In this document: in pieces, positions 1 to 64,000 of the stretch
Numbering within the stretch: position 1 is the stretch's first letter
How the letters are laid out: each line of letters opens with the position of its first letter
Source of the DNA: a virus
Direction: 5' to 3' (one strand)
Length of the DNA: 64,000 nucleotides
IMG/VR virus record: IMGVR_UViG_3300025030_000097
Coordinates: 1-64,000 of that record
The notes under the pieces: model-generated
Database searches by the model: none
Told to the model about the DNA's origin: nothing
What the model saw: the letters and a program-made list of their open reading frames with translations, nothing else
Made by a program: the position numbers and the translations under genes

Positions 1-279
1 CTTCCTATGCCATTTCTATTGTTATTTTCCGCGCAGCTAAAACCCTCGTAGCACAATCCGCAACAAATCTTTCACAACTCTTAGCAACAACTCTCAAAAC
101 TACTCTCCGAATCACAGAACAAATCCCGCAAAAGTACTTTCAAAATCTCCCCTCTAGGCATTTAATCAACAATCTCACCAGCTAATTCCCAAACTGTTTT
201 CAAAATCAAACGTAGTTATATTAGGTATTGAGAGTAATTTCAATACTTTAGGGATACTTTTACCTTAAATCTAGAAAAT

Positions 280-289
280 GGTAATTACC
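280..289. promoter_or_regulatory. GGTAATTACC dyad, copy 1
   Basis: Perfect 10-bp palindrome upstream of the first gene, flanked by AAAT and AATTT. It belongs to the family of 13 exact copies in the window. It lies about 20 bases before a candidate -35 box. Confidence 0.7.
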
Positions 290-311
290 AATTTACATAG
301 CTTATGCACCT

Positions 312-340
312 TTGCGTCTACTTTCTTATGACTTTAAAAT
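312..340 (+). promoter_or_regulatory. Candidate sigma70-type promoter for the first gene block
   Basis: TTGCGT at 312-317 and TAAAAT at 335-340 are separated by 17 bases. The -10 matches consensus at 5 of 6 positions and the -35 at only 3 of 6. It faces the first rightward gene about 80 bases away. This is a moderate-to-weak prediction. Confidence 0.35.
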
Positions 341-423
341 AGTGTTTTAAAATTTACTTAACCAACAACCTTAAAATGAAGGACCAACACTATCGGAAAA
401 ACCGATACTACAAGGAGCCTACC

Positions 424-786
424 ATGAGCCAAAGCCTGTTAGTTAGAGACGAGAACCTTCAGAAATTGGATTACACACACTGCGGGACTAAAGGCGGTAA
501 CGTAAGGAACTTCAAACTCTCAATGACCTGTCAGCGTTGTGGTTCGGAATCTGAAGAACTTATTTGCGATAAGTGTAAAAATGAGCAGCCGAAGAGAGGC
601 CAAGCTAGAACACAATCTGGCTGGGAGCAACTTCTAAAGCACGTTACGGTTTCGGGTTGTGACGTTTTGGTCAACGGAAAGGTAGAGCAGAAATGTGAGA
701 ATTCATTTCGTGCTGAGATAGTCAGGAAGGCGTTGAACAAAATATATATGAAACATAACCTAGAATGTCTCTCTCACATCAAATAG
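424..786 (+). CDS. Small zinc-ribbon-like protein, unknown function
   Basis: A 120-residue protein. The start at 424 is chosen because AAGGAG lies 8 bases upstream; an in-frame ATG at 376 has no ribosome binding site. Residues about 39-55 carry CQRC and CDKC pairs typical of a structural zinc ribbon, and further single cysteines follow. No catalytic motif is visible. It is the first gene of the rightward block and is followed after 9 bases by another Cys-rich gene. Zinc binding is inferred from the cysteine spacing only. I do not recognise the family. Confidence 0.65.
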   Translation: MSQSLLVRDENLQKLDYTHCGTKGGNVRNFKLSMTCQRCGSESEELICDKCKNEQPKRGQARTQSGWEQLLKHVTVSGCDVLVNGKVEQKCENSFRAEIVRKALNKIYMKHNLECLSHIK

Positions 787-795
787 GAGGTTAAC

Positions 796-1047
796 ATGCA
801 CAGAGTATGCGAAGAAGCAGAAGTATTTTGCATGGATTGTAGCTATGGAGTTCCTCACCTCGATGCTGGGAAAGAGAACCATTTGTGCGGTTTTAAGTTT
901 AGAGAGGTAAAATTAGTTCCTGTGGTTTTTGAGGCGGTAATGAGTTCAAAGTATTCCGAGAGGTATGACCAGAATCGCGACAGGTTTTACGGTGTTGAAT
1001 ATGACCCTTACACTAAGAAATCCTGTGACTGTAGAGACAGGGACTGA
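796..1047 (+). CDS. Small Cys-rich hypothetical protein
   Basis: An 83-residue protein preceded by AGGAGG (787-792 region). It contains about seven cysteines (VCEE, FCMDC, LCGF, SCDC), suggesting metal binding, and ends in an acidic/basic CDCRDRD tail. I do not recognise it. It sits between a zinc-ribbon gene and the first member of the EQSH family, with a GGTAATTACC dyad directly after its stop. Confidence 0.6.
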   Translation: MHRVCEEAEVFCMDCSYGVPHLDAGKENHLCGFKFREVKLVPVVFEAVMSSKYSERYDQNRDRFYGVEYDPYTKKSCDCRDRD

Positions 1048-1057
1048 AGGCTAAATT

Positions 1058-1067
1058 GGTAATTACC
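1058..1067. promoter_or_regulatory. GGTAATTACC dyad, copy 2
   Basis: Perfect palindrome within AATTGGTAATTACCTAAAAA, 22 bases before the ATG of an EQSH-family gene and just upstream of its AAGGAG ribosome binding site. Confidence 0.8.
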
Positions 1068-1089
1068 TAAAAAGAAGGAGTTAAAGGGT

Positions 1090-1446
1090 ATGAAAAAGCA
1101 CATAAAAGTTAGTGCTAAATATAACAGAGATGGTGAAACTTTTACGTTGACTATTAAGGAAATGTCTCATCCTTCTGTATTTGATTTTGGAGGCGGTCAG
1201 CCAGAAGGTACCTCGGAGTACAGAGGTAGGATGTTTGTTCACGGTAACACTTTACTGGCTTTTAATGGAGCTACTTGTTACAGTGAGGATAAATTTGCCT
1301 TAGAAACTTGGAGAGCACCTAAAGAAGTAACCAAAGTGTTTGTGCTAACTTCCGAAGAATACAGCAACACGATGAAACTTCCTGTTAAATATTGGCCGGA
1401 TCTGAGAGAAGCTATTAAGGCTTATAATGAATTTTACTCTGAGTGA
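1090..1446 (+). CDS. EQSH-family paralog 1 (unknown function)
   Basis: A 118-residue member of the paralogous family that recurs through the first 31 kb. It has the N-terminal MKKHIKVSAKY strand, a diverged central motif (KEMSHPSVFDFGG in place of EQSH...FG) and the C-terminal AYNEFYSE helix. No signal peptide or membrane segment is visible. The alternation of short hydrophobic strands suggests a small beta-rich domain with a C-terminal helix; this is an inference. A GGTAATTACC dyad and AGGAG precede it. Function is unknown. Confidence 0.75.
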   Translation: MKKHIKVSAKYNRDGETFTLTIKEMSHPSVFDFGGGQPEGTSEYRGRMFVHGNTLLAFNGATCYSEDKFALETWRAPKEVTKVFVLTSEEYSNTMKLPVKYWPDLREAIKAYNEFYSE

Positions 1447-1465
1447 TTTTGAATAGGAGATTAAC

Positions 1466-1657
1466 ATGAAACAGAATACTAAAGACGAGGTAAAAGTCGT
1501 TAAGGTTATAAATTCTCGCGTTACTTTAAGGCATTGGTACGTGGCTAGAGAGATGGTCAAGAATTGGGACAGACTGCATTGGGAGAAGTGGTGTAGCAGT
1601 CCTTTGTGGAAAATACTTAACAGAAAATACAAAAAACTTATCTATAAGGAGAACTAA
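1466..1657 (+). CDS. Small basic hypothetical protein
   Basis: A 63-residue Lys/Trp-rich protein after an AGGAG site 9 bases upstream of the ATG. It includes HWYVAREMVKNWDRLHWEKW, a strongly amphipathic stretch. No known family is recognised. It lies in a run of small same-strand genes with 10-20 base gaps, so it is probably co-transcribed with the EQSH paralog before it. Confidence 0.6.
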   Translation: MKQNTKDEVKVVKVINSRVTLRHWYVAREMVKNWDRLHWEKWCSSPLWKILNRKYKKLIYKEN

Positions 1658-1658
1658 A

Positions 1659-1850
1659 ATGGTAGTAGTACTCAAACCAACAAGTAAGCGACTAAAACAG
1701 GTTATAAGGGAATTTGGTTCTGAGTGGCTGTTCATAGCAAGAAAATCAATGCAGTGTTTTGGTGGCAGGGAAGGCATTCAGATAAAATCAATGTGCGGTA
1801 AGCATACACGCAACGTCGAACTTTCAGATATTGACCAAAAGGAGGACTAA
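1659..1850 (+). CDS. Small hypothetical protein
   Basis: A 63-residue basic protein whose ATG follows AAGGAG and starts one base after the preceding stop region. Nothing in it is recognisable. Tight spacing on both sides and a good ribosome binding site support it as a real gene of the small-gene operon. Confidence 0.55.
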   Translation: MVVVLKPTSKRLKQVIREFGSEWLFIARKSMQCFGGREGIQIKSMCGKHTRNVELSDIDQKED

Positions 1851-1851
1851 A

Positions 1852-2283
1852 ATGGACAGATTCGATGATGCTAAAGTTGGCGATAAGGTTTACGACAGGG
1901 TGTATGGGTTTGGAGTGGTGCATCAATCTGTCGGAGACACCACTATAAAAATAGTCTTTGGTGATAGTGCTTTCTACGAAACATTTGTAGTAGACGGTCG
2001 GCGTTATCGCACAGCAGCAGAGCCAACACTCTTCTATGTCGATAATGACAACAAATACTCCGAAAAGAGGCCCATTCCGAAAGTACCTTGGGATAAAGTT
2101 CCGGTTAATACTAAGATTTTGGTTGGCACTGCTAAGAGATACCTCGCCAGTGATAAAAAATATTTTGGAGGAGGCACTACTTCTTGGTCAAGTTCAGAAG
2201 TCTGCTACCCGCTGCCAGATCATGCCGTATTAGCAGAAGAAATAACAATCGACGGCGTAGTTTACCCTATAGGTAGCAAATAA
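1852..2283 (+). CDS. Phage hypothetical protein with DxVYDxVYGxG-type N-terminus
   Basis: A 143-residue protein. The ATG at 1852 follows AAAGGAGGA; an earlier in-frame ATG at 1831 lies inside the previous gene and is less likely. The N-terminus (KVGDKVYDRVYGFGVV) resembles a small SH3-like beta-barrel found in many phage proteins of unknown role. The rest is beta-rich with Gly/Ser loops. No catalytic residues can be assigned. Confidence 0.65.
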   Translation: MDRFDDAKVGDKVYDRVYGFGVVHQSVGDTTIKIVFGDSAFYETFVVDGRRYRTAAEPTLFYVDNDNKYSEKRPIPKVPWDKVPVNTKILVGTAKRYLASDKKYFGGGTTSWSSSEVCYPLPDHAVLAEEITIDGVVYPIGSK

Positions 2284-2293
2284 GGAGACTAAA

Positions 2294-2617
2294 ATGAATA
2301 GAGAGAAATCCACTGTACCTGTCGTCCTCAAAGAGGGGTACTCCATAGCTCATAAAGCTGAAGGTGTTATGGCGGACAAAAAAGTTGAGGTCCTTCTAAA
2401 TTCTAAGCAGAACGAGATTGGGGAGGTGTATAATGACGATGATGGTAGGGGGTGGGGCTATTTTCATTACCTATTAGATAACGGAGGGGATTGGATTGAT
2501 AGTAGGGAACTGGCATTCAAAATGCTTACTGACGACCACGATGAATATGTCCACAACCTCAAGTACAAGATCAAGAAAATAAAGACGCTGAAAAAAGAGT
2601 TAGAAGACTACAAGTAA
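2294..2617 (+). CDS. Hypothetical protein
   Basis: A 107-residue acidic protein with AAGGAG before its ATG. The last 25 residues (HNLKYKIKKIKTLKKELEDY) are a predicted basic amphipathic or coiled helix. It has no recognised domain and precedes the tRNA nucleotidyltransferase gene by 38 bases. Confidence 0.6.
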   Translation: MNREKSTVPVVLKEGYSIAHKAEGVMADKKVEVLLNSKQNEIGEVYNDDDGRGWGYFHYLLDNGGDWIDSRELAFKMLTDDHDEYVHNLKYKIKKIKTLKKELEDYK

Positions 2618-2655
2618 TGCTAGAGGTGCTGATAAACAAACTAAAGGAGACTAAA

Positions 2656-4020
2656 ATGTCCACAAAAGCACTTGAAATATGCCTAGAAGTTCACAAACAA
2701 AATGGAACTGCCTACATAACCGGAGGGGCTGTTAGAGATTTGCTTTTAGGACGGCCTTGTAAGGATGTAGACCTTGAAGTGTTCGGAATTTCTCAGGAAA
2801 CTCTGGAGACTATTTTGAACTCTGTCTGTTCTAAAGTAGATCTTGTAGGTAAATCTTACGGAATTTACAAGGCAGATGGTATTGACGTTGGATTCCCTCG
2901 TAGAGATATGACTCACGGAAAAGGGGCTGATGTAGAAATAGACCCTTACATGTCAGTCGAAGAAGCTGCTTTGCGAAGAGATCTGACGATAAACGCAATG
3001 TACTTCAACCCGATAACTATGGAGATAATTGATCCTTTTGGTGGGCAGAAGGATTTACGTTATGAAATAGTTAGGATGGTTTCTCCTCACACATTTAACG
3101 AAGACCCTTTACGTCCGGTACGGGCTGCTAGGTTCTGCGCTGTTTTGGGGTATTTTCCAGAATCAAGTACGGTAATGGCTTGTCGAAAAGCTGATAGAGA
3201 TAAAATCCACAACTTGCCCAAAGAACGCATTTTCTGGGAACTCGAAAAAGTACTGATGGAAGCTGACGCTACTTCAATATTCTTTGAAGAACTTGATGAA
3301 ATGGAGTTGACTGAAATTCTGTTTCCTGAGTTGCATTTGTCCAAGCAAATAGAACAAGGCAAGTGCTACCACCCGGAAGGCTCAGTTTACGCACATTCAC
3401 TCTTAGCCCTTAACATTCTGCCTATCAAAGAAAGATCCTTAGAAATTATGCTAGCAACTCTATTTCACGACCTCGGTAAAGCATCTGTAGAAACCGAGGT
3501 AAACGGCGATAAAATTAGTTTTAAAGGTCACGCTGAAGACCTTACCCTAGCTACCTCAGCAATGGCTAGGCTGACTGATGAGAAAGAGTTGACCGAAAGC
3601 GTGCTCAACCTAATCAAACACCACATGCACCCTTACCAGTTCAAGAACGGAGTAACTAAGAGGCAAATCAGGAGGTTAGCCTCTAAAGTTGATGTTAGAA
3701 AGCTTATGAAAGTTCACAAAGCAGACCGCGAAGGCAGAGGATATTCAGAGGAGAATCATAGTCATGCCCAAAGAAACGCTGAAGTTGCTGATAAAATTAT
3801 GGCCGTATTTGAAGAGATTGAGGGAGAAATCGCGCCTATTATGCAAGGCAGACACCTCATCGAAGCAGGGTGGATTCCAGGAAAGCATTTCGGCTACATT
3901 CTTGCGCAGCTTTACGAGTACCAGTTAGACGGCGAATTGGTTGATGTTGCTAGTGGTTTGAAATTGGCTCATACGTTGTTTGGCGGAGTGAAAAAATCTA
4001 CAGTTGTTAAAGGAGCCTGA
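2656..4020 (+). CDS. cca: CCA-adding tRNA nucleotidyltransferase with HD domain
   Basis: A 454-residue class II nucleotidyltransferase that adds or repairs the 3' CCA of tRNAs. The head has GGAVRDLLLG (residues 23-32) and the metal-binding pair D37/D39 (KDVDLEVFG), followed by RRDLTINAM and a neck domain containing RPVRAARF. Near residue 270 an HD phosphohydrolase motif (LFHDLGK) with downstream GHAED and HHMH resembles bacterial Cca enzymes that carry HD domains. The start is at 2656, where AAAGGAG precedes the ATG; ORF extension to 2617 lacks a site. Length is normal for the family. Poly(A) polymerase activity cannot be excluded from sequence. With RtcB and GluRS it suggests tRNA upkeep during infection. 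Confidence 0.9.
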   Translation: MSTKALEICLEVHKQNGTAYITGGAVRDLLLGRPCKDVDLEVFGISQETLETILNSVCSKVDLVGKSYGIYKADGIDVGFPRRDMTHGKGADVEIDPYMSVEEAALRRDLTINAMYFNPITMEIIDPFGGQKDLRYEIVRMVSPHTFNEDPLRPVRAARFCAVLGYFPESSTVMACRKADRDKIHNLPKERIFWELEKVLMEADATSIFFEELDEMELTEILFPELHLSKQIEQGKCYHPEGSVYAHSLLALNILPIKERSLEIMLATLFHDLGKASVETEVNGDKISFKGHAEDLTLATSAMARLTDEKELTESVLNLIKHHMHPYQFKNGVTKRQIRRLASKVDVRKLMKVHKADREGRGYSEENHSHAQRNAEVADKIMAVFEEIEGEIAPIMQGRHLIEAGWIPGKHFGYILAQLYEYQLDGELVDVASGLKLAHTLFGGVKKSTVVKGA

Positions 4021-4022
4021 AA

Positions 4023-4175
4023 ATGAAAACAATCAAAAGACTATTTAAGCTAATTGTGAGTTTACCCGTTGTTATTGTGTGTACTATAGTATCTGGGTTG
4101 CTTATGGTGCTGGGTTTCGATAAAACTGTAGACCGTTTTATTAAATACTGCGAATCAAAATCCAAAGGAGCCTGA
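4023..4175 (+). CDS. Small single-span membrane protein
   Basis: A 50-residue ORF beginning 2 bases after the cca stop and ending 2 bases before the next ATG. The ribosome binding site (AAAGGAGCC) overlaps the end of cca. A hydrophobic segment spans about residues 11-33 (LIVSLPVVIVCTIVSGLLMVL), with a basic N-terminus (KTIKRLFK) predicting an inside N-terminus. Function is unknown. The same TAAAGGAGCCTGAAAATG style of junction repeats on both sides. Confidence 0.65.
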   Translation: MKTIKRLFKLIVSLPVVIVCTIVSGLLMVLGFDKTVDRFIKYCESKSKGA

Positions 4176-4177
4176 AA

Positions 4178-5098
4178 ATGAAACTAGCCGTGTCCAATCC
4201 AAACTTCAGTATAATTGTCCCTTCCGCGTGTAATGCAAAATGCTCTTTCTGTTTCTGGGAGGTTAAGGAAAAAATGCCTTCTCGAACTGACTACCTGAAA
4301 AAACTGAAAGATACCTTGGATCAATTACCTTCTGAATTCCAACAATGTAGCATTACCGGGGGCGAGCCAACTATGTGTGAGTATCTTTCGGATATTTTAA
4401 CACTAGTTCGCAAAAGGTTTGGCAAGGTAGTTTTGTCCTCAAACGGATACGATATTAAGGCAGAGCATCTATCAAAAATAGACCATTTGAACGTGAGCCG
4501 CCACCACTACATTCAAGCCGATAATATTAAGGTATTTGGCACTAAATCTGTAGCCAATGACTTAGAGCTAACCTGCACATGTTCCGCAGCAGAAGCTTAT
4601 GGGGTCGATGTTACCTTGAATTGTGTGTTGCCTGCAAAATTTGATGACGCGCAGTTTATCTACCAGTACCTGAAATTCTCCAAACTTATAGGTGCTCACG
4701 GAGTTTGCTTCAGAAAAGAACACTCTGATCTTTCTCCGCTGCCTGTTGAAACATTTTTCACGCAGAAAGCATTCAACCAGACTAGCTGCCCAGTTTGTTC
4801 GTCTCATTCCAAGTTCATAGATGGAGTAAAAACAACTTGGAGGTACAGTGTCAGAGAACCTTCAGTAGCCCTTAAAGGAGTCTACGAACTGGTAATGCAA
4901 CAAGATGGTAGAGTTACTTCTGACTGGGCCGGTAATACTGAAATTGAGTTTGGCAAGAAAGTTACTGAGGTAACTAAAGTAGCCAAGGCAAGTAGTTATG
5001 TAGGCAGTGGTTGCGGTTCATCTGGTTGTGGGGGTCCTGTCTATAAGCAAAGTTACTCTGGTTGCGGTAGGTTTGGCTTTTCTAGCTGCGGGCGATAA
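4178..5098 (+). CDS. Radical SAM enzyme with Cys/Gly-rich C-terminal tail
   Basis: A 306-residue radical SAM protein. The [4Fe-4S] cluster motif CX3CX2C is at C18/C22/C25 (ACNAKCSFCFW), the SAM-binding GGEP at residues 61-64, and later VVLSSNGY and LNCVLP fit the TIM-barrel core. A second Cys group (TCTC; CPVC) follows. The last 35 residues are unusual: repeated GCG, SGCGG and SCGR units that look like a maturation-peptide or metal-binding tail. Such a tail could be an auxiliary cluster site or a fused substrate. Its neighbours give no pathway. The exact reaction is unknown; the superfamily is secure. Confidence 0.85.
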   Translation: MKLAVSNPNFSIIVPSACNAKCSFCFWEVKEKMPSRTDYLKKLKDTLDQLPSEFQQCSITGGEPTMCEYLSDILTLVRKRFGKVVLSSNGYDIKAEHLSKIDHLNVSRHHYIQADNIKVFGTKSVANDLELTCTCSAAEAYGVDVTLNCVLPAKFDDAQFIYQYLKFSKLIGAHGVCFRKEHSDLSPLPVETFFTQKAFNQTSCPVCSSHSKFIDGVKTTWRYSVREPSVALKGVYELVMQQDGRVTSDWAGNTEIEFGKKVTEVTKVAKASSYVGSGCGSSGCGGPVYKQSYSGCGRFGFSSCGR

Positions 5099-5118
5099 AC
5101 TATAAAGGAGCCTAAAAA

Positions 5119-5319
5119 ATGATTATCTCAAAATCTGGATTGCCACACGCCGAGCAGTATTTAGTGGCTTTGAAAGAACTACGTCAGCAGTATTTGGATT
5201 GGCGTCACGAGGTTTCCGATAGGTACCCATGCCCACTATGTAAAACCGCTAACCTGATTGGAATAAGGTGCGGGAAAAGAAGCTGTCCTTGGCGGGTACT
5301 TACCGACACACAAGTGTAG
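5119..5319 (+). CDS. Small zinc-finger-like protein, possibly the N-terminal part of a stop-split ORF
   Basis: A 66-residue protein after AAAGGAGCC. It has CPLC and CGKRSCPW cysteines, suggesting one zinc site. It ends in a TAG at 5317-5319, but the same frame stays open for another 77 codons to 5553 with protein-like composition and without any ATG, GTG or TTG. It may therefore be a normal small gene, or the front half of a 144-residue protein read through or broken at the amber codon. Confidence 0.55.
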   Translation: MIISKSGLPHAEQYLVALKELRQQYLDWRHEVSDRYPCPLCKTANLIGIRCGKRSCPWRVLTDTQV

Positions 5320-5553
5320 CCGGTAAGTATACTAAGCAGACTGGGCCAAAAAAGCATTATCCTAAGAAAATTCAAGTTCCTAAGAAAAATAGCCCTAAAA
5401 TTTAACCGACCAATAGCCAAAAGAATCAAAGAACTGGACCTTTGGATAGCTGTTTACGAAAAGTACCTATACTACACAACCAAAAGACAATTAACCCCAA
5501 GCGAAGCCGTAATACTTGTCAACTTAGAAATCAAAGATGGAGTCTTAAGATGA
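5320..5553 (+). CDS. In-frame continuation without a standard start codon
   Basis: Seventy-seven codons in the frame of the preceding gene, directly after its TAG. The encoded residues (for example KRIKELDLWIAVYEKY and LTPSEAVILVNLEIKDG) look like real protein. The TGA at 5551-5553 overlaps the next ATG as ATGA, the usual coupled junction here. There is no ATG, GTG or TTG in the segment and no clear ribosome binding site. Options are amber readthrough, a nonsense mutation in a formerly longer gene, initiation at a rare codon, or a sequencing error. Confidence 0.4.
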   Translation, partial: PVSILSRLGQKSIILRKFKFLRKIALKFNRPIAKRIKELDLWIAVYEKYLYYTTKRQLTPSEAVILVNLEIKDGVLR

Positions 5554-5726
5554 GACTATCATTCGATCTTGGAATACTAAAGTTCAGTCTCAGTAATTCA
5601 GGACTCCGTGTAGGAACAAAGTTAGGAGATACTTACGTCTCTAAAAGAGTTGTGAGAGCCGGTACTGTGAGTAAAAAGAAAGAGAAATTGGTAATTACCG
5701 AAAAAGCTACTAAGCGTGTGAAATAG
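5550..5726 (+). CDS. Small basic hypothetical protein
   Basis: A 58-residue Lys-rich protein whose ATG overlaps the upstream TGA (ATGA). Its N-terminus (MRLSFDLGILKFSLSNSGLRVG) has the look of a short beta-hairpin domain. A GGTAATTACC dyad lies inside its 3' part and encodes the residues V-I-T. No family is recognised. Confidence 0.5.
   Translation: MRLSFDLGILKFSLSNSGLRVGTKLGDTYVSKRVVRAGTVSKKKEKLVITEKATKRVK
5690..5699. promoter_or_regulatory. GGTAATTACC dyad, copy 3 (inside coding sequence)
   Basis: Perfect palindrome near the 3' end of the 5550-5726 gene, 66 bases before the next ATG. That the dyad is kept inside coding sequence suggests it matters as DNA. Confidence 0.6.
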
Positions 5727-5765
5727 TTCAGACGCTAACTAAGACCCCAAAAGGAGAATCTTACA

Positions 5766-6128
5766 ATGGCTAAAAACAAAACGGAGAATGAAGTGGTAAA
5801 GTCCTCTTCCAATGCAAAAGGTATGACAGGCGAAATCGAGTGCATTTGTAATCGCTGCCAAGCAGTTATGAAAGTGCCTACAGGAAAATTCTACACGAAA
5901 GCTGTTCCTGCGAGGGCTGCGGTTCCTGCTAGGGCTGAACTCAAAGACAAAAAGGGCAATGTTCTTCGTGAGGCTGTAGCTGCAAAGCCGTTCTTTCCGG
6001 GCCGTAGTCTGAGGCACTTCGATATCGCTTCCGGTGGTTGTGATGGAACCCTGAGTACGGTTAACCAGAAGAAACCTAAGCTGCATAAGAAGTCACGCGA
6101 CAAGGCTATTAAGAACAAGCAGAAGTAA
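5766..6128 (+). CDS. Basic protein with zinc-binding-like core
   Basis: A 120-residue protein after AAAGGAG. Residues about 27-35 have CICNRC, and a lone Cys lies in GGCDG, compatible with a single metal site. A duplicated VPARA unit (AVPARAAVPARAEL) is in the middle and the last 20 residues are a Lys-rich tail. A nucleic-acid role is possible but only inferred from charge. The following gene encodes a membrane protein. Confidence 0.6.
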   Translation: MAKNKTENEVVKSSSNAKGMTGEIECICNRCQAVMKVPTGKFYTKAVPARAAVPARAELKDKKGNVLREAVAAKPFFPGRSLRHFDIASGGCDGTLSTVNQKKPKLHKKSRDKAIKNKQK

Positions 6129-6175
6129 GGTATTTGTGTAGATTAACCAAAATAACTGACTAGAAGGAGGAAGTT

Positions 6176-6562
6176 ATGGAGTGGTGGCATATTTATTTGT
6201 TCACTAGGTTGGATTCTGTCAACTCAGTGGTCAGCGATGGTCTTAAAATTCTCGGGCCTGTTTTAGCAGTTGCACTTTTGGTTCTCTTACTTTGTTACAG
6301 TGAGATAAAGAGCCTCAATGCTTTGCCTCGTTTTATGAAAATATTGAAGATAGCTATAGCTGCATTTTGTTTTTTATTATTAGGATCTATTGCTGTGCCT
6401 ACCCAAAAAGAAGCCGCAGCAATTTACCTGCTACCTAAACTCGCTAAGAGTGACTTTGCAAAAGAAGCACAGCAGATTCCTACAGAAGTAGCTAAACTGA
6501 TGAGGCTGAAGCTGGAATCTTGGGTGGCTGATATGGGGCCTAAGAAAGCTGAGGGTAAATAA
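6176..6562 (+). CDS. Two-span membrane protein
   Basis: A 128-residue protein preceded by AGAAGGAGG. Two hydrophobic segments, about residues 24-43 (ILGPVLAVALLVLLLCYS) and 58-75 (LKIAIAAFCFLLLGSIAV), are separated by a short basic loop. The C-terminal half is a soluble, Lys/Ala-rich helical region. I do not recognise it; small phage membrane proteins of this shape act in lysis control or exclusion, but nothing here shows which. A dyad follows its stop. Confidence 0.65.
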   Translation: MEWWHIYLFTRLDSVNSVVSDGLKILGPVLAVALLVLLLCYSEIKSLNALPRFMKILKIAIAAFCFLLLGSIAVPTQKEAAAIYLLPKLAKSDFAKEAQQIPTEVAKLMRLKLESWVADMGPKKAEGK

Positions 6563-6567
6563 ATTTT

Positions 6568-6577
6568 GGTAATTACC
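6568..6577. promoter_or_regulatory. GGTAATTACC dyad, copy 4
   Basis: Perfect palindrome in TTTTGGTAATTACCTAAAAC, 5 bases after a stop codon and 42 bases before the next ATG. Confidence 0.8.
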
Positions 6578-6619
6578 TAAAACAACTAATCCAAACCCCA
6601 AACTAAAAGGAGAACTAAC

Positions 6620-7072
6620 ATGAAAAAGAATCTTATCGACCGTGTAAAGACCGCAGGTTCCGCCGTAGTGAGCAAGCAGGGCGAAATGGTTAAGACCGCA
6701 GCACTACTTGAAGTGTCCTCGGTAATGCTCGCTCAGGCTACCAAACTCATCAAGCCGAACCTTCCGATCTGGGCTAGGGGCTTCGCTGAAAGTGCATATT
6801 TTCAGGCAGGACTCGCAAACGCTCTTATGCTCGGTGTGGAATTTGCTCTGCCGGATGTTCCTGACACAGACATCCGCAAACAAGCCGCTGCTGCCGGTGC
6901 TGTGGGTGCCTATCAGGATATCATCGGGTCTTTCGATCTGAATGGTATGATAGATAGCCTTTTTAGCAGCCCTGAAGTATCGAAGGCTCTTTCCAAGTTC
7001 GGTGTTGCTAATGAACTTGGGGAGAAGCCTAAAGCAGCTAGCAGAGCAAAGGCAGTAAAAGCGGAGCAGTAA
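6620..7072 (+). CDS. Ala-rich helical protein, apparently highly expressed
   Basis: A 150-residue protein after AAAAGGAG. Long Ala-rich helices with two moderately hydrophobic stretches (ESAYFQAGLANALMLGVEFAL; AAAAGAVGAYQDIIG) could associate with a membrane. Codon choice (CTC, CGT, GGC, GTG) is more GC-rich than that of its neighbours, and resembles the SSB-like gene at 49687, hinting at high expression. Function is unknown. It is followed without a gap by the 7074 gene. Confidence 0.6.
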   Translation: MKKNLIDRVKTAGSAVVSKQGEMVKTAALLEVSSVMLAQATKLIKPNLPIWARGFAESAYFQAGLANALMLGVEFALPDVPDTDIRKQAAAAGAVGAYQDIIGSFDLNGMIDSLFSSPEVSKALSKFGVANELGEKPKAASRAKAVKAEQ

Positions 7073-7073
7073 A

Positions 7074-8123
7074 ATGTCTTTCGGAATATTTCTGAGGCAG
7101 AAGCTGGTGGAGGTTGTTAAGTCAGCCTCCACTGTAGTTTCAGAGTCGAAGGTTAATAAAGTAGTGAAGGAGGTTAAAGGAGAGTGGGTGCCTAAAGTCG
7201 GTGACTTAGTTGTGGCCAAAGGCGGGTATAAAATTAATACTTCAGAGGTTGATTGGGAAGGTATAGTGACAGACATTTCTAAGTCTAGCTCTGTGTACTT
7301 TTATGCACAAGGCATCGGCAGCAGTAGTAGAGGTGTTATGGTGAGTCCTAGCGGTGAAACCTGCTACATGCTACACACTTGCAACTTTGAACTTAAGAAG
7401 CCTGCACACGCTAAAGAGCAACCACCGCCTTGGGTAGAACCTACAAAGAAACAAGTAGAGCCTGAACCAAAAACTGACTACCACGTTTGCAAGCATGGAA
7501 GGACTTTTGGAGTCGATTTTGACGCCAGAGCGGATGTTTGTTACAGAAAATGCCACTACAAAAATCATGAAGCCTGTAAAGATGCCTACTGGAAACTTAA
7601 GAAGGAGGAAGAAAAAGAGCCTGAAAAGAAACATAAATGCTGTGCTGGAGGAACTTTTGGGGCTGATTTTGAAAACTATGGCATTTGTTACGAGAGGTGC
7701 AGCCCAGCTACTTATGCTGCTTGTGAGGAGGAGTTTGCAGGTTCGTGCGGAGGCAAAAATCTTAAAAAAGGAACTAAAAGCAAAGAAAACAAACCCAAAC
7801 AACAAAAAGGCAATAAGTTTATTAAATTGTCTGAGCCTGTTTACAACAGCAGCATAGGAGTAGTAACTTTCTTCGTCGAAGAACAGAGTCACACCTGCGA
7901 GGATTTTGGGAATAGCTATGGCGGTAGGCGTTTTGTTGCTTCTGACGGTTATGAGCTGCGGAGTGCTAGACAGCCTGGAGTTTATGATAAGGACCACTAT
8001 GTATATTTGAGGGGAGGGAATAATACTTGGGATCTTTCTAAAATAACCGTTTCTGAAAGTGAGTACAAACGTATAGTAAATGCTGTTACGGAGTATAATG
8101 AATATTATTTAGTGAATAAGTAG
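7074..8123 (+). CDS. Mosaic protein: Cys repeats plus C-terminal EQSH-family domain
   Basis: A 349-residue mosaic. Residues about 35-110 look like a beta-rich (SH3-like) domain (VGDLVVAKGGYKI...EGIVTDI). Residues about 138-172 and 188-220 are two copies of a Cys module (roughly C...G-T-FG-x-DF...CY-x-C...AC). A Lys-rich linker leads to an EQSH-family domain at about 247-345 with EEQSHTCEDFG, YLRGG and EYNEYY. The ATG at 7074 is 1 base after the previous stop. Function is unknown. The fusion indicates that the EQSH unit is an independently folding domain. Confidence 0.7.
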   Translation: MSFGIFLRQKLVEVVKSASTVVSESKVNKVVKEVKGEWVPKVGDLVVAKGGYKINTSEVDWEGIVTDISKSSSVYFYAQGIGSSSRGVMVSPSGETCYMLHTCNFELKKPAHAKEQPPPWVEPTKKQVEPEPKTDYHVCKHGRTFGVDFDARADVCYRKCHYKNHEACKDAYWKLKKEEEKEPEKKHKCCAGGTFGADFENYGICYERCSPATYAACEEEFAGSCGGKNLKKGTKSKENKPKQQKGNKFIKLSEPVYNSSIGVVTFFVEEQSHTCEDFGNSYGGRRFVASDGYELRSARQPGVYDKDHYVYLRGGNNTWDLSKITVSESEYKRIVNAVTEYNEYYLVNK

Positions 8124-8130
8124 GATTTTT

Positions 8131-8140
8131 GGTAATTACC
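8131..8140. promoter_or_regulatory. GGTAATTACC dyad, copy 5
   Basis: Perfect palindrome in TTTTTGGTAATTACCTAAAAC, 29 bases before an EQSH-family gene and just after the preceding stop. Confidence 0.8.
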
Positions 8141-8169
8141 TAAAACAACTAAACTAAAGGAGAATTAAA

Positions 8170-9471
8170 ATGAAACACATCAAATTCACTGCTACACCCG
8201 TTGGGCCTAAATTTGATCAGGTAGAGGTTCAGATTGTGGAGCAGAGTCATATTCGAAATGAGTTTGGTATAAGTGGCTCTGATAGGTTTAAGGCTAACAA
8301 TGGAATGGAACTTCGTAGTATAGCCTGTCCTAAAATCTATAGCGATTATATTTGCGTCAGGGGCGATTGCACCTACCGTGATAACGACAAACTCATCTTC
8401 ACAACCTCTGAATACAACAAATTCAGGGAAGCTGTAGAGGAATACAACTCTTATTTTAAACAGAAACCCAAAAGCAAAAAGCCACAACGTCTTAGGGTTC
8501 ATGCGGAAGCAATTGGTCCGGATTTCAAAAACGTGTCTGTGGAGGTGGTTGAACAGAGTCATTTTGAGGGTCAGTTTGGTGAATGTCGGACTAATGGCGT
8601 GGGAGAGTTTATCTACGGAAAGGTTAGGTTGTGTTCTACACTAGGTGGAAGCGGGGTAAATATGGATAGCTTTATCCCTAGTAGATACAAAGACAAAGAC
8701 CTCATCGGAACATTCTACGTAGCTAACAAAAAAACCAAAGAGGACAAGGATAGTCTTAAAACTGTGGTTACTGTAGAAGTTTGGCAGGAGATTTTGAAGA
8801 CTGTTGAGGCTTTTAATAAGGAGTTCTGGACTGGAGAAGTAGAGGAAGAGGTTGCTGAGAAAGAGGTAAAGAAGCCTGATGTACCTAAGAAGCGGTGGTT
8901 TATTAGGACTGTTGATTTCGTACATAGTAATTACGCCACTAAAAAAGGAACTGTCGCAGAATTTATTTCATTAGGACACGGATGGGTGAACGTCAGACTG
9001 TCTAACGGAAAGTCAGAATCTTGGACCGAGAAGAACTGCAAAGAGATTTCTGAGGCTGAACTTGCTGAGCGGTTTGTTGAGGAGAAGCCTGAAGTTCAGA
9101 AAGATAGGTATTTTGTTCGTACGAAGAGTGTCACCTCACTTCAGAATTTCGCAGTGGGACTTGTAGGCAAGGTCGTAAAAGAATCCAACAGCGGAAGATC
9201 TGTTACGGTAGTTCTTCCTAACGGACAGACGAGTAATTGGCTTAAAACAAACTGCGTAGAAATCACTGAGATCCCTGTGGTAGAGAAGAAGAGGTGGTTT
9301 GTTAGGACTACACCTAATCACTATGCTTCTGCTAGTACTATCGCCTCCGTAGGGACTGTTGGGGAATTTGTCCTAAATGGTGGTAGCGGGGTACACGTAA
9401 AGGTACCTAGCGGTAAAACTGAATTTTGGGATGCCGAGAACTGCGTGGAGATTCAGGATCTTCCGCTTTGA
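8170..9471 (+). CDS. Tandem EQSH-family protein with three SH3-like repeats
   Basis: A 433-residue protein. EQSH domain one is at about residues 1-95 (MKHIKF...VEQSHIRNEFG...EEYNSYF). EQSH domain two is at about 103-215 (VVEQSHFEGQFG...EAFNKEFW). Three C-terminal repeats of about 55 residues follow, each starting (R/K)(W/Y)F(V/I)RT and ending N-C-(K/V)-E-I, with a G-x-V/T-x-x-V core like small SH3/KOW barrels. The ATG follows AAAGGAG. The SH3-like repeats suggest binding to protein, nucleic acid or cell wall. No catalytic site is evident. Confidence 0.75.
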   Translation: MKHIKFTATPVGPKFDQVEVQIVEQSHIRNEFGISGSDRFKANNGMELRSIACPKIYSDYICVRGDCTYRDNDKLIFTTSEYNKFREAVEEYNSYFKQKPKSKKPQRLRVHAEAIGPDFKNVSVEVVEQSHFEGQFGECRTNGVGEFIYGKVRLCSTLGGSGVNMDSFIPSRYKDKDLIGTFYVANKKTKEDKDSLKTVVTVEVWQEILKTVEAFNKEFWTGEVEEEVAEKEVKKPDVPKKRWFIRTVDFVHSNYATKKGTVAEFISLGHGWVNVRLSNGKSESWTEKNCKEISEAELAERFVEEKPEVQKDRYFVRTKSVTSLQNFAVGLVGKVVKESNSGRSVTVVLPNGQTSNWLKTNCVEITEIPVVEKKRWFVRTTPNHYASASTIASVGTVGEFVLNGGSGVHVKVPSGKTEFWDAENCVEIQDLPL

Positions 9472-9482
9472 TTCTGAGTAGC

Positions 9483-9523
9483 TAGTTGAAAGTGTAGTTG
9501 AGGTTGGGTAGTTGAAAGTGTAG
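9483..9523 (+). repeat. Short direct repeat TAGTTGAAAGTGTAG x2
   Basis: Identical 15-base units at 9483-9497 and 9509-9523, just after the stop of the tandem EQSH gene and before a large inverted repeat. Their role is unknown; they may be remnants of the insertion of the adjacent endonuclease gene. Confidence 0.6.
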
Positions 9524-9537
9524 CTGAAAGGATAAGG

Positions 9538-9581
9538 GAAGGGACTTAAATAATTATTTAGGTAGTTATTTAAGTCCCTTC
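9538..9581. terminator. 16-bp perfect inverted repeat, possible bidirectional terminator
   Basis: Arms 9538-9553 and 9566-9581 pair perfectly (GAAGGGACTTAAATAA and its complement) around a 12-base loop. It lies between a rightward gene and a convergent leftward endonuclease gene, the expected place for a bidirectional terminator. No clean U-tract follows, so the terminator call is tentative. Confidence 0.5.
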
Positions 9582-9706
9582 AACTATTAACTAGTGGCTT
9601 TTTCTATTGGCTTTATCTTAATAATCTTTTTAGATTGCTGGAATAAAGGCTGTAGGAATTGGTATTAGATTTTAGGGTTGTTAGTTATAATATTGTTAAT
9701 TGTTTG

Positions 9707-10714
9707 TTAGGCAGCTTGTTGAACTGCCTGAGTAGAGTCATATGATATTGTGTCCTGATTGATACCGAATAATTCCCTATCTAGGATTTCTGGTATACTA
9801 TTTATCCGAGTATACGGAATTACTATTAATTTGATGTTATTTTTGAGTGCATAGTCGGCTTTTAACTGGTCAGATGCTTGTGTATACTCCAATTTCTTCT
9901 GCATAGCTTCAGGTGATTGATCTGAACCAAAACTACGAGGCAAGTAGTGTTGGGACCCGTTATATTCAATAATGACATTCATTTTCGGAATATAGAAATC
10001 ACACTTTAATTTACGGCCAGTCTTTAGGTTGATACAATCTTTAAACTTTTTCTCTCTCTTATATTCTATATTTTTTGAATTCAAGTAGCCAGCGACCTTT
10101 TCCTCCCCACGAGAAGATTTACAGAATGGGCACCCAGCTCTAGATAGAATGTGGTGGTCAAAACTCTGCATAAATACTCCATGAGAGGGGCAAACTATAG
10201 GTACTTTGTTCCTTGCTTTTTTATAAGTCTCTTTGTTGATTAAAGAGTAATCAAATTTAAACTCATGCACTATGTTAGAGGCCGCTATACGGTCTTCAAG
10301 TGAGGTAGTGGCTTTTGCTCGCTTGCATTCAGGACAACCACATGCTTCATTGACATGACCCATAGGTGTTTGGCTAAACTCACCGTGAATTGGACAGACT
10401 ATAATTACTTTGGTCTTGGTGTTTTTATATATAACCTTTGAGTAATCATAGGTGCCCTTATGAATTTTAGTCGCCCTTGCTACGAACGTCTCTAGTGAAG
10501 TATTTTTCGATAGATTCTCTCTAGCACAGGTAGGACAACCGCTACCTTTTAGGTGCCTCACAGCCCTAGGACTAAATTCTAAATTATGGATAGGACAAAT
10601 AATTATTGATTTAATTGCAGGCCCATGATATTCGAATTTAGAATAATCGTACTTAAAACCATGCACCTCGTTACATTTAGCAATGAATTCTTCTTGTGTT
10701 AATTTTTTAGACAT
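9707..10714 (-). CDS. Vsr-like homing endonuclease with zinc-finger repeats
   Basis: A 335-residue protein on the opposite strand to its neighbours. The N-terminal two thirds has three repeats, each of about 55-65 residues, of a treble-clef-like unit (YDYS..., CPIH or CPSH, then GCP-x-C). The C-terminal part has a PD-(D/E)XK/Vsr-like nuclease core: KCDFYIP, IIEYNGSQHY, then a strand LIVIPY. This architecture is known from phage-borne free-standing homing endonucleases. It interrupts the rightward gene order between the tandem EQSH gene and gltX and has its own orientation, as expected of a mobile insertion. Confidence 0.8.
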   Translation of the reverse strand: MSKKLTQEEFIAKCNEVHGFKYDYSKFEYHGPAIKSIIICPIHNLEFSPRAVRHLKGSGCPTCARENLSKNTSLETFVARATKIHKGTYDYSKVIYKNTKTKVIIVCPIHGEFSQTPMGHVNEACGCPECKRAKATTSLEDRIAASNIVHEFKFDYSLINKETYKKARNKVPIVCPSHGVFMQSFDHHILSRAGCPFCKSSRGEEKVAGYLNSKNIEYKREKKFKDCINLKTGRKLKCDFYIPKMNVIIEYNGSQHYLPRSFGSDQSPEAMQKKLEYTQASDQLKADYALKNNIKLIVIPYTRINSIPEILDRELFGINQDTISYDSTQAVQQAA

Positions 10715-10808
10715 TAGCAGCCCCCATTAGACGGTATCGCGCCCAACTTATTGTAATTACGTTCACTATATTATATACACAATACTCATTAAATTTATTA
10801 CCAGAAAT

Positions 10809-10818
10809 GGTAATTACC
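10809..10818. promoter_or_regulatory. GGTAATTACC dyad, copy 6
   Basis: Perfect palindrome in AAATGGTAATTACCAAAAT, 24 bases before the gltX start. Confidence 0.8.
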
Positions 10819-10842
10819 AAAATAACTAAAAGGAGACAAGAG

Positions 10843-12213
10843 ATGACAAAAGAATTCTGTCGTGTGGCCCCGTCCCCAACCGGGCGTTGCCATTTGGGGA
10901 CTGCAAGAACTGCTATATACAGCTACCTACATGCAAAACAGCGGGGCATGGGTTTTCTTATCCGCATGGAGGATTCAGATTTGCTGCGGTCAAAGCAAGA
11001 GTTCGCTGACGACATTATAGAAGGACTTTCTTGGCTTGGGATAGAATCGGACATACCTATTGTGTATCAAAGTGATCGTGGCGACATATACGCAAAATAT
11101 GTAAATCAATTGTTAGCGGAAGGTAAAGCTTATAAGTGCTATTGTACACAAGAAAAATTAGAAGCAGATCGGGAGAGGAAACTAGCAGCAAAAGAGAAGC
11201 CGATTTACGACAGAACTTGCTTAGGACTTGATGAGCAGCCGGGCAAGCCTTTTACGGTGAGGTTGAAAGTGGATACCTACGGCGCTGTGACTTTTCGGGA
11301 TGCTGTATACAAAAGGGTGAATGTGAGGAAGGCAGAAATTGGAGATTTTATTATTCAAAGAAGTGACGGTACAGTTGGGTATCTTCTATCTAACGTAATT
11401 GACGATGCTTTGCAAAATGTTTCAGTAGTTATACGAGGAAAGGACGGGGTGAGCAACGCAGCTCCTCAAATTTTGTTGTACGAGGCTCTTGGTTTTCCGG
11501 CACCCTCTTACGCACATTCTGCCTTTATCTTGAATGAAAATATGATGAAGTTATCTAAAAGAAACGGGGATGCCTCACTACTGGACTATAGGAGCCAAGG
11601 TTACTTATCTCAGTCTCTTTTTAACGCCCTCGCAAGAATAGGGGCTAGTTTCGGGGATAGGGAACTGTTAAGTGTGAAGGAGATGGTAGAGCTATTTGAC
11701 CTAAAAAATCTTAGTAAGTCTGATGGCGTTTTCGACCCTCAAAAGCTCCTTAACATCAACAAGCATTGGATTAAACAGGCCGATCCAGAAAGATTACAAA
11801 CACTATTAACCCCATTTCTTTTAAAGGAACAAATAACCGAAGAGCAAATAGCCGAATTTAGTAAAGTATCTTCAGTAAGTAAGGCAATCCAAACGCTACA
11901 AACTCGCTCGGCCACCCTTGTAGAAATGGCTCAAAAGGCTAAATTCTACTTCATAAGGCCAGCCTATTCGTCCATCAGTTTAACAGGAGTTCAAAAGGAA
12001 ATTTTAAAGTCATTCATAGGCAGCTTAGAAAACAATTCAATAGACAAAGCCATAGAAGAGACATGCAAGCAAGCTAACTGCACGATAAAGGAACTTGGGC
12101 CACCAGTGCGTCTTTCACTCTCAGGCTCTCTTGCAGCACCTGGAATAGTAGAAATCATTGAAGTTCTGGGGACCAAAGAAACTATTGAAAGGATTAAATT
12201 GGTAATTACCTAA
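10843..12213 (+). CDS. gltX: Glutamyl-tRNA synthetase (class I)
   Basis: A 456-residue, full-length class I synthetase that would charge tRNA-Glu with glutamate. The N-terminus has PSPTGRCHLGTART (the HIGH-type signature, H17), and a KMSKS-type loop KLSKR is at K236-R240. Between them are RMEDSD, a YKCYC segment, and a G-K-D-G-V-S-N-A-x-P-Q-I-L-L-Y-E-A stretch like the GluRS helix that contacts the acceptor end. A C-terminal helical anticodon-binding region is present. The ATG at 10843 follows AAAAGGAG; upstream extension runs through the dyad and is rejected. Synthetase genes are unusual in phages. Both signatures are intact, so it is probably active. The dyad at 12201-12210 overlaps its last codons. 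Confidence 0.92.
   Translation: MTKEFCRVAPSPTGRCHLGTARTAIYSYLHAKQRGMGFLIRMEDSDLLRSKQEFADDIIEGLSWLGIESDIPIVYQSDRGDIYAKYVNQLLAEGKAYKCYCTQEKLEADRERKLAAKEKPIYDRTCLGLDEQPGKPFTVRLKVDTYGAVTFRDAVYKRVNVRKAEIGDFIIQRSDGTVGYLLSNVIDDALQNVSVVIRGKDGVSNAAPQILLYEALGFPAPSYAHSAFILNENMMKLSKRNGDASLLDYRSQGYLSQSLFNALARIGASFGDRELLSVKEMVELFDLKNLSKSDGVFDPQKLLNINKHWIKQADPERLQTLLTPFLLKEQITEEQIAEFSKVSSVSKAIQTLQTRSATLVEMAQKAKFYFIRPAYSSISLTGVQKEILKSFIGSLENNSIDKAIEETCKQANCTIKELGPPVRLSLSGSLAAPGIVEIIEVLGTKETIERIKLVIT
12201..12210. promoter_or_regulatory. GGTAATTACC dyad, copy 7 (overlaps gltX end)
   Basis: Perfect palindrome encoding the last residues of gltX, followed directly by its TAA. The next ATG (EQSH paralog) is 48 bases downstream. 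Confidence 0.75.
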
Positions 12214-12258
12214 ATCACCAGAAGTATATTTAATCTTAATCCAACAAGAGGAGCCTCT

Positions 12259-12618
12259 ATGAAGAAGCATATTAAGATCAGAGCGGAGCTGGTTGATAAC
12301 AAAACTAGAGTCAAAATAACCATCCTGGAACAGTCTCACTTCCTAGACCACTTCGCAGGACGCAAAACAAGTTTTATAAATGAGACTCACGCATTCTGTC
12401 ACGGCAACCTCAGAATGGCTTCTCATGCCGGAAATCTTCCTAAATTCAGAATAGGCGGCCTAAACAGCGGAGTATTTAAGAAAAATGGCGTAGTAGACAA
12501 ACTCTATGTAGCCCATTTTCCTTCTCAGTTACCAGCCACTTTCACAGTTACTTTAAAAGATTACCCAGCAATAAAAAAGTGTATCGAAGCTTATAACTCA
12601 TACGAATTCACTAAATAA
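12259..12618 (+). CDS. EQSH-family paralog (unknown function)
   Basis: A 119-residue canonical member: MKKHIKIRAELVDNK, ILEQSHFLDHFAG, FCHGNLRMAS, then KKCIEAYNSYEF at the end. It follows gltX by 45 bases with a dyad between them and has an AGAGGAG site. It sits at the head of a cluster of very small genes. Its role is unknown. Confidence 0.75.
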   Translation: MKKHIKIRAELVDNKTRVKITILEQSHFLDHFAGRKTSFINETHAFCHGNLRMASHAGNLPKFRIGGLNSGVFKKNGVVDKLYVAHFPSQLPATFTVTLKDYPAIKKCIEAYNSYEFTK

Positions 12619-12630
12619 GGAGCCAAACAA

Positions 12631-12792
12631 ATGTCTACTAAATCCTACGAAAACAATGAATTCTCCAAGTTCTCTAACAGAAACTCTAAAAACCAAAACC
12701 AAGAAGAGCCGTCAAGAAGGAACATTCAGAAGGCTAGAGAGACAGCCATAAGTCAAGCGAGAAGAGTCAAGACCTCTATCAGATATGCTTAG
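12631..12792 (+). CDS. Very small Asn/Lys/Arg-rich protein
   Basis: A 53-residue ORF after AAGGAG, 12 bases past the previous stop. It is polar and disordered in appearance (ENNEFSKFSNRNSKNQNQEE) with a basic C-terminal helix. It overlaps the next small gene by 8 bases. The assignment rests on its site and operon spacing only. Confidence 0.5.
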   Translation: MSTKSYENNEFSKFSNRNSKNQNQEEPSRRNIQKARETAISQARRVKTSIRYA

Positions 12793-12916
12793 AGACTATC
12801 TAATAATAGTTTTCTTCAGGCTACTTAAATCAATAGCCGTGGTGCGTAGAAATCCAAGGGAATTTAAAAAGGAAATCAAAGCCACGGTTAATGACATCTT
12901 TCTGAGAGGAGGTTAA
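12785..12916 (+). CDS. Very small basic, possibly membrane-associated protein
   Basis: A 43-residue ORF whose ATG lies inside the end of the previous gene. The N-terminus has a short hydrophobic segment (LIIVFFRLLKSIAVV) followed by a basic tail. Its stop is 1 base before the next ATG, and the next gene's AGGAGG lies in its last codons. It is probably translationally coupled. Confidence 0.45.
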   Translation: MLRDYLIIVFFRLLKSIAVVRRNPREFKKEIKATVNDIFLRGG

Positions 12917-12917
12917 G

Positions 12918-13136
12918 ATGAGCAGCATAGCAGAATTTCTAGTCCTTTACTTGCTCAAAGACATTAAAAAGGAACCTGTAAAGAGAATTCAGAAGCCAAC
13001 TCCAGTAGTTAAATACGTGAAATCATTAGAGTCTCCGGTCTTGTTAAAAGAAACGGTGTGTGGGATGTGTTTGGTAGAATTACCTTCAGAAGAGCATTGC
13101 TGGGTTTCGGAAGATGACTTAGTTAAATTACAATAA
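12918..13136 (+). CDS. Small hypothetical protein
   Basis: A 72-residue protein with AGGAGG before the ATG. The N-terminus is moderately hydrophobic (IAEFLVLYLLKDI), and a CGMC pair plus a further Cys (EHCW) could bind metal. No family is recognised. Confidence 0.55.
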   Translation: MSSIAEFLVLYLLKDIKKEPVKRIQKPTPVVKYVKSLESPVLLKETVCGMCLVELPSEEHCWVSEDDLVKLQ

Positions 13137-13146
13137 GGACTCAGAA

Positions 13147-13242
13147 ATGTACTCATACTTCATTATTGGCTCGGTAGCTTTGGGGATGATTTTGTGCGTA
13201 GTTTGTGCAGTTTACTCTTACTTGATAAAAAGGAGGGATTAA
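13147..13242 (+). CDS. 31-residue single-span membrane peptide
   Basis: ATG at 13147 after AAGGACT; stop 1 base before the next ATG. The sequence is a single hydrophobic helix (IIGSVALGMILCVVCAVYSYLI) with a KRRD cytoplasmic end. It is followed by another small membrane gene, so it is probably a real micro-protein of a membrane gene cluster. Confidence 0.5.
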   Translation: MYSYFIIGSVALGMILCVVCAVYSYLIKRRD

Positions 13243-13243
13243 A

Positions 13244-13426
13244 ATGACAAAAATCATAATAGCATACCTCCTAGTAATTCTGTCAGTTCTTCTTATAGTC
13301 TACGCTAGAATTCAGTCTCTTCACATGACTGAGGGAGAGGCTCTAATAGCTGGTTGGAAATTTTATTTAGGAGGAATTTGCTTAATTATTTCATCAGTTT
13401 ATTTCTCAAAATGTGCTACAAAATAA
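13244..13426 (+). CDS. Small two-span membrane protein
   Basis: A 60-residue protein after AAGGAGGG. Hydrophobic segments at about 3-21 (IIIAYLLVILSVLLIVYA) and 38-55 (FYLGGICLIISSVYFS) predict two transmembrane helices. Function is unknown; it could be part of lysis regulation or membrane remodelling. Confidence 0.6.
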   Translation: MTKIIIAYLLVILSVLLIVYARIQSLHMTEGEALIAGWKFYLGGICLIISSVYFSKCATK

Positions 13427-13439
13427 CAAGGAGACCAAA

Positions 13440-13700
13440 ATGGCCCACAATAAACTATCACTAAAAGAACAAGCAGAAGCAAGTTATTGGTGGCATTGTA
13501 AGGATGCTTTCAAAACTGTATTCAGTTTGAAAGCACTACCGTTTAGTGAGTGGCTGAACGCATTTAACTTGGTAGCAGGATTCTTCTTCTGGCTGTTCTG
13601 TATCTTGCTATTTCCCATAACAGTGCCCTTAGCGGGTTACACTAGAAAACGATACGCTAAGAAATTGGTAGAAAAGTACCGAAAAGACTATGAGAAGTAG
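13440..13700 (+). CDS. Small membrane protein
   Basis: An 86-residue protein. The ATG at 13440 has AAGGAG upstream; the longer frame from 13413 overlaps the previous gene and is less likely. A hydrophobic span at about residues 45-68 (LVAGFFFWLFCILLFPITVPLAGY) is followed by a basic tail. It is the last gene before a probable terminator hairpin (13711-13751). Confidence 0.6.
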   Translation: MAHNKLSLKEQAEASYWWHCKDAFKTVFSLKALPFSEWLNAFNLVAGFFFWLFCILLFPITVPLAGYTRKRYAKKLVEKYRKDYEK

Positions 13701-13710
13701 TAAGGTAAAT

Positions 13711-13751
13711 AAGTGTGCTGACTTATTTGTTCAATACATTTCAGCACACTT
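13711..13751 (+). terminator. Probable terminator hairpin
   Basis: Arms AAGTGTGCTGA (13711-13721) and TCAGCACACTT (13741-13751) pair perfectly with a 19-base loop, and pairing extends by further A-T pairs with one mismatch. GTTTAACTT follows. It ends the cluster of small membrane genes. Confidence 0.6.
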
Positions 13752-13808
13752 GTTTAACTTATCACTCAACATCACCAACCAACGTCAAACCAAAAAGAGG
13801 CCAATAAA

Positions 13809-14000
13809 ATGAACTACAAAATATCCTACAACGAGTTTCTAGAATTCAAAAACAACTACCTTAAAGACAGTGATCCGCTCAAGACTTTCGGTAACGCTTT
13901 CTGTGACACCTTCAAAATTGATAATGAATGCATAAGAAAAACTACTTCCGTAACTGCTGCCAGGATTATTATCGACTCATTAGTAGAGTGGACTAACTAA
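13809..14000 (+). CDS. Small hypothetical protein
   Basis: A 63-residue acidic protein with an AGAGG site. It has no recognised motif and is followed by an EQSH paralog after a 15-base gap. The composition is protein-like and spacing fits the operon. Confidence 0.5.
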   Translation: MNYKISYNEFLEFKNNYLKDSDPLKTFGNAFCDTFKIDNECIRKTTSVTAARIIIDSLVEWTN

Positions 14001-14015
14001 AGGGAGGTTATGGGT

Positions 14016-14384
14016 ATGAAAAGGCATCTGAAGGTTAGAGCTGAATTAGTAAGACCTGGCAATGAAGAGGTTAAGGTTACTATACTAGAGAAAGTTGCGG
14101 AGCCTAGTAAATTTAGTAAACGAGGAATGTCTCACCCAAGTCACCATTCAGGGGTGTTTAGGTATGAAGAAGTGCTTTTGATATCTACTAATTACTTAAG
14201 TAGGTCTAGTTACTCTGGCTTTAAGTATAACACCGGTTGTCAAGCTAACATGCACTACTTTGAGATAGGCCCAACTTCAACCCTAACCCTCCCAATAGAA
14301 GTGCGGCCAAAGATTAAAAAGGCTATCGAAGCGTATAATGAATGGGGTGCTGAAAATCATATAGAGGAGGTTAATACGGAATGA
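14016..14384 (+). CDS. EQSH-family paralog (diverged motif)
   Basis: A 122-residue member. The start at 14016 puts AGGGAGG 8 bases upstream and matches the family N-terminus (MKRHLKVRAEL); an ATG 6 bases earlier is too close to that site. The central motif is diverged and extended (ILEKVAEPSKF...GMSHPSHHSG), while the C-terminus keeps KKAIEAYNEWG. Its stop overlaps the next family member (ATGA), a tandem pair. Confidence 0.72.
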   Translation: MKRHLKVRAELVRPGNEEVKVTILEKVAEPSKFSKRGMSHPSHHSGVFRYEEVLLISTNYLSRSSYSGFKYNTGCQANMHYFEIGPTSTLTLPIEVRPKIKKAIEAYNEWGAENHIEEVNTE

Positions 14385-14671
14385 AACATTTAAAACTAAG
14401 AGCCAGACTCATTCCAAACTCCAAAGAAGCAATTGTTACTGTAGTTGAGCAGACACATGGAGGCGGTGCTTTTAGTGACCCGTATTTTGACTTCTTCGTC
14501 CACAAAGGATATAGAGTAAGTTCTAACCGCAGCTACGTAGTATGTATGGGAGCTAATACCCTGTGGCTCAGTGACGGACCTGGAGTAGAATTTAAAATAC
14601 AGCAACTACAATGGCCTAAAATAAAACAGTTAGTAGAAGCGTACAACGAGTGGGGAGCAACTCAACCTTAA
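14381..14671 (+). CDS. EQSH-family paralog (short form)
   Basis: A 96-residue member: MKHLKLRARL, VVEQTHGGGAFSD, IKQLVEAYNEWGATQP. It is coupled to the preceding paralog by a 4-base overlap and shows the shortest distance between the EQTH and AYNEW motifs. Function is unknown. Confidence 0.75.
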   Translation: MKHLKLRARLIPNSKEAIVTVVEQTHGGGAFSDPYFDFFVHKGYRVSSNRSYVVCMGANTLWLSDGPGVEFKIQQLQWPKIKQLVEAYNEWGATQP

Positions 14672-14688
14672 CCTAGGAGGAACTTATT

Positions 14689-15420
14689 ATGCCAGTTGGA
14701 GAATTTGATTACGCAAAAGCCTTAATACCCGTCTACGATAGCTTGTATAACCGAGCCGTAGCACTCATGGACAGGTTCAACCCCTGCAATGTCTGCGATG
14801 GAGTTTGTGAGAGGCACCGGAGGCAAGAGGGTAAGAACTTCTGCTGTGACGGCTGTTTGTACTTGGGCAAAGAAGGCTGCAGCGTAAAGGCTCTGCAATG
14901 TAAACTCTGGATTTGCCGCTATGACCTTGTAGCACCTGTCAACAAAAGAGCCTTCGATTCAATTATGTGGGGTCTTATGATAGAGGCTGCTGGGTTTAAT
15001 CTCTTGTACGCCAGAGGAAGTATGGAAGACGCTGTAGCACAGGCTTGTCGGTACTACATAGAGCACAAAGATGAAAGGGATAAACTCATGAAGGCTGCTG
15101 TAGATTTTCAACCCAAGCCTATCTTCTTTACCCCTCCCGTTTCTTCTTCGAGGGCTATGCAGGCAGCTTTTCCGGTTGCTTACGGTAGGCATGTTAGAGG
15201 TATGGATAGTATTTATACGGGTGCTTACAAGGCAGCTAAGCCTATTATTCCTAAAGAAGAACCTGTAGCTAAAAAAGAGGAACCAGCTAGACACAACTCT
15301 TTTGCTTCCACCTACAAGAGCCTTTATGGGGAAGGTTTATTTGAAGCCTTCGAGCCGTCTCCAAAGTTCTTTAAAGAAGAAGAGCCTGTAGTCGAAGTAG
15401 CTACTGGGGATAAGGTATGA
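14689..15420 (+). CDS. Cys-cluster protein
   Basis: A 243-residue protein after TAGGAGG. Residues about 32-75 hold a dense cluster (CNVCDGVC, CCDGCLYLG, GCSVKALQCKLWIC) resembling Cys-rich metal or Fe-S binding folds such as the YkgJ group, though spacing is not an exact match. The C-terminal half is low-complexity with Lys/Glu/Pro repeats (KEEPVAKKEEP). Function is unknown. It overlaps the next small Cys protein by 4 bases. Confidence 0.6.
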   Translation: MPVGEFDYAKALIPVYDSLYNRAVALMDRFNPCNVCDGVCERHRRQEGKNFCCDGCLYLGKEGCSVKALQCKLWICRYDLVAPVNKRAFDSIMWGLMIEAAGFNLLYARGSMEDAVAQACRYYIEHKDERDKLMKAAVDFQPKPIFFTPPVSSSRAMQAAFPVAYGRHVRGMDSIYTGAYKAAKPIIPKEEPVAKKEEPARHNSFASTYKSLYGEGLFEAFEPSPKFFKEEEPVVEVATGDKV

Positions 15421-15680
15421 AACTAATACCTCCAGAAACTACTTTCGACATGGTTACGTTCGACCTAGAAAATCCTGTCATAGATCCTTTCGTAGAAAGG
15501 TTGAATGAACGAGAAAGGCTTGAAAGCGGGCACTGCTGGGTTTGTTGTAATGAGTTTGATAAAGGGTCTGGAAAAATACTCAGAGAATCAGACCCTAATT
15601 GTTACGAAATAGCTAACCGTCTAGATGTTTGTCCAGCTTGTAGTGGAGTTATTAATCCAGACGCCTTTAATTTCTACTGA
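15417..15680 (+). CDS. Small zinc-ribbon-like protein
   Basis: An 87-residue protein coupled by ATGA to the Cys-cluster gene. It carries CWVCC and CPAC, consistent with a zinc ribbon at residues about 40-77. It may partner the preceding protein. No known family is recognised. Confidence 0.6.
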   Translation: MKLIPPETTFDMVTFDLENPVIDPFVERLNERERLESGHCWVCCNEFDKGSGKILRESDPNCYEIANRLDVCPACSGVINPDAFNFY

Positions 15681-15692
15681 GGTGAAGAAATT

Positions 15693-15702
15693 GGTAATTA
15701 CC
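15693..15702. promoter_or_regulatory. GGTAATTACC dyad, copy 8
   Basis: Perfect palindrome 16 bases before an EQSH-family ATG. It shares the extended context TACCTATTTAGGAGG with copy 13 at 50572. Confidence 0.8.
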
Positions 15703-15718
15703 TATTTAGGAGGAAACA

Positions 15719-16063
15719 ATGCCGGATAATAAAGAAAGGAGGTGGTATGGTGAAAGGAAATGGATAAAGTATCGTGCTAGACTGACTGAGGATAGGAAGT
15801 CTGTGGCTGTTAATATTTTGGAACAGAGTCATAGGCATATGGAGTTTGGAAATACTTGCTTAGGGCACGAATTTACACATGAAGGGTACAGGTTAGGTAG
15901 TTATTCTTTCCCAGAGCAGATAAGAAATGACGCTACTTACTTGCAAGGAAATTTGAAAGATAGAGACGACACAACCCTCTACATGACCTTAGAAACGTAC
16001 CAGAAGTTCAAAGCTACAGTTCTAGCTTATAACAAGTATTTTAAAGGCGACTCAGAAGATTAA
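15719..16063 (+). CDS. EQSH-family paralog with N-terminal extension
   Basis: A 114-residue member: WIKYRARLTEDR, ILEQSHRHMEFGN, LQGN, FKATVLAYNKYF. About 12 residues precede the usual first strand. AGGAGG lies 7 bases upstream of the ATG, directly after a dyad. Function is unknown. Confidence 0.75.
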   Translation: MPDNKERRWYGERKWIKYRARLTEDRKSVAVNILEQSHRHMEFGNTCLGHEFTHEGYRLGSYSFPEQIRNDATYLQGNLKDRDDTTLYMTLETYQKFKATVLAYNKYFKGDSED

Positions 16064-16128
16064 CCTCTGAGTCTAACTTCCACCACTAGCCCTAAAAAGC
16101 TATACAAACATCCATAAGGAGAATAAAA

Positions 16129-16521
16129 ATGAAACACATTAAACTCGAAGTAGCAGCTAACCCGGAATTCAGCCAGACACTCATTCGCGTAGTTAGTCAG
16201 ACCAACGTAGGCAAAAAGTTCGGTAACATGAAAGGCGACCTGCGTAAGTTCAAAGCATCCAACGGCCTTACAATCGCCAGCAACCTGTTCCCTGCAAAAG
16301 ATGAGGACTTCAGGAACACTCAGACGATTTGGCTTCGGGGTCTTGGTTCGGAAGTTCAGAATGCTACTTGCCTTGCTCTCCCCAATGACGTAGCAGTTAA
16401 GCTTTGCGAGGCTGTCGAGGAGTATAATGAGTACTATACCCAGGCTAATATCAACGCCAGAGTTCGTGCCAAGCGTGAAGCCGAAGCCCTACGCAGTGGT
16501 CGTGTTGAGTACGTTGGGTAA
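16129..16521 (+). CDS. EQSH-family paralog with Arg/Ala-rich tail (A)
   Basis: A 130-residue member with MKHIKLEVAANPEF, VVSQTNVGKKFGN (diverged motif), FKASNGLTIAS, IWLRGLG and EEYNEYY. A helical basic extension follows (NINARVRAKREAEALRSG) ending EYVG. Codons are GC-rich compared with neighbours (CGT, CTC, AAC), suggesting high expression. It forms a close pair with the 16634 gene, with which it shares the tail type. Confidence 0.75.
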   Translation: MKHIKLEVAANPEFSQTLIRVVSQTNVGKKFGNMKGDLRKFKASNGLTIASNLFPAKDEDFRNTQTIWLRGLGSEVQNATCLALPNDVAVKLCEAVEEYNEYYTQANINARVRAKREAEALRSGRVEYVG

Positions 16522-16530
16522 GTAGTTTTA

Positions 16531-16561
16531 GAAGCTGAATGTTCGAGTATTGTGCAGCTTC
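16531..16561 (+). terminator. Weak terminator-like hairpin
   Basis: GAAGCTG (16531-16537) pairs with CAGCTTC (16555-16561) around a 17-base loop, followed by ATTTTCAC. It lies between two highly expressed-looking paralogs. The stem is short, so confidence is low. Confidence 0.35.
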
Positions 16562-16633
16562 ATTTTCACTATTTCCGTTAACCCTCTCAACTTCTAAAAG
16601 AGGTTGATACAAACATCCATGGAGGATATAAAA

Positions 16634-17095
16634 ATGAAACACATCAACGCTAAAGTAATGATTCTGCCGGAATTTAACAAAGGTCTGCTTAAAATCACCG
16701 GCCAGACCCACATCAGCACTGCCTTCGGTAACTCTGATGACGGCAAAACCTTCACAGCTACTAACGGCATTACTCTCGGAAGTAACCGTCGTGTCGCTAG
16801 GGATGCTGACGAGGTAAACACCATCTGGCTGCGTGGTACTGATACTTCTAAAAATGACAACTCGCTTGCCATTCCGGTGAAACGTCTCGGTAAAGTTGTC
16901 GATGCTATTAAGGAGTATAATGAGTACTATTCGCAGAGTCGTATTAACGAAAGGGTACGTCTTAAGCGTGCAGCAGAAGCCGAAGCAGCGCGTCAAGCAC
17001 TTATCGAAGCAGTTCGTCAGGCTGAACTCGCAAGGCAAGCTGAACTGGCTCGTCGTGCTGTTACCTTCTCTTCCTGCACGTTCATCGTAGGTTAA
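16634..17095 (+). CDS. EQSH-family paralog with Arg/Ala-rich tail (B)
   Basis: A 153-residue member. The start at 16634 follows GGAGGAT; upstream in-frame codons to 16604 are not needed and the family begins MKHI. The core has ITGQTHISTAFGN, FTATNGITLGS, IWLRGTD and KEYNEYY. The tail is a long helical Arg/Ala/Gln/Glu segment of about 45 residues (RQAELARQAELARR) ending SSCTFIVG. Codon use is GC-rich, like the 16129 gene. The tail may mediate oligomerisation or nucleic-acid contact; this is inferred from composition only. Confidence 0.75.
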   Translation: MKHINAKVMILPEFNKGLLKITGQTHISTAFGNSDDGKTFTATNGITLGSNRRVARDADEVNTIWLRGTDTSKNDNSLAIPVKRLGKVVDAIKEYNEYYSQSRINERVRLKRAAEAEAARQALIEAVRQAELARQAELARRAVTFSSCTFIVG

Positions 17096-17102
17096 TTAAA
17101 AA

Positions 17103-17438
17103 GTGCCTCCGCGAGAGCATAGGCACATAAAGTACAGAGCTGAATTGTTGAGTTGTAGGAGTCGGGTTAAAGTCACGGTCCTTGAACAAACCCACAGGGA
17201 CCGTGACTTTGCTTTACCGGAGGATGGTATAGACAGATACTCAGATGGTGTGAGTTTTGTACACGAGAATTTTATACTTGGAAGCTGGTCTTATCCAGAG
17301 TTTTTAAGTGGTAGTGACTGGGTGGCTGTGAGAGGTGGTTACAAAGGAGAAGACCACAAACCCATAACATTCCCAACTCTACAATCTTACAACGATTTTA
17401 AAGCTGCTGTGCTTGCCTACAATGAGAGGTATAAGTAA
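17103..17438 (+). CDS. EQSH-family paralog with internal inverted repeat
   Basis: A 111-residue member starting with GTG, 7 bases after the previous stop, without a clear Shine-Dalgarno sequence and so probably coupled. Motifs are HRHIKYRAELL, VLEQTHRDRDFAL, FVHENFILGSW, AVRGGY and AVLAYNERYK. A perfect 13-bp inverted repeat (17169-17210) spans the codons of the EQTH motif. Confidence 0.72.
   Translation: MPPREHRHIKYRAELLSCRSRVKVTVLEQTHRDRDFALPEDGIDRYSDGVSFVHENFILGSWSYPEFLSGSDWVAVRGGYKGEDHKPITFPTLQSYNDFKAAVLAYNERYK
17169..17210 (+). repeat. 13-bp perfect inverted repeat inside a coding sequence
   Basis: Arms 17169-17181 (AAAGTCACGGTCC) and 17198-17210 (GGACCGTGACTTT) with a 16-base loop, inside an EQSH-family gene. 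In mRNA it would form a stable stem across the EQTH codons. The other paralogs I compared by eye do not show it. Confidence 0.65.
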
Positions 17439-17494
17439 CTAAAATTAACAATCTGGCTCCAAACTGAGTCATACAAACTAAAGGAGGATTCTTT

Positions 17495-17683
17495 ATGAAA
17501 CGACAGAATTTTGATGCGCGAGTAACTGTAAAGAGAGAAGCCGCCGTAGAGAGGGCCGCTGAAAGGTCTAATAGGACTCCGCAGGAGCAGCTTGACATTC
17601 TCGACAGTAGGCTTGGAAAAGGAGTTGGTGCGGTAAAAGAGAGGGCTAAACTGCTATCAATCATCAATAAGCAGGAGGGTTAA
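17495..17683 (+). CDS. Small phage-type hypothetical protein
   Basis: A 62-residue Arg/Glu-rich helical protein after AAGGAGG. It contains RTPQEQLDILDSRLGKGVGAVKERAKL, a pattern I associate with small phage hypothetical proteins but cannot assign to a function. It precedes the 17685 gene by one base. Confidence 0.6.
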   Translation: MKRQNFDARVTVKREAAVERAAERSNRTPQEQLDILDSRLGKGVGAVKERAKLLSIINKQEG

Positions 17684-17684
17684 T

Positions 17685-18077
17685 ATGAGAGAAATCCAAG
17701 AAGGGGATATTGTTAAGAGCAGTTATCATAGCATCTATGTAGGAATTGTTGGAAGGATTTTTGAGGAGGATGGAGAAAGGATCGCAAAAATAATATACAA
17801 ATATGGCAGCGTTCTTGTAGGGGACGAATACAATCTCGAAGACCTTACTCTATATGAAAATCTACCAACCTTTGAGGCTGAAATAACAGGACTCGGTTGC
17901 GGTAGACACTTAATTAGAACTAACGCAAACAATGAAGAGGAGGCTGTCTGCTGGTTTAGCAAATTTCTCAAAGGGGATGTAACAGACGTGCTTGGCAGGC
18001 ACATATTAGAAATTGTTAAAAAATCGAGCAAGTCAGACGCTTCCTCACTCATCGTAACTTATATCAAAGCAGTTTAA
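17685..18077 (+). CDS. Small SH3-like protein, paralog of the 21082 gene
   Basis: A 130-residue protein: MREIQEGDIVKSSYHSIYVGIVG, then ITGLGCGRHLIRTNANNEEEA. The gene at 21082 has the same plan (MREIKRGDFVLDTYYNRLGIV; VSLGRGSVTAIINQPTEAA), so the two are diverged duplicates. The N-terminal half looks like an SH3/KOW-type barrel. Function is unknown. Confidence 0.6.
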   Translation: MREIQEGDIVKSSYHSIYVGIVGRIFEEDGERIAKIIYKYGSVLVGDEYNLEDLTLYENLPTFEAEITGLGCGRHLIRTNANNEEEAVCWFSKFLKGDVTDVLGRHILEIVKKSSKSDASSLIVTYIKAV

Positions 18078-18091
18078 CCACTAACAAAATA

Positions 18092-18101
18092 GGTAATTAC
18101 C
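18092..18101. promoter_or_regulatory. GGTAATTACC dyad, copy 9
   Basis: Perfect palindrome in AATAGGTAATTACCTAAAT, 21 bases before the large zinc-finger protein gene. Confidence 0.8.
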
Positions 18102-18122
18102 TAAATCAACGGAGGGAACAAA

Positions 18123-19700
18123 ATGAAAGATTTGTTGAAAACTACTGGCACGGTTTTGAGAAAACATGGTCTTCCTGATGCAATGCTTGAGAAACTGCAC
18201 GATCAGATGCGTGATGCGAAGAGTGGCCTTGACTCCACTCTCGGTCTTACAGAAGCCACTCTGTTCCGTAAGTCTATTCCGCTTGCTCATAACGAGGCGG
18301 ATGTTCGTAAGGATTATCCGCAGACCTATTCGGTGATTGCTCACGTTCTCCATCAGGCAATTCAGGCAGGTTCCCCGATTGACTTGGGTTCTGTTTCTCT
18401 GATTGAAAATACCGTGAAGGTTAAGAATCAGGAAAGCAAGCTGTCTAGGGTGCTCGCAAAACAACTTAAAGGGCAAGAGGAAGTGCTCAAGTATTGTATG
18501 CCTGAACTCGGTATCAGCAAACCTGAGCAGTTTCTTCCTAAACTTGGCGATATAGTAAAGTCTGGACGGCAACTTTGGGTTTCGACCAACATACTGGATT
18601 TTCTGTATGCTTCGGAACATGCCTCCTTTACTTCTTGCCATTCCCTTAGGGGTTGCCACTTCAACGGTAACTTGGCATACGCTAGGGACGGACTTACTCT
18701 AATAACCTTCGTTTCTGACGAAAAGGCAACCACAGCACAACATGAAATATACAAGCTGGGGAGGAGCTGGATGTTCGTCGTGGATAACACAATTATTCAG
18801 CCCAAGTCCTATGGCGCTTACTACGATTTTGAAAGGGATATGGCGAGGCTGTTTGTAGAAGAGAAGATCGCGGAGTCTCTTGGGGTTGAGAACAAGTGGA
18901 AAATCAAGCGCGGTGCGAGTATCAGCGAGGTGTATTTTGAAACCCCTCAAGATAAGTATTCCGGCAGTGGTGCGCTCTACCTCGACAACTACGATCTGGA
19001 CATCTCCTACATGGGTTCGTATAACTCACCCAGCGTAGAGTTTTCAGCGGCAATGTGCTTGGAGTGCGGGCAGACTACTGACTACGCTTCTAAGGGTGTT
19101 TGCAGTGACCATGACGGCAAGATCAAAGCCACCTGCCCGATCTGCGGAGAAAGGCATCTCACGCATAATATGTACAACGTTGGCGGGGAGCACGGCACTG
19201 TCTGCTCGACATGCTTTACCAGAGAGTTTGGTCAGTGCAGTCATTGTGGCAACTATCACCGCAAGAGTGATCTGGAAACTATCGACGGTAGATTCGTTTG
19301 TGCTCCCTGCAAGCAAAATCACTACACCACCTGCGATTGCTGTGGTACCTTTAGTAAGAAAGATAAGCTGGCTAATCTGAAGGGTGTAGGGAATGCTTGC
19401 CTTTCATGCCAAGATAAGTACATGCTCTGCTCAGTTTGTGGTGACTATCATCTTAAATCTGACGTTGAGTACTACAAATACGTTGGGAGGGTGTGCAAAG
19501 TATGCGTAGAATTCAGCACATTCACCTGTACTTCGTGCGGAGAGGTTCATCCTATCTCCGACAGAAAGGTAACTGAAAAAGAGTCCCTCTGCCCTGCTTG
19601 TGAGGCTCGTAGGGAAGGCAAAGAAGTTACACTTAAGTTTAAGCCTAAGTACGCTGATCTTCCTGAAGGTTGGGACGACTATGTAGAAGAAGTCGGCTAA
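18123..19700 (+). CDS. Large phage protein with C-terminal zinc-finger repeats
   Basis: A 525-residue protein after GGAGGG. The first 300 residues have a region SCHSLRGCHFNGNLAYARDG...TLITFVSD...GRSWMFVVDNTIIQPKSYG, a pattern seen in hypothetical proteins of tailed phages. From about residue 304 there are six or more Cys pairs (MCLECG, CPICGE, CSHCG, CDCCG, CSVCG, CTSCGE), each about 40 residues apart, indicating tandem zinc ribbons. Codon use is GC-rich, suggesting strong expression. A nucleic-acid or protein scaffold role is plausible but not shown. A dyad precedes the gene. Confidence 0.7.
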   Translation: MKDLLKTTGTVLRKHGLPDAMLEKLHDQMRDAKSGLDSTLGLTEATLFRKSIPLAHNEADVRKDYPQTYSVIAHVLHQAIQAGSPIDLGSVSLIENTVKVKNQESKLSRVLAKQLKGQEEVLKYCMPELGISKPEQFLPKLGDIVKSGRQLWVSTNILDFLYASEHASFTSCHSLRGCHFNGNLAYARDGLTLITFVSDEKATTAQHEIYKLGRSWMFVVDNTIIQPKSYGAYYDFERDMARLFVEEKIAESLGVENKWKIKRGASISEVYFETPQDKYSGSGALYLDNYDLDISYMGSYNSPSVEFSAAMCLECGQTTDYASKGVCSDHDGKIKATCPICGERHLTHNMYNVGGEHGTVCSTCFTREFGQCSHCGNYHRKSDLETIDGRFVCAPCKQNHYTTCDCCGTFSKKDKLANLKGVGNACLSCQDKYMLCSVCGDYHLKSDVEYYKYVGRVCKVCVEFSTFTCTSCGEVHPISDRKVTEKESLCPACEARREGKEVTLKFKPKYADLPEGWDDYVEEVG

Positions 19701-19711
19701 AGCTTCTTCAA

Positions 19712-19750
19712 GGCTGTCTAGTTTCGCTTTTGTTAGGAGGCTAGACAGCC
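19712..19750 (+). terminator. GC-rich hairpin after the zinc-finger gene
   Basis: GGCTGTCTAG (19712-19721) pairs with CTAGACAGCC (19741-19750), with a 19-base loop. No U-tract follows, so this may be a processing or protective stem rather than a terminator. Confidence 0.4.
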
Positions 19751-19790
19751 ACTGTAAGTAAACTTGGAAGAACCTAAAGGGGGACATATA

Positions 19791-21089
19791 ATGGGTTATA
19801 AATTAAACACAATTCAAGAAGTGCTGGAAATGCCTACTGACGAAATGATTCCAGCCTGCACAGATTTCTTGCTAGACTACTTTGAGGCGGATAAAAATTC
19901 TGATCCGAAGGTTTACGTTTTGGAGGATGATTTCGTATATGCCATTGGAGAAAGTCCTATCACTATCGTAGCGCACGTTGATACGGTCCGCGATAGGTAC
20001 ATGCAAAAAGTGCCCACAAAAAATACTGCCAACATAGTTCTTTGCGGTCCTAAGAAAGATGATTCGATGGTTCTTTGTCAAGACAGAAATGTTATCACAA
20101 ATCTTAACGGAGTTCTGGGGGCTGATGATAGGGCGGGAGTTTTCGGGTGCCTTGAGATAATCAGACGTTGCAGCGAGGCGGGCTTACCTTTGCCAAGTGT
20201 CATTCTTACTAACGGTGAAGAAAGTGGTGGGATCGGTGTCGGAGCATTTTGCAGGTCTAAAATCTTTGAAGAGCAGGACAAAGGAAGGACCAAACTGTTC
20301 GTAGAAATGGACCGCTGCAACGCTACAGAATGGGTTACTTACGGTGCTAAACTACCTGCGGAAGTAGTTGCTTACGTTGAGTCATTCGGCTTCCATAAAG
20401 GACATGGGTCATATTCTGATATAGCAGACTTGCAGGAGGAGTATTTGATTCCTGCCGTTAACGTAAGTATCGGATATTATTCACAGCACTCGGCTTGCGA
20501 AAAACTTCATGTGGATGAGATGTATCTAACCATTGAGAGAGTTTTTCAAATGGTTAAAGATCCGATTGACAAACTCTATAAAGTAGATGCTGACGTTAAG
20601 GGCTACGGATGGGACGAAGATTGGTACAACCATTATAACCCAAAAAACTATGTCAGTACCAACCACAACAAACCCAAAACAGAAACTCCTAAAACAAATA
20701 CTAACAAGACTACCAAGGGTGTTACTTCGTTCCCGCAAAACAAGCCGGGCAAAACTTCTGTCGATAATGCTCTGGATGCTATTACGAGGGGTGGATTCTG
20801 CATCAGTTGTGGGCATATCTGGAGTGATTGTGAGTGCGGCGAAATGCTTAAGGACGTTGCGGCATACATGTATAAAGAAGAGATAGAGTTCCTCTTAGAG
20901 AACTATCTGTTTCCAGAAGATTCTATGCACGTGCTTCTTACTGCATTTTTGGAAATGGAAAATGAAAAGATTGAAGCAATAGACGTTGATGTTGTGACTG
21001 ACGAAGGAACCAAGCTACTGATTCAAAATAACGCCGTCGAGCAGTTTGCTAAAGAATCTGAGAATAATGAGGGGGTAGGAAATGCGTGA
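19791..21089 (+). CDS. M42/M20-like zinc metallopeptidase or amidohydrolase
   Basis: A 432-residue protein; the ATG at 19791 follows GGGGG. Di-metal peptidase signatures are in order: AHVDTV (H62, D64), GADDRAGVFG (bridging Asp), NGEESGGIG (Glu pair) and FVEMDR, then a late His/Ser-rich segment (YYSQHSACEKLH). These match M20/M28/M42-type aminopeptidases. Residues about 285-350 are a Thr/Lys/Pro linker to a Cys-containing module (CISCGHIWSDCECGE) and an acidic tail, which the peptidases usually lack. The substrate is unknown. It is unusual cargo for a phage. Confidence 0.75.
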   Translation: MGYKLNTIQEVLEMPTDEMIPACTDFLLDYFEADKNSDPKVYVLEDDFVYAIGESPITIVAHVDTVRDRYMQKVPTKNTANIVLCGPKKDDSMVLCQDRNVITNLNGVLGADDRAGVFGCLEIIRRCSEAGLPLPSVILTNGEESGGIGVGAFCRSKIFEEQDKGRTKLFVEMDRCNATEWVTYGAKLPAEVVAYVESFGFHKGHGSYSDIADLQEEYLIPAVNVSIGYYSQHSACEKLHVDEMYLTIERVFQMVKDPIDKLYKVDADVKGYGWDEDWYNHYNPKNYVSTNHNKPKTETPKTNTNKTTKGVTSFPQNKPGKTSVDNALDAITRGGFCISCGHIWSDCECGEMLKDVAAYMYKEEIEFLLENYLFPEDSMHVLLTAFLEMENEKIEAIDVDVVTDEGTKLLIQNNAVEQFAKESENNEGVGNA

Positions 21090-21495
21090 AATTAAGAGAG
21101 GAGATTTTGTACTAGATACTTACTACAATAGGCTAGGAATTGTTGCTGATGCAGGCATACGCCGCCACAGAGTATACTTCCCTGAAACTGGTAAATACCA
21201 AAATGAGATAGCTACCTACCTGAAATCTTTAAAACGATCTTTCAAAGCTACCTTCGTATCACTTGGTAGAGGTTCGGTAACAGCCATTATAAACCAGCCC
21301 ACAGAAGCCGCTGCTAGGGCTAGAGCTGCTAAGTTGATTGAGAATCCTAGTCTAAGGGATAGCTGTGGGAACAGGCTTGAGGATTTGGGTTGGACATACC
21401 CTTCATGCGCTGAGGCTAAAGAACTTAGACCGATTCTAGTTCACTTAGAAGACTTAACCCCTATGCTTGAAGAAGGGCTGACTCATTTAACTTGA
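21082..21495 (+). CDS. Small SH3-like protein, paralog of the 17685 gene
   Basis: A 137-residue protein overlapping the peptidase gene by 8 bases. N-terminus MREIKRGDFVLDTYYNRLGIV; middle SLGRGSVTAIINQPTEAAARARAAKLIE. It is related to the 17685 protein by order of motifs. Function is unknown. Confidence 0.6.
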   Translation: MREIKRGDFVLDTYYNRLGIVADAGIRRHRVYFPETGKYQNEIATYLKSLKRSFKATFVSLGRGSVTAIINQPTEAAARARAAKLIENPSLRDSCGNRLEDLGWTYPSCAEAKELRPILVHLEDLTPMLEEGLTHLT

Positions 21496-21505
21496 GGAGG
21501 TACCT

Positions 21506-22060
21506 ATGGGGCACCACAAAGAGCTACCTGAATCTGTAAAGCAACATGCGGATAGGGTAGGTAGATTGGCCAGACTATCTGCTAGAGCTACTGGCAAGGA
21601 TGAACGAGCAGCTTATCTTGCGGGTATTTTTCATGATGACGGGAAAGCTACCTTGCCTCCTGAGTTATTTGACGGCAGGGAGATAACCTTAGAAGAATAC
21701 TCGCTAATCAAAGAACACGCTATAAGAGGATACCTTGACCTAAAAGAGAGGATGCCCTTCACCGGACTATGCTCTGGTTTACACCATGAAATGTCTGTGG
21801 TGGAGGGCTACGGAATTACTTTGGAGGATATCCCTAAAGAATTATCTTTCGCAGACCTTAAAAAGATTTTAGATATTGCCACTATAGTTTCTATTGCAGA
21901 TTTCATAGATGCTTACAACACTAGAACAACTTCAATAGGACTTGGTGGTGCTAAAAAATTGGGGCTGAAAGAACTTCTCTGTAAGAGGTATCCCTCAGAA
22001 ATACCTTTAGTGACTGTGATGTTGGAATTGAGTGAAGAATTGTACAAACAAACCACCTGA
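21506..22060 (+). CDS. HD-GYP-type phosphohydrolase
   Basis: A 184-residue protein close to a minimal HD-GYP domain. Visible residues: H14 (KQHADR), H43-D44 within FHDDGKATLPPELF (canonical HDIGK region), H71 (KEHAIRGY), H93-H94-E95 (LHHEM), a GYG at 101-103 in place of GYP, and IADFIDAYNTR near residue 135. HD-GYP enzymes hydrolyse cyclic dinucleotides such as c-di-GMP and 3'3'-cGAMP. There is no sensory domain. The ATG follows AGGAGGT. It may alter host signalling or blunt cyclic-nucleotide defence; the substrate is not predictable from sequence. Confidence 0.8.
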   Translation: MGHHKELPESVKQHADRVGRLARLSARATGKDERAAYLAGIFHDDGKATLPPELFDGREITLEEYSLIKEHAIRGYLDLKERMPFTGLCSGLHHEMSVVEGYGITLEDIPKELSFADLKKILDIATIVSIADFIDAYNTRTTSIGLGGAKKLGLKELLCKRYPSEIPLVTVMLELSEELYKQTT

Positions 22061-22081
22061 GAAACCAAAAGGAGAAATAAT

Positions 22082-22900
22082 ATGGATGAGAATAGCAAGC
22101 AGGGAGGTGAGGTGATTGAGAGTGTGGATCTAGGTAATACCAATTTAGAGCCTAAGCACAGGGAGAATTCATCTAAAGAATTATTTCAAAGAGACCCAGC
22201 AAGGTATTGGTACATTGAAGGAATGAGAGACGAGATAGAATTACTGTACGAAGAGGCAGCTACTAAATACACTGCGGCGTACACTCAGGCAATTAGGGAA
22301 GGTAGGTCTTCTGCGTTACCTTATAAATGGGAAGCTATGCGGTGTATAGAATTTGCAGCAATTTACAAAGGTTTGATGGATGAGTGGGCCGCTACTAAAA
22401 ATATTGGCCGGATGATTGACGAGAATCAGCACATGGTTCACTGGTACGATGAGAAATCAGTAGTGCCAAAAGAATTACTTGACGTGTACAAGAAAAAGGT
22501 TCCTGCGGGATTTCTATATAACGTAGTAATATATAACAAAGAAAATAAACAATGCCGGTTTATTCAATCGCTAGATTATCATAAGGACTCTGATCCGCTA
22601 ATGGACAGGGAGTATGTTGCGTATCCTGGAGGTTTTGTTCAGGCAAATGTGTATATCAAAGACCCTGAAGTTATCTTTCACAAGTGGATGTTAACCTCAA
22701 ATAAACTTAACGACACCTACGACTTTAGGAATGCAGTTAAGAGAAGCATTAGACTGAGGTACTTGCAAATGCCTGAAGCACTTAGACAAGAAATGCACAA
22801 GAGCAGCGTGTATAAAAAGTATGTGGCCCCTGCTATTGGGAATCGTAGTGTGGGTAGTTTGTTCGACGACTTTGTTGCATACAAGGCAGGGTTAGTATGA
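22082..22900 (+). CDS. Hypothetical protein, 272 residues
   Basis: The ATG follows AAGGAG. The protein has an acidic Asn/Glu-rich first 40 residues, then helical (EGMRDEIELLYEEAATKYTAAYTQAI) and mixed regions with several Tyr/Trp. There is no motif I can tie to a family. It overlaps the next EQSH paralog by 4 bases (ATGA). Confidence 0.6.
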   Translation: MDENSKQGGEVIESVDLGNTNLEPKHRENSSKELFQRDPARYWYIEGMRDEIELLYEEAATKYTAAYTQAIREGRSSALPYKWEAMRCIEFAAIYKGLMDEWAATKNIGRMIDENQHMVHWYDEKSVVPKELLDVYKKKVPAGFLYNVVIYNKENKQCRFIQSLDYHKDSDPLMDREYVAYPGGFVQANVYIKDPEVIFHKWMLTSNKLNDTYDFRNAVKRSIRLRYLQMPEALRQEMHKSSVYKKYVAPAIGNRSVGSLFDDFVAYKAGLV

Positions 22901-23220
22901 AAAAGTACCTTAAAGTTCGCGGAGAGTTGATGTACCCAGACAACAAATTCGTTCGCATGACGGTGCTTAAAAATAGTCATGAAGGGCTGGAGTTTGGTGG
23001 GAATGATCCAGCACTCATGTCTCACGTGTTCAGCTTTAAAAGGGTAAAGTTAAGGGCTATTGCTACGGCAAGATTTAAATTTTCTACCACCGGAGATAAA
23101 AGACCAGTATCTGTAACTCTCGGCAATCCCATAAGCGGCTCTATCCTAATACCTATAGAGTACTGGAAAGAAGTTAAAGAAGCTGTCCTAGCCTACAACG
23201 AATGGGGGAAATTTCAATGA
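22897..23220 (+). CDS. EQSH-family paralog (diverged)
   Basis: A 107-residue member: MKKYLKVRGELMY, VLKNSHEGLEFGG (EQSH reduced to KNSH), KLRAIA, then VKEAVLAYNEWGKF. It overlaps both neighbours by 4 bases, forming a coupled pair with the next family member. Confidence 0.73.
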   Translation: MKKYLKVRGELMYPDNKFVRMTVLKNSHEGLEFGGNDPALMSHVFSFKRVKLRAIATARFKFSTTGDKRPVSVTLGNPISGSILIPIEYWKEVKEAVLAYNEWGKFQ

Positions 23221-23732
23221 AACATTTAAAACTGCGTGCTGAATTGGATAAGAAAGATAAGACTTTTTGTTTTGTGGAGGTAGTTGAGCAGACACATAGG
23301 AGATTAGACTTTGGAGTTAATTTTAATGGAGCCGGTTCTTTTGTTTGTGGTGAGATTATGTTGTTGTCTTGGCGAGAGCCTGTTTGGTGGGATAACCAGT
23401 TAGGAGGAACGTACAGACTTTACTTGAGAGGTAGAGACGTGGACTATGACAAACGCAAAGTTAGAGTCCCTACAAACATGTGGCATAAAATAAAAGCCGC
23501 TGTTTTGGCTTACAATGAATTTTATTCTGGCGAGGACGGAGGGAAGAAAGAGGTTAGGGTACAAGAGAAGATTGGAGTGTCTGTTAAAACTACCGACGAA
23601 TGGAAGAGTATAGTACTAGCACAGTATGTGGAGGCGTTAGAGAAAGAAATTATATACGGTAGGCCAGAAATAGTAGGCACCTCCGTGAGCTTATTCGGTA
23701 CTGACTACTTGGTTACAACTAATGGCGACTAA
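23217..23732 (+). CDS. EQSH-family paralog with C-terminal extension
   Basis: A 171-residue member: MKHLKLRAELDK, VVEQTHRRLDFGV, YLRGRD, KIKAAVLAYNEFY at about residue 105. A 65-residue extension (EKIGVSVKTTDEWKSIVLAQYV...) is not found in other members. The start at 23217 overlaps the previous stop as ATGA. Function is unknown. Confidence 0.74.
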   Translation: MKHLKLRAELDKKDKTFCFVEVVEQTHRRLDFGVNFNGAGSFVCGEIMLLSWREPVWWDNQLGGTYRLYLRGRDVDYDKRKVRVPTNMWHKIKAAVLAYNEFYSGEDGGKKEVRVQEKIGVSVKTTDEWKSIVLAQYVEALEKEIIYGRPEIVGTSVSLFGTDYLVTTNGD

Positions 23733-23919
23733 AAAACTTATTAGTCTAAGTCTAACAAAAGATGAAATAGCTCTGCTAGATACCCTTGTAACTATCGCAG
23801 AGAATAGAGCTATAAACCCCAAGCAAGTTAATAGAAGTACAGTTATCCGCGACCTTATGGTAAACTCCATGAGAGAGATACAGAGTACTAAAACTTCTCA
23901 AGGAGGTAATAATGAGTAA
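23722..23919 (+). CDS. Possible ribbon-helix-helix DNA-binding protein
   Basis: A 65-residue protein coupled to the previous gene by an 11-base overlap. KKLISLSLTKDEIALLDTLV followed by NRSTVIRDLMVNSM fits a short beta strand plus two helices, as in ribbon-helix-helix repressors. It is a candidate binder for a palindromic operator, but no link is shown. Confidence 0.5.
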   Translation: MATKKLISLSLTKDEIALLDTLVTIAENRAINPKQVNRSTVIRDLMVNSMREIQSTKTSQGGNNE

Positions 23920-24244
23920 AGAAAATGGAGCAGAAAGGGTGACTGTAACTATCGAAGCACCTCCTAGCTTTTCTGTTGTTGAATATATTGAATTGGTAAA
24001 ACAAGAAGGCTACAAAAATGACTACATGAATTTCAACTTCGACCAGCTTCTTGAAGATTTGCCTAAAGCCATGAAATCGTTCACAAATGACATAGTGGCT
24101 AAAGCAATACTTTCGCATAGTTATGGAGAGATGCTGGCAAAGCATTTTAGAAATTGGATCAGGGGACAAATGAACCCGGAGCTTGAGTACGCCTGTGGTG
24201 GGGCTAGTATTGGAGAAGACGAGGAGGGACTTGCTGAATGCTAA
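23912..24244 (+). CDS. Hypothetical protein
   Basis: A 110-residue protein after AAGGAGG, coupled at both ends by overlaps. It is mainly helical and acidic at the C-terminus. No family is recognised. Confidence 0.55.
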   Translation: MSKENGAERVTVTIEAPPSFSVVEYIELVKQEGYKNDYMNFNFDQLLEDLPKAMKSFTNDIVAKAILSHSYGEMLAKHFRNWIRGQMNPELEYACGGASIGEDEEGLAEC

Positions 24245-24846
24245 AAGTAGAAAACATCGGAGTGTTTAATATTGAAGGTGCTTTCAGGGGTATGAGAAAT
24301 CCTTTGGAAAGTTGGGACAAATCAGACAACGGAGGCCCAAAAGATTTAGCTCTGGCAAAGAAACTAGTAGCTGCTGGAACGGACCATAGTAAATTCATGC
24401 GGCAGATTTTTGTAAGTATGGATATCACCGCTCCGATGAGTTTTTGGTGGGATTTGGACACTTACAAGGTCAGCACTGTCAGAAACAGCACCAGCCGGAT
24501 GCACAAGCTAGGTTCCAGACTTTTAACTGCTGAGGATTTTAGTTGGGATAACGAGGAAGGTATTGTAGAGCTAACCCCATACAGAGAATCTTTTCTAAGG
24601 GAAATAAATACCCGTATAACAGTTTGGCAGGAAACTAAGGATAAGAATCTTTGGAGGCAGATAGTTCTTGACTTACCCGCTAGTTACAATTTTCTAAGTT
24701 CTTGGACAGGTAACTATCAGGTACTAAGAGCACTATATCATGCTCGTAAGAACCATAAGCAAAGAGAATTCAGAGAGTTATGTGGCGAGGTAATTGCTAA
24801 AATGCCTTACAGTGAACTTATTACTTTAGAGAAGGAGACTAAATGA
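24238..24846 (+). CDS. Hypothetical protein, possibly distantly ThyX-like
   Basis: A 202-residue protein. Segments WWDLDTYKVSTVRNSTSRMHKL and LRALYHARKNHKQREFRELCGEVIAKMPY recall phage proteins with a ThyX-like arrangement (Arg/Ser cluster followed by an Arg/His helix), but the true ThyX signature RHRxxS is not present. It overlaps the DNA ligase gene by 4 bases. I treat the thymidylate synthase idea as weak. Confidence 0.5.
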   Translation: MLKVENIGVFNIEGAFRGMRNPLESWDKSDNGGPKDLALAKKLVAAGTDHSKFMRQIFVSMDITAPMSFWWDLDTYKVSTVRNSTSRMHKLGSRLLTAEDFSWDNEEGIVELTPYRESFLREINTRITVWQETKDKNLWRQIVLDLPASYNFLSSWTGNYQVLRALYHARKNHKQREFRELCGEVIAKMPYSELITLEKETK

Positions 24847-26201
24847 AAGAATTTCAAGTGTTTAAAGATATTCAAAATACTACCTCCAAAAAAGCAAAAG
24901 AAGCTATCTTATACTATAGCGATTCAGAAACTCTTAGAAAGATGCTTCTGTACTGCTACTCCCCTCTTCTCACGTACAGAGTTAAGCAGATTGATTTTCC
25001 AGATAAGTACAATACCGTTCAACCAGACATTTCTGACGAACTGTTCCAACTACTTGATCTATTAGCTTCACACACTGTAGGGACAAATGACGCTAAAGCT
25101 ATGATTAAAAGACTATTAGCTAAATGTACGGAAGATGGTGCTAATTGGGTTTGTAAGATAATTAGCAAAGACCTTAAGATAGGAATTTCTGAGTCAACCA
25201 TCAACAAAGCCTTTCCTGACCTTGTGCCTACTTTTAAGGTTCAATTAGCACTTCCAATGACTGAGCCTAAGTCTGGGGAAACTAGGTGGGACACAATTAC
25301 CTACCATAACTCTTGGATTCAGGAAGTCAAGCTGGACGCGCTTAGGTGTGTTGCTTTGTGCGACGGTGAAAAAGTTATATTTAGTAGCCGTGAAGGGTTT
25401 GAATTTGAGTCTTTAGATTTCTTGGCTAGTGAAGTTCTGAAGTTAGCTCAAGGTCGCGCTATAGTTTTAGATGGTGAAATTGTAGCGACTACTTACAATC
25501 CAAACTGTAAGGTAGCTAAAAAGAACTTTGAAGCAGGAACTAAGTGGGTATTTCCTCAATCTAGTAGCATGGTCCGCTCAAGTAAAGGTTCATATTCTGA
25601 CGAGGAAATGAAAAAATGCCTTACCTACGTAGTTTGGGATGTTGTTAGTTACGACTACTTTCTGAGTCAAGGGAAAGAAGGAAATTGCAAACCCCTGAGG
25701 TATCGTAAAACTGAACTGGCAGGAATGTTTGAGGCAGCTTCTGAGCTTTCTAACATCAAGAGAATTACTAGCAGACCTGTAGAATCTAAGGAAGGAGCTG
25801 TAGAATATCATAAAGAAATGATTGACCAAGACGAAGAAGGCACGATGCTGAAAGAACTCGATGCCGTATATGAGTTTAAAAGATCACCTACTGTGTTGAA
25901 ATTAAAAGACTTTTTTACAAGTGACCTGAGAATCATAGGAGCAGTAGAAGGTACTAAAGGTTCTAAGTATGAAATGTCTTTGGGCACTTTGGTAGTCAGT
26001 GATGATGCAGACTTGGTTAGTGAGGTAGGCACTGGAATTGATGATGATCTTAGGCTAAACATGTGGTTCAGGCATAAACGAGGAGAACTTGTTGGGGGAA
26101 TTGTTGAAGTAATTTTTCAGGAACGTACGGCAGATAATAGTTTGAGACTCCCTGTGTTTGTTAGAGAAAGGCCGGACAAGACCTCGGTTTCCTGGGGTTG
26201 A
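24843..26201 (+). CDS. ATP-dependent DNA ligase
   Basis: A 452-residue nucleotidyltransferase ligase that seals nicks in duplex DNA. The adenylation motif is EVKLDALR with K163 as the predicted AMP-accepting lysine; the usual KxDG Gly is Ala here. Other motifs are SREGFEFES, VLDGEIVA and EFKRSPTVLKLKDFF. An OB-fold region near LRIIGAVEGTKGSKYEMSLG completes the family plan. A helical N-terminal domain of about 140 residues is as in T4-type ligases. It lies upstream of the Prs/NAMPT pair. Confidence 0.88.
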   Translation: MKEFQVFKDIQNTTSKKAKEAILYYSDSETLRKMLLYCYSPLLTYRVKQIDFPDKYNTVQPDISDELFQLLDLLASHTVGTNDAKAMIKRLLAKCTEDGANWVCKIISKDLKIGISESTINKAFPDLVPTFKVQLALPMTEPKSGETRWDTITYHNSWIQEVKLDALRCVALCDGEKVIFSSREGFEFESLDFLASEVLKLAQGRAIVLDGEIVATTYNPNCKVAKKNFEAGTKWVFPQSSSMVRSSKGSYSDEEMKKCLTYVVWDVVSYDYFLSQGKEGNCKPLRYRKTELAGMFEAASELSNIKRITSRPVESKEGAVEYHKEMIDQDEEGTMLKELDAVYEFKRSPTVLKLKDFFTSDLRIIGAVEGTKGSKYEMSLGTLVVSDDADLVSEVGTGIDDDLRLNMWFRHKRGELVGGIVEVIFQERTADNSLRLPVFVRERPDKTSVSWG

Positions 26202-26224
26202 TGAGGTAGCTAAACAGTTAAATA

Positions 26225-26234
26225 GGTAATTACC
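26225..26234. promoter_or_regulatory. GGTAATTACC dyad, copy 10
   Basis: Perfect palindrome in AATAGGTAATTACCTAAAAAGG, 16 bases before the Prs-like gene. Confidence 0.8.
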
Positions 26235-26250
26235 TAAAAAGGAGAACTAA

Positions 26251-27051
26251 ATGATCTTTATAGACGGGAAGTTAGTACAATTCGGAATGTTTCCTAATAA
26301 GGAATCTAACCTGAACTTTAACAACGTAGGATTCCACACACACAGCGTTATCACCTTAAAGTTTGAAAGTGACCTAGACCTGTTCAATCTCTACATCCTT
26401 AAGAGCTACATGGACGAAAACGGCTGTAGAAGTCCGTACCTAAAAATACTTTACATGCCTTACAGCAGGATGGATAGGAGGAATGAATTCTATACCTTCA
26501 ATCTAAAGTATGTAAGCAATTTTATCAACAGTATGAACTTTGCACAGGTAGAGATATTTGACGCACACTCAGACGTTACTTCTGCGTTGGTTGATAGGTG
26601 CATTGACAGAAGTAATATTCCATATCTGTTTTCTAAATTTCAGAAAGAAGTTGGCACTGAAAATACGGTTATTATGTATCCCGACGCTGGTGCCCAGAAA
26701 AGGTACGAAAGGCACTTTGCATATCCCTCTGTAGTTGGCAAGAAAGTTAGGAGCTTCGGAGACGGGAAGATTTTATCCTATGAAATTGCCGGAGACGCTG
26801 CTGGCAAAAATGTTGTTATTGTGGATGATCTATGCTCTAGAGGCGGTACTTTCATGGGCGCGGCAAGTGCTTTGAAAGATGTAGGAGCAAAAGATTTGTA
26901 TCTCATTGTAAGCCACTGTGAGAACACAATTTTAGAAGGTGATGTACTGAGTTCTGGTCTGTTCAAAAAAGTTTACACAACAAACAGTATAATCTCTGAG
27001 TCCAAAGCTACTGACTCTTTCGCTATCCTTAACATTTATGGAGGTAAATAA
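26251..27051 (+). CDS. Ribose-phosphate pyrophosphokinase-like protein (Prs or ADP-ribose pyrophosphate synthetase)
   Basis: A 266-residue phosphoribosyltransferase-fold protein, shorter than cellular PRPP synthases of about 315. It has MPYSRMDRR near residue 70, the DAHSD motif around residue 110, VIMYPDAGAQKRY, and the PRPP-binding loop VVIVDDLCSRGGT near residue 195. The family makes PRPP from ribose-5-phosphate and ATP. A phage branch (Adps of NARP1) instead pyrophosphorylates ADP-ribose. The NAMPT-like gene starts 2 bases downstream, so the two enzymes probably act in sequence. AAGGAG and a dyad precede it. Confidence 0.85.
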   Translation: MIFIDGKLVQFGMFPNKESNLNFNNVGFHTHSVITLKFESDLDLFNLYILKSYMDENGCRSPYLKILYMPYSRMDRRNEFYTFNLKYVSNFINSMNFAQVEIFDAHSDVTSALVDRCIDRSNIPYLFSKFQKEVGTENTVIMYPDAGAQKRYERHFAYPSVVGKKVRSFGDGKILSYEIAGDAAGKNVVIVDDLCSRGGTFMGAASALKDVGAKDLYLIVSHCENTILEGDVLSSGLFKKVYTTNSIISESKATDSFAILNIYGGK

Positions 27052-27053
27052 CT

Positions 27054-28670
27054 ATGAAAACTAATTTTAAAGTTCCTGCTACGTTGATCTGTGATTTCTA
27101 CAAAATTTCTCACAGAGCACAATACCCAGTTAAAACTGAAAAGGTCTATAGCACATGGATTCCTAGGACCAGCAGAATTACTTTCGTAGACAAAGTTGCT
27201 GCCTTTGGGTTCCAGGCATTCATCAAAAAGTATCTTATCGAATACTTTAACGACAACTTCTTCAGCCGCCCTTTGGAGGATGTGGTAGACGAGTATAGCA
27301 GGGTAGTTAAGTACTGCCTCGGAGATAATAATCCAGACACCTCTCACATTGAAGCACTTCACTCTTTAGGTTATCTTCCGATTCTTATTAAAGCAGTTCC
27401 TGAAGGCACTTTAGTTCCTGTTCGGGTGCCTATGCTGACCATTGAAAATACCCACGAAGACTTTGGGTGGCTTACCAACTACCTAGAGACTATCGCTTCC
27501 TGTGAACTTTGGCAGAGTGCTACGAGTGCAACCCTAGCTCTTGAGTACAGGAAAATTTTGGATAAGTATGCCACGTTGACCTCTGACATTCCTGAGTTTG
27601 TTGACTTCCAAGGGCACGATTTCTCTATGCGAGGGATGAGTTCTTTGGAGTCTGCTATAACTTCTGGTATGGGGCATTTGCTGTCTTTTGCAGGAACCGA
27701 CACAATCCCTGCTATTTTGGGACTTGAAAATTACTACAACGCTAATATTGAAAATGAACTTGTGGGTTGTTCAGTCCCGGCGACCGAACACAGCATAGCT
27801 TCATGTGGCGGTTCTAGTTCTTTAGAAGAGGAAGCTACTTTTAGGCGTTTGATTACAGAAGTCCACCCTTCGGGTATCGTCTCTTTGGTTTCTGATACAT
27901 GGGACCTTTGGAATGTCCTTACAAATATCCTGCCGAATCTTAAAGAAGTTATTAATGCTAGAGACGGCAAAGTAGTTATCCGACCTGACTCTGGTGATCC
28001 TGTAGATATCATTTGTGGTGTGTCTTACTCTGAGGTTTTTGACTTGGATGACGATAGCCTGATGGGTTCTCCTGATCGCGTTGTTAAATGTCTGGAAGAT
28101 GGAAAATTTTATAAGATAACTTCCTACGATACTGGTTGGACTACTAAATTTGAATGTAAAGAAATTTCTGAGGCTTCTGTGAAGGGGGTCGTAGAACTGC
28201 TTTATGAAACCTTCGGAGGGACTGTTAATAGCAAAGGGTTTATCCAATTAAGTGATAAAGTGGGGGCTATTTACGGAGACTCTATCACACTTGAGAGGGC
28301 AGAAAATATTTGTAATCGTCTCATGGATAAAGGATTTGCCTCTACCAACATTGTGCTAGGCATTGGGTCGTACACTTACCAGTATAACACTAGGGACACT
28401 TTCGGGTTCGCTATGAAAGCTACTCATTGTGTTATTAATGGAGTTGAGAAAAATATATTTAAAGATCCGATCACAGATGATGGAACTAAAAAATCTCTTA
28501 CTGGACGTTGTGTTGTACGAAACATTGACGGAGTGTTGGTAGCTACTGATGGTCTGTCTGAATTAGAAGAATACGCGGCGCTTGATAACGTGCTTCAGCC
28601 TATTTTCTGCAACGGAGTTTTGTTGGTAGAAACTTCACTTAAAGAAATCAGAGAGCGAATCAAACAATGA
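27054..28670 (+). CDS. nadV: Nicotinamide phosphoribosyltransferase-like protein (NAMPT/NadV)
   Basis: A 538-residue protein close to full-length NAMPT. Visible segments are ICDFYKISHRAQYP, FQGHDFSMRGMSS, SFAGTDTIPAI, SVPATEHSIASCGG, SLVSDTWDLWNVL, VVIRPDSGDPV, GAIYGDSITLERA, and FGFAMKATHCVINGVEKNIFKDPITD. NAMPT joins nicotinamide to PRPP to make NMN. Paired with the Prs-like protein it gives either NMN salvage or, if the pair uses ADP-ribose pyrophosphate, direct NAD+ synthesis. I see no NMN adenylyltransferase in the window. It is followed by two EQSH paralogs. Confidence 0.9.
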   Translation: MKTNFKVPATLICDFYKISHRAQYPVKTEKVYSTWIPRTSRITFVDKVAAFGFQAFIKKYLIEYFNDNFFSRPLEDVVDEYSRVVKYCLGDNNPDTSHIEALHSLGYLPILIKAVPEGTLVPVRVPMLTIENTHEDFGWLTNYLETIASCELWQSATSATLALEYRKILDKYATLTSDIPEFVDFQGHDFSMRGMSSLESAITSGMGHLLSFAGTDTIPAILGLENYYNANIENELVGCSVPATEHSIASCGGSSSLEEEATFRRLITEVHPSGIVSLVSDTWDLWNVLTNILPNLKEVINARDGKVVIRPDSGDPVDIICGVSYSEVFDLDDDSLMGSPDRVVKCLEDGKFYKITSYDTGWTTKFECKEISEASVKGVVELLYETFGGTVNSKGFIQLSDKVGAIYGDSITLERAENICNRLMDKGFASTNIVLGIGSYTYQYNTRDTFGFAMKATHCVINGVEKNIFKDPITDDGTKKSLTGRCVVRNIDGVLVATDGLSELEEYAALDNVLQPIFCNGVLLVETSLKEIRERIKQ

Positions 28671-28682
28671 GGAGGTGGTACA

Positions 28683-29057
28683 ATGAAGCACCTTAAAATA
28701 CGGGCAGAGTACAGACCTGCCACAAAAGACGTAGAAGTGACTTTACTAGAGCAGTCACATTTCGGTAATGATTTCGGTAGGATAGAAGATGCTTTTACGA
28801 GGAATCTCGGGGAACCTTGCGTATTTAAGCACGAAGGAGTAGCAATTTATAGCCATACCGCTTATAATACACACCAAACATATTTTTTCAAAAATAAGTA
28901 TCCAGACCCAATTAATAAAATAACCACTTGGCTTTGCATAGGAGCTAGTGCCTCAAAGTTTGAACGAACCAAAGTAGAAAACTCTGTGCCGATTGGTGAA
29001 TGGGCAGCCTTGAAAGCAGCTATTGAAGCCTACAACGAATGGGGAGCTAACCAATGA
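28683..29057 (+). CDS. EQSH-family paralog
   Basis: A 124-residue canonical member: MKHLKIRAEYRP, LLEQSHFGNDFGR, FKHEGVAIYS, then ALKAAIEAYNEWGANQ. AGGAGG precedes the ATG. The stop overlaps the next member (ATGA), so the two are a tandem pair after nadV. Confidence 0.76.
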   Translation: MKHLKIRAEYRPATKDVEVTLLEQSHFGNDFGRIEDAFTRNLGEPCVFKHEGVAIYSHTAYNTHQTYFFKNKYPDPINKITTWLCIGASASKFERTKVENSVPIGEWAALKAAIEAYNEWGANQ

Positions 29058-29401
29058 AACATTTAAAAATTAGAGCGGAGCTTGTAGGTTTTAAAAGAGA
29101 CCTGGTGAAAATAACCATTCTAGAACAGACCCACTTCTTTAAAGAATTTGGTAATGTTACAGACAAAATGGCAGGTTCTGCTTTTATTCACGGAGAAGGG
29201 CTTTTGCACAGTGATGGAGAAGAGCCAGCATACAGCGGTAAGAACATATCCGTCCATGACAGTAACTACTATTACTGGCTTTTTGTTAACGGTCAAACAC
29301 ACCACAAAGGCGATGTTGGTGAACCTATAACACTAGAGACTTGGGCAGTACTGAAAGAAACTGTGAAGGCTTACAACGAATGGGGAGCTAATCAACCTTA
29401 G
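29054..29401 (+). CDS. EQSH-family paralog
   Basis: A 115-residue canonical member: MKHLKIRAELVGFK, ILEQTHFFKEFGN, FIHGEGLLHSDG, LFVNG and KETVKAYNEWGANQP. It lies between its tandem partner and rtcB. Function is unknown. Confidence 0.76.
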   Translation: MKHLKIRAELVGFKRDLVKITILEQTHFFKEFGNVTDKMAGSAFIHGEGLLHSDGEEPAYSGKNISVHDSNYYYWLFVNGQTHHKGDVGEPITLETWAVLKETVKAYNEWGANQP

Positions 29402-29414
29402 AGGAGAAACTACT

Positions 29415-30518
29415 ATGTCGATTTTAGATAAATTTGCTTCACTTATCCCGCTTGAAGATGTAGAAGAGGGCGCTAAACAACAGATTTACAACATCCTGAA
29501 ACTTGATTGTTTAAAGAAACTTGCATTGATGCCAGATGCCCACCAAGGTTATGATATGCCCATTGGCGGGGTGGCTTTGCTGGATGGATTTATCTCAGCT
29601 AGCTTTGTCGGACTTGATTTGGGCTGCGGCGTATGCCATATAGCTACTGAAGAAGGTGCAGAAGACTACTCAAAAGATGATTTACAACACATTTACAAGA
29701 CTATCCACAAGACTATACCGACAGGATTTTCTTCACATTATCACTCTAAAGATTATCTTCCTAAGTTCAAGTCTGCGGTTCTTGATAAACAGACCACCGA
29801 CAGAATAGCCGAGAAGGTTGACTTTCAGTTAGGAACGTTAGGCGGTGGGAACCACTTCATAGAAATCGGAAGTAACAGAAAAGGCAACCTAGCAGTAACT
29901 ATCCACTCTGGTTCTAGGAATGTGGGGCATACTATCGGCGGGGCTTATATGAAGATGGGCCGTATGTTTGAACTTTCTTCGGAACTAGGTCAATCCTACC
30001 TGAGAGATATGAACTACGCTCTTGACTGGGCTTTGGAAAACAGAATGCAAATGATGCGGAAGGTTTTAGAAGCTGTTGGGATTAGTAATAAAAATATAAC
30101 GGTAGTTTTGAAGGACGTTATAAATGAGAACCACAACCACGCTGTAGTTACTTCTGAAGGTGTTTTGCATCGTAAGGGAGCTACTCCTGCTGATTTGGGC
30201 CAACTTGGTATTATTCCAGCTAACATGAGAGACGGAGTTTATATTACTAGAGGTTTAGGTAATACCGAATTTTTGTCATCAGCTAGTCACGGTTGCGGAA
30301 GACTTATGGGAAGGAACGTAGCTAAGAAATCTCTAGACTACGATGAATTCGTAACTCAGATGGAAGGTATTGTATGTTCTACTGACAGAAGCATTTTAGA
30401 TGAGGCTCCAAATGCCTATAAAGATGTTAACTATGTGCTTGATGCTCAAGTCGGTAGAACTGTAGAAGTTGTTGATTTCATTAAGCCTTTGCTAAATATT
30501 AAAGCAGGAGGAGACTAA
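29415..30518 (+). CDS. rtcB: RtcB-type RNA ligase
   Basis: A 367-residue RtcB homologue that joins 2',3'-cyclic phosphate (or 3'-phosphate) and 5'-OH RNA ends with GTP and Mn. Visible motifs: MPDAHQGYDMPIGG, GLDLGCGVC (metal-binding Asp/Cys), LGTLGGGNHFIEIG, VTIHSGSRNVGH, NHNHAV, and near the C-terminus SASHGCGRLMGR, where the His is the expected guanylylation site. Length matches short bacterial RtcB forms. In a phage it fits repair of tRNAs cut by host anticodon nucleases. It has EQSH paralogs on both sides. Confidence 0.92.
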   Translation: MSILDKFASLIPLEDVEEGAKQQIYNILKLDCLKKLALMPDAHQGYDMPIGGVALLDGFISASFVGLDLGCGVCHIATEEGAEDYSKDDLQHIYKTIHKTIPTGFSSHYHSKDYLPKFKSAVLDKQTTDRIAEKVDFQLGTLGGGNHFIEIGSNRKGNLAVTIHSGSRNVGHTIGGAYMKMGRMFELSSELGQSYLRDMNYALDWALENRMQMMRKVLEAVGISNKNITVVLKDVINENHNHAVVTSEGVLHRKGATPADLGQLGIIPANMRDGVYITRGLGNTEFLSSASHGCGRLMGRNVAKKSLDYDEFVTQMEGIVCSTDRSILDEAPNAYKDVNYVLDAQVGRTVEVVDFIKPLLNIKAGGD

Positions 30519-30521
30519 CCA

Positions 30522-30878
30522 ATGAGCAGACACTTAAAAATTAAAGCGGAATTAAATCCAGACAAAAAGACAGCAACTCTAACGTGGATTTCTCAAACTC
30601 ATTTTGGAAGTTATTTTGGAAACAGTAGGCCGGTTGGTTGTATTAATGACGACTATTTTAGCTCTAGCTGTTCTTTTAACGTTGGTGTTAATAGTCTAGT
30701 AAGTCATCCTAATAATACATTTAGAAAAGGCCAACTTTCACATAATGAAATCAAAAATAGAAAATGGTTTTTAGTGCCTAGCCAGAATGTGCCGTGGAAT
30801 AGAACCACAACTATCGCAGTAGAAGACTGGCCTTGGATTAAAAAACTGGTGGAATCTTACAATGAATTTTACAAATAA
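30522..30878 (+). CDS. EQSH-family paralog (diverged motif)
   Basis: A 118-residue member: MSRHLKIKAELNPDK, WISQTHFGSYFGN, then IKKLVESYNEFYK. It is the last recognised copy of the family on the right and starts 3 bases after rtcB; the AGGAGG site lies in the end of rtcB. Function is unknown. Confidence 0.74.
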   Translation: MSRHLKIKAELNPDKKTATLTWISQTHFGSYFGNSRPVGCINDDYFSSSCSFNVGVNSLVSHPNNTFRKGQLSHNEIKNRKWFLVPSQNVPWNRTTTIAVEDWPWIKKLVESYNEFYK

Positions 30879-30892
30879 GGAGGTACCTAAAA

Positions 30893-31213
30893 ATGATAAT
30901 TGACTATTGCAAAGACGGAGAGGCTATTGGGGATCTTAGTGCAAAAGATTACCTGAGAAAGAAATATGCAGAATACACAGATTGGCACATTCATACTTCT
31001 TCGGAATGTGTTATTATGGCGGCTCAGCTTTTAGTACTTGCAGGCGAACTTCCCGCAGATAAAATAAAGATTTGGCATGAGCATAAGTTTGCCAGTAAGA
31101 TAGACAGTAAAGGTAATTTGAAGCCTTGGCCTAAAGGGTTATGCGAATTTTCAGGTAAATGGCTTCTAGAAGTGGTAAGACTAAGAACCAAACATAACGA
31201 GACAGCCTCATGA
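30893..31213 (+). CDS. Hypothetical protein
   Basis: A 106-residue protein after AAGGAGGT. It includes WHIHTSSECVIMAAQLLVLAG and KIWHEHKFA, with several His but no recognisable metal motif. It overlaps the next gene by 4 bases. Function is unknown. Confidence 0.6.
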   Translation: MIIDYCKDGEAIGDLSAKDYLRKKYAEYTDWHIHTSSECVIMAAQLLVLAGELPADKIKIWHEHKFASKIDSKGNLKPWPKGLCEFSGKWLLEVVRLRTKHNETAS

Positions 31214-31518
31214 AAATGCAATCTACTAGAGAAAAATACTTAGTAACCAAAATGGGAGTCCACTACAAACACTGCACAGATAACTATGTTTTCACTGGAC
31301 AAGGCATGTGGTCTGAAGGAGAATACTTCTACAAACTATTTAAATGGGCGCAGAAAAGTTCTTGGTGGGGTTATCTGAAAAGGGATTATATAGGCGACGA
31401 GGGAGATGGTATTTTAGGGCCACTTTACTATCCCATTGACGAATCCTACATAGACGCTGAGATGTTGGCTAATGCTATCTACTCCTACTTTATAAAGAAA
31501 GAGGAGGTTCCATTTTGA
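31210..31518 (+). CDS. Hypothetical protein
   Basis: A 102-residue Tyr/Trp-rich protein coupled by ATGA to the previous gene and by TTGA to the helicase gene. The helicase AGGAGG site lies in its last codons. No family is recognised. Confidence 0.58.
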   Translation: MKMQSTREKYLVTKMGVHYKHCTDNYVFTGQGMWSEGEYFYKLFKWAQKSSWWGYLKRDYIGDEGDGILGPLYYPIDESYIDAEMLANAIYSYFIKKEEVPF

Positions 31519-32831
31519 TAGAGGTTAGGCATGTCGCTCGCGTCCAACTACCTGAAGATGAAAATATAAAAGCCCTGATTTTAAACCTGTTTGCGTACAC
31601 TTCCAGAAGCGGAGAATCTTTTCACAACTACTCTTACAAAGATGGAGTAGCATATCTTCCCCCTTGCCTTCCAAAATTAGAGGTAGTCGCTAGTCTGTTA
31701 AACGAAACAGTGGTGGATAACAGGAGCCTTGGGCAACCCATATCCTCGCCTTTCATACTAAACCCAGAATTTACTTTAAGGGATTATCAAGTAGAACCCG
31801 CCAGACAACTTTTCGAAAACACAAGAGATAATAAATCAGCAACTCTAAGTGCGGGCTGCGGGACTGGAAAAACTATAGTGGTATCTCACGCGGCTGGTCG
31901 TTTAAATAAGAAGATCCTAGGGATTTTAGATCAGTCGAATTTATTTCAAAATTGGGCGATTGCTTTTGATATCATCTATGGTAAAAAAATTCAGCAACTA
32001 AAATCAACTGACATTGCATTCTCAGACGTATGCATAACAACGTTTCAGATGCTGCACAGGAACCCTGAGTTACTTGAAAGAATCCGTAAAGTTTTTGGCT
32101 GTCTAATTTTAGATGAGTGCCATGTTGTAAAGGCTGCTACCTTCAAACAAGTTTTATCTAGGCTTGACGCGCAGTACCGTATAGCATGTACGGCCACTTT
32201 CTTCAACAAAAACCTACCTTTAGGGATTCTTGAGGACTGGCTTGCTCCGGTGTCTGTTAAAATGGTAGATCAAGACGCCTTAACTCCAGAGATACGTTGG
32301 ATAGATACAGGAGTAATTTGGGCTTCAGAAGAACCTATGGATTACGCTTCCTACGTTCTTCCAGCACTTGCAGCAGATGCTAAAAGAAACGCTGTTATAT
32401 TCAGTATACTAAAACAGTGTTTGGAAGAGAAACGTAGAACAATAGTTTGCTGCATCACGGTAAAACAGGCTAACTTTCTTCATGAGATTATGATTAAATC
32501 TGGCGCACGGTCTACTGTGTACACTGGAAGTACTACTGCTAAGAGAGACTTGGAAGTCAAAACTAAAATGAATTCTGGAGAGTTAGACTTCATTTTTGCT
32601 TCCATGAAATTTAATAAGGGAACAGATATAGATACAGCGGATTGCATGGTTTTGGTAAGACCCAACAACAATCTTAAAGACACTCAACAATTAACTGGGC
32701 GAGTAGTTCGGAAGGTTGAAGGGAAACCAAAGCCCATAGTTTATGATTTTGCTGATGTAGGTTACTTGGCAGAAATCTTCGTAAGAAACCGTAAAAAGTT
32801 CTATAGGAGCCTTAACTACGAAGAAGGGTAG
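31515..32831 (+). CDS. SF2 DNA/RNA helicase (UvsW/RAD25-like)
   Basis: A 438-residue helicase starting with TTG that overlaps the previous stop. Motif I is AGCGTGKT (K119), motif II is DECH, motif III CTATF, and motif VI is at QLTGRVVRK near the C-terminus. The order and size resemble T4 UvsW-type helicases that unwind branched DNA and R-loops in recombination-dependent replication. It is followed by a short zinc-type gene. Function is assigned by family; the substrate is inferred. Confidence 0.85.
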   Translation: MIEVRHVARVQLPEDENIKALILNLFAYTSRSGESFHNYSYKDGVAYLPPCLPKLEVVASLLNETVVDNRSLGQPISSPFILNPEFTLRDYQVEPARQLFENTRDNKSATLSAGCGTGKTIVVSHAAGRLNKKILGILDQSNLFQNWAIAFDIIYGKKIQQLKSTDIAFSDVCITTFQMLHRNPELLERIRKVFGCLILDECHVVKAATFKQVLSRLDAQYRIACTATFFNKNLPLGILEDWLAPVSVKMVDQDALTPEIRWIDTGVIWASEEPMDYASYVLPALAADAKRNAVIFSILKQCLEEKRRTIVCCITVKQANFLHEIMIKSGARSTVYTGSTTAKRDLEVKTKMNSGELDFIFASMKFNKGTDIDTADCMVLVRPNNNLKDTQQLTGRVVRKVEGKPKPIVYDFADVGYLAEIFVRNRKKFYRSLNYEEG

Positions 32832-32923
32832 GCTAGGGTATGGGGGAGTTAAAAAGTCCCTCTACAAGCAATCCTCGTTCGTTTTAGAGGTGGTTGTGGA
32901 GGATAATATGGAGGAGTTTTATT

Positions 32924-33127
32924 ATGAGAAATATTGTGACTGAAGAAGAGGCAGCTACGAAACGGTGCCCTCAACTCATGGGTAGGTCTGATCTTGTAAA
33001 TCGGTATTGCAAAGGATCTGACTGCATGGCTTGGCGGTGGCATTCTGAGGAGACACTAGAGAAGGGCTATGGAGAGAAAACTGTGGTACTAAAATATGGG
33101 TACTGTGGTAAGGTGCCTTTAACATGA
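32924..33127 (+). CDS. Small Cys-containing hypothetical protein
   Basis: A 67-residue protein; the ATG at 32924 follows GGAGGAG, and the in-frame TTG upstream is less likely. It has Cys residues in RCPQL, YCKGSDCMAWRW and GYCGKV that could bind metal. A dyad follows its stop. Confidence 0.55.
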   Translation: MRNIVTEEEAATKRCPQLMGRSDLVNRYCKGSDCMAWRWHSEETLEKGYGEKTVVLKYGYCGKVPLT

Positions 33128-33131
33128 AATT

Positions 33132-33141
33132 GGTAATTACC
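33132..33141. promoter_or_regulatory. GGTAATTACC dyad, copy 11
   Basis: Perfect palindrome in AATTGGTAATTACCTAAAAAGG, 18 bases before the metallophosphatase gene. Confidence 0.8.
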
Positions 33142-33159
33142 TAAAAAGGAGAAAATAAT

Positions 33160-33909
33160 ATGGCATTAGTTTCGGGCGACAGCCATGGTAACCTCAACCG
33201 CTTAAAAGCATTCCTGAGATACAAACCTGAAGAGGAACACATTCTAACAGGAGACCTAATGGACTCCTACATAGCGTCCGACACAGGTATTATAGAGACC
33301 TTTCAGTTGTTTCAAAAATCAGATGCATTAGCAACATGGTCGAACCATGATACGGTTTACCTAAAAAACTGTCCTGGACAACTGATGTGCTCAGGTCATC
33401 GTACTAACCCAATTTTCGGTCATCTGATAAACGGCAGCAAGGATAAATACAGAGGGTCGTTTGTAAGAGATGGCTACCTGATAACACATGCAGGAGTTGT
33501 GGAAGAGATTGGTAGTAGGTTCTCTGACCTAGAATCTTTAAGCGAGTATATAAACACTGAGATAGATAAGATTGTCTATAACGAGGAAATTTGGGTAGAT
33601 AGTCCTTTGTCGGATGTGTTTAATATCTCTGTTGTGAGAGGAGGTTACCATAAGTACGGCGGACCTCTATGGGCTGATTACAGAAGAGAAAAATATGATT
33701 GCACCAAGAATCAAATCTTTGGACACTCTCATTCGGAAACTTTGAAAATCTTTAACTACGGAGATGATGAAAACGAGAGGAAGCATGTCGCTGTAGATTG
33801 TAGTGAGTTTAGCTGTTTTAACACCAAGACTGGCGCAGCAGAGGATTTCATGTTTCCTGCTTTTAAAGATGGTCCTGCGGTAAGAAAACTGTTGGAGGTC
33901 GGGTACTAA
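33160..33909 (+). CDS. Calcineurin-like metallophosphatase
   Basis: A 249-residue di-metal phosphoesterase. It has GDSHGN (near residue 7), GDLMDSY, WSNHD (GNHD position), THAG and FGHSH in order, the five family motifs. Relatives include PPP-type protein phosphatases and diadenosine tetraphosphatases; the substrate cannot be chosen. A dyad and AAGGAG precede it, and the next ATG overlaps its stop. Confidence 0.82.
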   Translation: MALVSGDSHGNLNRLKAFLRYKPEEEHILTGDLMDSYIASDTGIIETFQLFQKSDALATWSNHDTVYLKNCPGQLMCSGHRTNPIFGHLINGSKDKYRGSFVRDGYLITHAGVVEEIGSRFSDLESLSEYINTEIDKIVYNEEIWVDSPLSDVFNISVVRGGYHKYGGPLWADYRREKYDCTKNQIFGHSHSETLKIFNYGDDENERKHVAVDCSEFSCFNTKTGAAEDFMFPAFKDGPAVRKLLEVGY

Positions 33910-34082
33910 TGGTCAGAAAACAATTTACTTTGTTGGATTCTTTAAGATATCCAGAGAGCTACAATTCAAATTATCTTGAAGGCTCATATACAGAGGACGG
34001 TTCATTACATTTTTATGGGTATTGGGATGAACGTAAGAAATGTTGGATACCTCTGAGCGAGCTGAAATACTATTCGGAATAG
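33909..34082 (+). CDS. Small hypothetical protein
   Basis: A 57-residue Tyr/Glu-rich protein whose ATG shares a base with the phosphatase TAA. GGAGG lies in the end of the phosphatase gene. It resembles an independently folding WW-like strand set (LHFYGYWDERKKCWIPLSEL), but no family is assigned. Confidence 0.5.
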   Translation: MVRKQFTLLDSLRYPESYNSNYLEGSYTEDGSLHFYGYWDERKKCWIPLSELKYYSE

Positions 34083-34091
34083 GGGAGGGTT

Positions 34092-34304
34092 ATGATACGT
34101 GTAGAAGTAGACTTATCTGACATTCCTAAATGGGCACAGACTAATGATACCGACGCCTTCTCGTGCTATATTGCTGGAGAACTCAGTGCAGCAGGTATTC
34201 CTATAGTTGGAAGTCCTCTGCTGTCTAGGGTAGATTTTACTAAAGGAACGTTACTAACTTGGTACGACTATGAAAATGATAGGAATATTTACTTATGGAA
34301 GTAG
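34092..34304 (+). CDS. Small hypothetical protein
   Basis: A 70-residue protein after GGGGAGGG. It is acidic with one Cys and has no motif. It overlaps the leader of the next gene. Confidence 0.55.
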   Translation: MIRVEVDLSDIPKWAQTNDTDAFSCYIAGELSAAGIPIVGSPLLSRVDFTKGTLLTWYDYENDRNIYLWK

Positions 34305-34315
34305 AGGAGGACAAA

Positions 34316-34534
34316 ATGAAATGGAAAAAGAAAGAGAAGATTTATCCTAAGGAATACTCGACTAGACAAAGATATATTTTTACTTGGTATCCTGTAACAA
34401 TAAGCGGAGAAACTCGTTGGCTATGGTTTTACAAAGTGGAGGAGATACATTATTACGGTACGTGCAGGCTTCTTGGAGATGAGAAATTCTATCCCGAGTT
34501 TGGATTTTGGAGCTACAGCCGGTGGATTGACTAA
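34316..34534 (+). CDS. Small Lys/Trp-rich hypothetical protein
   Basis: A 72-residue protein; the ATG at 34316 follows AGAGGAGGAC. The N-terminus is basic (KWKKKEKIYPK) and the rest rich in Tyr/Trp strands. Unrecognised. Confidence 0.55.
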   Translation: MKWKKKEKIYPKEYSTRQRYIFTWYPVTISGETRWLWFYKVEEIHYYGTCRLLGDEKFYPEFGFWSYSRWID

Positions 34535-34545
34535 AGGAGGGTAAA

Positions 34546-34788
34546 ATGAATTCTAAAAAAGAGATTTGGATAACTAATAGCGGTGAAGTTCTAGATGTTG
34601 ATGAGATGACCGAAGATCATGTTAGAAATACCCTGAAGATGTTGATAAAGCAAATTAGGGAAGGCAAGCTTGGTTGTCTGGGGTACCATCAGGATAGGAT
34701 AAATATGGAGAGGCGTATGGAAGAACTGAGGGAGATTCATCCTAGTCTTACTACTGGGATTAGGGAGTATGGTGTGGATGGTGGGTAG
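34546..34788 (+). CDS. Small hypothetical protein
   Basis: An 80-residue protein after AAAGGAGGG. It has a helical middle (VRNTLKMLIKQIREGKLG) and no known motif. It is the last gene before a 259-base non-coding gap and the GIY-YIG gene. Confidence 0.55.
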   Translation: MNSKKEIWITNSGEVLDVDEMTEDHVRNTLKMLIKQIREGKLGCLGYHQDRINMERRMEELREIHPSLTTGIREYGVDGG

Positions 34789-34858
34789 GGGTTGTGTTAG
34801 GGAGTGGGTAGGGACTAAGGCAGTTGTTAGGTAAACCTTATAGTCTATATTATATATC

Positions 34859-34875
34859 TCGTCCGAAACGGACGA
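34859..34875. terminator. Small GC-rich hairpin
   Basis: TCGTCCG AAA CGGACGA: 7-bp perfect stem with a 3-base loop, following the last small gene of region A. CCTTATTAT follows. It could be a weak terminator or an operator. Confidence 0.35.
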
Positions 34876-34955
34876 CCTTATTATACCACAGAAATGGCTT
34901 TTTGTCAAGCTTTTTCTTCAATGAAATGATTATTTTATTTTAATGTTCTGATTTT

Positions 34956-34965
34956 GGTAACTACC
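34956..34965. promoter_or_regulatory. GGTAACTACC, one-mismatch copy of the dyad (copy 12)
   Basis: In TTTTGGTAACTACCTAAAATTT. It has one change from the palindrome but keeps the flanking TTTTGG and CCTAAAA context. It lies in the gap near the GIY-YIG gene. Confidence 0.55.
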
Positions 34966-34985
34966 TAAAATTTAAGGAATAAGGA

Positions 34986-35031
34986 CTGTCAAGAGAATTA
35001 TATTTAGTGATTTGTATAATTCTCTTGACAG
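34986..35031. terminator. 17-bp perfect inverted repeat carrying outward TTGACA boxes
   Basis: Arms 34986-35002 and 35015-35031 pair perfectly with a 12-base loop. It lies 17 bases past the stop of the leftward GIY-YIG gene, so it may terminate that transcript. Each arm ends in TTGACA facing outward. Confidence 0.5.
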
Positions 35032-35054
35032 AATTGGGTTTGGTGTGCTATAGT
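35025..35054 (+). promoter_or_regulatory. Candidate rightward promoter from the inverted repeat
   Basis: TTGACA (35025-35030) and TATAGT (35049-35054), spacer 18. It would read antisense through the GIY-YIG gene towards the DnaB-like helicase gene. Perfect -35, good -10; function unproven. Confidence 0.4.
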
Positions 35055-36370
35055 GGATTATTGGTTGTGTTGTTTTGTCGGTTTCTTACTACATGCCCAT
35101 TACGTCTGACTGCATCTACGACAACACCCCCTCCGACATTGAAATCCTTGGAGATAGATAAAGCCGATTCTCCTGCCAAGTACCTCGTCACAGCAACGGC
35201 TTCTTGTTCCTTAGTTAGTGCAAATTTACACATAAGCGGGCGCATAGGTGTGTTCTTTTTGGCTAAAATTACATGCACAGAGGAGGATGATATACCAAAC
35301 TTAGCAGCTATGCTCTCTGCATTGGCCCCTTCTAGGTATAATTTAACAATTTCATCGCCGTATAAGTCTATTAATTTTGGCTTAGGTTCTTTCTTGGGTT
35401 TTGGTGTGCACTCAGGTCTGCCATATACGTCATATAGGTAGTTACGAACCCTTTTAGCATTTAGTCGCAATAAGTCGCCAATAGCTCCTGCGGTAAGTCC
35501 TTCGGTATATTTTGTTCGAATTTGACTTAGTAACTGCTCGTCCCAATTGTGATCGCGAATAATTCCACGTGACCTTAGAAGTTTTGCTGTAGCTGCTTTA
35601 GGCACTTTGTACTTTCGTACGATAGCTTCAACTGACATACGATTTTCGTAATCTTTTATGATATTTTCTTTATTGTGCTCAAGGCGTTTATCACAAGCTC
35701 TAAGTCTTTTAGCTCCTTTCAGAATACTGCTGACTCTGGATTGGTTTACTTTAGTATGGGTTGATATTTCTTTTCTAGACATACCGCCATCGTGTAAAGT
35801 TTTAATGTAATTTATTGTTTCGTCTGGTATAGCACTATAAAATGAGTTTGATCGAGGCTGAATTCCCTCACGGTCTAAAATGTTTCGCACAGTTTTGTGA
35901 GACACTTTATATTTTTTACCTAGAGTAACCGTAGAGGCTCCATTTAGATATTCTTTAACTATTTCAAGTTCGTCTTCAGGAGAGTATTTGTGAGGCTTCA
36001 GCTTCCCTCCAGCGCCTCCATGGTGTACATTTAGAAGTGGGTTACTTTTGTCTATTATCTTCCTTCCGATACTCTTTATTGCCTTAGTCTCTAATAGGTA
36101 AGCTTCATCTTCGGGCATATTGTCTTTCAATTTAATTATATAATCTCTTAGATCGAAGCCACTATCAATGATTTTCAGTATTAGCTTGTGCTTGGCTGTC
36201 TTATTTTTATTCTTAGCCTCAGAAATATGATTGTACATTCTGATCTTACTGCCCTTTCCGACATAAAATGGTTCATACTCTGTAACTAGACCTATATCTG
36301 GATACACAAAATTTCCTTCCACCAGCGGATTGAGGTACACATAAATATAGAAATTACGTTTTTGTTTCAT
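35048..36370 (-). CDS. GIY-YIG homing endonuclease with HTH repeats
   Basis: A 440-residue protein on the opposite strand. The N-terminal about 100 residues form a GIY-YIG nuclease domain (FYIYVYLNP...PFYVGKGSKIRMYNH...ETKAIKSIG). It is followed by a run of at least four short helix-turn-helix repeats (for example SRKEISTHTKVNQSRVSSILKG; AESIAAKFGISSSSVHVIL) for DNA recognition. This matches phage-borne free-standing SegA-like endonucleases. It sits between the accessory block and the helicase gene, interrupting the rightward order. Confidence 0.85.
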   Translation of the reverse strand: MKQKRNFYIYVYLNPLVEGNFVYPDIGLVTEYEPFYVGKGSKIRMYNHISEAKNKNKTAKHKLILKIIDSGFDLRDYIIKLKDNMPEDEAYLLETKAIKSIGRKIIDKSNPLLNVHHGGAGGKLKPHKYSPEDELEIVKEYLNGASTVTLGKKYKVSHKTVRNILDREGIQPRSNSFYSAIPDETINYIKTLHDGGMSRKEISTHTKVNQSRVSSILKGAKRLRACDKRLEHNKENIIKDYENRMSVEAIVRKYKVPKAATAKLLRSRGIIRDHNWDEQLLSQIRTKYTEGLTAGAIGDLLRLNAKRVRNYLYDVYGRPECTPKPKKEPKPKLIDLYGDEIVKLYLEGANAESIAAKFGISSSSVHVILAKKNTPMRPLMCKFALTKEQEAVAVTRYLAGESALSISKDFNVGGGVVVDAVRRNGHVVRNRQNNTTNNPL

Positions 36371-36482
36371 AACTACTCCTTATAAAATATGATCTGGCTA
36401 CCAATGTTTACCCCTCACAACTCTTCCTTACCTTATTATATACGTAAATGGGTAATAACTTATCACTTAAAGGAGAAACAAA

Positions 36483-37853
36483 TTGTCAAAGATAGCTAAC
36501 GTGCAGTATGAAATACTATCTCTCAAAAAACTTCTAGACTCTAGAGATCCAGAGCTACTTAATAGACTACATTTTGATCTGTACTCTAACGCTGAACTAG
36601 CAAATATTTTGAAGATATCTAGTATACTGTATATGGACACTGGAAGACTGCCTAGCTGGGACCATCTTAAAGCGGAGATAGTAAACAGGGTATTACAGAC
36701 TGACAAGCAAAACTTTTACCTAGGGCTGCTTCAAGATATCAAGGACAAGGACGCGGCAGACATAAGCACGGAAGACATAATTAAGAACTTGAAGACTCAA
36801 AGACAGTTCAGGCAGATACTGGACTCTGCTGGCAAACTAGTAGGGTCTGTGGAAAGTAGAGATGCTAACGCAGCAGTAGATATTATGAAAGAATTGTACC
36901 AAGACATGTTTTATCAAGACTCTCAAGAATCCCTTGAATCTTCTGACTTAGTGAATATGGCAGGTAAGACAACGAGTATAGATTGGGAGACGACTGGCTA
37001 CGACTCTATAGATGAGAGAGGTGGGATTTGTAAGGGTGGTTTATGGTACTGCTTAGGTGCAGCTAAGAGAGGTAAAAGCACATTAGCTCAAGGAATGCTG
37101 ACCCATGCACATGAAAAGTACGGTGGAAGTTCTTGCTACATGTCATTTGAAATGTCAAAAATCGAGGTAAAGTCTAGGATACTGGCTGCCAAAAGCTCGA
37201 CAGATATCGGCCTTGTAATAAGTGGATTGCTAAGTCAAACTGAGAGACTGAATCTAAGAAAAGCTGAGGTGGATCTTCTGATAGGACTTACTCCAAACGC
37301 AGAAGACTTTTGCGAGTACACTAGTCAGTTAAACGATGCAGAGTTTTGGGCAGAGGCTTGGCAGAATTTTGCGCCAAAGGATGATAGGGTCTACATTATC
37401 GACGATGCAGGCGATTGGGCTGATACGTTTACTAAGATGAGATTGTTGGCTACACTCAAAGGAGTCAAGCGATTTGTCATAGATTATCCGATGCTCATCC
37501 CTAGGGCATCGGGACCAGAATTCTCTAAATTATCCACGTGGGAATATCATTTGGAAATGTCAAAGCAGTTAAAAAGTTTTGCTAGAAATACTGGCACTAG
37601 GATCATAGCCCCTGCGCAGTACAAAGAGGGGGAGGATAAAATTTCTTTTGCTAGTAATATTATCAACGATTGCGACGGAATGATTGCTTTGTATGAAGAT
37701 GACGGAGACAAAGATTATGGCGAAATGGGTTGCGTGTCAGTTAAATTTAAAGCATACAGGAACTATATCACAATACCAAGTCAGCCGACACTTCAGCCTT
37801 TCAAACTACTTAAAGAATTAAACTACTCTAGATTTGCTAATTTCAACTTCTAA
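36483..37853 (+). CDS. dnaB: Replicative DNA helicase, DnaB-like
   Basis: A 456-residue RecA-fold helicase starting with TTG after AAAGGAG. Walker A is GAAKRGKST with K198, followed by SCYMSFEMSK (motif H1a-like), RFVIDYPMLI (Walker B) and RIIAPAQYKEG. An N-terminal helical domain is present. It unwinds the fork 5' to 3' and is expected to work with the primase at 40686 and polymerase at 43641. The sequence supports the family well; the loader is proposed at 38822. Confidence 0.88.
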   Translation: MSKIANVQYEILSLKKLLDSRDPELLNRLHFDLYSNAELANILKISSILYMDTGRLPSWDHLKAEIVNRVLQTDKQNFYLGLLQDIKDKDAADISTEDIIKNLKTQRQFRQILDSAGKLVGSVESRDANAAVDIMKELYQDMFYQDSQESLESSDLVNMAGKTTSIDWETTGYDSIDERGGICKGGLWYCLGAAKRGKSTLAQGMLTHAHEKYGGSSCYMSFEMSKIEVKSRILAAKSSTDIGLVISGLLSQTERLNLRKAEVDLLIGLTPNAEDFCEYTSQLNDAEFWAEAWQNFAPKDDRVYIIDDAGDWADTFTKMRLLATLKGVKRFVIDYPMLIPRASGPEFSKLSTWEYHLEMSKQLKSFARNTGTRIIAPAQYKEGEDKISFASNIINDCDGMIALYEDDGDKDYGEMGCVSVKFKAYRNYITIPSQPTLQPFKLLKELNYSRFANFNF

Positions 37854-37866
37854 GGAGACCAAAACA

Positions 37867-38244
37867 ATGCCTAAAACAATGACTAAACAAATCCCCAAAA
37901 CCCATTCCCCAATCTTCACCAAACCAGACCTATCAACCCTCTACCACAAAGACGACTGCCGATACTACTACGATCCTGAATTTTGTACGTGCGGTGCAGA
38001 TGCTTTTGCGGAGCTAGAATTTTACAAAACTGCTTACAAGGAGTTAGAAACAGCACTCCAAAAACAACAAGAAGAACATGAACAGCTCAACGAAACTAAT
38101 AAGAAATATAAACAGGCGTTGGGGAAGATAGCCATTGAGGAAGCTAACTTGATTAACACCGATGGAGGGCATTACCGTTACGAATACTGTGAGGTTTGTA
38201 CAGTTATTATCAAACTAGCCGCAGAAGCACTTAGTACAAAGTAA
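37867..38244 (+). CDS. Coiled-coil hypothetical protein with Cys pairs
   Basis: A 125-residue protein; the ATG at 37867 follows AAGGAG. It has a Cys/His group (DDCRYYYDPEFCTCG), a coiled-coil segment (about residues 50-85), and another Cys pair (CEVC). Function is unknown; its position is between helicase and loader candidate. Confidence 0.6.
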   Translation: MPKTMTKQIPKTHSPIFTKPDLSTLYHKDDCRYYYDPEFCTCGADAFAELEFYKTAYKELETALQKQQEEHEQLNETNKKYKQALGKIAIEEANLINTDGGHYRYEYCEVCTVIIKLAAEALSTK

Positions 38245-38256
38245 AGGAGCCAAAAA

Positions 38257-38439
38257 ATGATCTATGAAAATTCCCAAGAAGGCAAATGTCCAAAATGTTC
38301 TAACCCACATCTAGATTCATCAGACGTAGAATTTGGTTCAGATTGGGTATCTCACTCAGTATTCTGTGACATTTGCCATTGGTATGGTTCTGAGGTTTAT
38401 TCTACAAAATTTCTAAGAATGGAGGATGGAGAGAAATGA
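38257..38439 (+). CDS. Small zinc ribbon protein
   Basis: A 60-residue protein after AAAGGAGCC. CPKC and CDIC pairs about 25 residues apart form a typical zinc ribbon. It overlaps the next gene as ATGA. The role is unknown. Confidence 0.62.
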   Translation: MIYENSQEGKCPKCSNPHLDSSDVEFGSDWVSHSVFCDICHWYGSEVYSTKFLRMEDGEK

Positions 38440-38825
38440 TCCTAAGATGCCCACTGAACGCACAAATTAATGCACTAATCTGCATATACACCTGCACAAA
38501 AAGTGTGAAAGAAGTATGCAAGGTTTACGAACAGAACTATGACAAGATTACCAAGCTGCTTATCGAACAGAAGTACCTTGATAAGTATGGTATTCCAGGG
38601 CACGTTCTACCAAAATCTAGGCAACCTAAAAAAGAATCTAAGAGGAAACCAAAGGAAACTACAGCTACAGTTAAGCCAGCTAAAGAAACTAACCCAAAGA
38701 CTGCTAAACCTGCTAAAGACAAAGAGGCAGTTCCAGCAGCTTCGGTAAAACCTAAAAGGAAACGTAGAACGAAAGCTGAGATGGCTTTGGCTAGGAATAA
38801 GGAGTACCGTAAGGGGGCAGCCTGA
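38436..38825 (+). CDS. Small protein with Lys/Ala/Pro-rich histone-H1-like tail
   Basis: A 129-residue protein. The first 55 residues are a compact helical region (SVKEVCKVYEQNYDKITKLLIEQKYL) that could be a small HTH. The remainder is Lys/Ala/Pro/Thr low complexity ending KRKRRTKAEMALARNKEYRK. It probably binds nucleic acid by charge. It lies just upstream of the helicase-loader candidate. Confidence 0.6.
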   Translation: MILRCPLNAQINALICIYTCTKSVKEVCKVYEQNYDKITKLLIEQKYLDKYGIPGHVLPKSRQPKKESKRKPKETTATVKPAKETNPKTAKPAKDKEAVPAASVKPKRKRRTKAEMALARNKEYRKGAA

Positions 38826-39640
38826 ATAAGTTCAATCACAAAAAGAACTACATAAGACCTTTAAGTAAAGAGTACACAGACCTTGACGCAGCAATATTCA
38901 AGAAGTACCTTCACATGCCTAAAGTATACTTGAGAGGCATTATAAGAAGGTATCCTAAGAATCTTAACGAAGTCCCTTTGGTGCTTCACAAGCTGCTTGA
39001 ACAATGTGACTCTTATATTTGGAAAGGAGTTAAGATGGAACGTAGTAAAGAAGAAATGATTGCGGCTGTTAAGATGAAAATCTCTGGTGTTCCTCCTGCA
39101 TATCTACTTAGAACAGAACTTCCAAGCACCTGTGGAACTAACCTGAAAGTCTATTCTAGCATATTGGAAGCACCAGAGTCGCTTTCTAAATTGGGTAGGC
39201 TGTTGTACTTCCACAGTGGGTTTGAAGACAATTCCCTTCTAGCAGCGTCTAATATAATTAAGTCTGGTGTCACAAAAGGCTTAAAATGTAAGATGACTTC
39301 TATGCCTCAGTTCATGGAGGAGCTAAAGACCTTTGAAGCTTCTAAGATTCTAACCTCCCTAGCCGAAGCAGATATCTCTTGTCTGTATATGTTAGGCACT
39401 GTTTATGTTAAAGCTGAGTCGGGATTTACAGAGTCTTCTTTGCTGACCTTCATAGACCAACGGAGGGTTAATAAGAAGACAACTATTTTGTCATCCCACC
39501 TAACACCCGCTGAGTTCAAAACGAGATTCAAAATAGACCTTGATAAGCTAGGGGCAATTTGTTTTAAGATGGAAGATGACGGGGTGGTAAATACTGTATC
39601 GCAGTTGGCTAAAGAACTTGCTGCGTTGAGAGGAGAATAA
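38822..39640 (+). CDS. Probable degenerate DnaC/DnaI-like helicase loader
   Basis: The ORF reads from a CTG at 38822 overlapping the previous stop; the first ATG is 38915 but the 31 codons before it look protein-coding. From CTG it has 272 residues. The segment LGRLLYFHSGFEDNSLLAASNIIKSG aligns by eye with an AAA+ Walker A strand-loop-helix but lacks the GKS/T. ADISCLYMLGT occupies Walker B, and TTILSSHLTPAEFKTRF resembles the sensor TIITSN segment of DnaC/DnaI. It sits between the helicase and primase genes, where loaders lie. The call is inferred, with a rare start codon. Confidence 0.5.
   Translation: MNKFNHKKNYIRPLSKEYTDLDAAIFKKYLHMPKVYLRGIIRRYPKNLNEVPLVLHKLLEQCDSYIWKGVKMERSKEEMIAAVKMKISGVPPAYLLRTELPSTCGTNLKVYSSILEAPESLSKLGRLLYFHSGFEDNSLLAASNIIKSGVTKGLKCKMTSMPQFMEELKTFEASKILTSLAEADISCLYMLGTVYVKAESGFTESSLLTFIDQRRVNKKTTILSSHLTPAEFKTRFKIDLDKLGAICFKMEDDGVVNTVSQLAKELAALRGE
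39614..39636 (+). repeat. Direct repeat copy A, GAACTTGCTGCGTTGAGAGGAGA
   Basis: A 23-base block, the end of the loader-like gene with the ribosome binding site for the next gene. An identical copy is at 39876-39898. Confidence 0.7.
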
Positions 39641-39874
39641 ATGTCTATAAATCTTAAAGAGTTTTTTGATACTAACAAAATATCAGATTATGTGCGGGAA
39701 GAACTTACACTGTGTATTGACTGCGCAGGGGTTGGTAAGAAGAGTCATAGAGAATTGGTTGATTATCACAAGGGAGATTATGACGTAACTTTTACAACCT
39801 GTACTTCATGTAACGGTTCTGGTCGCATTTACAAGCAGACTATAAGTATAATTGGAATTAGACCTTATGTGTAG
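39641..39874 (+). CDS. Small DnaJ-type zinc-finger protein
   Basis: A 77-residue protein after GAGAGGAG. It has CIDCAGVG and CTSCNGSG, two CXXCXGXG motifs of the DnaJ Cys-rich domain type, about 30 residues apart. No J-domain is present. It is probably a zinc-binding accessory protein in the replication block. It is followed by the second copy of the 23-base repeat. Confidence 0.62.
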   Translation: MSINLKEFFDTNKISDYVREELTLCIDCAGVGKKSHRELVDYHKGDYDVTFTTCTSCNGSGRIYKQTISIIGIRPYV

Positions 39875-39875
39875 A

Positions 39876-39898
39876 GAACTTGCTGCGTTGAGAGGAGA
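39876..39898 (+). repeat. Direct repeat copy B
   Basis: Identical to 39614-39636. It supplies GAGAGGAG as ribosome binding site for the small gene at 39904, so the repeat duplicates a translation signal. Confidence 0.7.
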
Positions 39899-39903
39899 GT
39901 GAT

Positions 39904-40038
39904 ATGTTGAGAGCGCATTGTGAAATTTGTGGTATGCCCGACTACGTAGAGTGTGCTTATGCGAAACATAAAAAATACGCTGACAAGAAAAGGCAGCAGG
40001 AAATTGCTAAGGAAGATCCTGAAGATTTATTGCCATAA
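39904..40038 (+). CDS. Very small hypothetical protein
   Basis: A 44-residue protein whose site is in the duplicated repeat. HCEICGMPDYVEC is a possible half zinc finger, and a Lys-rich helix follows. The stop is 9 bases before the next ATG. Confidence 0.5.
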   Translation: MLRAHCEICGMPDYVECAYAKHKKYADKKRQQEIAKEDPEDLLP

Positions 40039-40047
40039 GGAGAATAA

Positions 40048-40398
40048 ATGTTAAGAGTAATTGTGGCGGGAGGTAGAGAGTTTAACCAGAAGGATAGGCT
40101 ATTTAAATACCTTGACCAGTATCATGTAAAGACTCCTATAACTTCTGTAGTTTGTGGTATGGCGAGGGGTGCTGACAGTATCGGTAAGGAATGGGCTGAG
40201 TCAAGAGGAGTAGCTGTAGATAAGTTTCCTGCCGATTGGGATAACCTAGGTAGAAAGGCTGGGCCTCTGAGGAATATTGACATGGCTGATAACGCAGATG
40301 CCTTGATAGCAGTTTGGGACGGGAAGAGTTCTGGTACTAAGCACATGATTGGTGTGGCTAGAGGCAAAGGTCTTTTAGTTACTGTACTAAATTATTGA
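40048..40398 (+). CDS. SLOG-superfamily protein, DUF2493/YspA-like
   Basis: A 116-residue Rossmann-like protein: VIVAGGREF, VCGMARGADSIGKEWAESRG, FPADWDNLGRKAGPLRNIDMA, ALIAVWDGKSSGTKHMI. This is the YspA/DUF2493 signature, a nucleotide-ligand-binding fold whose natural ligand is generally unknown. AAGGAG precedes the ATG. Confidence 0.8.
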   Translation: MLRVIVAGGREFNQKDRLFKYLDQYHVKTPITSVVCGMARGADSIGKEWAESRGVAVDKFPADWDNLGRKAGPLRNIDMADNADALIAVWDGKSSGTKHMIGVARGKGLLVTVLNY

Positions 40399-40408
40399 GG
40401 AGGTTAAA

Positions 40409-40654
40409 TTGCCAACAATTTTAATAAAACCTGTAGATTACCAAATAAGTACTAGAAAAATTGGTATTGATGTTTACAACAAAGAAGATTACAAGTTAGT
40501 CGGGATCACACAACTATCTACGAGAGAAGCTAGGAATTTGGCGTGTGAACTCTTAAACCAGTGCGAGAGATTAGACAGTGAGCTGGATAAAAAGAAAGAA
40601 ATTGAGGGCAAAACTTTTAGCGAACTTGACTTTAAAAAAGACATGTTGTTTTAA
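40409..40654 (+). CDS. Small hypothetical protein
   Basis: An 81-residue protein starting with TTG after GAGGAGG. It is a beta-strand N-terminal half and a helical C-terminal half. No family is recognised. Confidence 0.55.
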   Translation: MPTILIKPVDYQISTRKIGIDVYNKEDYKLVGITQLSTREARNLACELLNQCERLDSELDKKKEIEGKTFSELDFKKDMLF

Positions 40655-40685
40655 AAATAATTTAGATAGGAGGTAACAAAATGAG

Positions 40686-41633
40686 TTGCGAGTTATGGAA
40701 GTCCTAGAAATATTAGACAGCAGAGGCATCCCCTACGTTCCTAGAGGAGACAACGAATACGCTATAGTATGCCTCAACGCAGAAAATCACCAAGGAGGTT
40801 TTGATAGTAAGCCTAGCCTTAACATCAACGTAGAGAAACTTCAAGCCTTCTGTTTTAGCTGCGGATTCTCAATGTCAGAAACAGGGTTGACTCGCTGGCT
40901 TATTGGAGGGGAGTTAGAAGATTTATCCTTACAGACTATGGCTTTAAGGGCTAAGATAAATCGCCTGAAGTTGGAAGAGACTAAAGACCTTTCAGAAGCT
41001 AGGCAGATATTCATTCCACCTGGGGAGCCTTGGCAAGAGGATGGTTATAGGGGAATCAGTTTAGACACCTACCAAAAACTTGGGGCTATAAACTGTACAA
41101 GAGGTTTTTATAGTGACCGGATAGTGTTTCCTGTTTATTTACGTGGAGAATTAATTGGAGTGGATGCTAGGGCGCTGCTGGAAGGGATGCAGCCTAAGTA
41201 CCAGAGAAATAAAGGATCGCTAGTAAAATCTACTTGGCTGTATCCTTACGACTTGATTTGTGAGAATAAGCCTGAGTATGTAATTCTTTGTGAAGGAATA
41301 TTCGACGCTATAAATTTAGTGGATAAGGGCTTTGACGGGCTATGTTTTTTCGGCACAAACAACTTCGGGTTAACTAAACTTAGGCTCTTACTAGCTACTG
41401 GTTGCAGTGAGGTCATATTATTTTTAGATAAAGACGAGGCTGGTCAGGAAGCGCAGAAACGGATAGGTAGTATGTTGAGTGATTGGTTACAGGTTACTGA
41501 GGCTTATACAGATCACCTGAAAATAAAACCGATAGACTCTTTAGCGAAAGGAAAGTTAGTTTATCAGGACTGTGGCGAATTGACTAGAGAAGAGATTTTA
41601 GAGGCTGTAGAAAATAGAACTAAATTTAAGTAG
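40686..41633 (+). CDS. DnaG-like DNA primase
   Basis: Up to 315 residues. The N-terminus has a CHC2-type zinc-binding region (CLNAENHQG...SLNINVEKLQAFCFSCG) and the TOPRIM core carries CEGIFDAINL and LFLDKDEAGQEAQ. It makes RNA primers for replication with the DnaB-like helicase. The start is ambiguous. AGGAGG (40668-40673) best fits an ATG at 40681, but that frame gives only an 8-codon peptide. The primase frame begins at TTG 40686 or ATG 40695. Confidence 0.85.
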   Translation: MRVMEVLEILDSRGIPYVPRGDNEYAIVCLNAENHQGGFDSKPSLNINVEKLQAFCFSCGFSMSETGLTRWLIGGELEDLSLQTMALRAKINRLKLEETKDLSEARQIFIPPGEPWQEDGYRGISLDTYQKLGAINCTRGFYSDRIVFPVYLRGELIGVDARALLEGMQPKYQRNKGSLVKSTWLYPYDLICENKPEYVILCEGIFDAINLVDKGFDGLCFFGTNNFGLTKLRLLLATGCSEVILFLDKDEAGQEAQKRIGSMLSDWLQVTEAYTDHLKIKPIDSLAKGKLVYQDCGELTREEILEAVENRTKFK

Positions 41634-41717
41634 TTAAGGTATCTGAGAATTAAACTATAAGGAGGTACAGAATGAAGATGCAGCAAAATAGGTATTTACC
41701 AATTTCTAGGAGCATCA

Positions 41718-42104
41718 ATGGCATTAACGGAACAAGAAACGAGACAAGAGGCGGAAAAGTTCTTGGCTTGGCTACGACGCAAATATCCGGCGCATGGGGT
41801 ACAGGTAAGGGTGATGTACATAAACAAACCAGAGCTACAGCCAAAAGTGGAGGCGATGGTTTACCAGTACGGAAACGTTTTTAAGGTCCACGTAGCTACT
41901 AGAAGAGACTTTAAGTTTGTGCTACGTGGTATTGCACATGAATTTGAGCACGTTAGGCAGGTTGTAAATGAAGGGATACCTATAAATAGAATTAGGGTTA
42001 ATCAAGAGAAGGCGGCTTGGTTCTTTGCACTACAAGCCCTCAGAGAGTACAAGAAAGAAGATCCTAAAAGATGGACTAGAATTACTGGTGAGGAAATTAC
42101 TTAA
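41718..42104 (+). CDS. HEXXH metalloprotease-like protein
   Basis: A 128-residue protein. GIAHEFEHVRQ gives a zincin HEXXH motif with a conserved-looking helix, and a later Glu (QEKAAWFFALQALREY) could be the third zinc ligand. AGGAG lies 8 bases upstream of the ATG. A stronger AAGGAGG at 41660-41666 precedes an overlapping ORF (41672-41884), which I judge a shadow or a short leader. The substrate is unknown. Confidence 0.6.
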   Translation: MALTEQETRQEAEKFLAWLRRKYPAHGVQVRVMYINKPELQPKVEAMVYQYGNVFKVHVATRRDFKFVLRGIAHEFEHVRQVVNEGIPINRIRVNQEKAAWFFALQALREYKKEDPKRWTRITGEEIT

Positions 42105-42125
42105 AGGATAAAAGGAGAGTGAGAT

Positions 42126-42428
42126 ATGGGAAAGAATTATTGGGCGGTTGGGACTAGTATGCCGGGCGGGAGTTGGCTCTTTGAGGGCATCTTTTCAAGT
42201 GAACAGAAGGCAGTGGAGGCTATTAAAGATACCGCCGCTAGTCCTTACTGCGACGATACGCTAAGTGCAGAGGATATGTTTGTGATGTATCCTGTTGAGA
42301 TAGATAGTATGTCGCAAGGGTACGATATTTATTACGCTGATGTTTTGTATAGACCTTTGAAGGAGACTATGGAAGAAGGACTTGAAAAACTGATGGAGTA
42401 TAAGAAATCTGTGGACGAGGCTTACTAA
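42126..42428 (+). CDS. Hypothetical protein
   Basis: A 100-residue protein after AAAGGAG. It is acidic, with no recognised motif. It is the last gene before a promoter-like A+T-rich gap and the HTH gene. Confidence 0.58.
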   Translation: MGKNYWAVGTSMPGGSWLFEGIFSSEQKAVEAIKDTAASPYCDDTLSAEDMFVMYPVEIDSMSQGYDIYYADVLYRPLKETMEEGLEKLMEYKKSVDEAY

Positions 42429-42483
42429 CTAGTGTCTAAATAAAAAGTGAAATAGCTGTAATAAATTTAGTCGTTCGAGTGTA

Positions 42484-42489
42484 TATAAT
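42484..42489 (+). promoter_or_regulatory. Candidate -10 box (TATAAT) upstream of the HTH gene
   Basis: Perfect TATAAT in GTATATAATAGTG, about 43 bases before the HTH ATG. No good -35 is seen at normal spacing, so it may need an activator or be fortuitous. Confidence 0.35.
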
Positions 42490-42531
42490 AGTGTAAGAAG
42501 TACAAAACTATTAAGAACACGGAGACGACTA

Positions 42532-42756
42532 ATGAAACTTATAACAACAGGCGACATTGAAAAGAAATTCGGTATTTCCAAGTTTAGGGTAAAAGATCTT
42601 GCCAAACGAGGTCTGCTGAAGTGTGTTAAGACTGCCGGAAACCAGTACAGATTTAGAGAAGAAGATGTAGATAAGTACTTTGCAGAGTGGCTTAGTACTT
42701 TGGACGAAAGTTCTGCTGAAGCTACTTTGAGTGAGAAAGTAGAGGAGCAGGGCTAG
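42532..42756 (+). CDS. MerR/excisionase-type helix-turn-helix protein
   Basis: A 74-residue protein. ITTGDIEKKFGISKFRVKDLAKRGLLKCVKTAGNQYRFREEDVDKYF is a winged HTH of the HTH_17/excisionase type. It is probably a DNA-binding regulator; no integrase is seen, so an excision role is unlikely. The stop joins the HNH gene without a gap. Confidence 0.75.
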   Translation: MKLITTGDIEKKFGISKFRVKDLAKRGLLKCVKTAGNQYRFREEDVDKYFAEWLSTLDESSAEATLSEKVEEQG

Positions 42757-43644
42757 ATGATTTTGGATGAGTGGGTTGATACACGTTGGCATCTGAACAC
42801 CAAAGCGTACTATATCAATTTGGGGTATGAGTTCACTGAGATACATGAACCTTTAAAAGTACGCACAAAACATCTTAAGCCTGGGTCTGCGGTTATAGTT
42901 ACTGTTCAGTGCTATGTGTGCGGAGAAATTATTAAAGTACCTATGTACGACTATACCAACATAACTAAAAGGCAAACTATTGGTTACAAATGTAGAAAAT
43001 GTGTTAGAGGCGATTTCGAAAAAATACACTCTGAATTTATAATCAAGGGTCTTACCCCTTTATTCACTGAATACATAAATTGCGTAGCACCTCTAGAATA
43101 TATCTGCCAAAAGCATCCAGAAAAAGTGCAGAGAACCCGCTATTTAAGTTTTTCTCGTGGGCGGAGCTGTAAATTGTGCAGGGAGCAGTCCCGCGCCACT
43201 CCTGTCGTGAGGACATTAGGGCGCACCAGTCTAGCTGTCATTACTAGTAAATTAAGATACCAATTATCACCTTGGGTGCTGTCTGCGCTAAAAGAGAGTA
43301 ATTTTACATGTAGTCTGACTGGTGTGCGGGGTGTACCTTTAGAAGTGCATCACGAAAGATCTTTTGCTTCTATACGGGACGAGGCATTGAGATTGACAAA
43401 TCTTAGAAGAGATGCAACAAGAAATGAGTTATCAGAAGAACAGTTTGAAGAATTGGTGAAAGTATTTCACATACTACATGACCAATATACGCCTAAAGTT
43501 ATGCAAAAGCATTTACACAAATTATTTCATAAGTATTATGGCAAGATTAACAACACACCAGATCAATTTGATGAGTTCAAATCACAATTCCAGAAAGGCT
43601 GGATAATTTTTAAACCAAATGAAAAGGAGATAATAATTGAATGA
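42757..43644 (+). CDS. HNH endonuclease, probably homing
   Basis: A 295-residue protein. The N-terminal half has several Cys pairs (CYVCGE, CRKC, CKLC) for zinc. The core FTCSLTGVRGVPLEVHHERSF has the HH of an HNH/treble-clef nuclease. A GXXL-type tail is absent. It lies directly before the DNA polymerase gene, a favoured neighbourhood of phage homing endonucleases, and overlaps it by 4 bases. Unlike the other two endonuclease genes, it is on the same strand as its neighbours. Confidence 0.72.
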   Translation: MILDEWVDTRWHLNTKAYYINLGYEFTEIHEPLKVRTKHLKPGSAVIVTVQCYVCGEIIKVPMYDYTNITKRQTIGYKCRKCVRGDFEKIHSEFIIKGLTPLFTEYINCVAPLEYICQKHPEKVQRTRYLSFSRGRSCKLCREQSRATPVVRTLGRTSLAVITSKLRYQLSPWVLSALKESNFTCSLTGVRGVPLEVHHERSFASIRDEALRLTNLRRDATRNELSEEQFEELVKVFHILHDQYTPKVMQKHLHKLFHKYYGKINNTPDQFDEFKSQFQKGWIIFKPNEKEIIIE

Positions 43645-46181
43645 TTAGCCCTAGATATTCCAAGACGGGTAAATGCTTGGTGTTACTTGATAATGCTACT
43701 CCTGAGTGGGTTAAGGAGGGTAGAGTAACACCAAGCGGGCTACAAAAACTAGTAGGGTATTTTATGCGAAATGGAATATCTTTGGATGATGTTACTTTCG
43801 CCTGTCTTACCGACACAGTAGATAAACCTAAGAGTGCAGACTACAAGATTAAACATGAATTAATAAAAGAGATGATAGAAGTATCTGCCCCAAATCTTAT
43901 AGTCACTGTAGGTGCTCAGGTGTTTGAAAAAGTCTCTATGAAAAAAGGAGTATCTAAGTATTACAAACGACCTATAAAAGCAGCTCTGTATGGTGATTAT
44001 AAATGCCTTGCTTTACCAAACCCACAAGCTGCTACCTATGATCCTGACATTGTAAGTATCATTGAAGATTCCATTTCTATGATTAAAACAGAAATGGAAT
44101 TTCCAGAGATAGTAGAGAAGGAGAAGATAGAGACTAATTACCACATTATTAATTCGATTAGTAAGTTTGATAAATGGCTAGAGTATTACAAAAGTTCCGC
44201 TGTTCCAGCCTTCTCTTTTGATACTGAAACTTCGAGTTTCGACTGGTGCAAGGGTCAGCTTCTAATGATGACATTTTCTCATAGAGAGGGTGCCAGCTAT
44301 CTCATTCCAAGTACCTTCTATGGACACTGGACTCCTGAAGAATGGGATCATATTAAAAATGGTCTTATAGAACTCTTCTCTGATGAAAAAAAATTGTGGA
44401 TAGTATGGAATGGTAAATTTGATTTTCACTGGATGCATAGACATGTAGGCGTCCCGATAAAACGATATGGAATCTTTGATGGGTGTATCGCATCGTTCTG
44501 CATTAATGAGACGGTTTCGCATGGACTCAAAGACAACTCAGCTAAGTACACAGATTTGGGTAACTATGATGACTTCCTAGAAGAAGAAAAGGCTAAATAT
44601 TGTAAAGAGCGTAAGATTAAAATGAAGGACTTTTCGTACTCCTATCTAGACTTTGACACATTAGCTCACTATGCCTTACAAGATAGTGATGCTACGTTTA
44701 GGCTATGGAAAGTTCTTGAACCAAAACTTAAAGAAGAGGAACAAGAAGAAGTCTTTAAGATTATGATGGATAATTCTTGGATGCTGTTTCACATTGAGGA
44801 AGCGGGTTGGAAGGTAGACCTAGAGTACTGTAAAAAGTATCATGCAGAACTTACTGAAGAAATAAATATCCTAGAATTAGAATTGGCCTCTGACAAAATG
44901 ATTAAGAGGGCAGAGGAACTTATATCCTCTAGGGAACTTATTAAGGTAAATGCTAAACGAAAGACTAAGCTAAAGTCTCTGCCTCAGCCTATTACGTTTA
45001 ACTTTAACTCCATAGCTCACAAAAAGGTTTTATGTTTTGAGGTACTAAAGCTGCCAATTATTAAGTACGTTAAAAACAAAGATAGAAAGAGTAAGGAGAA
45101 AAATCCAGCCCTAGACAAAGAAGTAATTAAGGCGTGGTGCAAGGACCATGATATTCCAGTGCTACAAAAGTTTGCTAGGTACCAAGAGATAGTTAAAGCC
45201 AGATCGACATACGTAGAAGCGGTTATGGCTAAGGAATATAAAGGCAGAGTTCATGCCACCTTTAACTTGACTTCAGCAAAGACTGGTAGACTCTCTAGCT
45301 CAGGTGGACTTAATATGCAGAATATAAGTACGCATGGTAAAGAGGGTAAGAAAATAAAACGTATGTTTATAGTAGAAGATGGGTGCATCGGATTTTGCTC
45401 GGATTTAGCTGCCGCGGAGGTCAGAGCTGCAACGCTAATGAGTAATGATACTAAGATGATTGATATTTTTAATAATACAGGTGGATTTGTTCATGAGGCC
45501 GTTGCTAAAGCTATCTTTAACTTAGATGTGGCTCTAGAGGATATCAAAGAGTTATATCCCAAAGAACGACAGATAGCTAAATCTATTAGCTTCCTACTAT
45601 TATATGGGGGGTCTAGTTCAGCCCTTGCAAACGCCACCGGAATTACTAGAGAACGTGCAGAAGAGATTATTCAAGATTACTTTGACACATACACCGGAAT
45701 AAGTGATTGGATTAAGACTACCCACGAATTCATTAGGCAGAATGGTTATTCAGTATCTCTGTTAGGTAGAAAGCGTAGAGTTCCTGGAGTTTTTTCTGAG
45801 GATGGTTTTGTAGTAGAACGCGCTCTGCGTATGGGACTCAATGCTATAGTTCAATCCTTCGGTGCAGATTGCCTGAATATTTCTAGTTGTAATATTCTTG
45901 CAGAAATACTTGATAGGAAACTTCCCTTCAAACTTATCTCTACAGTACATGACTGCATCTATTTAGAGATTCCAGAAGATATGGTTGAGGAGGCTAAAGA
46001 ACTTGTTGAAAGGCATCTTAGTAAATTCCCAGTTGAGAACGCTCCGATAGAATTAGTAGGTGATACTGAGGTAGGTTATTCATGGGATACTTTTACAAAT
46101 GTGGACGACTTCTTAGAAGAACTTAGAAACACCGTTGATGAGGCTGACGAAGAAAATTCAGAAGAGGAGGAAGAAGAATGA
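43641..46181 (+). CDS. Family A DNA polymerase with UDG-like N-terminal domain
   Basis: An 846-residue replicative polymerase. Residues about 1-150 resemble a uracil-DNA glycosylase fold (LIVTVGAQVF, then PNPQAATYDP at the HPS position) but lack the usual catalytic GEAPG, so it is probably non-catalytic. The 3'-5' exonuclease has D194/E196 (FDTET), WNGKFDFHW and YALQDSD, all intact for proofreading. The polymerase has motif A SDLAAAEVR with D588, motif B RQIAKSISFLLLYG, and motif C VHD with D771. SPO1-type phage polymerases share this N-terminal fusion. The 5'-3' exonuclease is a separate gene at 47297. Confidence 0.92.
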   Translation: MISPRYSKTGKCLVLLDNATPEWVKEGRVTPSGLQKLVGYFMRNGISLDDVTFACLTDTVDKPKSADYKIKHELIKEMIEVSAPNLIVTVGAQVFEKVSMKKGVSKYYKRPIKAALYGDYKCLALPNPQAATYDPDIVSIIEDSISMIKTEMEFPEIVEKEKIETNYHIINSISKFDKWLEYYKSSAVPAFSFDTETSSFDWCKGQLLMMTFSHREGASYLIPSTFYGHWTPEEWDHIKNGLIELFSDEKKLWIVWNGKFDFHWMHRHVGVPIKRYGIFDGCIASFCINETVSHGLKDNSAKYTDLGNYDDFLEEEKAKYCKERKIKMKDFSYSYLDFDTLAHYALQDSDATFRLWKVLEPKLKEEEQEEVFKIMMDNSWMLFHIEEAGWKVDLEYCKKYHAELTEEINILELELASDKMIKRAEELISSRELIKVNAKRKTKLKSLPQPITFNFNSIAHKKVLCFEVLKLPIIKYVKNKDRKSKEKNPALDKEVIKAWCKDHDIPVLQKFARYQEIVKARSTYVEAVMAKEYKGRVHATFNLTSAKTGRLSSSGGLNMQNISTHGKEGKKIKRMFIVEDGCIGFCSDLAAAEVRAATLMSNDTKMIDIFNNTGGFVHEAVAKAIFNLDVALEDIKELYPKERQIAKSISFLLLYGGSSSALANATGITRERAEEIIQDYFDTYTGISDWIKTTHEFIRQNGYSVSLLGRKRRVPGVFSEDGFVVERALRMGLNAIVQSFGADCLNISSCNILAEILDRKLPFKLISTVHDCIYLEIPEDMVEEAKELVERHLSKFPVENAPIELVGDTEVGYSWDTFTNVDDFLEELRNTVDEADEENSEEEEEE

Positions 46182-46528
46182 TATTTTGTAAAGATTGTAA
46201 GTGGTTATCTAACCGTTGGCCTTATCCCTATGTAAAACGTATATTCGTAGATCCAAATTACGACCCTGCATCAAACCTAAAGCCAGAATACGTAGAATCA
46301 CCCGCATGTCAACATAGTCAGTGTCTCGAAACATCCACCGAAATAACCCCCATAGATAAATTAGTTACCAAAGTCAGAATCAAAGGGCAAGCGCAACTTA
46401 ATAGGCACAACAACTGTATATTCTTTGAAGAGAAGCCTAAGACTGAACTTGAAAAAGTTCTTGATTCTATCGACGCTGTATTGGCTGAGAAACAAAAACC
46501 AACTCCGTGGTATAAATTCTGGCTCTAG
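46178..46528 (+). CDS. Hypothetical protein with Cys motif
   Basis: A 116-residue protein coupled by ATGA to the polymerase gene. It begins MIFCKDCKWL, with later Cys/His (ACQHSQCLE; NNCIFFEEK), a small metal-binding pattern common in phage orphan proteins. Function is unknown. Confidence 0.6.
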   Translation: MIFCKDCKWLSNRWPYPYVKRIFVDPNYDPASNLKPEYVESPACQHSQCLETSTEITPIDKLVTKVRIKGQAQLNRHNNCIFFEEKPKTELEKVLDSIDAVLAEKQKPTPWYKFWL

Positions 46529-46566
46529 TAAATCTATTCAATATCTATCCAAAAGGTGGTGATAAA

Positions 46567-46692
46567 GTGTCAACAGTAGTACGGTGTGATAAGGAACGTT
46601 GTAAATATAATGACGAAGGGGAATGTGTGGCTCAGGTTATTGAACTAGACGAGGAGGGAACTTGCCTTGATTTCGAGAAATTTATCAGATAG
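46567..46692 (+). CDS. DUF1540-like Cys-rich small protein
   Basis: A 41-residue protein starting with GTG. VVRCDKERCKYNDEGECVAQVIELDEEGTC fits the DUF1540 pattern (V-x-C-x4-C-x-x-N-x2-G-x-C-x-A...C), a small probable metal-binding protein. It overlaps the next gene. Confidence 0.6.
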   Translation: MSTVVRCDKERCKYNDEGECVAQVIELDEEGTCLDFEKFIR

Positions 46693-46987
46693 CCGGGGTT
46701 CTTTTTTAAGGTCTGACACTAAATGCTGGATTAGCTCTAGTCTATTTTTCATGTGTATTGAAAAGCTTGGCCTAAACGAAAAGATATACTATATTCCAGC
46801 AGGTATTGAGTGTACTAACGAAGAGCTAGTCTTCTACGTTGACCATCTGTTCGACGAACTAGGTCACTTGGAAATGCGTAAGGGCTACTGGACGGAAACT
46901 GAGAAGGATGCTAGGAATTACGTAACTAAGATTGGGTTTGCTTTGAGGGCTTGGGCGCGTGATGGTCATGGGATCAGGGTGGTTTGA
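46667..46987 (+). CDS. Hypothetical protein
   Basis: A 106-residue protein starting with TTG 9 bases after GAGGAGGG, overlapping the previous gene. It has no recognised motif. The stop shares a base with the next ATG (TGATG). Confidence 0.55.
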   Translation: MISRNLSDSRGSFLRSDTKCWISSSLFFMCIEKLGLNEKIYYIPAGIECTNEELVFYVDHLFDELGHLEMRKGYWTETEKDARNYVTKIGFALRAWARDGHGIRVV

Positions 46988-47088
46988 TGGAAATACTGTG
47001 TGATTGTATTTATTGGATAACTACGATATTGCTATCTATGTTGCTGTTGCCATTGTTTGTGCCGGAGGTACTAAGATGGTTACGTTAA
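46987..47088 (+). CDS. 33-residue single-span membrane peptide
   Basis: The ATG overlaps the previous TGA. The peptide is a hydrophobic helix (WITTILLSMLLLPLFVPEVL) with a basic end. It overlaps the next gene by 13 bases. The assignment rests on coupling and composition. Confidence 0.4.
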   Translation: MEILCDCIYWITTILLSMLLLPLFVPEVLRWLR

Positions 47089-47300
47089 ACAGATACTGTA
47101 TAGGATGCCGCCGCATAATCCAAGAAACTCAGGAAAGTCCCGTTCTAGTAATAGGACAGGCTACCGTAAAATGGAATAAAAAACAACATAAACACTCCGC
47201 TAAAACTGACGGGGAATACGACTGCTTCTGTGAAATCTGCGCGGCCAGAATGATGGAGCTTATTAAGGCTCAACGAGAAAAGGGAGTGAAGGTACTATGA
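47076..47300 (+). CDS. Small Cys-rich hypothetical protein
   Basis: A 74-residue protein. The ATG at 47076 follows GGAGGT; the longer frame from a TTG is less likely. It has YCIGC and FCEICAARM, indicating one zinc ribbon. It overlaps the exonuclease gene as ATGA. Confidence 0.58.
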   Translation: MVTLNRYCIGCRRIIQETQESPVLVIGQATVKWNKKQHKHSAKTDGEYDCFCEICAARMMELIKAQREKGVKVL

Positions 47301-48268
47301 CAAATGTGTTAGTCCTAGACGTACTTAACTGCGCGTTTACTTTGAAGCATGTTAAAGAGAAAGACCCCCTGTGGAGATTTATAACAGACATTAGAAACAT
47401 TATGAGTGCCAACAAAATTCATAAATGTATTCTAGCAACTGATACAGGGCAGAGTCAGTACAGGCTATCAATGTATCCTCAATACAAAGAAACAAGACGA
47501 GCTAGAAGGGCATCTGCGACAGAGGACGAGAAGAAGGATTTGCAGGAGTTCTTTGAGGTAGTTAATCAATTCAAAGAAATGGCTCCTCTGTTTGGTATGG
47601 ACGTTGCTACTGTAGACAAAACTGAGGCAGATGATATTGTGGCTTATTATGCAATTAATTCTGAGGTTGGTAACTACAAGGCCCACATTCTAAGCTCAGA
47701 TACCGATTTGCATCAGCTGCTCCGCCCTACAGTTGTTCAAAGGTCTTATGCAGAGAAAATGAAACTAGGTGATACTGACATTCCACCTCAGATATGGGTC
47801 ACAGAAGAAAGGTTTAAAGAAGTATTTCAAATGACCCCCGCACAATACATGGAAGCTAAATCTATCTCGGGTGACACAGGCGATAGTATTTATTCCCCTG
47901 AAGGTGTTGGGAAGGAGACTGGCTTTAAACTTATCAGGAAATATGGAAGCATCGCTGAGGTTGAAAAGAACGTAGATGAGCTGGAGATTCCTAGGTTCTC
48001 TTCAAAAGGCAGGGAAGCACTTAAAAAAGATTTCTGGATGGTTCACCGGAATGTAGCACTGGTAAGCCTTCTCCACACACCTGAAACATTCCAGAAGATT
48101 TTCGGAGAGGGGTTATCTAAGCTAGAAGACATACTAGCTAGAGTAGATGAACCGCCAAAAGTTAATGAAGAAGCGTTGAAGGAATATTTGTTTGCAACTG
48201 GTAGGGTTAATGTCTACTACGATTTCGACAATTGGGTAAGGCCCTTTAAAGGAGGTACTGATGCCTGA
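47297..48268 (+). CDS. 5'-3' exonuclease (FEN/T5 exonuclease type)
   Basis: A 323-residue nuclease. It has VLDVLNC (first Asp), ILATDTGQSQYR, KTEADDIVAYYA, ILSSDTDLHQLL and SGDTGDSIYSPEGVGKETGFKLI (helix-hairpin-helix), the family's metal ligands and DNA-binding motif. It removes RNA primers and flaps at lagging-strand junctions, work done by the N-terminal domain of cellular Pol I and absent from the phage polymerase at 43641. It overlaps genes at both ends. Confidence 0.88.
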   Translation: MTNVLVLDVLNCAFTLKHVKEKDPLWRFITDIRNIMSANKIHKCILATDTGQSQYRLSMYPQYKETRRARRASATEDEKKDLQEFFEVVNQFKEMAPLFGMDVATVDKTEADDIVAYYAINSEVGNYKAHILSSDTDLHQLLRPTVVQRSYAEKMKLGDTDIPPQIWVTEERFKEVFQMTPAQYMEAKSISGDTGDSIYSPEGVGKETGFKLIRKYGSIAEVEKNVDELEIPRFSSKGREALKKDFWMVHRNVALVSLLHTPETFQKIFGEGLSKLEDILARVDEPPKVNEEALKEYLFATGRVNVYYDFDNWVRPFKGGTDA

Positions 48269-48566
48269 ATCCGAATCTAGAATAACAGATAAACACGGAA
48301 GGGAGATAATGGTAGGAGATACCTTAAAACTATACCATTTCACCGGAGCTAGGCGTAAGAAGTATTTTATGTATAAATTTGTTATGGAGGAGGTGGGTGA
48401 TAAGTTCTTTAGATTGTCACATCTAGATAGACACGGAGGAAGTTATTTCATGTCTATACTGGGCAAGCAACGTGACGACATAGAAATAGTTCAAGGCTTC
48501 GGTCCAGATGGTAAATCTTTTGATAGAAGACCTAAAAGGAGGGCACTAAATGCAACTAGTTATTGA
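48261..48566 (+). CDS. Hypothetical protein, SH3-like start
   Basis: A 101-residue protein coupled to the exonuclease gene by an 8-base overlap, with GGAGG upstream. ITDKHGREIMVGDTLKLYHF resembles small phage barrel proteins. Function is unknown. Confidence 0.58.
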   Translation: MPESESRITDKHGREIMVGDTLKLYHFTGARRKKYFMYKFVMEEVGDKFFRLSHLDRHGGSYFMSILGKQRDDIEIVQGFGPDGKSFDRRPKRRALNATSY

Positions 48567-48762
48567 TTGGAATTACGACGAGTACGATTGTGAGGACTGT
48601 GGGATTACCAACTCTACCGGAGCCTATGCTACATTGGACGGAGAAATGGTTTTTAATAATCGAGCTTCAGCGAGTTGTTTTGGCGCTGTTTACATTACCA
48701 GAGAAGAAGTTTTGGAAGCTGTTTTGAAGAAGCTGGATGTAGAAATCATCGACAATTATTAG
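48550..48762 (+). CDS. Small hypothetical protein
   Basis: A 70-residue acidic protein overlapping the previous gene, with AAAGGAGG upstream. CEDCG and a later Cys suggest metal binding. Unrecognised. Confidence 0.55.
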   Translation: MQLVIDWNYDEYDCEDCGITNSTGAYATLDGEMVFNNRASASCFGAVYITREEVLEAVLKKLDVEIIDNY

Positions 48763-48770
48763 GAGGCCCG

Positions 48771-49070
48771 ATGTTATTCGTCGGAGGAACACAAGACGGG
48801 AGAAACCATAAGGTATCTTCTAACGAAAGAATCTCGTTTCTTGTATCACCTATCTACCCAGTACATTTAGCAACTAGAGCCCAAATTGAAGATATGAGGT
48901 ACCTCGGAGGGGTTAGAGAAACATACACCAGAAGAACTTACACCAACAACGAAAGAGACAGATCTTTTGTGGTAATGGCTTTGGAGTCTATGTCCGGTGA
49001 CGAGGTTATGCACAGGCTTGCTACAGGGTACTATGAAAATAACCCTCTCAAATGGGCAAATAAAACTTAA
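48771..49070 (+). CDS. Hypothetical protein
   Basis: A 99-residue protein; the ATG at 48771 follows AGGAGGC. The longer frame from 48675 is rejected because it runs through the preceding gene. MLFVGGTQDGRNHKVS at the start is reminiscent of small phage hypothetical proteins. No function is assigned. Confidence 0.58.
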   Translation: MLFVGGTQDGRNHKVSSNERISFLVSPIYPVHLATRAQIEDMRYLGGVRETYTRRTYTNNERDRSFVVMALESMSGDEVMHRLATGYYENNPLKWANKT

Positions 49071-49090
49071 CAAAATGAGGAGGTACTAAA

Positions 49091-49294
49091 GTGAACTGGC
49101 AAACTAGAGTGCTGGGAGATGATAAAATAAAATTGGAGGGATCTTCTTACGATGGAGCTGGGGCCGTGATCTACACCAAAGCAGATAAAACGTGTGATCT
49201 CTTTGAAATACCTCAGTATGGTACAGCAGAAATCTTCTACGGTAACTATCAATACCTTGTAGAAGCTGTGCAAGCAGCTGAATCTTGGACGTAA
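49091..49294 (+). CDS. Small hypothetical protein
   Basis: A 67-residue protein starting with GTG after GAGGAGG. It is beta-rich with no motif. Confidence 0.52.
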   Translation: MNWQTRVLGDDKIKLEGSSYDGAGAVIYTKADKTCDLFEIPQYGTAEIFYGNYQYLVEAVQAAESWT

Positions 49295-49312
49295 AAATTA
49301 AGAGGATCCTCA

Positions 49313-49519
49313 ATGAAAAAACTTATATGCAAGAGGTGCAGTTGGTATTCCTGTACTGAGTACTCGCTCAGAGGTCATTGTATGCACCCTAGTTGCTTTG
49401 ATGCAACAGGCTACGATCCAGTAACAGGTAAAGAAATACTAAAAAGATTTAGTAACTACGAGAACAAAAATTTAAACCTGGACTGTCCTGATTTTAAGAA
49501 AAAGTGGTTCTTGGTCTAA
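49313..49519 (+). CDS. Small Cys-rich protein
   Basis: A 68-residue protein. CKRCSWYSC, HCMHPSC and DCPDF cysteines suggest a zinc site of the type common in small phage proteins. It is the last gene before the strong promoter of the SSB-like gene. Confidence 0.58.
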   Translation: MKKLICKRCSWYSCTEYSLRGHCMHPSCFDATGYDPVTGKEILKRFSNYENKNLNLDCPDFKKKWFLV

Positions 49520-49527
49520 AATAAAGC

Positions 49528-49556
49528 TTGACAAACTACCGACCATGTGATATACT
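49528..49556 (+). promoter_or_regulatory. Strong sigma70-type promoter for the SSB-like gene
   Basis: TTGACA (49528-49533), 17-base spacer, TATACT (49551-49556). This is the best consensus promoter seen in the window. It drives a 120-base leader before the SSB-like gene, whose codon use also suggests strong expression. Confidence 0.75.
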
Positions 49557-49573
49557 GGGTCTTCAAATTGAGA

Positions 49574-49620
49574 AAAGGAGGTGATGCTCGTTGCTTGCTT
49601 GTTACCTGTTTAAACTCTAA
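49574..49620 (+). promoter_or_regulatory. Leader with complete anti-SD complement and micro-ORFs
   Basis: AAAGGAGGTGAT (49574-49585) is a 12-base perfect complement to the 16S rRNA 3' end. Two overlapping tiny ORFs follow: ATG 49584-49613 (MLVACLLPV) and TTG 49591-49620 (MLACYLFKL). The second has ideal 9-base spacing. This may be a ribosome-loading or leader-peptide control element. Confidence 0.45.
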
Positions 49621-49686
49621 CTAGAAACTACTCTAACTTAACACTCAAAACTAACTCAAAACATTACTCTAAGGAGAATCACTCAA

Positions 49687-50559
49687 ATGGCTAAAACTAC
49701 TAATGACAAAATTACCGCTGCATACGAAGAAATGATGAACCTGCTTTCCCCCGAAGAGCGTGCTGCGCTTAAGCAGATGACTGGTCAGGACCAAGGAGGC
49801 GGTGGTAGCAAAACTCCTATCGTTAAAATCAATTACAGGGAGAAGACTGCACAGGATGGTACAAAGATCGCTAAAGGCAACTTCTGTGTTGGTCAGAAAA
49901 ATGCTACTGTAGACGGTAAGACTGTCATGCTCACGGCTGGTACTGACTTGGGTTCTGAACTCACTGCCGTAATTCTCAAGAAAGGGCAGCAGTTCAGTTT
50001 CTGGGACAACGATGCTAAGAAACGTTGCAGCTCGCAGGTTATTTGTGAGCGCGGCGAAGTACCTACCGGGTATAATCTGAAAAATGTCTGCAACGATAAA
50101 AGCTGCCCTCGCCGTAAAGACGGAATTGACAAAGGCGATAAATGCACCTGCCAGTACGTCGTATATCTTCGCCTTCCTGCTGGTACCAAACTGCCTGACG
50201 GGACGCCTTGCGAAGTTGCTATGATGTACATTAAGGGCAACTCTTACATGCCTTTCCAGACTTACATGGAAACTGAACTGAAGAGTATCCCTTCCATCGC
50301 TGTCAACACTGTTCTGTCTACTGAAGAGTGCGAGCAGGGAGCCACTCTGTTTTACGAACTGAAATTCGCCAAGGGCGCTCCGGTTACTAAGGAAGTGTTC
50401 ACTGAGAATTTCCAGATGGTAAGCGGAATTAACAAGCAGCTCGTCGAATACAAAGAAGAGCAAGCTAAAAAGATGCTGGAAGGTCCTAAAGATTCTTCTG
50501 GCGGTAGTTCTTACGGCAATGCTACTGTTGTTAATGACGACTCAGAAATCGCTTGGTAA
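49687..50559 (+). CDS. Single-stranded DNA-binding-like protein
   Basis: A 290-residue protein. A beta-rich central region carries zinc-like cysteines (RCSSQVIC; CNDKSCP; CTCQYVV), a Gly-rich stretch (GQDQGGGGS) follows an N-terminal helix, and an acidic C-terminal end (VVNDDSEIAW) resembles the protein-docking tip of SSBs. It has the strongest promoter in the window, high-expression codons, and a terminator directly after it, all typical of a phage SSB. The SbcDC genes lie downstream. I cannot confirm the OB fold by eye. Confidence 0.55.
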   Translation: MAKTTNDKITAAYEEMMNLLSPEERAALKQMTGQDQGGGGSKTPIVKINYREKTAQDGTKIAKGNFCVGQKNATVDGKTVMLTAGTDLGSELTAVILKKGQQFSFWDNDAKKRCSSQVICERGEVPTGYNLKNVCNDKSCPRRKDGIDKGDKCTCQYVVYLRLPAGTKLPDGTPCEVAMMYIKGNSYMPFQTYMETELKSIPSIAVNTVLSTEECEQGATLFYELKFAKGAPVTKEVFTENFQMVSGINKQLVEYKEEQAKKMLEGPKDSSGGSSYGNATVVNDDSEIAW

Positions 50560-50571
50560 ACAAGTAATTTA

Positions 50572-50581
50572 GGTAATTACC
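50572..50581. promoter_or_regulatory. GGTAATTACC dyad, copy 13
   Basis: Perfect palindrome in TTTAGGTAATTACCTATTTAGGAGG between the SSB-like stop and its terminator. It shares extended context with copy 8. Confidence 0.75.
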
Positions 50582-50586
50582 TATTT

Positions 50587-50613
50587 AGGAGGGTTTCGGC
50601 CCTCCTTACTTTT
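50587..50613 (+). terminator. Intrinsic terminator of the SSB-like gene
   Basis: AGGAGGG (50587-50593) and CCCTCCT (50600-50606) form a 7-bp GC-rich stem with a TTTCGG loop, followed by TACTTTT. A good rho-independent terminator. Confidence 0.75.
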
Positions 50614-50634
50614 AACTGATAAGGAGACTATAAA

Positions 50635-50964
50635 ATGTTTAGTGTGTTTAAGCAAAAGGCAGATAAGCAGTTTTTCAAAGCAATTTCTGGTATCGAGAAA
50701 TACGTAGCTAAATTTGAAGAAGCTGCTAAAGCTGCCGAGGAAGAGATTCAAACTCAAGAAGACAAGTTGGGTAAGCTTGTAGACCGCGCTGACAAAGCTA
50801 TTGAAGCGGCATACGAGATGTACCGCCAGATTGAAATTAAGACAATTGAGAAAGTTGACGAAGCGACGGCTAAAGCAGAAGCCCGTAAAGCAGAACTTCT
50901 GGATATCTCAAACAAGGCTAGAGTTGCTATTGCGAATCATAGGAAAATTTACCTGTCTAACTAA
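50635..50964 (+). CDS. Coiled-coil protein
   Basis: A 109-residue, Ala/Glu/Lys-rich helical protein after AAGGAG. Heptad-like hydrophobics run through residues about 25-100. It lies just after the SSB terminator and just before sbcD, so it might be an accessory of recombination, but no known family is recognised. Confidence 0.6.
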   Translation: MFSVFKQKADKQFFKAISGIEKYVAKFEEAAKAAEEEIQTQEDKLGKLVDRADKAIEAAYEMYRQIEIKTIEKVDEATAKAEARKAELLDISNKARVAIANHRKIYLSN

Positions 50965-50976
50965 CCGGATAACTAC

Positions 50977-51948
50977 ATGAATAGTAAATTCTTAGCTGTA
51001 GCAGATTGTCATTTCAAGTTTATCAACGGGGTAAACAAGACGTGGCAGCGAGCCAGATACAAAAAATTCATAGATGATATAGTTGCTAAGTGTGTCGAAG
51101 AAGGCTTTATTCTCATAATTGCCGGAGACACATTTGAGTCAATAAACCCTAAGAGAGATGAGCTAAAGACTTTTCTGTACTTCTTACACTCCCTAGAAAA
51201 GAACAAGATAACGACTCTCTTAGTAAGTGGAAACCATGAGACGATTTCATCCGGCAGTAGTATTTTGGACTACTTAGAACTATCTAGGTTCTCTAACTTA
51301 TACTACAGAAAAAATTACGTAGCAAATGACACTACATATCATCTGGTAAATCACGATAGCATCCATTCTTACAAGCCAACGCTGAATAAGCACAACGTAC
51401 TCATCTCACATTTCCGTTGTACAGTAAACAAATTTATAACCGAAGAAATTAACGTAGCTGAATTTACTAGCCCCTATGATCTTTGCATTGTAGGGGATAT
51501 TCATTCTCCGTTTGATTTTGACAAGGTATGGTACTGTAACAATCCAATCAACAAAGAATTTGAAGCAGAACCTACTTGCGGTTATTTAGAGGTTAGAAGA
51601 AAACTTAGTGGATGGGACGTTCAACGAGTACCTACAGATTATCCTGCTTTGGTATTTAAGAAGTGCAACGCTAAGGAGTATGACACGTTAGATATTAAGG
51701 ACACTGAAAACTTCTACAAAATAGAAGTGGCAGGTAGTCCTCAAGAATTAAGATTAGTACAACCTATTGCCAACTCCATTCTTCATAAAATTCCTTTGGT
51801 ACCAGCTTCGCTAAAGGTCGAAGAGGGAGACTCCGAAATAGTTGGAAGCACTGGCGGAGAAGAAGGACTTATCAGCTACATGAAATCAATGAAATATTCA
51901 GATCAACTTGTTTCGGACATGCTAACTGAATTGGGGAGGGAACTGTGA
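50977..51948 (+). CDS. sbcD: SbcD/Mre11-like exonuclease subunit (T4 gp47 type)
   Basis: A 323-residue metallophosphoesterase-fold nuclease: VADCHFKF (phage form of DxH), IIAGDTFE, LVSGNHET, LISHFRC and IVGDIHSPFDF provide the di-metal site. With the SbcC-like subunit encoded directly downstream (4-base overlap) it would form the ATP-dependent nuclease that processes broken DNA ends for recombination. Length is close to T4 gp47. Confidence 0.88.
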   Translation: MNSKFLAVADCHFKFINGVNKTWQRARYKKFIDDIVAKCVEEGFILIIAGDTFESINPKRDELKTFLYFLHSLEKNKITTLLVSGNHETISSGSSILDYLELSRFSNLYYRKNYVANDTTYHLVNHDSIHSYKPTLNKHNVLISHFRCTVNKFITEEINVAEFTSPYDLCIVGDIHSPFDFDKVWYCNNPINKEFEAEPTCGYLEVRRKLSGWDVQRVPTDYPALVFKKCNAKEYDTLDIKDTENFYKIEVAGSPQELRLVQPIANSILHKIPLVPASLKVEEGDSEIVGSTGGEEGLISYMKSMKYSDQLVSDMLTELGREL

Positions 51949-53819
51949 TAGTATTCAAAAAGATAATCGCTAAGGACTGCTTTGCTTTTGAATATTTGGA
52001 GTTCGATTTTATATCTGGAATTCATAGCATTGTAGGAGTTAATGGAGCAAGTAAGACAAGTCTCCTTCTAGCACTGTCGCAAGGATTATTTAACAAGAAC
52101 CCTAAGAACACAAGGATAGATGATGTATCGAATTACATTACAGGCCAGCCTTATGAAATTAAAATCTTCTTCGATAAAGACGGGGATCAATTTGAAATCA
52201 CTAACTCCAGAAAAAGTGGAAGCATCAATGCCAAGGTTAATGGAAAGGACATTTCCCTCAAAACCATTCCACAAAACCTAGAGCTAATTAAGAGGATTAT
52301 CGGGGACGAGTATTCGACGTTTATTAATGTAACTTACCAAGCCTCTGATTCAGCACTTGACTTGCTAGAGGAATCCAGTGATGCAGCTAGAAAGAACTTC
52401 ATCAATAAGATTCTTAAGTTTGACGAGCTAGATGAGAAGCTGGCTAACTGCAAAGAGAAGCTGAAAAGGCTGAAACTGATCCACAAAGACAAGCAGGACC
52501 AGCTAAGTCAATGGCAAGGTAATTTGCTACCAATGCGGGAAGTAGTTGAGAAGGTCGATACTGCTAAGTTGATTGAAGAAGTAGCTCTTAGACTAAAGGC
52601 AAGGGACTCAGCAGATTGGTATAGAAACGACAGGTCAATTGCTAAGGTCGAAGAAGCCGCTAAAAGGAAAGCCTACAACGAGTACAAAAATGCAGTAGCT
52701 CAGATAGATATTGTAAGGGCTAAGTTAAGTGCTATTGAGGTGCCTTCTAGGAGTTCTGAGGTCGTTGAAAAAGAGCTAGCAAAATCAAATGAAGAATTAT
52801 CTAGAGTCCGGTCTTCTTACAACGAGGCAGAAAATAAGCTAAGTAAACTTCAAGAGCCTGAGCTAACTTGTTCTAGATGTGGTCAATCAGTCGCCGCAGA
52901 GCAAGCCCTTACGATGTATCAGGAAGATGTAGCTAAGTTTACTTTGCAGTTGAATGAAGCAAAGCAGGAAAAGAATAGGCTGTTAAATACCTTAAACGAA
53001 CTCTCAGAACAAAAGAGAGTGTGGTCTGCTATATCTGAGTTAAGCAGCAGGGAAGAGATTCTGAAAAGTGCTTTGGTAGTTGTAGAAGAGGCTGATGAAG
53101 CAAGTTACAACAAGGCTTGTGCTGACCATGACTACGCTGTGCAGAACTATCAAGAAGCTGTAGAAGCACATACCAAAGCTACGAACGAGTTAAACGCAGC
53201 GATCAGACACAATGACACGGCAGCTATGATGGAAAAGCTGAACAATGAAGCGGCTGAGTCTAACAAACAAGCTACAGTACGGATTAATAAACTCACTGAA
53301 GAACTCCAAGAAGTAGAAAAGAGAATGGACCTTCTAGACAACTGGACGAGAATCCTTGGGCCTAATGGTTACAGAGTCCATAGCATGAGCCGGTTCCTTA
53401 AAGTGCTAAATCAGACTATGGATAAATATGCCGATATCATTTCAGGTGGGAGGATTAAATGCACCTTCTATGTTACTGAAGAAGGTAAGGTAGACTTTTC
53501 TGTAGTGGACCCTGATAAGAAGGTTCCGTTTGCTAATTGGAGCAAGGGAGAGCAAGCCAGGGTAAAACTTGCATGTCTCTTTTCGGTAATTGAGTTGTTA
53601 GAAGTTATGGGTTCTGCAAGTTACAATGTGCTAGTGCTTGATGAAATATTTAGTGCGCTGGACGACGAAGGAAAGGAGGGGTTATTTGAGGTACTTTCTT
53701 ATTTACGATCTAATGGTAAGTGTATCTACACTATCAGTCACACACCTTTGGTCAATCCTGTGGTGTTCGACAGTGCTATTCAAGTGGTGAAGGAAAGTGG
53801 GCTGGCTAGGATAATCTGA
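51945..53819 (+). CDS. sbcC: SbcC/Rad50-like ATPase subunit (T4 gp46 type)
   Basis: A 624-residue SMC-like ATPase. Walker A is GVNGASKT (residues 31-38), with a long coiled coil from about 165 to 455 broken by a zinc hook CSRC (C309, C312). The C-terminal ABC region has NWSKGEQARVKLACLF (signature) and VLVLDEIFSALDDEG (Walker B), then a His switch in TISHT. The start is GTG overlapping the sbcD stop as GTGA. It partners SbcD in end resection and recombination-dependent replication. Confidence 0.9.
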   Translation: MIVFKKIIAKDCFAFEYLEFDFISGIHSIVGVNGASKTSLLLALSQGLFNKNPKNTRIDDVSNYITGQPYEIKIFFDKDGDQFEITNSRKSGSINAKVNGKDISLKTIPQNLELIKRIIGDEYSTFINVTYQASDSALDLLEESSDAARKNFINKILKFDELDEKLANCKEKLKRLKLIHKDKQDQLSQWQGNLLPMREVVEKVDTAKLIEEVALRLKARDSADWYRNDRSIAKVEEAAKRKAYNEYKNAVAQIDIVRAKLSAIEVPSRSSEVVEKELAKSNEELSRVRSSYNEAENKLSKLQEPELTCSRCGQSVAAEQALTMYQEDVAKFTLQLNEAKQEKNRLLNTLNELSEQKRVWSAISELSSREEILKSALVVVEEADEASYNKACADHDYAVQNYQEAVEAHTKATNELNAAIRHNDTAAMMEKLNNEAAESNKQATVRINKLTEELQEVEKRMDLLDNWTRILGPNGYRVHSMSRFLKVLNQTMDKYADIISGGRIKCTFYVTEEGKVDFSVVDPDKKVPFANWSKGEQARVKLACLFSVIELLEVMGSASYNVLVLDEIFSALDDEGKEGLFEVLSYLRSNGKCIYTISHTPLVNPVVFDSAIQVVKESGLARII

Positions 53820-55324
53820 TGCTAGAAATAAAAGAAGCAGATGTAGACAAAATCATAGAGCTAACCATAGAGATGCAGCAAGCTAAATTTTATCCTGCTA
53901 AAAGAAAAATTCTCATATCATCTTTAACGTCACTAAAAGAATCTGAGAAATGGTTACTCACTTTTTGTTGTTGGCAGTGCTTGTTCAACGCAAGGTTCAA
54001 AGCTATAGATGCAGATAAACTCTGTCTGTATGAACCAGCAAAAGCCAACAAAACTACCTTTCAAGACTTCCTGAAAATAGTTAAGAAGTTTGACAGTAAA
54101 AGGGTTTCTCCGTCACGTTTAAAACCACTGCTACAATTCCTAGCGAACTGCGACGAGAAGCACCGAAACTTTTACCTCTCACTCTTCACCAAAGATTTCG
54201 TAAACTATTTTCCGGCCCTTGAAATACAAACCCTATTAGACCTAGACAGCATCAGTGGAGAGAAAGTGTACGGAGAACCTGAATATCTCAAGACTAGTTT
54301 TTCTGAGCTACGTTACCCCGTATCTCTACGTAGAATATCATCTAAAAAACTGACTCCTTATATCATCGCTAAGGAGCCTCTGTCAACGATGTTACTAACA
54401 AAAACTGAAGAAGGCTATAAAAGAGTTGTCAAATCGCCTCACATAAAGATTGATATAAAACTCTCAACAACTCCTAGATTCGCTGTTGCTGGTTTCTATG
54501 ATTCAGACACGTATTACCCCACGGACTATTTTAGTTATTGGGAAAGTTGCGCTGTGTATCTTAAAGGGATTGACCTTGACCAACACCTTTATAGCAGCAG
54601 GATAAGTGAACTAAATAACTTCGTAGATAGGAGCATGTTGGTACACACAGATTCTTCTAAGTCATATTTTGCAACATCTGAACAGGAAGTCATAGACGCA
54701 ATCGCAGACTTGGCTAAAGGATCAATGATTTCAGATATCTTAGTTTTGGATTCTGAAAGCACCCGTACAGGAGAAGCCTACCGAATTACTTGCAGAACTG
54801 CTTCAGGTATTATTGAAAGTGTGTCTGAGAATTACATTTCTGTATGGGCTAATGGGGAGCTGGTAAATTGCTACTACAAATTTGAAGGTAAAGAACAAGC
54901 TCTGCTGACTGCTCCTGAATTACTTAAAGACCGCGTTATGGAATTCTACTACGTCAAAATAGGTAATACCGAATACTCCATCGGGAAGGGGGTGTGCTGG
55001 CATCGTGAAAGGTGGAGGGAGATGCGGCTGAGAGGGACTAACGTATGGATTGACAAATGTGCGTTGTGTGGTTCTACTCAACATAAACACGCTAACAGAG
55101 GCGTCTGCATTTCCTGCGAAGCCAACCTTCATTACTACTATGATACTTATGGAGTAGGTACTTGGATACAACCTAGTCAGCAGATGATTAAGAAACGGTA
55201 CGAGTCAGTTTGGAAGCCCAATGCTTTAAATTTGGTTAAGTACAGATATAAAGGGACAACCCTAGAAGCTAACGAAGCGGGTGAGTGGAGATTTGCCCAA
55301 GGAGATTTGAATGAGCAAGACTAA
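53819..55324 (+). CDS. Hypothetical protein, 501 residues, with C-terminal Cys module
   Basis: I do not recognise this protein. The first 170 residues are helical, the middle beta-rich, and residues about 413-440 hold CALCGSTQHKHANRGVCISC, a likely zinc module. The start shares a base with the sbcC stop (TGATG), so it is in the recombination operon. It could be a recombination accessory, but only context says so. Confidence 0.6.
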   Translation: MLEIKEADVDKIIELTIEMQQAKFYPAKRKILISSLTSLKESEKWLLTFCCWQCLFNARFKAIDADKLCLYEPAKANKTTFQDFLKIVKKFDSKRVSPSRLKPLLQFLANCDEKHRNFYLSLFTKDFVNYFPALEIQTLLDLDSISGEKVYGEPEYLKTSFSELRYPVSLRRISSKKLTPYIIAKEPLSTMLLTKTEEGYKRVVKSPHIKIDIKLSTTPRFAVAGFYDSDTYYPTDYFSYWESCAVYLKGIDLDQHLYSSRISELNNFVDRSMLVHTDSSKSYFATSEQEVIDAIADLAKGSMISDILVLDSESTRTGEAYRITCRTASGIIESVSENYISVWANGELVNCYYKFEGKEQALLTAPELLKDRVMEFYYVKIGNTEYSIGKGVCWHRERWREMRLRGTNVWIDKCALCGSTQHKHANRGVCISCEANLHYYYDTYGVGTWIQPSQQMIKKRYESVWKPNALNLVKYRYKGTTLEANEAGEWRFAQGDLNEQD

Positions 55325-55667
55325 AGAAGCCAAAGAAGGACTTTATAACATGTCCCAAGAAGACCTCATAGAACTACATAGAAGTACAACTGCTAAATGT
55401 CTGGAAGTTATGATGAAGAAGAACAATGATTATACTTCTGGTGGCAGTGTATTTGCTAATTTTAACGGCTCAACTATCTTAGGAGTTCACCCCGTCATCG
55501 CAATCTTGATTAGGTCTATGGATAAGTTTAAAAGAATTCAAACCTTCGTAACTACCGGAGGGTTGGCTGTAGAAGGTGAAGGAGTTTTGGACGCTATAGA
55601 TGACGTGGTAAATTACATGATACTTGCTAAAGGGATTATCATTGAGCAGCAACGTCGAGGTAAGTAA
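55311..55667 (+). CDS. DUF1599/MazG-like small protein
   Basis: A 118-residue all-helical protein. MMKKNNDYTSGGSVFANFNGSTILGV...RSMDKFKRIQTF...EGVLDAIDDVVNYMILA follows the DUF1599 arrangement (NDYxxxF and DxxxKxxR, then a D-x2-DxxNY helix), related to MazG-like NTP pyrophosphohydrolases. It might act in nucleotide-pool control. It overlaps the previous gene by 14 bases. Confidence 0.68.
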   Translation: MSKTKEAKEGLYNMSQEDLIELHRSTTAKCLEVMMKKNNDYTSGGSVFANFNGSTILGVHPVIAILIRSMDKFKRIQTFVTTGGLAVEGEGVLDAIDDVVNYMILAKGIIIEQQRRGK

Positions 55668-55831
55668 TGACTAAAAATGACTGTAGTGTTATCTCGTACG
55701 TAGATGAAGAATGTTCCTGTGTAAGGACTTTTAAGTATTGGTACCTAGGAGCGGCGCAGCAGAAAGTAGATGCTCTAAAGAAACTTGGCTATAAGTATGT
55801 ATGGTGTGTTAAAGGCAACCGTCAGGTATAA
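55667..55831 (+). CDS. Small Cys-containing hypothetical protein
   Basis: A 54-residue protein whose ATG shares a base with the previous TAA. It has four Cys (DCS, ECSC, WCV) and a helical middle. Stop 12 bases before the RuvC-like gene. Confidence 0.52.
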   Translation: MTKNDCSVISYVDEECSCVRTFKYWYLGAAQQKVDALKKLGYKYVWCVKGNRQV

Positions 55832-55843
55832 AAAGGAAAGCTA

Positions 55844-56377
55844 ATGATTATAGGTATAGATCAATCCAAGCGAAGCACTGCCGTTGTCTGTATGGATTTA
55901 GCTGGTAGGTTGGTTGACTTCCTTTTGATAAACCCTTCCAAAGAACTTGACGGGGAAATTTTAATAGCTTATCAATGGGACCTTATAGATAGTTTTGTGA
56001 GTAATTATCGAAAGGATTTGAAAGGTATAGCTCTGGAAGGGCTCAGCTTTAATTCTGTAGGCTCTGGGAAAGACTTGCTTGCAGGGATATTTTGGGCAGT
56101 CCGGTTAAACCTGTATAAGAAGTTTCCTGAAATACCAGTCGGAGTTATTCCTTCTGCAAGTTGGCGTAGCGCATTTATTGATAAAGAGAAGCGGAAGAAG
56201 ATTAAAGAGTTGGGTATAAAAGATGGTCTTAAAAGGGCTACTGTAGACGAACTTCCTTTTGAGGTGCGTGTTAGGTTTGAGAACTACGTTAGGGAGCAGG
56301 GGATTAAGAAAGAGGCTCTTTGGGATTTGGCAGATGCATTTGGGATAGCGAAATATAGATTGAGTTTGGAGAGCTAA
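55844..56377 (+). CDS. RuvC-like Holliday-junction resolvase
   Basis: A 177-residue RNase H-fold protein: IIGIDQSKRSTAVV (first Asp), IALEGLSF (Glu) and ALWDLADAFGIAKY (last Asp pair) are the acid residues of RuvC/phage resolvases. It resolves branched recombination or replication intermediates before packaging. AAGGAAAG precedes the ATG. Confidence 0.82.
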   Translation: MIIGIDQSKRSTAVVCMDLAGRLVDFLLINPSKELDGEILIAYQWDLIDSFVSNYRKDLKGIALEGLSFNSVGSGKDLLAGIFWAVRLNLYKKFPEIPVGVIPSASWRSAFIDKEKRKKIKELGIKDGLKRATVDELPFEVRVRFENYVREQGIKKEALWDLADAFGIAKYRLSLES

Positions 56378-56393
56378 ATAAATAGGAGTTACG

Positions 56394-56987
56394 ATGAATA
56401 GACTAGAAGTATTTGAAAGGGAATTTAATATGATTGGGGATAGTGCGCTGCGTAATTTTGCGGAGCATGTTCTTGAGCAAGTCGAGCCTTACTTCTTTTT
56501 CGTGCCAAGTTCCTCGACAAAGAAATATCATAGTAAGCAGAGTAATGTAGTAGGGTCTGAGGAGTGTACTGGCGGGTTAGTGAACCATACAAAAAGTACC
56601 GTTTATTTTGCTGACAGACTTTGCAGAGGTTATGATATCACTGGAAAGGATAGAGACATTATCATTATTGCCTGTGTTTACCACGACTGTCTAAAATTCT
56701 CGAAGCCGATGCAGAGGTGGACTACCAAGGATCATGATAAAGAAGGTGCTGATTTTGTTTACCGCGTGTACAAGCAAGGTAACTTTCCAGACGTTGATAA
56801 AGAAGATGTGGTAAAGATTTGTAAGGCAATTTCGTGGCACTTTGGTAGGTTCACTACAGAAGACCGTAGAAAGAAATTTCCAGAAGAATACACCACCTCG
56901 GAGTTGATCGTACACTTAGCAGACCTAGTAAGTGCAAGCAAGGAAGTAAACCTAGAGTTCCTTGAGCAGTCCTCTCTAATAGGTTAG
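56394..56987 (+). CDS. HD-domain phosphohydrolase
   Basis: A 197-residue HD protein. LVNHTKSTVYFADRL, ACVYHDCLKF (HD pair), TKDHDKEGADFV and LIVHLADLVSASKEV are the four metal-binding segments. The family includes nucleotide phosphohydrolases. It is followed by dUTPase and NrdDG genes, which suggests nucleotide metabolism, but the substrate cannot be assigned. Confidence 0.78.
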   Translation: MNRLEVFEREFNMIGDSALRNFAEHVLEQVEPYFFFVPSSSTKKYHSKQSNVVGSEECTGGLVNHTKSTVYFADRLCRGYDITGKDRDIIIIACVYHDCLKFSKPMQRWTTKDHDKEGADFVYRVYKQGNFPDVDKEDVVKICKAISWHFGRFTTEDRRKKFPEEYTTSELIVHLADLVSASKEVNLEFLEQSSLIG

Positions 56988-57020
56988 CTCAAAAAATTCT
57001 CCAGCAAGGAGGCAAACAAA

Positions 57021-57200
57021 ATGGTTAATAAAAACGATAACACAATTAACAATCAAAACAACAAACTAAAAGACCTTTACCAGCAAGCTAAGGAGGTTGA
57101 GGAGCGGTTGACTTCTCTGTCTAAAAATCAAAAGTACCTTCTCAAGAAGCATGAAAGGCTGTGTAAAGAAATCATAAGGGAGGAAAAGAAACGTGGGTAA
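57021..57200 (+). CDS. Small coiled-coil protein
   Basis: A 59-residue Lys/Glu/Asn-rich helical protein after AAGGAGG. Its end overlaps the GTG start of dUTPase. No known family is recognised. Confidence 0.52.
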   Translation: MVNKNDNTINNQNNKLKDLYQQAKEVEERLTSLSKNQKYLLKKHERLCKEIIREEKKRG

Positions 57201-57639
57201 TATTAATGTTAAGATCAAACAAATGAAAGATGGTAGGCACCCCCTCCCTAAGTATGCACATAAAGGTGACGCAGGAGTTGACTTCTATGCTTACCTTGAC
57301 GAACCCCTCAGACTGTTTGCAGGGGATCGAGCACTCATCCCTTTGGGTGTCGCTGTAGCTGTCCCAGAAGGTTATGAACTTCAGTTGCGTCCTAGGTCTG
57401 GCTTGGCGCTTAAGAAGGGGCTTTCTCTAGTTAACTGCGTAGGCACTGTAGATTGCGGCTTTAAAAATGAAGTAGGCGCTATTATTATCAATCACGGCTC
57501 TGAGATGGTAGTCATCAACGATGGAGAACGGATCTGTCAAGGAGTTTTTAATGAATATTCAGAAGCAACATTTGAAGAAGTCGATGAACTGGATGACACC
57601 GAAAGAGGCACTAACGGGTTTGGAAGCACAGGGGTCTAA
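57193..57639 (+). CDS. dut: dUTP diphosphatase
   Basis: A 148-residue trimeric-type dUTPase starting with GTG. The five motifs are visible: GDAGVDFYAY, RPRSGLALKKG, VGTVDCGFKNEVGAIIINHG, DGERICQGVF and RGTNGFGSTGV. It lowers dUTP and supplies dUMP. Its last 89 bases overlap the ClpP-like gene in another frame. Confidence 0.92.
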   Translation: MGNINVKIKQMKDGRHPLPKYAHKGDAGVDFYAYLDEPLRLFAGDRALIPLGVAVAVPEGYELQLRPRSGLALKKGLSLVNCVGTVDCGFKNEVGAIIINHGSEMVVINDGERICQGVFNEYSEATFEEVDELDDTERGTNGFGSTGV

Positions 57640-58387
57640 TATTTATACTCCTAAACTTATTGGCAGGAAAACCTCTTGGACAACTAAACAAACTACCGAA
57701 ACAAATAACTGCAATCACCGACCAGAGACTACGGGAGATTTGCTTCAGGACATTTACAGAGAACACCTTCAACATAGGCAAATCATAATCAACGAAGTAA
57801 TTACCGACCAGTCAGTTAGCACGGTAGCCCTTCAGATTATGAAATTCAATGAAGAAGACGATGAAAGAACTATGTGTGAGGTAGGCTATGATAGAATGTC
57901 TAACCCTATAACTTTGAAAATCTCTTCTGATGGTGGGCATGTAGATGCAGGCTTGGCTATCATCTCTCAGATAGTTTCAAGTAATACTCCGGTAATTGGC
58001 GTGGCGGTTGGTGATTGCTCCTCTATGAGTGCTTTGATTCTTGTAAGTTGCCATGCCAGATTTTGCAGTAAATATGCTAGGATCATGCTGCATAGCATGT
58101 TTGGGGGCAATGCAGATAAATTTAGAGGATTGACTGAATACGCTGAAGACGTAACTAAACTTCAAGCGGTTCTGGATTCTATCGTCACAGATCGCACGTT
58201 GATTGCCCAAAAAGAGCTGGATGAAATGCACGACAGAAAACGTGACTGGTTCTTGAACAGCAGTGAGGCAGTCGAGTTGGGGGTAGTTGATGAAGTAATT
58301 GGGGTAGGAATCCAGATGAGTCCTATGAAAGCACGGAAGAAAACTGTGAAGGCTGCTGGTAAAGGGAAGGGTAAGGTTGTGGGTTAA
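57551..58387 (+). CDS. ClpP-like serine protease
   Basis: A 278-residue S14 family protease. The start at 57551 follows AAGGAG. Catalytic triad by position: S158 (DCSSMSAL), H181 (MLHSMFGG), D232 (RKRDWF); the spacings (23 and 51 residues) are close to those of ClpP. An SSDGGHVDAGLAI strand precedes the Ser. The first 85 residues are extra to the ClpP core. It may act in head maturation or host-protein turnover; structural genes are not next to it. Confidence 0.8.
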   Translation: MNIQKQHLKKSMNWMTPKEALTGLEAQGSNIYTPKLIGRKTSWTTKQTTETNNCNHRPETTGDLLQDIYREHLQHRQIIINEVITDQSVSTVALQIMKFNEEDDERTMCEVGYDRMSNPITLKISSDGGHVDAGLAIISQIVSSNTPVIGVAVGDCSSMSALILVSCHARFCSKYARIMLHSMFGGNADKFRGLTEYAEDVTKLQAVLDSIVTDRTLIAQKELDEMHDRKRDWFLNSSEAVELGVVDEVIGVGIQMSPMKARKKTVKAAGKGKGKVVG

Positions 58388-58447
58388 TTTGTTTTGGGGA
58401 AGGATTTAGAGGGCACTAGCGGTAATAAAAAGATAGTGTTTTAGGTA

Positions 58448-58453
58448 TATAAT
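58448..58453 (+). promoter_or_regulatory. Candidate -10 box upstream of nrdD
   Basis: Perfect TATAAT in GGTATATAATTAAG with no convincing -35. Transcription from it would start just before the 58466 hairpin. Confidence 0.3.
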
Positions 58454-58465
58454 TAAGTGTCACTA

Positions 58466-58497
58466 AAAGGGGTGGGTCAAACTGCCCCTTTAATTTT
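58466..58497 (+). terminator. Terminator-like hairpin before nrdD
   Basis: AAAGGGG (58466-58472) pairs with CCCCTTT (58485-58491), the stem extending inward by wobble pairs, followed by AATTTT. It could end transcripts of the ClpP-like gene or act as a leader element of nrdD. Confidence 0.55.
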
Positions 58498-58522
58498 AAC
58501 TTTAGCAAAGGGAGTTTTAAAA

Positions 58523-60442
58523 ATGTATATCCACACTAGTTACGACAGAGAGTTTGTAGACCTGATGATGTACCTAAAAACTAAGTACGGACAGAAGTTG
58601 TTTGATTTGGAAGGTATTGGCAAACAACTTGATATGTGCAAATTCTCTAAGGATTTTTTCTCAGCTACTACTACGGCAGATGCCAGTGTAGACGCAAATG
58701 CCAACGTCACAGACACTTCCAATATTGCTTACGGTATTGAACTTCCAAAACCATTTTTCAAGCTCAATAGTTATTTTATGTTGTGGAAACACATGCGCAA
58801 GCTATATGGTATGGAAGTTGCTAACTCTACTGTAGAACGTCAGCTTACGGGGGACGTATACATCAATGATTTTCATGGAATCGCTGCTGGAAGTCCCTAC
58901 TGTTTCAACTACAGTACTTATGATATCATGCTTCTCGGATTGCCTATGGTAGATAAGATTAAATCAGTAGCCCCTAAATACCTGTACAGCTTTAAGAGTC
59001 AGCTTGAGCAGTTTGTTGTAATTGCTTCTAACTCTACTTTAGGTGCTGCTGGACTGGCAGATCTTCTGATTGTAATGAGCTACTATGTCAAAAACATTCT
59101 GGACACTAAATCAGATGCTGGATTTTCTTTCAAGGATGAGGCGGCTTGTTGGAACTATGTTAAAGAAACTTTGGTGAGTTTCATATACACTATTAATCAG
59201 CCAATGAGAGGCAATCAGTCACCATTCACTAACGTATCTATTTATGATTCAGAATTTTTGAACTCACTCTGCCCACAGTACGTATTCCCTGACGGCAGCA
59301 CTCCAGATATATACTTAGTTCAGCGGATTCAGGAACTCTTCTTGGATGTTATGAATACAGAAATGAGGCGCACTCCTGTGACTTTCCCAATTACCACAGC
59401 TTGCTTCTCTGTAAACGACGATAAGAAAATTACGGACGAAGCATTCATTGAGTTCATCGCTGAAAAGAACACAGAGTTTGGCTTTATCAATATGTACATA
59501 GGTAAGAGTTCGACACTCTCAAGTTGCTGTCGCCTCCGAAGTGATACAGATAATGAGTACTTCAATAGTTTTGGTTCTGGTAGCTCTAAAATTGGTTCAT
59601 TGGGTGTGACTACAATTAACCTCCCAAGGCTTGCTTTTAAGACTGTGGAGTTTTCCAAAGAGCCAACAGAGCAGGGAGCCTATTTCTGGAGTGAGCTTAA
59701 AGAGTTGGTAGGGGTTGCTGCGAGAGTTAACCACACTAAACGAAATATAGTAAAGAGCAGGATAGACAGTAATAACCTGCCACTGTACTCCTTGGGGTTC
59801 ATGGAGCTGTCTAAGCAATATTCTACGTTAGGAGTGAATGGACTTAACGAGTGTCTAGAAATTTTAGGGCTTAACATTTTGGCAAGTGACGGACAAGAAT
59901 TTGTTGTTCGAATACTTGAGGCTATAAACTCTGAAAATGATAAATTCCAAAAGGCTTACAAAACTCCCCATAACTGCGAGCAAATTCCAGGAGAAAATGT
60001 CTCTATTAAACTTGCAGATAAAGATAGATTTATGGGGTATAACGACAGGTACGAACTTTACAGCAATCAGTTTATACCCCTCACAACTAAAGCTGACCTG
60101 CTAGACCGTATTCATCTTCAAGGGTTGTTTGACAGTCATTTTTCGGGTGGCGCTATTTGCCACTTGAACATTGAAGAGAAGGTGGAGGACACTGAGAAAG
60201 TAGTAGAACTTATCAAGATGTGTGCAGAGAAGGGTGTTATTTATTTTGCCTTAAACTACAATCTGCAACGTTGTTCTGAAGGTCACATGTCTGTAGGTAA
60301 GAAGGAAACTTGTGGAGTATGCGGCGGGGAAGTGACAGACAATTATACAAGGGTTGTTGGATTCCTGACCAATGTAAAGAACTGGCATAAAGTAAGGCGC
60401 GAGCAAGATTACCCTGAAAGACAGTTTTATAAGGAGGCTTAG
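58523..60442 (+). CDS. nrdD: Anaerobic (class III) ribonucleoside-triphosphate reductase
   Basis: A 639-residue enzyme that makes dNTPs from NTPs with a glycyl radical. The ATG at 58523 has GGGAG 8 bases upstream; the ORF extension to 58457 runs through the hairpin and is rejected. The C-terminal zinc site uses CSEGH and CGVCGG, and the glycyl radical motif RVVGF is present (G613). The core has SCCRLRS near the active-site region. Length is close to other phage NrdDs. The activase gene follows 7 bases later. It needs oxygen-free conditions. Confidence 0.92.
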   Translation: MYIHTSYDREFVDLMMYLKTKYGQKLFDLEGIGKQLDMCKFSKDFFSATTTADASVDANANVTDTSNIAYGIELPKPFFKLNSYFMLWKHMRKLYGMEVANSTVERQLTGDVYINDFHGIAAGSPYCFNYSTYDIMLLGLPMVDKIKSVAPKYLYSFKSQLEQFVVIASNSTLGAAGLADLLIVMSYYVKNILDTKSDAGFSFKDEAACWNYVKETLVSFIYTINQPMRGNQSPFTNVSIYDSEFLNSLCPQYVFPDGSTPDIYLVQRIQELFLDVMNTEMRRTPVTFPITTACFSVNDDKKITDEAFIEFIAEKNTEFGFINMYIGKSSTLSSCCRLRSDTDNEYFNSFGSGSSKIGSLGVTTINLPRLAFKTVEFSKEPTEQGAYFWSELKELVGVAARVNHTKRNIVKSRIDSNNLPLYSLGFMELSKQYSTLGVNGLNECLEILGLNILASDGQEFVVRILEAINSENDKFQKAYKTPHNCEQIPGENVSIKLADKDRFMGYNDRYELYSNQFIPLTTKADLLDRIHLQGLFDSHFSGGAICHLNIEEKVEDTEKVVELIKMCAEKGVIYFALNYNLQRCSEGHMSVGKKETCGVCGGEVTDNYTRVVGFLTNVKNWHKVRREQDYPERQFYKEA

Positions 60443-60449
60443 AGTATAA

Positions 60450-60908
60450 GTGATATTTTTAACCACACAGTATACTCTCTCTAAAGGTGCATTAGAAATT
60501 TACTTTTCAGGTTGTAAAGGACCGCATTGTAAGGGTTGCCATAACCCCGAAACTCAGTCTTTTAGTTTAGGTACAGAAGTAGGTGCTAAAGAACTATCTA
60601 GCATTATTAAGGCTAAGGTGCAGTCTTTTGGTGCTCTTATAGAAAGTATAATGATCTTAGGGGGCGAGCCTCTAGACCAACCGCACGAAGAACTAGAAGA
60701 GTTTGTTCAGGCACTGTCAGGTCTTAACCTACCTATCTGGCTGTTCACTAGATATGAACTTTCAGAAGTACCTTTTAGTTTACGTATCAAGTTTAGTTAT
60801 ATTAAAACAGGAAGATACCTAGAAGAATTTAAAGGCGAAGGCACCCAGTATGGCATTACATTAGCAACTAGCAACCAGAAAATTTACAAAAGAGGTCTAG
60901 ACTATTAA
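60450..60908 (+). CDS. nrdG: Anaerobic ribonucleotide reductase activase (radical SAM)
   Basis: A 152-residue radical SAM activase starting with GTG after AAGGAGG. The cluster motif is SGCKGPHCKGCHNPET, which reads CX4CX2C rather than the standard CX3CX2C. MILGGEPLDQ supplies the GGE motif. It installs the glycyl radical on NrdD. The extra residue in the cluster loop deserves checking against related phages. It is the last gene of the rightward block. Confidence 0.88.
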   Translation: MIFLTTQYTLSKGALEIYFSGCKGPHCKGCHNPETQSFSLGTEVGAKELSSIIKAKVQSFGALIESIMILGGEPLDQPHEELEEFVQALSGLNLPIWLFTRYELSEVPFSLRIKFSYIKTGRYLEEFKGEGTQYGITLATSNQKIYKRGLDY

Positions 60909-60913
60909 CCAAC

Positions 60914-60947
60914 AAAAGCCCCTACAAATTATCTTGTAGGGGCTTTT
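60914..60947. terminator. Strong bidirectional terminator
   Basis: AAAAGCCCCTACAA and TTGTAGGGGCTTTT form a 14-bp perfect stem with a 6-base loop, giving U-tracts on both strands. It separates the rightward nrdDG block from the leftward lipase block. Confidence 0.92.
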
Positions 60948-60975
60948 CTCATTCATTCTAAAAATCATCTAAATA

Positions 60976-60985
60976 GGTAATTACC
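60976..60985. promoter_or_regulatory. GGTAATTACC dyad, copy 14
   Basis: Perfect palindrome in AATAGGTAATTACCTAAAT, abutting the stop codon of the leftward lipase gene. It is the only exact copy that is not upstream of a rightward gene start. Confidence 0.75.
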
Positions 60986-61581
60986 TAAATCATCGTAAGG
61001 CCACTAAAATTCTTAACCACAAACTTGTTATAGTAGCTAATAGAATGATCCTTAACATCGAATAGCTCCTCTTCACTATCTGCATCGGAAATACCTAATC
61101 CCACACACTTATGTTCATAAAACAGCTTAGGAATAGAAGCCACCGGATCATCACTCATGTAAATTCTAACGTGATCTACAGAGGACTCGAAAGACCAGTA
61201 TTTAAAGTACACTCTAGGCGCCCCGAAGGTAACGCAACCAACTCCTAGCTTTTCAGCGAACAAAGTAGCAACAGCGCCGCCTAAAGAATGACCAGTAAAG
61301 ATTACCTTCCGGTTGTCTCCCAGCTCCTTTAGAATCTTAGGGCTAAGTTTATTAAAAGCTCTGACGAAGCCCCACGTGCTAAAGAAACTTCCAAACTTCC
61401 AAGGGATAACGTTAATGTCCCTAGCAGCATTTCTAACATTTGAGGTTCCTCTTATAGATACTAAAGTTAAGTCTGCTAAATGTGTAATGGAATAACCCAA
61501 GTCTTTGACCTCAGTACAATTGTCATAGACCTCTTCAGATAGTTTGCCACACAGTTTTATCAGTTCGTTTGTAATTGGCAT
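60985..61581 (-). CDS. Class 3 lipase-like alpha/beta hydrolase
   Basis: A 198-residue alpha/beta hydrolase. The nucleophile elbow is FTGHSLGGA. SIRGTSN supplies an oxyanion region, DDPVAS the catalytic Asp and DHSISYY the His, as in class 3 lipases. No signal peptide is visible. It lies with the endolysin and glycosyltransferase, so it might help dissolve the host envelope or be carried on the particle; this is inference from neighbours. Confidence 0.82.
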   Translation of the reverse strand: MPITNELIKLCGKLSEEVYDNCTEVKDLGYSITHLADLTLVSIRGTSNVRNAARDINVIPWKFGSFFSTWGFVRAFNKLSPKILKELGDNRKVIFTGHSLGGAVATLFAEKLGVGCVTFGAPRVYFKYWSFESSVDHVRIYMSDDPVASIPKLFYEHKCVGLGISDADSEEELFDVKDHSISYYNKFVVKNFSGLTMI

Positions 61582-61592
61582 TTGTGGTTTCC

Positions 61593-62039
61593 TTACTTGT
61601 CTTCAGTAGGCCATCTGTAAGCAACTACTTCGTAACTCCCCAGACCAAAACTAGATACCTTAACTTGGTCGCTCTGGTTCCCACCCAAAAGATATATCCT
61701 ACCACCTTCAATCTTCTTGAAAAACCCGACATGATTACCTGATGCAGAGCCAGTAGCCTTATCCCCGCCTTTAAACTTCTGGCGTATTACTGTAATAGCA
61801 CCCGCCTTCGGCTGGTCAAGTTTAGTACCCCATTTTATAAATGATGCTGCGGCTGCGCTGTTAGTTCCTTTAATACCAGCCGATTTAAGGCACCAATTAA
61901 CGAAGGAGGCACACCACGGAATTTCATCTTCCTTTGCTGCTAGAGAAGTGGCAGAGTGGTATTCTATAATTCTTTTATTTTCCCCACCCCTGACTTCCCT
62001 AACGCCCATTTCCTTTTCAGCAATTTCCATCCATTTCAT
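61593..62039 (-). CDS. Endolysin-like peptidoglycan hydrolase (CHAP/NlpC-like, TIGR02594 type)
   Basis: A 148-residue protein. IPWCASFVNWCLKSAGIKGTNSAAAASFIKWG is the TIGR02594 signature with the catalytic Cys in PWC, and GNHVGFF supplies the His. The family cleaves peptidoglycan peptides. It has no membrane segment or binding domain, so it may need a holin from elsewhere or act as a virion-associated lysin. Confidence 0.8.
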   Translation of the reverse strand: MKWMEIAEKEMGVREVRGGENKRIIEYHSATSLAAKEDEIPWCASFVNWCLKSAGIKGTNSAAAASFIKWGTKLDQPKAGAITVIRQKFKGGDKATGSASGNHVGFFKKIEGGRIYLLGGNQSDQVKVSSFGLGSYEVVAYRWPTEDK

Positions 62040-62048
62040 TTAATCCTC

Positions 62049-63713
62049 CTAAAATAATCCCAACTCTTTATACTCGCCCCAATAATTATCTTCGCTACTA
62101 CAGTCCTTGCTGTAAAGGTCACAGTGGTTTGTAAAGTTCTTTCCGTGATTGATATGAACTGAAGAATTAATACAATGCCAAGGATTCCTTACTAAATCAG
62201 GTTCCAACATTACCTGACCTCTTAGCAAAGCCTCTTTAACTTTACTCTCAAAATGACCTATAGCATCACTAAAAAGCATAGTCATCTGGTGCAAAGGAAT
62301 AGAGTCATGCACGTGCTCATAGCTCTGAAAGCCCTCAGAACAGACACCTTTTAAGTTTGTATTATAAATTGTCCCGCTAGCAAAGTCAGGGTAATTGAAA
62401 TAGCCCTCTGGGTAAAGTACGTCATGCTCTAAGAAGCTGACATATTTATAAGACCCCGTAGCCTCCGCTCGATAAAGCAACTGAAGAATCTGCAAAGTAA
62501 TGTTCAGATGGTTGCTACTCTGGGTCTGTGCTATGAGTTCTGGGAAAGGATTATTTTCAATAGTCTTCCAAGTGCTCGTAAGTATATCTGCTTTGCCCTT
62601 AGATACCTTCTCCAAATTACCTAAAACATTACTCACAACATTATCGTCATTGTTATTTGTATAGAATATGCCAAGTCTGTTACAAGTGCCTTCTGGGATA
62701 ATTAGATAACCACCTTCAGGAATTACTTTAGAGTACTCAACGTCATCCAGTTTGTACTTAACCGATAGGTGCTTTAGTATGCCTTCTTGGGGGTCCCAGC
62801 CTGCTAAGTTATTATTCACGCAGACATTAAGACCACTGCCCCTAACTAACCGGTTAAGATTAGCTGTTACGTTAGCCCCACCATATGATGCTTCTATAAT
62901 CTCTAATTTCACATCCTTATCCTTTGTGGCAGTTATTTGAGCAGCTATTGAGTTAACCCTATCAGCGCCGAAATGTTCTTTTATCGGAGCTAAGTCAAGG
63001 CCTAGTTCATTAAAACCTATAATATAATTCCTTATCCTATCGTCATAGATCATAGGATAAGGTATATCTCCCATGCCCGTTTTGAATAGATGCACCCAAG
63101 AAAGGAACGGAAGGCAGAGAGTTCTATGCCCTGCCTTTCTATACTTACTGTGAATATAACCCTCTTCCCCGCCAAAGCCTGCAAAGTCTGGGTTAAATCC
63201 TAGCCAAGCATCCTTCCTGCAAGCAAATAGCCCAAGCCCCTGCATAGGAATTTCGTAGGGTTCTGAGTTAGGGTCTATTGAAGCAGCTCGCCAAGTCCCC
63301 CACATACCACCCGCCCACTCGTCATTGAAAGCGTCTGCATAATTAACCAGATCGTCATACCTCAACGGACCTTGCAGAAGATCTTTACAGTCAGGATTTT
63401 TAGAAGTCCAATCTTTAAAGCTAGCCATAGCACCTTCTGTGAGTAAAACATGAGTGTCAATGCACATAACCCAGTCACCTAGAGCCTCTCTAAATACAAG
63501 GTCTCTAGGTGCTGAAGTTCCTGTTTTTTCTGTGTAAAGGATGTAGCGAGTTCCGTGGGTACCGTCTATAAAACTCTTTAGACGTTTATCCCCATAGTTA
63601 TCTATCACTAAAATCTCAGTGTCTGTCGTATCCTGATACATTAGCAGAGACTGGATCGTGAACCATACTTCGGTAAAATTGTTATAACTCGCCATTCCTA
63701 TAGTTAGTTTCAT
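62049..63713 (-). CDS. Two-domain glycosyltransferase
   Basis: A 554-residue protein. Residues about 1-250 form a GT2/GT-A fold (TIGMASYNNFTEVWFTIQSLL; ILVIDNYG; GDWVMCIDTHVLL with DxH at the DxD position; GFGGEEGYIHSKYRKAGH). Residues about 380-554 look like a second sugar- or nucleotide-sugar-using domain (KYVSFLEHDVLYPEGYF). The start overlaps the stop of the Thr-rich gene as ATGA, a tight functional hint. The likely substrate is a phage surface protein or cell-wall sugar; this is inferred. Confidence 0.78.
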   Translation of the reverse strand: MKLTIGMASYNNFTEVWFTIQSLLMYQDTTDTEILVIDNYGDKRLKSFIDGTHGTRYILYTEKTGTSAPRDLVFREALGDWVMCIDTHVLLTEGAMASFKDWTSKNPDCKDLLQGPLRYDDLVNYADAFNDEWAGGMWGTWRAASIDPNSEPYEIPMQGLGLFACRKDAWLGFNPDFAGFGGEEGYIHSKYRKAGHRTLCLPFLSWVHLFKTGMGDIPYPMIYDDRIRNYIIGFNELGLDLAPIKEHFGADRVNSIAAQITATKDKDVKLEIIEASYGGANVTANLNRLVRGSGLNVCVNNNLAGWDPQEGILKHLSVKYKLDDVEYSKVIPEGGYLIIPEGTCNRLGIFYTNNNDDNVVSNVLGNLEKVSKGKADILTSTWKTIENNPFPELIAQTQSSNHLNITLQILQLLYRAEATGSYKYVSFLEHDVLYPEGYFNYPDFASGTIYNTNLKGVCSEGFQSYEHVHDSIPLHQMTMLFSDAIGHFESKVKEALLRGQVMLEPDLVRNPWHCINSSVHINHGKNFTNHCDLYSKDCSSEDNYWGEYKELGLF

Positions 63714-64000
63714 ATTAGACTCTTAGTTCCTACGCTTGTTTTAATTCTCACAGGTCCATCATTTGAGTATAGCGCAAATGATAGGATGCCGCTTGAAGTT
63801 TTAATTCTCAAAGGCCCGTTTTCAGATGTTTGAATAGGTACTTTGGTTGCCCCTGCAAGTAATGTTATAAACGGTATGAAAGGTGCTGCTGTTGTAGTCG
63901 TCGGTTGAGCAGTTGTGGTTGCTTGTATGGTTGTAGTTGTCGGTTGAGCAGTTGTAGTCGGGATTGACGTAGTTGTGGTAGCCGCCAAAGTCGTTGTAGG
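63710..64000 (-). CDS. Thr-rich mucin-like protein, partial at the window edge
   Basis: The reading frame is open to the window end, so the protein is partial (97 codons shown; N-terminus missing). It carries stretches of TTTT with AQP and IP spacers, then a hydrophobic stretch (AAPFIPFITLLAGATKV) and two repeats of GP(L/V)RIKTS(S/V)G at the C-terminus. Such Thr-rich sequence is typical of phage tail fibre or decoration proteins. It abuts a glycosyltransferase gene. Confidence 0.65.
   Translation of the reverse strand, partial: PTTTLAATTTTSIPTTTAQPTTTTIQATTTAQPTTTTAAPFIPFITLLAGATKVPIQTSENGPLRIKTSSGILSFALYSNDGPVRIKTSVGTKSLI

What the first reader, a model, noticed from the sequence alone, without database searches (positions are those of the whole stretch)
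1090..30878. A 16-domain paralogous protein family (EQSH/AYNE family)
At least 15 genes encode one domain of about 110 residues, most with MKH(L/I)K(I/L)RAEL at the start, EQ(S/T)H...FG in the middle and AYNE(W/F/Y) at the end. Members are at 1090, 7074 (C-terminal), 8170 (two), 12259, 14016, 14381, 15719, 16129, 16634, 17103, 22897, 23217, 28683, 29054 and 30522. I know no family with this signature, and such expansion in one phage is unusual. Conservation of the same short motifs despite strong divergence elsewhere suggests a shared ligand or partner. Members flank gltX, nadV and rtcB, which may be meaningful or incidental.
Basis: partly seen in the sequence, partly recalled or inferred. Interest (0 to 1): 0.85.

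Follow-up and report, generated by a model that had tools for sequence, protein, structure and literature searches.

The report
Expanded phage protein family, function unknown
A group of large uncultured phages carries about 15 to 29 copies of one small, undescribed protein domain whose two ends stay constant while its middle differs strongly even between sister phages, which suggests a reusable scaffold for hitting many bacterial targets, although no target is known.

Summary
The window encodes 16 homologous domains in 15 ORFs. An HMM built only from other phages' members recovers all 16 (E 1e-16 or better; no hits on shuffled ORFs). Related contigs bring the family to 79 domains in five contigs of three lineages (29 in one phage). 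All lie on the replication/metabolism strand and none among structural genes. No family in Pfam, PHROGs, NCBIfam or PADLOC fits, and no solved structure. AlphaFold gives a confident model (pLDDT 96.6: seven strands plus a C-terminal helix). Only three uncharacterised phage proteins share it. New findings: (1) between sister phages the gene ends match neighbouring genes in divergence, but the middle is about 4.5 times more divergent at synonymous sites, so middles look exchanged; (2) the 'AYNEWGA' ending partly encodes a ribosome-binding site for an overlapping next copy; (3) one subfamily carries a conserved C-terminal tail, C-x-(F/V/Y)-(I/V)-(I/V/L)-G; (4) nadV and rtcB come and go around the copies, so that adjacency is incidental. 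Best reading: a constant-frame, variable-middle scaffold of host-interaction proteins. The function is inferred, not shown. The nearest analogue in strategy, not in homology, is the poxvirus immune-evasion families.

The parts
1090..1446 (+). family member 1 (one domain)
   Evidence: HMM
7812..8111 (+). family domain at the C-terminus of ORF 7074-8123, after a Cys-rich, possibly zinc-binding region
   Evidence: HMM
8170..8460 (+). first domain of two-domain ORF 8170-9471
   Evidence: HMM
8482..8829 (+). second domain of ORF 8170-9471
   Evidence: HMM; groups with G003_2443 domain 2, support 99/93
8830..9468 (+). three repeats of about 55 aa fused behind the two domains (SH3-like by eye, no Pfam match)
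   Evidence: sequence; found otherwise only in sister G002
12259..12618 (+). family member, directly downstream of gltX
   Evidence: HMM
14010..14384 (+). family member; its 3' end overlaps the next copy (ATGA)
   Evidence: HMM; overlap
14381..14671 (+). family member
   Evidence: HMM
15719..16063 (+). family member used for the high-confidence fold model
   Evidence: AF2 pLDDT 96.6, pTM 0.88
16129..16521 (+). slowly evolving member with reduced tail (VEYVG)
   Evidence: dN/dS 0.09
16604..17095 (+). slowly evolving member with low-complexity linker and C-terminal tail CTFIVG (ATG at 16634)
17075..17092 (+). codons of the conserved C-terminal tail CTFIVG
17103..17438 (+). family member
   Evidence: HMM
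22897..23220 (+). family member; overlaps the next copy (ATGA)
23204..23209 (+). Shine-Dalgarno-like GGGGGA inside the codons of NEWGK, 5' of the ATG at 23217
23217..23732 (+). family member with unrelated C-terminal extension
   Evidence: HMM
28683..29057 (+). family member; overlaps the next copy
29041..29046 (+). Shine-Dalgarno-like GGGGAG inside the codons of NEWGA, 5' of the ATG at 29054
29054..29401 (+). family member; first fold model
   Evidence: AF2 pLDDT 87.7, pTM 0.84
30522..30878 (+). family member; middle 45-70% identical to sister G002 while its ends are 90-100%

Best explanation
The family is a diversified set of small host-interaction proteins, probably made early in infection. 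Each uses the same fold: a constant frame (strands 1-2 and the C-terminal helix) holds a variable middle (strands 3-7 and loops) that would bind a different host or host-defence molecule in each copy. New specificities would arise by tandem duplication and by replacement of the middle through recombination anchored in the conserved ends. Tandem copies are laid out as coupled, overlapping genes. One slowly evolving subfamily carries a C-terminal tail that probably docks to something common. Shown: homology, fold prediction, expansion, position, constant ends with divergent middles, ribosome-binding-site-like sequences embedded in copy overlaps, tail conservation. Inferred: early expression, binding to host targets, a role in takeover or counter-defence, recombination as the cause of the divergent middles.
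For: 79 domains in five contigs of three lineages, all on the early/replication strand and none in the late module. Median dN/dS is 0.236 against 0.082 for other early genes, p=0.001. Ends dS 0.28 and dN 0.04, middle dS 1.26 and dN 0.28, ratio 4.5 (95% 3.2-6.5); neighbouring small genes 1.24 (0.94-1.66). At identical, well-aligned residues codons differ at 14% in ends and 37% in middles, p=8.6e-11. G001 has an extra copy (4507-4866) whose 56-nt junction repeat is 98% identical to the next one, while its middle resembles no member. Residues at the best motif positions are missing in some members, against a shared catalytic site. The neighbourhood holds prs-nadV, rtcB, a CCA-adding enzyme and gltX; phage NAD+ restoration is a known counter-defence (PMC12774641).
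Against: No target, phenotype or expression data exist. dN/dS stays below 1 everywhere. The high dS of the middles could partly come from alignment of indel-rich stretches. Paralog ends are not homogenised at DNA level in general (same-codon rates near expectation), so frequent exchange between copies is not shown. The two tail-bearing members evolve slowly, so not all members are diversifying.
Confidence: 0.45

Rival explanations
1. Nucleic-acid-binding regulators: basic single-domain proteins that bind RNA or DNA, for example to control early transcripts or host mRNA.
For: Median domain pI 9.1 against 6.4 for large ORFs; strong N-terminal Lys/His/Arg; neighbours act on RNA (rtcB, CCA enzyme, gltX).
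Against: pI varies from 4.6 to 10 and several window members are neutral or acidic (5.3-7.1), so charge is not conserved. No match to any known nucleic-acid-binding fold above noise.
Confidence: 0.2
2. A shared-partner or assembly family: the constant ends bind one common partner or each other, so paralogs form mixed complexes or cover one phage structure, with the tailed members as the hub.
For: Ends conserved across paralogs with 25% mean column identity; common C-terminal tail in a slowly evolving subfamily; tandem double-domain forms at corresponding positions in three lineages.
Against: Conserved ends form strands 1-2 and the C-terminal helix, so a structural core explains them too; no interaction was tested.
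Confidence: 0.2
3. Enzymes: EQ(S/T)H with His3, Lys5 and Asn104 form an active site, with each paralog acting on a different substrate.
For: Polar near-invariant positions.
Against: Members without the Q or H exist (14016 EKVA, 16129 SQTN); no fold match to an enzyme family above noise.
Confidence: 0.08
4. Mostly neutral gene-family growth: tandem duplication with relaxed constraint and no specific host-interaction role.
For: Copy number differs (16, 15, 15, 29) and tandem arrays are present.
Against: Cross-lineage groups persist with support, ORFs stay open, dN/dS is well below 1, core residues are kept in 79 copies.
Confidence: 0.07

Closest known systems
Poxvirus Immune Evasion (PIE) domain superfamily and poxvirus Bcl-2-like family (PMC4584292, PMC2907574)
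   Same: One virus-specific or virus-adapted fold expanded into many diverged paralogs; PIE has a beta-sandwich not seen in cellular proteins.
   Different: Viruses of animals, immune modulators with tested targets; no sequence or fold link found here. An analogy of strategy only.
Uncharacterised phage proteins A0A8S5R5N7, A0A8S5T4K4, A0A8D9C9H8 in BFVD
   Same: Foldseek E 1.2e-4, 3.8e-4 and 1.3e-3, probability 1.00, TM 0.67-0.72 to the query, about 20% identity: likely the same fold family.
   Different: Other phages; copy number and gene context there could not be read here; no function.
T7 gp1.2-like dGTPase inhibitors (phrog_2949) and DNA mimic Arn (PF22134)
   Same: Small early phage host-takeover or counter-defence proteins; weak hits from one or two members.
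   Different: Best E 0.0035 and 0.058, only 1-2 of 79 members: not membership.
Anti-defence gene neighbourhoods with NAD+ restoration or RNA repair (prs-nadV, rtcB)
   Same: Family members are interleaved with these genes.
   Different: nadV and rtcB are each absent from some relatives that keep the family.

Membership tests
Any described protein family (Pfam, PHROGs, NCBIfam, PADLOC) | profile score above cut-off in most members | tested here: not met
   79 members scanned; at most 2 match any one family, best E about 0.003
Families with solved structures (PDB) | sequence relationship of the profile to a PDB chain | tested here: not met
   A2: no hit up to E 10; A4: one chance hit at E 1.1
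Known folds in the PDB | significant structural match over most of the domain | tested here: inconclusive
   first model: no Foldseek E below 0.17; compact model: best Z 3.6, Psb28 Z 3.3 over 69 residues at 3.4 A
PH-like fold | seven-stranded sheet pair capped by a C-terminal helix, significant alignment to PH domains | tested here: inconclusive
   order of elements agrees, but PH-containing chains reach only Z 3.2 over 47 residues or Z 2.5
Unnamed phage fold family of BFVD A0A8S5R5N7 and relatives | same predicted fold over the whole domain | tested here: met
   E 1.2e-4, TM 0.72, rmsd 2.3
T7 gp1.2-like dGTPase inhibitors (phrog_2949) | profile match across members | tested here: not met
   1-2 members, E 0.0035-0.03
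DNA mimic Arn (PF22134) | acidic DNA-mimicking surface and profile match | tested here: not met
   one member, E 0.058; domains mostly basic
Virion structural proteins | encoded within the late structural module | tested here: not met
   0 of 79 domains lie in the opposite-strand late module holding terminase, portal, tape measure and tail genes
Host-takeover or counter-defence proteins (works like) | binds and alters a host or defence target | not testable with these tools
   no interaction data

The most novel reading that the evidence does not exclude
A phage-specific diversification system: a novel fold kept as constant frame, with exchangeable middles, held in dispersed loci of overlapping tandem genes whose junctions act as recombination anchors, giving each phage a personal set of 15-29 host-targeting proteins, a phage counterpart of the poxvirus scaffold families.
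Probability: 0.3. Interest if true: 0.82.

Novelty: new variant of a known kind. Interest (0 to 1): 0.6.

Why it matters
Fifteen to 29 diverged copies of one domain in a 105-113 kb phage point to a large investment in whatever it does. If the copies bind different host or defence proteins, they form a ready panel of natural binders and possible counter-defence proteins, and the constant-end, variable-middle layout would be a way for phages to diversify effectors that can be tested directly. The predicted fold has no clear solved match, so one crystal structure would define a family.

Tried and rejected
Sequence searches in 50,697 phage and 72,556 plasmid records with divergent members gave only chance matches. 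Two scans of 84,980 bacterial and archaeal genomes found no relative, though the method reaches only relatives that keep the patterns used. PDB fold searches gave only weak hits. I considered that the conserved ends are homogenised at DNA level by gene conversion: rejected as a general rule, because synonymous codons of paralog ends match near the rate expected from codon usage; only the G001 tandem shows a near-identical junction. Positive selection alone as cause of the divergent middles is disfavoured because synonymous change at identical residues is raised too. A virion role is disfavoured by position. A catalytic role for EQSH is disfavoured by members lacking it. Papers on such families in phages: none found in the held library. 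The metagenome number was not found in any held paper, so the habitat and host are unknown.
Full report
OBSERVATION. The window encodes 16 copies of one domain in 15 ORFs at the coordinates given. One member as query finds 11 places in the record, itself included, and the profile finds all 16. As an independent test, an HMM built only from members of two other phage lineages (44 domains) finds exactly these 16 in the window with i-E from 4.6e-27 to 1.5e-16 and no hit among five-fold shuffled ORFs. Pairwise identity is low (15-41%). The exact strings EQ(S/T)H and AYNE occur in 10 and 8 of the 16, so the motifs are tendencies; near-invariant over 79 domains are Asn104, Phe31, Tyr103, and less strictly Lys5 and His26.

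WHERE ELSE. IMG/VR scans found the family only in contigs of four metagenome numbers: G002 (105.7 kb, 15 domains), G001 (59 kb, fragment, 4), G003 (113.1 kb, 29) and G004 (113.3 kb, 15), plus smaller pieces of the G004 virus. Scans with two conserved backbone proteins (a 525-aa zinc-ribbon-like protein and the DNA ligase) returned only these contigs, so every backbone relative found carries the family. Late genes of G003 include terminase, portal, tape measure and a lambda J-like tail fibre protein: tailed phages, probably siphovirus-like. All family genes of a genome lie on one strand, that of the replication genes, and none in the late module.

AGE AND POSITION. A maximum-likelihood tree is poorly resolved overall (116 columns) but has supported groups that cross lineages and often keep gene position: for example 28683 with a G003 copy (99/94), the second domain of 8170 with that of G003_2443 (99/93), 1090 with a G003 copy (96/82, long branch), and the tailed group (100/92). 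Much of the expansion therefore predates the split of the lineages; G003 added further tandem copies. Copies lie around gltX, the DNA ligase and the 525-aa gene in all three lineages. rtcB is present in the window, G002 and G004 but not in G001 or G003; nadV in the window, G001 and G004 but not in G002 or G003 (all these records may be fragments). In the window and G002 rtcB lies between two copies that directly overlap in G001. So nadV and rtcB are changing neighbours.

FOLD. With the family alignment AlphaFold2 models member 29054 at pLDDT 87.7 and the compact member 15719 at pLDDT 96.6, pTM 0.88: seven strands, mostly short in the middle, and a C-terminal helix. Foldseek against BFVD gives three uncharacterised phage proteins at E 1.2e-4 to 1.3e-3, TM 0.67-0.72. 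PDB matches are at noise level. Sequence libraries give nothing. The order of elements recalls a PH domain but the alignment does not support it.

CONSTANT ENDS, VARIABLE MIDDLE. Between the window and sister G002, family genes have median dN 0.135 and dN/dS 0.236 against 0.034 and 0.082 in 26 other early genes (p 0.0002 and 0.001). The excess lies in the middle: ends dS 0.28, dN 0.04; middle dS 1.26, dN 0.28. The dS ratio is 4.5 (95% 3.2-6.5), against 1.24 (0.94-1.66) in neighbouring small genes and 1.05 in the two tailed members (this set also includes three window-G001 pairs). Restricting to identical, well-aligned residues, codons differ at 14% of sites in ends and 37% in middles (p 8.6e-11), against 17% and 23% in other genes. 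The middles thus look older than the rest of the genome, as expected if they were replaced by recombination, and not only faster in amino-acid change. This is an inference; residual misalignment may add to it. In G001 an extra copy is flanked by a 56-nt junction repeat 98% identical to the next, with a middle unlike any other member, which fits insertion of a whole copy at a junction. Paralog ends in general are not alike at synonymous sites, so the conserved motifs are kept at protein level.

OVERLAPPING COPIES. In tandem copies the stop overlaps the next start (ATGA), and the codons for N-E-W-G-A/E read AAY-GAR-TGG-GGA-G.., giving GGGGAG at ribosome-binding distance from the next ATG. Of 25 genes with W at that place 16 overlap a following start, against 3 of 50 others (Fisher p 1.4e-7). 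Another class ends YFKE, encoding AAGGAG. This explains part of the 'AYNE(W/F/Y)' ending; A-Y-N itself is also kept in copies without such a neighbour.

TAIL. Nine ORFs end in C-[STA]-[FVY]-[IV]-[IVL]-G after low-complexity linkers of varying length; all nine are family members, from all three lineages, out of 2118 mechanical ORFs. A looser pattern gives 11 of 11. Relatedness of these members explains their grouping, but survival of the last six residues behind unconserved linkers suggests a function, probably docking. In the window and G002 the two-domain protein at the corresponding place lacks the tail and has extra repeats instead.

MECHANISM. I consider a diversified host-interaction scaffold most likely (0.45). 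Shown: homology, expansion, module position, predicted fold, constant ends and divergent middles, overlapping copies, tail. Inferred: early expression, target binding, takeover or counter-defence. The strategy resembles poxvirus PIE and Bcl-2-like families (PMC4584292, PMC2907574; abstracts), without any evidence of relationship. Main rivals are nucleic-acid binding (basic median pI, but charge not conserved) and a shared-partner or assembly role.

VERDICT.

Noticed in passing
window 32849-38839: About 6 kb (including the DnaB-like helicase gene) is identical in all ORFs to sister G002, while most flanking genes differ at 20-50% of synonymous sites: a very recent exchange or an assembly artefact.
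   Followed up: partly
window 43641-46181 and 36483-37853: Core replication genes are swapped between sisters: the DNA polymerase is 96% identical to G001 but 39% to G002, while the helicase is identical to G002 but 37% to G001.
   Followed up: no
window 4178-5095: Radical SAM protein with a Cys/Gly-rich C-terminal tail (GSGCGSSGCGG...); no close relative in the four related phages, only a weak match in G004.
   Followed up: partly
window 26251-28670: prs-nadV pair for NAD+ salvage; nadV is present in G001 and G004 but absent from G002 and G003.
   Followed up: partly
window 58457-60442; L057 15573-18572: The anaerobic ribonucleotide reductase gene is 661 codons in the window but 999 in G002: possible intein or other insertion in G002.
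   Followed up: no
window 9707-10714 and 35048-36370, minus strand: Lone reverse-strand genes that look like homing endonucleases (the first matches DUF723 and weakly a treble-clef domain) inside forward-strand operons.
   Followed up: no
window 16604-17095 and relatives in G003, G004: Conserved C-terminal tail C-x-(F/V/Y)-(I/V)-(I/V/L)-G; its role is unexplained.
   Followed up: partly

Follow-up and report, generated by a model that had tools for sequence, protein, structure and literature searches.

A candidate virion O-glycosylation cassette pairing a two-domain glycosyltransferase with a threonine-rich tail-fiber-like protein

Analysis of a 64,000-nucleotide stretch of viral DNA (hereafter, the window) uncovered at its right end a glycosyltransferase (GT) gene whose start overlaps the stop of a gene for a Thr-rich tail-fiber-like protein. 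Functional coupling of the two products, as proposed in a preliminary description of this DNA, is well supported by the recurrence of Thr-rich genes immediately upstream (position −1) of diverse viral GTs of this family, by the mucin-type GT fold of the structural model, and by the tail location of the pair in relatives. We therefore regard the locus as probably being a virion O-glycosylation cassette that closes a tail gene block, in which the coupled GT would glycosylate the Thr linker of its neighbor.

Gene organization at the right end of the window

Genes were called by simply taking the longest ORF, which makes start sites and small genes uncertain. This approach placed leftward (minus-strand) ORFs at 60985-61581 (198 aa), 61593-62039 (148 aa), and 62049-63713 (554 aa), together with a Thr-rich frame (63710-64000, minus strand) that is still open at the window end. 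The lipase, lysin, two-domain GT, and Thr-rich protein of the preliminary description were thus all recovered as genes in the same direction. The GT start codon (ATG, 63713-63711) shares bases with the Thr-rich stop codon (TGA, 63712-63710) as ATGA, in line with the overlap described earlier, and an identical 4-nt overlap (63710..63713, minus strand) occurs in L003 and L004, the only two close relatives retrieved by single-protein search, which share 95% and 92% GT identity with the window, respectively.

The 3' part of the Thr-rich gene lies at 63710..64000 (minus strand). Its completion beyond position 64000 had been suggested; the record does extend by 293 bases, which encode an Ig-like-looking stretch preceding the Thr tract, and the 5' end is still missing from the 64,293-base record, where 193 aa are readable. 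The Thr tract has 37 Thr among its 64 residues; it occupies 63881..64000 (minus strand) in the window and continues to about 64072 in the record. This frame was the sole one of 100 window gene calls to pass a threshold of at least 40% Thr over 30 aa. All four Thr codons are used in the tract (13 ACT, 13 ACA, 7 ACG, and 7 ACC), which therefore appears to be maintained at the protein level and not as a DNA microsatellite. Below-cut-off Pfam matches to 'Mucin' and 'New_glue' reflected low complexity and were discarded as evidence. Downstream of the tract, a conserved C-terminal module (...GPLRIKTSSGIL...GPVRIKTSVGTKSLI; 63713..63880, minus strand) is common to L003, L004, L052, L124, and L109, where it follows differing N-terminal parts; a search with this module alone returned 32 stretches, with L003 as the sole confirmed one. 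A C-terminal tag of the form C..C-N/K-x-L-x-F/Y, a pattern composed post hoc, was found in 25/1512 genes, of which 24 lie at −1 of a GT, in a count that includes near-duplicate loci.

Complete Thr-rich relatives measure 412 aa (L003) and 735 aa (L004). In a 105-kb relative, tail-fiber genes immediately precede the complete Thr-rich gene, which consists of an SGNH hydrolase, a Thr linker, and the conserved C-terminal module. The gene order of L003, namely a central-tail-fiber-like (J-like) protein, a tail protein, a Thr-linker fiber, the SGNH-Thr protein, and the GT, is repeated in L004, as judged by sequence. The Thr-rich partner thus sits in the tail module among tail-type neighbors in both relatives, while the window copy lacks its 5' end; the partner itself had no PHROG match in either L003 or L004. 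Partners elsewhere also resemble virion proteins: L119 yielded a tail-spike PHROG match (7e-6) along with a below-cut-off Pfam beta-helix match, and in L151 a Thr-tailed, Halorhodospira prophage-like capsid protein immediately precedes the GT.

The identities previously given to the two remaining leftward genes hold: Pfam detected Lipase_3 (3.6e-14) in the class-3 lipase/alpha-beta hydrolase (60985..61581, minus strand), which is kept in L003 and L004, and CHAP (3.1e-08) in the lysin (TIGR02594 family; 61593..62039, minus strand). Against PHROGs, the CHAP protein matched a tail-hub lysozyme best, followed by endolysin families, and in one relative a VanY/M15-like enzyme (weak NCBIfam vanXY match, below cut-off) occupies the lysin slot. 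Lipase and lysin genes are closely spaced on one strand, an arrangement consistent with a lysis module ending a tail operon; of the suggested roles, the genes may serve either entry or exit. An inverted repeat spotted by eye between two converging gene blocks (AAAAGCCCCTACAA...TTGTAGGGGCTTTT; 60914..60947) may serve as a shared terminator; a promoter/terminator scan, whose yield was no higher than in shuffled sequences, did not flag it. A tRNA search of this viral DNA found none.

Predicted architecture of the glycosyltransferase

The proposed two-domain nature of the 554-aa GT (62049..63713, minus strand) was borne out by AlphaFold and VIA, which predict two GT-A folds at residues 1-264 and about 343-551. 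Pfam recognized Glycos_transf_2 (PF00535) at residues 5-98 only (1.2e-08; 35.5 bits versus a cut-off of 23.3), and the same model matched 36/36 family members at E<=0.1, consistently with a GT2 assignment; GT7C matched 6/36, weakly. Three related records, possibly fragments, each contain this GT as their sole PF00535 match.

Domain 1 (62922..63713, minus strand) was modeled with pLDDT values of 84-98 in all blocks but one, which scored 59. Its predicted fold is nearest to polypeptide GalNAc-transferases among the solved structures listed, these enzymes taking ranks 1-44 of the best 50 listed by Foldseek and ranks 1-29 of the best 50 listed by VIA. The latter matches, all to GT27, had Z scores of 24.2-20.1 over 238-255 residues at an rmsd of about 3, and the next well-superposed GT-A enzymes among those 50 followed at Z about 18. 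A DxH metal-binding motif is the hallmark of GT27. Domain 1 carries D86-T-H88 (63450..63458, minus strand), with a predicted metal role; its D and H are invariant in 117/117 aligned family members (117 of the 122 non-duplicate ones, five being too short). A GGEEGYIH-type motif (residues 181-188; 63150..63173, minus strand) is invariant by selection, because the family was found with it. The spacing from this GGE to a late His (E183/H208) agrees with that of GalNAc-T2 (E334/H359). A profile of 36 family members matched no GT27 PDB chain at E<=1, its best matches being GT2 enzymes (TarP, chondroitin synthase).

Between the domains, a small beta module (about residues 270-340; 62694..62906, minus strand) shows suggestive similarity to SUEL/L-rhamnose-binding lectin repeats, with weak per-repeat E-values of 0.003-0.075. 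GT27 enzymes usually bear a ricin-type C-terminal lectin domain; Pfam scans detected no such domain in the GT. Domain 2 (about residues 343-551; 62061..62687, minus strand; FLEHDVLYP motif at 62409-62435) would adopt a GT-A fold that, in the model, resembles teichoic-acid GTs such as TarP. It also exists as a stand-alone protein, behind another Thr-rich/putative-GT pair. In family relatives, second GTs, fused or adjoining, and methyltransferases look like glycan extension and capping functions.

Recurrence of Thr-rich genes beside glycosyltransferases

Since the single-protein search gave two close records only, the GT family was collected by a DNA scan with the GGEEGYIHxK(F/Y)R motif written as a degenerate pattern; the scan returned at least 120 matches, so that all counts describe a sample. 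The 119 viral loci analyzed exclude the duplicates L001, L002 (the window itself), L066, and L125-L128, as well as L017 and L103, whose GT matched no gene call. Among the matches listed, a Thr-rich gene was found at −1 of the GT in 39/107 viral loci and at +1 in 1/111 (Fisher p 3e-13, kinship among loci ignored). After dereplication at 60% identity, 11/24 representatives among the matches listed had a Thr-rich gene at −1, as compared with 1/277 genes in 25 arbitrary viral loci (p 8e-13). A conserved nuclease-like gene, assigned by a motif with one gene checked in Pfam, occupies −1 in 39 of the 107 loci, none of which has a Thr-rich gene there; in the remaining 68, Thr-rich genes lie at −1 in 39 and are absent from −1 in 29 and from −1 to −3 in 25. 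Bacterial loci with a −1 gene (n=54, omitting L268-L274 and L259 and L066, contigs identical to L004 and L003) had a Thr-rich gene at −1 in 8 cases and at +1 in 4.

Stand-alone domain 2 tracks a second Thr-associated system. When a phrog_4417-type protein, defined by an FYHD(C/S)D motif in the gene at −1 to −3, lies upstream of it, a Thr-rich gene is present at −1 to −4 in 22/25 loci, versus 2/42 when this protein is missing. These counts span all 87 loci, with PHROG scoring of the phrog_4417-type ones covering L221 and L222; a smaller set without L268-L274, with L259 and L066 left out as above, gave 19/21 and 1/39. The phrog_4417-type proteins, which we infer to act as GTs, resemble the window system in their upstream Thr tract and in having stand-alone domain 2 as a common partner in metagenome phages, but they belong to another protein family with an invariant DxD; no relative of known structure was found for them. 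They occur in cultured Lactobacillus, Enterococcus, and Staphylococcus phages (labeled 'prophage pi2 protein 34' in two records), and in 12/14 cultured phages, chosen from 74 records to span genera, a Thr tract lies within 1.5 kb upstream of the putative GT gene. Several of these tracts sit on, or just behind, head or tail proteins.

The reverse test started from those loci with a genuine Thr-rich ORF, 81 among 118 new ones (120 stretches). Three GT profiles matched the +1 gene in 10 of the 62 poly-Thr viral loci having one; all 10 matches were phrog_4417-type, and the window's type was absent. When another 80 downstream genes (same strand, 100-900 aa, +1 to +3) were scanned with Pfam, three glycosyltransferase-type models appeared, each in one member, among the 25 of 28 families listed. 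Many viral genes thus have Thr tracts with no adjacent GT of these families (52/62), and not every family GT has a Thr-rich gene upstream, as would be expected if the GT targeted another virion protein or a folded adhesin domain and the Thr tract were a flexible linker adjacent by chance. We consider this unlikely: Thr-rich genes are rare in arbitrary loci yet gather at −1 and not at +1, their tracts precede the GT on differing domains (hydrolase, beta-helix-like, capsid), and the nearest fold in the model belongs to enzymes acting on Ser/Thr of mucin peptides.

Proposed function and relation to known systems

Still less probable is that the GT modifies phage DNA or a host surface polysaccharide, with receptor masking or superinfection exclusion as the outcome. 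Excerpts of PMC12619734 and PMC2884959 do describe both as phage GT roles, and the predicted TarP-like fold of domain 2 would fit a host-polysaccharide role, but the GT has no membrane-like segment (maximum 19-residue hydropathy 1.03), ends a tail block overlapping a fiber-like gene, and belongs to a family in which the Thr-rich neighbor recurs. That GT and fiber merely form a serotype-like swap module, exchanged together with no enzymatic link, seems very improbable: pre-linker parts do differ between L003 and L004, whose Thr-rich proteins BLASTP aligns over the C-terminal 58 residues alone despite their closely similar GTs, but hitch-hiking leaves the Thr-richness, the preference for the −1 side, and the C-terminal tag unexplained.

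For the favored O-glycosylation cassette, we infer catalysis, acceptor, donor sugar, translational coupling, and benefit along the following lines. The upstream gene would encode a modular tail fiber or spike, its parts connected by a Thr-rich mucin-like linker whose Thr residues the translationally coupled GT would glycosylate in the cytoplasm of the host. The first sugar would be attached by domain 1, with its predicted shape of a polypeptide GalNAc-transferase, and domain 2, as a second GT-A enzyme, would most likely lengthen the glycan, perhaps assisted by the lectin-like module. The sugared linker may then become a protease-resistant, stiff stalk or shield.

Virion glycosylation by phage GTs has precedents. 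Structural proteins of mycobacteriophages Che8, Corndog, and Myrna carry glycans attached by the phages' own GTs, at the C-termini of capsid and tail-tube subunits (Freeman et al. 2023, as given in excerpts of PMC12619734 and PMC12363180). The window GT is tied to a virion-type protein by genomic linkage; relative to the systems in those excerpts, its apparent substrate differs in being a Thr-rich tail-fiber linker. The enzyme is GalNAc-transferase-like in its modeled fold. A tblastn search of 50,697 phage records, including Che8, with the GT (P0003) and three family members gave no match at E<=1e-5, and domain 2 had no cultured-phage relative at that threshold.

With animal GT27 GalNAc-transferases, retaining enzymes that transfer GalNAc to Ser/Thr in mucin-type O-glycosylation, the phage GT would share the fold across the whole catalytic domain, as well as DxH instead of DxD, and its Thr-rich, Pro-containing neighbor recalls their mucin setting. 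Unlike them, it derives from a prokaryotic virus, has neither a sequence-profile match to GT27 nor a detected ricin-type domain, and contains, in addition, a second predicted GT-A domain and what may be a SUEL-like module. Streptococcal SRR adhesins are Ser/Thr-rich glycoproteins with dedicated cytoplasmic GTs, exported by accessory Sec. There too, a dedicated GT gene adjoins that of a low-complexity, Ser/Thr-rich surface protein, but that protein is a cellular adhesin, whereas the partners here are virion-type proteins; accessory-Sec glycosylation of the streptococcal type was rejected, as the export setting differs. Among the matches listed in the titles and abstract openings of the open-license PMC literature, we found neither a Thr-rich phage fiber/GT pair nor a GalNAc-transferase-like phage enzyme, and this enzyme and its Thr-linker substrate look new.

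Recurrence of the pairing in many viruses suggests that these phages produce their own sugar-coated fibers. More tentatively, and with rather less confidence than in the cassette itself, tailed phages might own a mucin-type O-glycosylation pathway. A GalNAc-transferase-like enzyme would initiate glycosylation of virion proteins at their poly-Thr linkers or tails. Extension and capping would fall to a second GT-A enzyme, sometimes with a methyltransferase, and the acceptor would bear a short tag at its C-terminus that marks it for the cognate enzyme; in some cultured phages, a Thr tail in another frame behind a capsid or tail-tube gene would be added by ribosomal frameshifting, rendering only part of the subunits mucin-like. 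Such a pathway would represent mucin-type chemistry in bacterial viruses that either predates the animal system or is independent of it. If the sugar-coating idea holds, which can be tested on phages in existing collections, many uncultured and several cultured phages would use enzymes of their own to sugar-coat fibers, tails, or capsids, the puzzling poly-Thr tracts of virion proteins would be explained, and 'hypothetical' genes such as phrog_4417 would gain a function. It would also provide O-glycosyltransferases that are simple, soluble, and prokaryotic in origin, and would have implications for how mucin-type glycosylation evolved.

The enzyme behind the Thr-rich gene

The four leftward frames reported for 60985–64000 (Thr-rich protein, glycosyltransferase [GT], lipase and endolysin) proved to be positioned as described. 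Indeed, the TGA of the Thr-rich frame (63710–64000, −) lies within the ATGA that opens the 554-aa GT (62049–63713, −), and Pfam matches to Glycos_transf_2, Lipase_3 and CHAP support the GT, lipase and lysin identities. The latter two, same-strand neighbors of the GT, are probably a lysis module. The viral record has 64,293 bases, of which the window covers all but the last 293; these lengthened the product of the Thr-rich gene to 193 residues without reaching the gene start. This part runs from an Ig-like-looking stretch through a 64-residue tract with 37 Thr to a conserved end.

An AlphaFold model of the GT, built from 44 family sequences, had a mean pLDDT of 80, with ten-residue blocks of domain 1 at 84–98 and a single exception at 59. 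Solved-structure matches to domain 1 (residues 1–264) were all polypeptide GalNAc-transferases (GalNAc-Ts) down to rank 44 with Foldseek and rank 29 with VIA, the latter at Z 24.2 to 20.1 and about 3 Å over 238–255 residues. Other GT-A enzymes ranked below, near Z 18, and the K4CP rows at Z 18.6–19.1 are poor superpositions (rmsd near 21). The DxH motif is a hallmark of GalNAc-Ts; its D86 and H88, together with H208, are invariant in 117/117 aligned family members. On sequence grounds alone, the family resembles GT2, and the PDB entries matched by its 36-member profile included TarP and chondroitin synthase, with no GT27 entry among them. We therefore do not file the enzyme in GT27, the CAZy family of animal GalNAc-Ts, though the modelled fold suggests that it works like one.

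Residues 266–554, modelled separately from 34 aligned sequences (pLDDT 91), include a second predicted GT-A fold (about 343–551; Z about 14 with GT2 enzymes). The module ahead of it resembles SUEL/L-rhamnose-binding lectin repeats, with a whole-chain E of 2.7e-13 summed over three repeats and of 0.003–0.075 for repeats taken singly. Pfam found PF02140 in 2/34 members and DnaJ-like_C11_C in 7/34, and neither in the window's own module; the resemblance is suggestive of a lectin role between the GT domains. In the compared loci L044, L095 and L122, the GalNAc-T-like domain is fused to a C-terminal half that is methyltransferase-like (recognized by weak Pfam, by eye and by Pfam, respectively), as if the glycan were capped by methylation.

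Thr-rich genes around the GT family

The preliminary description proposed O-glycosylation of the Thr-rich protein from one instance of adjacency. We sampled the family in a viral collection with the pattern GGEEGYIHxK(F/Y)R (at least 120 stretches) and counted Thr-rich genes (≥40% Thr over 30 residues) in those of the matches listed whose gene calls were usable (119 loci). Among these, such genes stood upstream of the GT at −1 in 39/107 loci, −2 in 10/81 and −3 in 3/72, and downstream at +1 in 1/111, +2 in 2/101 and +3 in 2/94. Thirty-nine of the loci listed, grouped in tree order, share a conserved −1 gene, PD-(D/E)XK-nuclease-like in the one member tested, and none has a Thr-rich gene at −1; the remaining 68 loci listed have one at −1 in 39 and within −1 to −3 in 43. 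Dereplication of these non-nuclease loci at 90, 70 and 60% GT identity left Thr-rich genes at −1 in 29/53, 18/38 and 11/22, respectively, and 25 control viral loci chosen by an arbitrary 15-mer held 1 such gene among 277. Thr codon use was mixed in the tracts of most of 24 proteins checked (entropy 1.27–1.98 bits), one exception being that of L089, with long single-codon runs. The interpretation in the preliminary description is partly supported, and on far firmer ground than the gene order of a single genome; the glycosylation itself is inferred. The nuclease-neighbor GTs (L016:4331–6237, −, where the nuclease-like gene was tested, and 38 similar loci) form a second branch, the neighboring gene having a Cys-rich end, and the substrate of this branch probably differs.

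Two close relatives, L003 and L004, are records from one metagenome with GTs 95% and 92% identical to that of the window and an identical 4-nt Thr-rich/GT overlap. L003 encodes, in order, a central-tail-fibre-like protein, a tail protein, a Thr-linker fibre, a 412-aa Thr-rich protein, the GT, lysin and lipase. Its Thr-rich protein joins an N-terminal GDSL/SGNH hydrolase (PF13472, 4.9e-17) to an Ig-like-looking stretch, a Thr linker and a conserved C-terminal module, whereas the N-terminal part of the 735-aa protein of L004 differs and matched nothing in Pfam. BLASTP between the two aligned only the C-terminal module (76% over 58 residues), preceded in both by a Thr linker. Set beside the window, the two records point to a constant GT and an exchangeable adhesin or enzyme part ahead of the linker. 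The window has a CHAP-type lysin, as does L004 judging from its sequence; that of L003 is VanY/M15-like.

Outside this block, the L003 NrdD homologue (11750–14749, −) has an intein-like insertion (CFTGDQKV...ITHNC) absent from the window NrdD (58457–60442). A reverse-strand window gene within the rightward replication block (35048–36370, −), with HTH/HNH-type PHROG matches, possibly encodes a free-standing homing endonuclease. Genes for nicotinamide phosphoribosyltransferase (NAD salvage; 27054–28670), an RtcB-type RNA ligase (29415–30518) and tRNA nucleotidyltransferase (2617–4020) make up a set for NAD and tRNA repair, which may serve counter-defence.

Across the family the Thr-rich partners are diverse. 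Those of L003 and L052 are hydrolases, and that of L119 matches a tail-spike PHROG (with a beta-helix match below cut-off). In L151, a Halorhodospira prophage-like contig, the gene directly before the GT encodes a capsid protein (PF25209, phrog_4523) that ends in a Thr tail. The L124 and L102 partners look like alpha-galactosidase-type proteins; neither these nor the partners of L113, L115 and L004 had Pfam or PHROGs matches. Many partners end in one of two tags, defined by expressions composed post hoc from the sequences seen and counted with near-duplicate loci included: C..C-N/K-x-L-x-F/Y (24 at −1 and 1 at −2 among 1512 genes) goes with one-domain GTs, and I-x-TS-x-G-V-K-x-L (5 at −1, not counting that of the window) accompanies GTs of two domains.

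A reverse scan of the viral collection from poly-Thr (8 Thr codons; at least 120 stretches) gave 81 loci with a genuine Thr-rich ORF. Among those listed, the GalNAc-T-like family stood at +1 in 0/62, and the phrog_4417-type family, a different putative GT, at +1 in 10/62 and at −1 in 0/69. Pfam searches of 80 further downstream genes found one member each of Gly_transf_sug, Caps_synth and TcdA_TcdB. Thr-rich viral proteins hence outnumber those adjoined by these GTs. A count over 64 bacterial GT-family loci, made without a bacterial background for comparison, placed Thr-rich genes at −1 in 8/54 and +1 in 4/54. GalNAc-T-like GTs on the bacterial contigs L187, L136 and L147 adjoin Thr/Pro-rich proteins, some, by eye, with an apparent Tat-type signal and PqqD- or HprK-like neighbors or fusions; these may be a cellular counterpart.

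Stand-alone domain 2 and the phrog_4417-type family

A domain-2 motif scan of the viral collection, a second line of evidence independent of the first, returned 87 stretches, with Thr-rich genes upstream at −1 in 6/80, −2 in 18/75, −3 in 13/70 and −5 in 8/49, and at 0/417 downstream positions (+1 to +8). Of the stand-alone domain-2 genes behind a phrog_4417-type protein, 22/25 had a Thr-rich gene within the four upstream positions (−1 to −4), against 2/42 of those not so placed; the Thr-rich partner in L221 is a major tail protein (PHROGs). The DxD of the phrog_4417-type family is invariant and the members tried had no Pfam, NCBIfam or PDB match, so that its GT activity is putative.

The gene is present in 74 cultured phage records, 14 of which were picked to cover genera. 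In 12/14, a Thr tract with ≥13 Thr per 20 residues preceded it by no more than 1.5 kb, in PT1-4 with another annotated gene between. The tract of 521B is weaker (0.45; the equal measure downstream was 0.15–0.45 across the sampled phages), and bIL285 has none within the 1.5 kb. In phiFL1A, the annotated major tail protein ends in the tract and its stop overlaps the next gene. Other-frame Thr-rich tails stand before the phrog_4417-type gene in L301, L306, L305, L307 and L312. In Enterococcus phage 9183 (L301:3780–3900), the tract lies in the −1 frame just past the annotated capsid gene end, at C CCA AAA; in nattely (L306), the frame is again −1, and the gene ahead of the tract, which corresponds to the 9183 capsid gene, is annotated as hypothetical. 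The Staphylococcus phages SA2 and RQ1 and an Arcanobacterium phage have the tract in the +1 frame, after the ...CCC TAA of the major tail protein. This looks like programmed frameshifting that would add a mucin-like tail to some capsid or tail subunits.

Proposed glycosylation of the fibre linker

Glycans at the C-termini of mycobacteriophage capsid and tail-tube proteins, described in PMC12619734 and PMC12363180, provide the nearest published case, work also cited in PMC10955285; for a GT2 of phage Tweety, PMC2884959 discusses DNA or wall modification. Our search of open-licence papers found, among those listed, no Thr-rich phage fibre paired with a GalNAc-T-like GT. In the likeliest mechanism, the acceptor that the GT O-glycosylates is the Thr linker of the fibre encoded just upstream, domain 1 beginning the glycan and domain 2 lengthening it, while the stop-start overlap would hold acceptor and enzyme together. 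The sugared linker would give the phage a stiff stalk, protease resistance and shielding.
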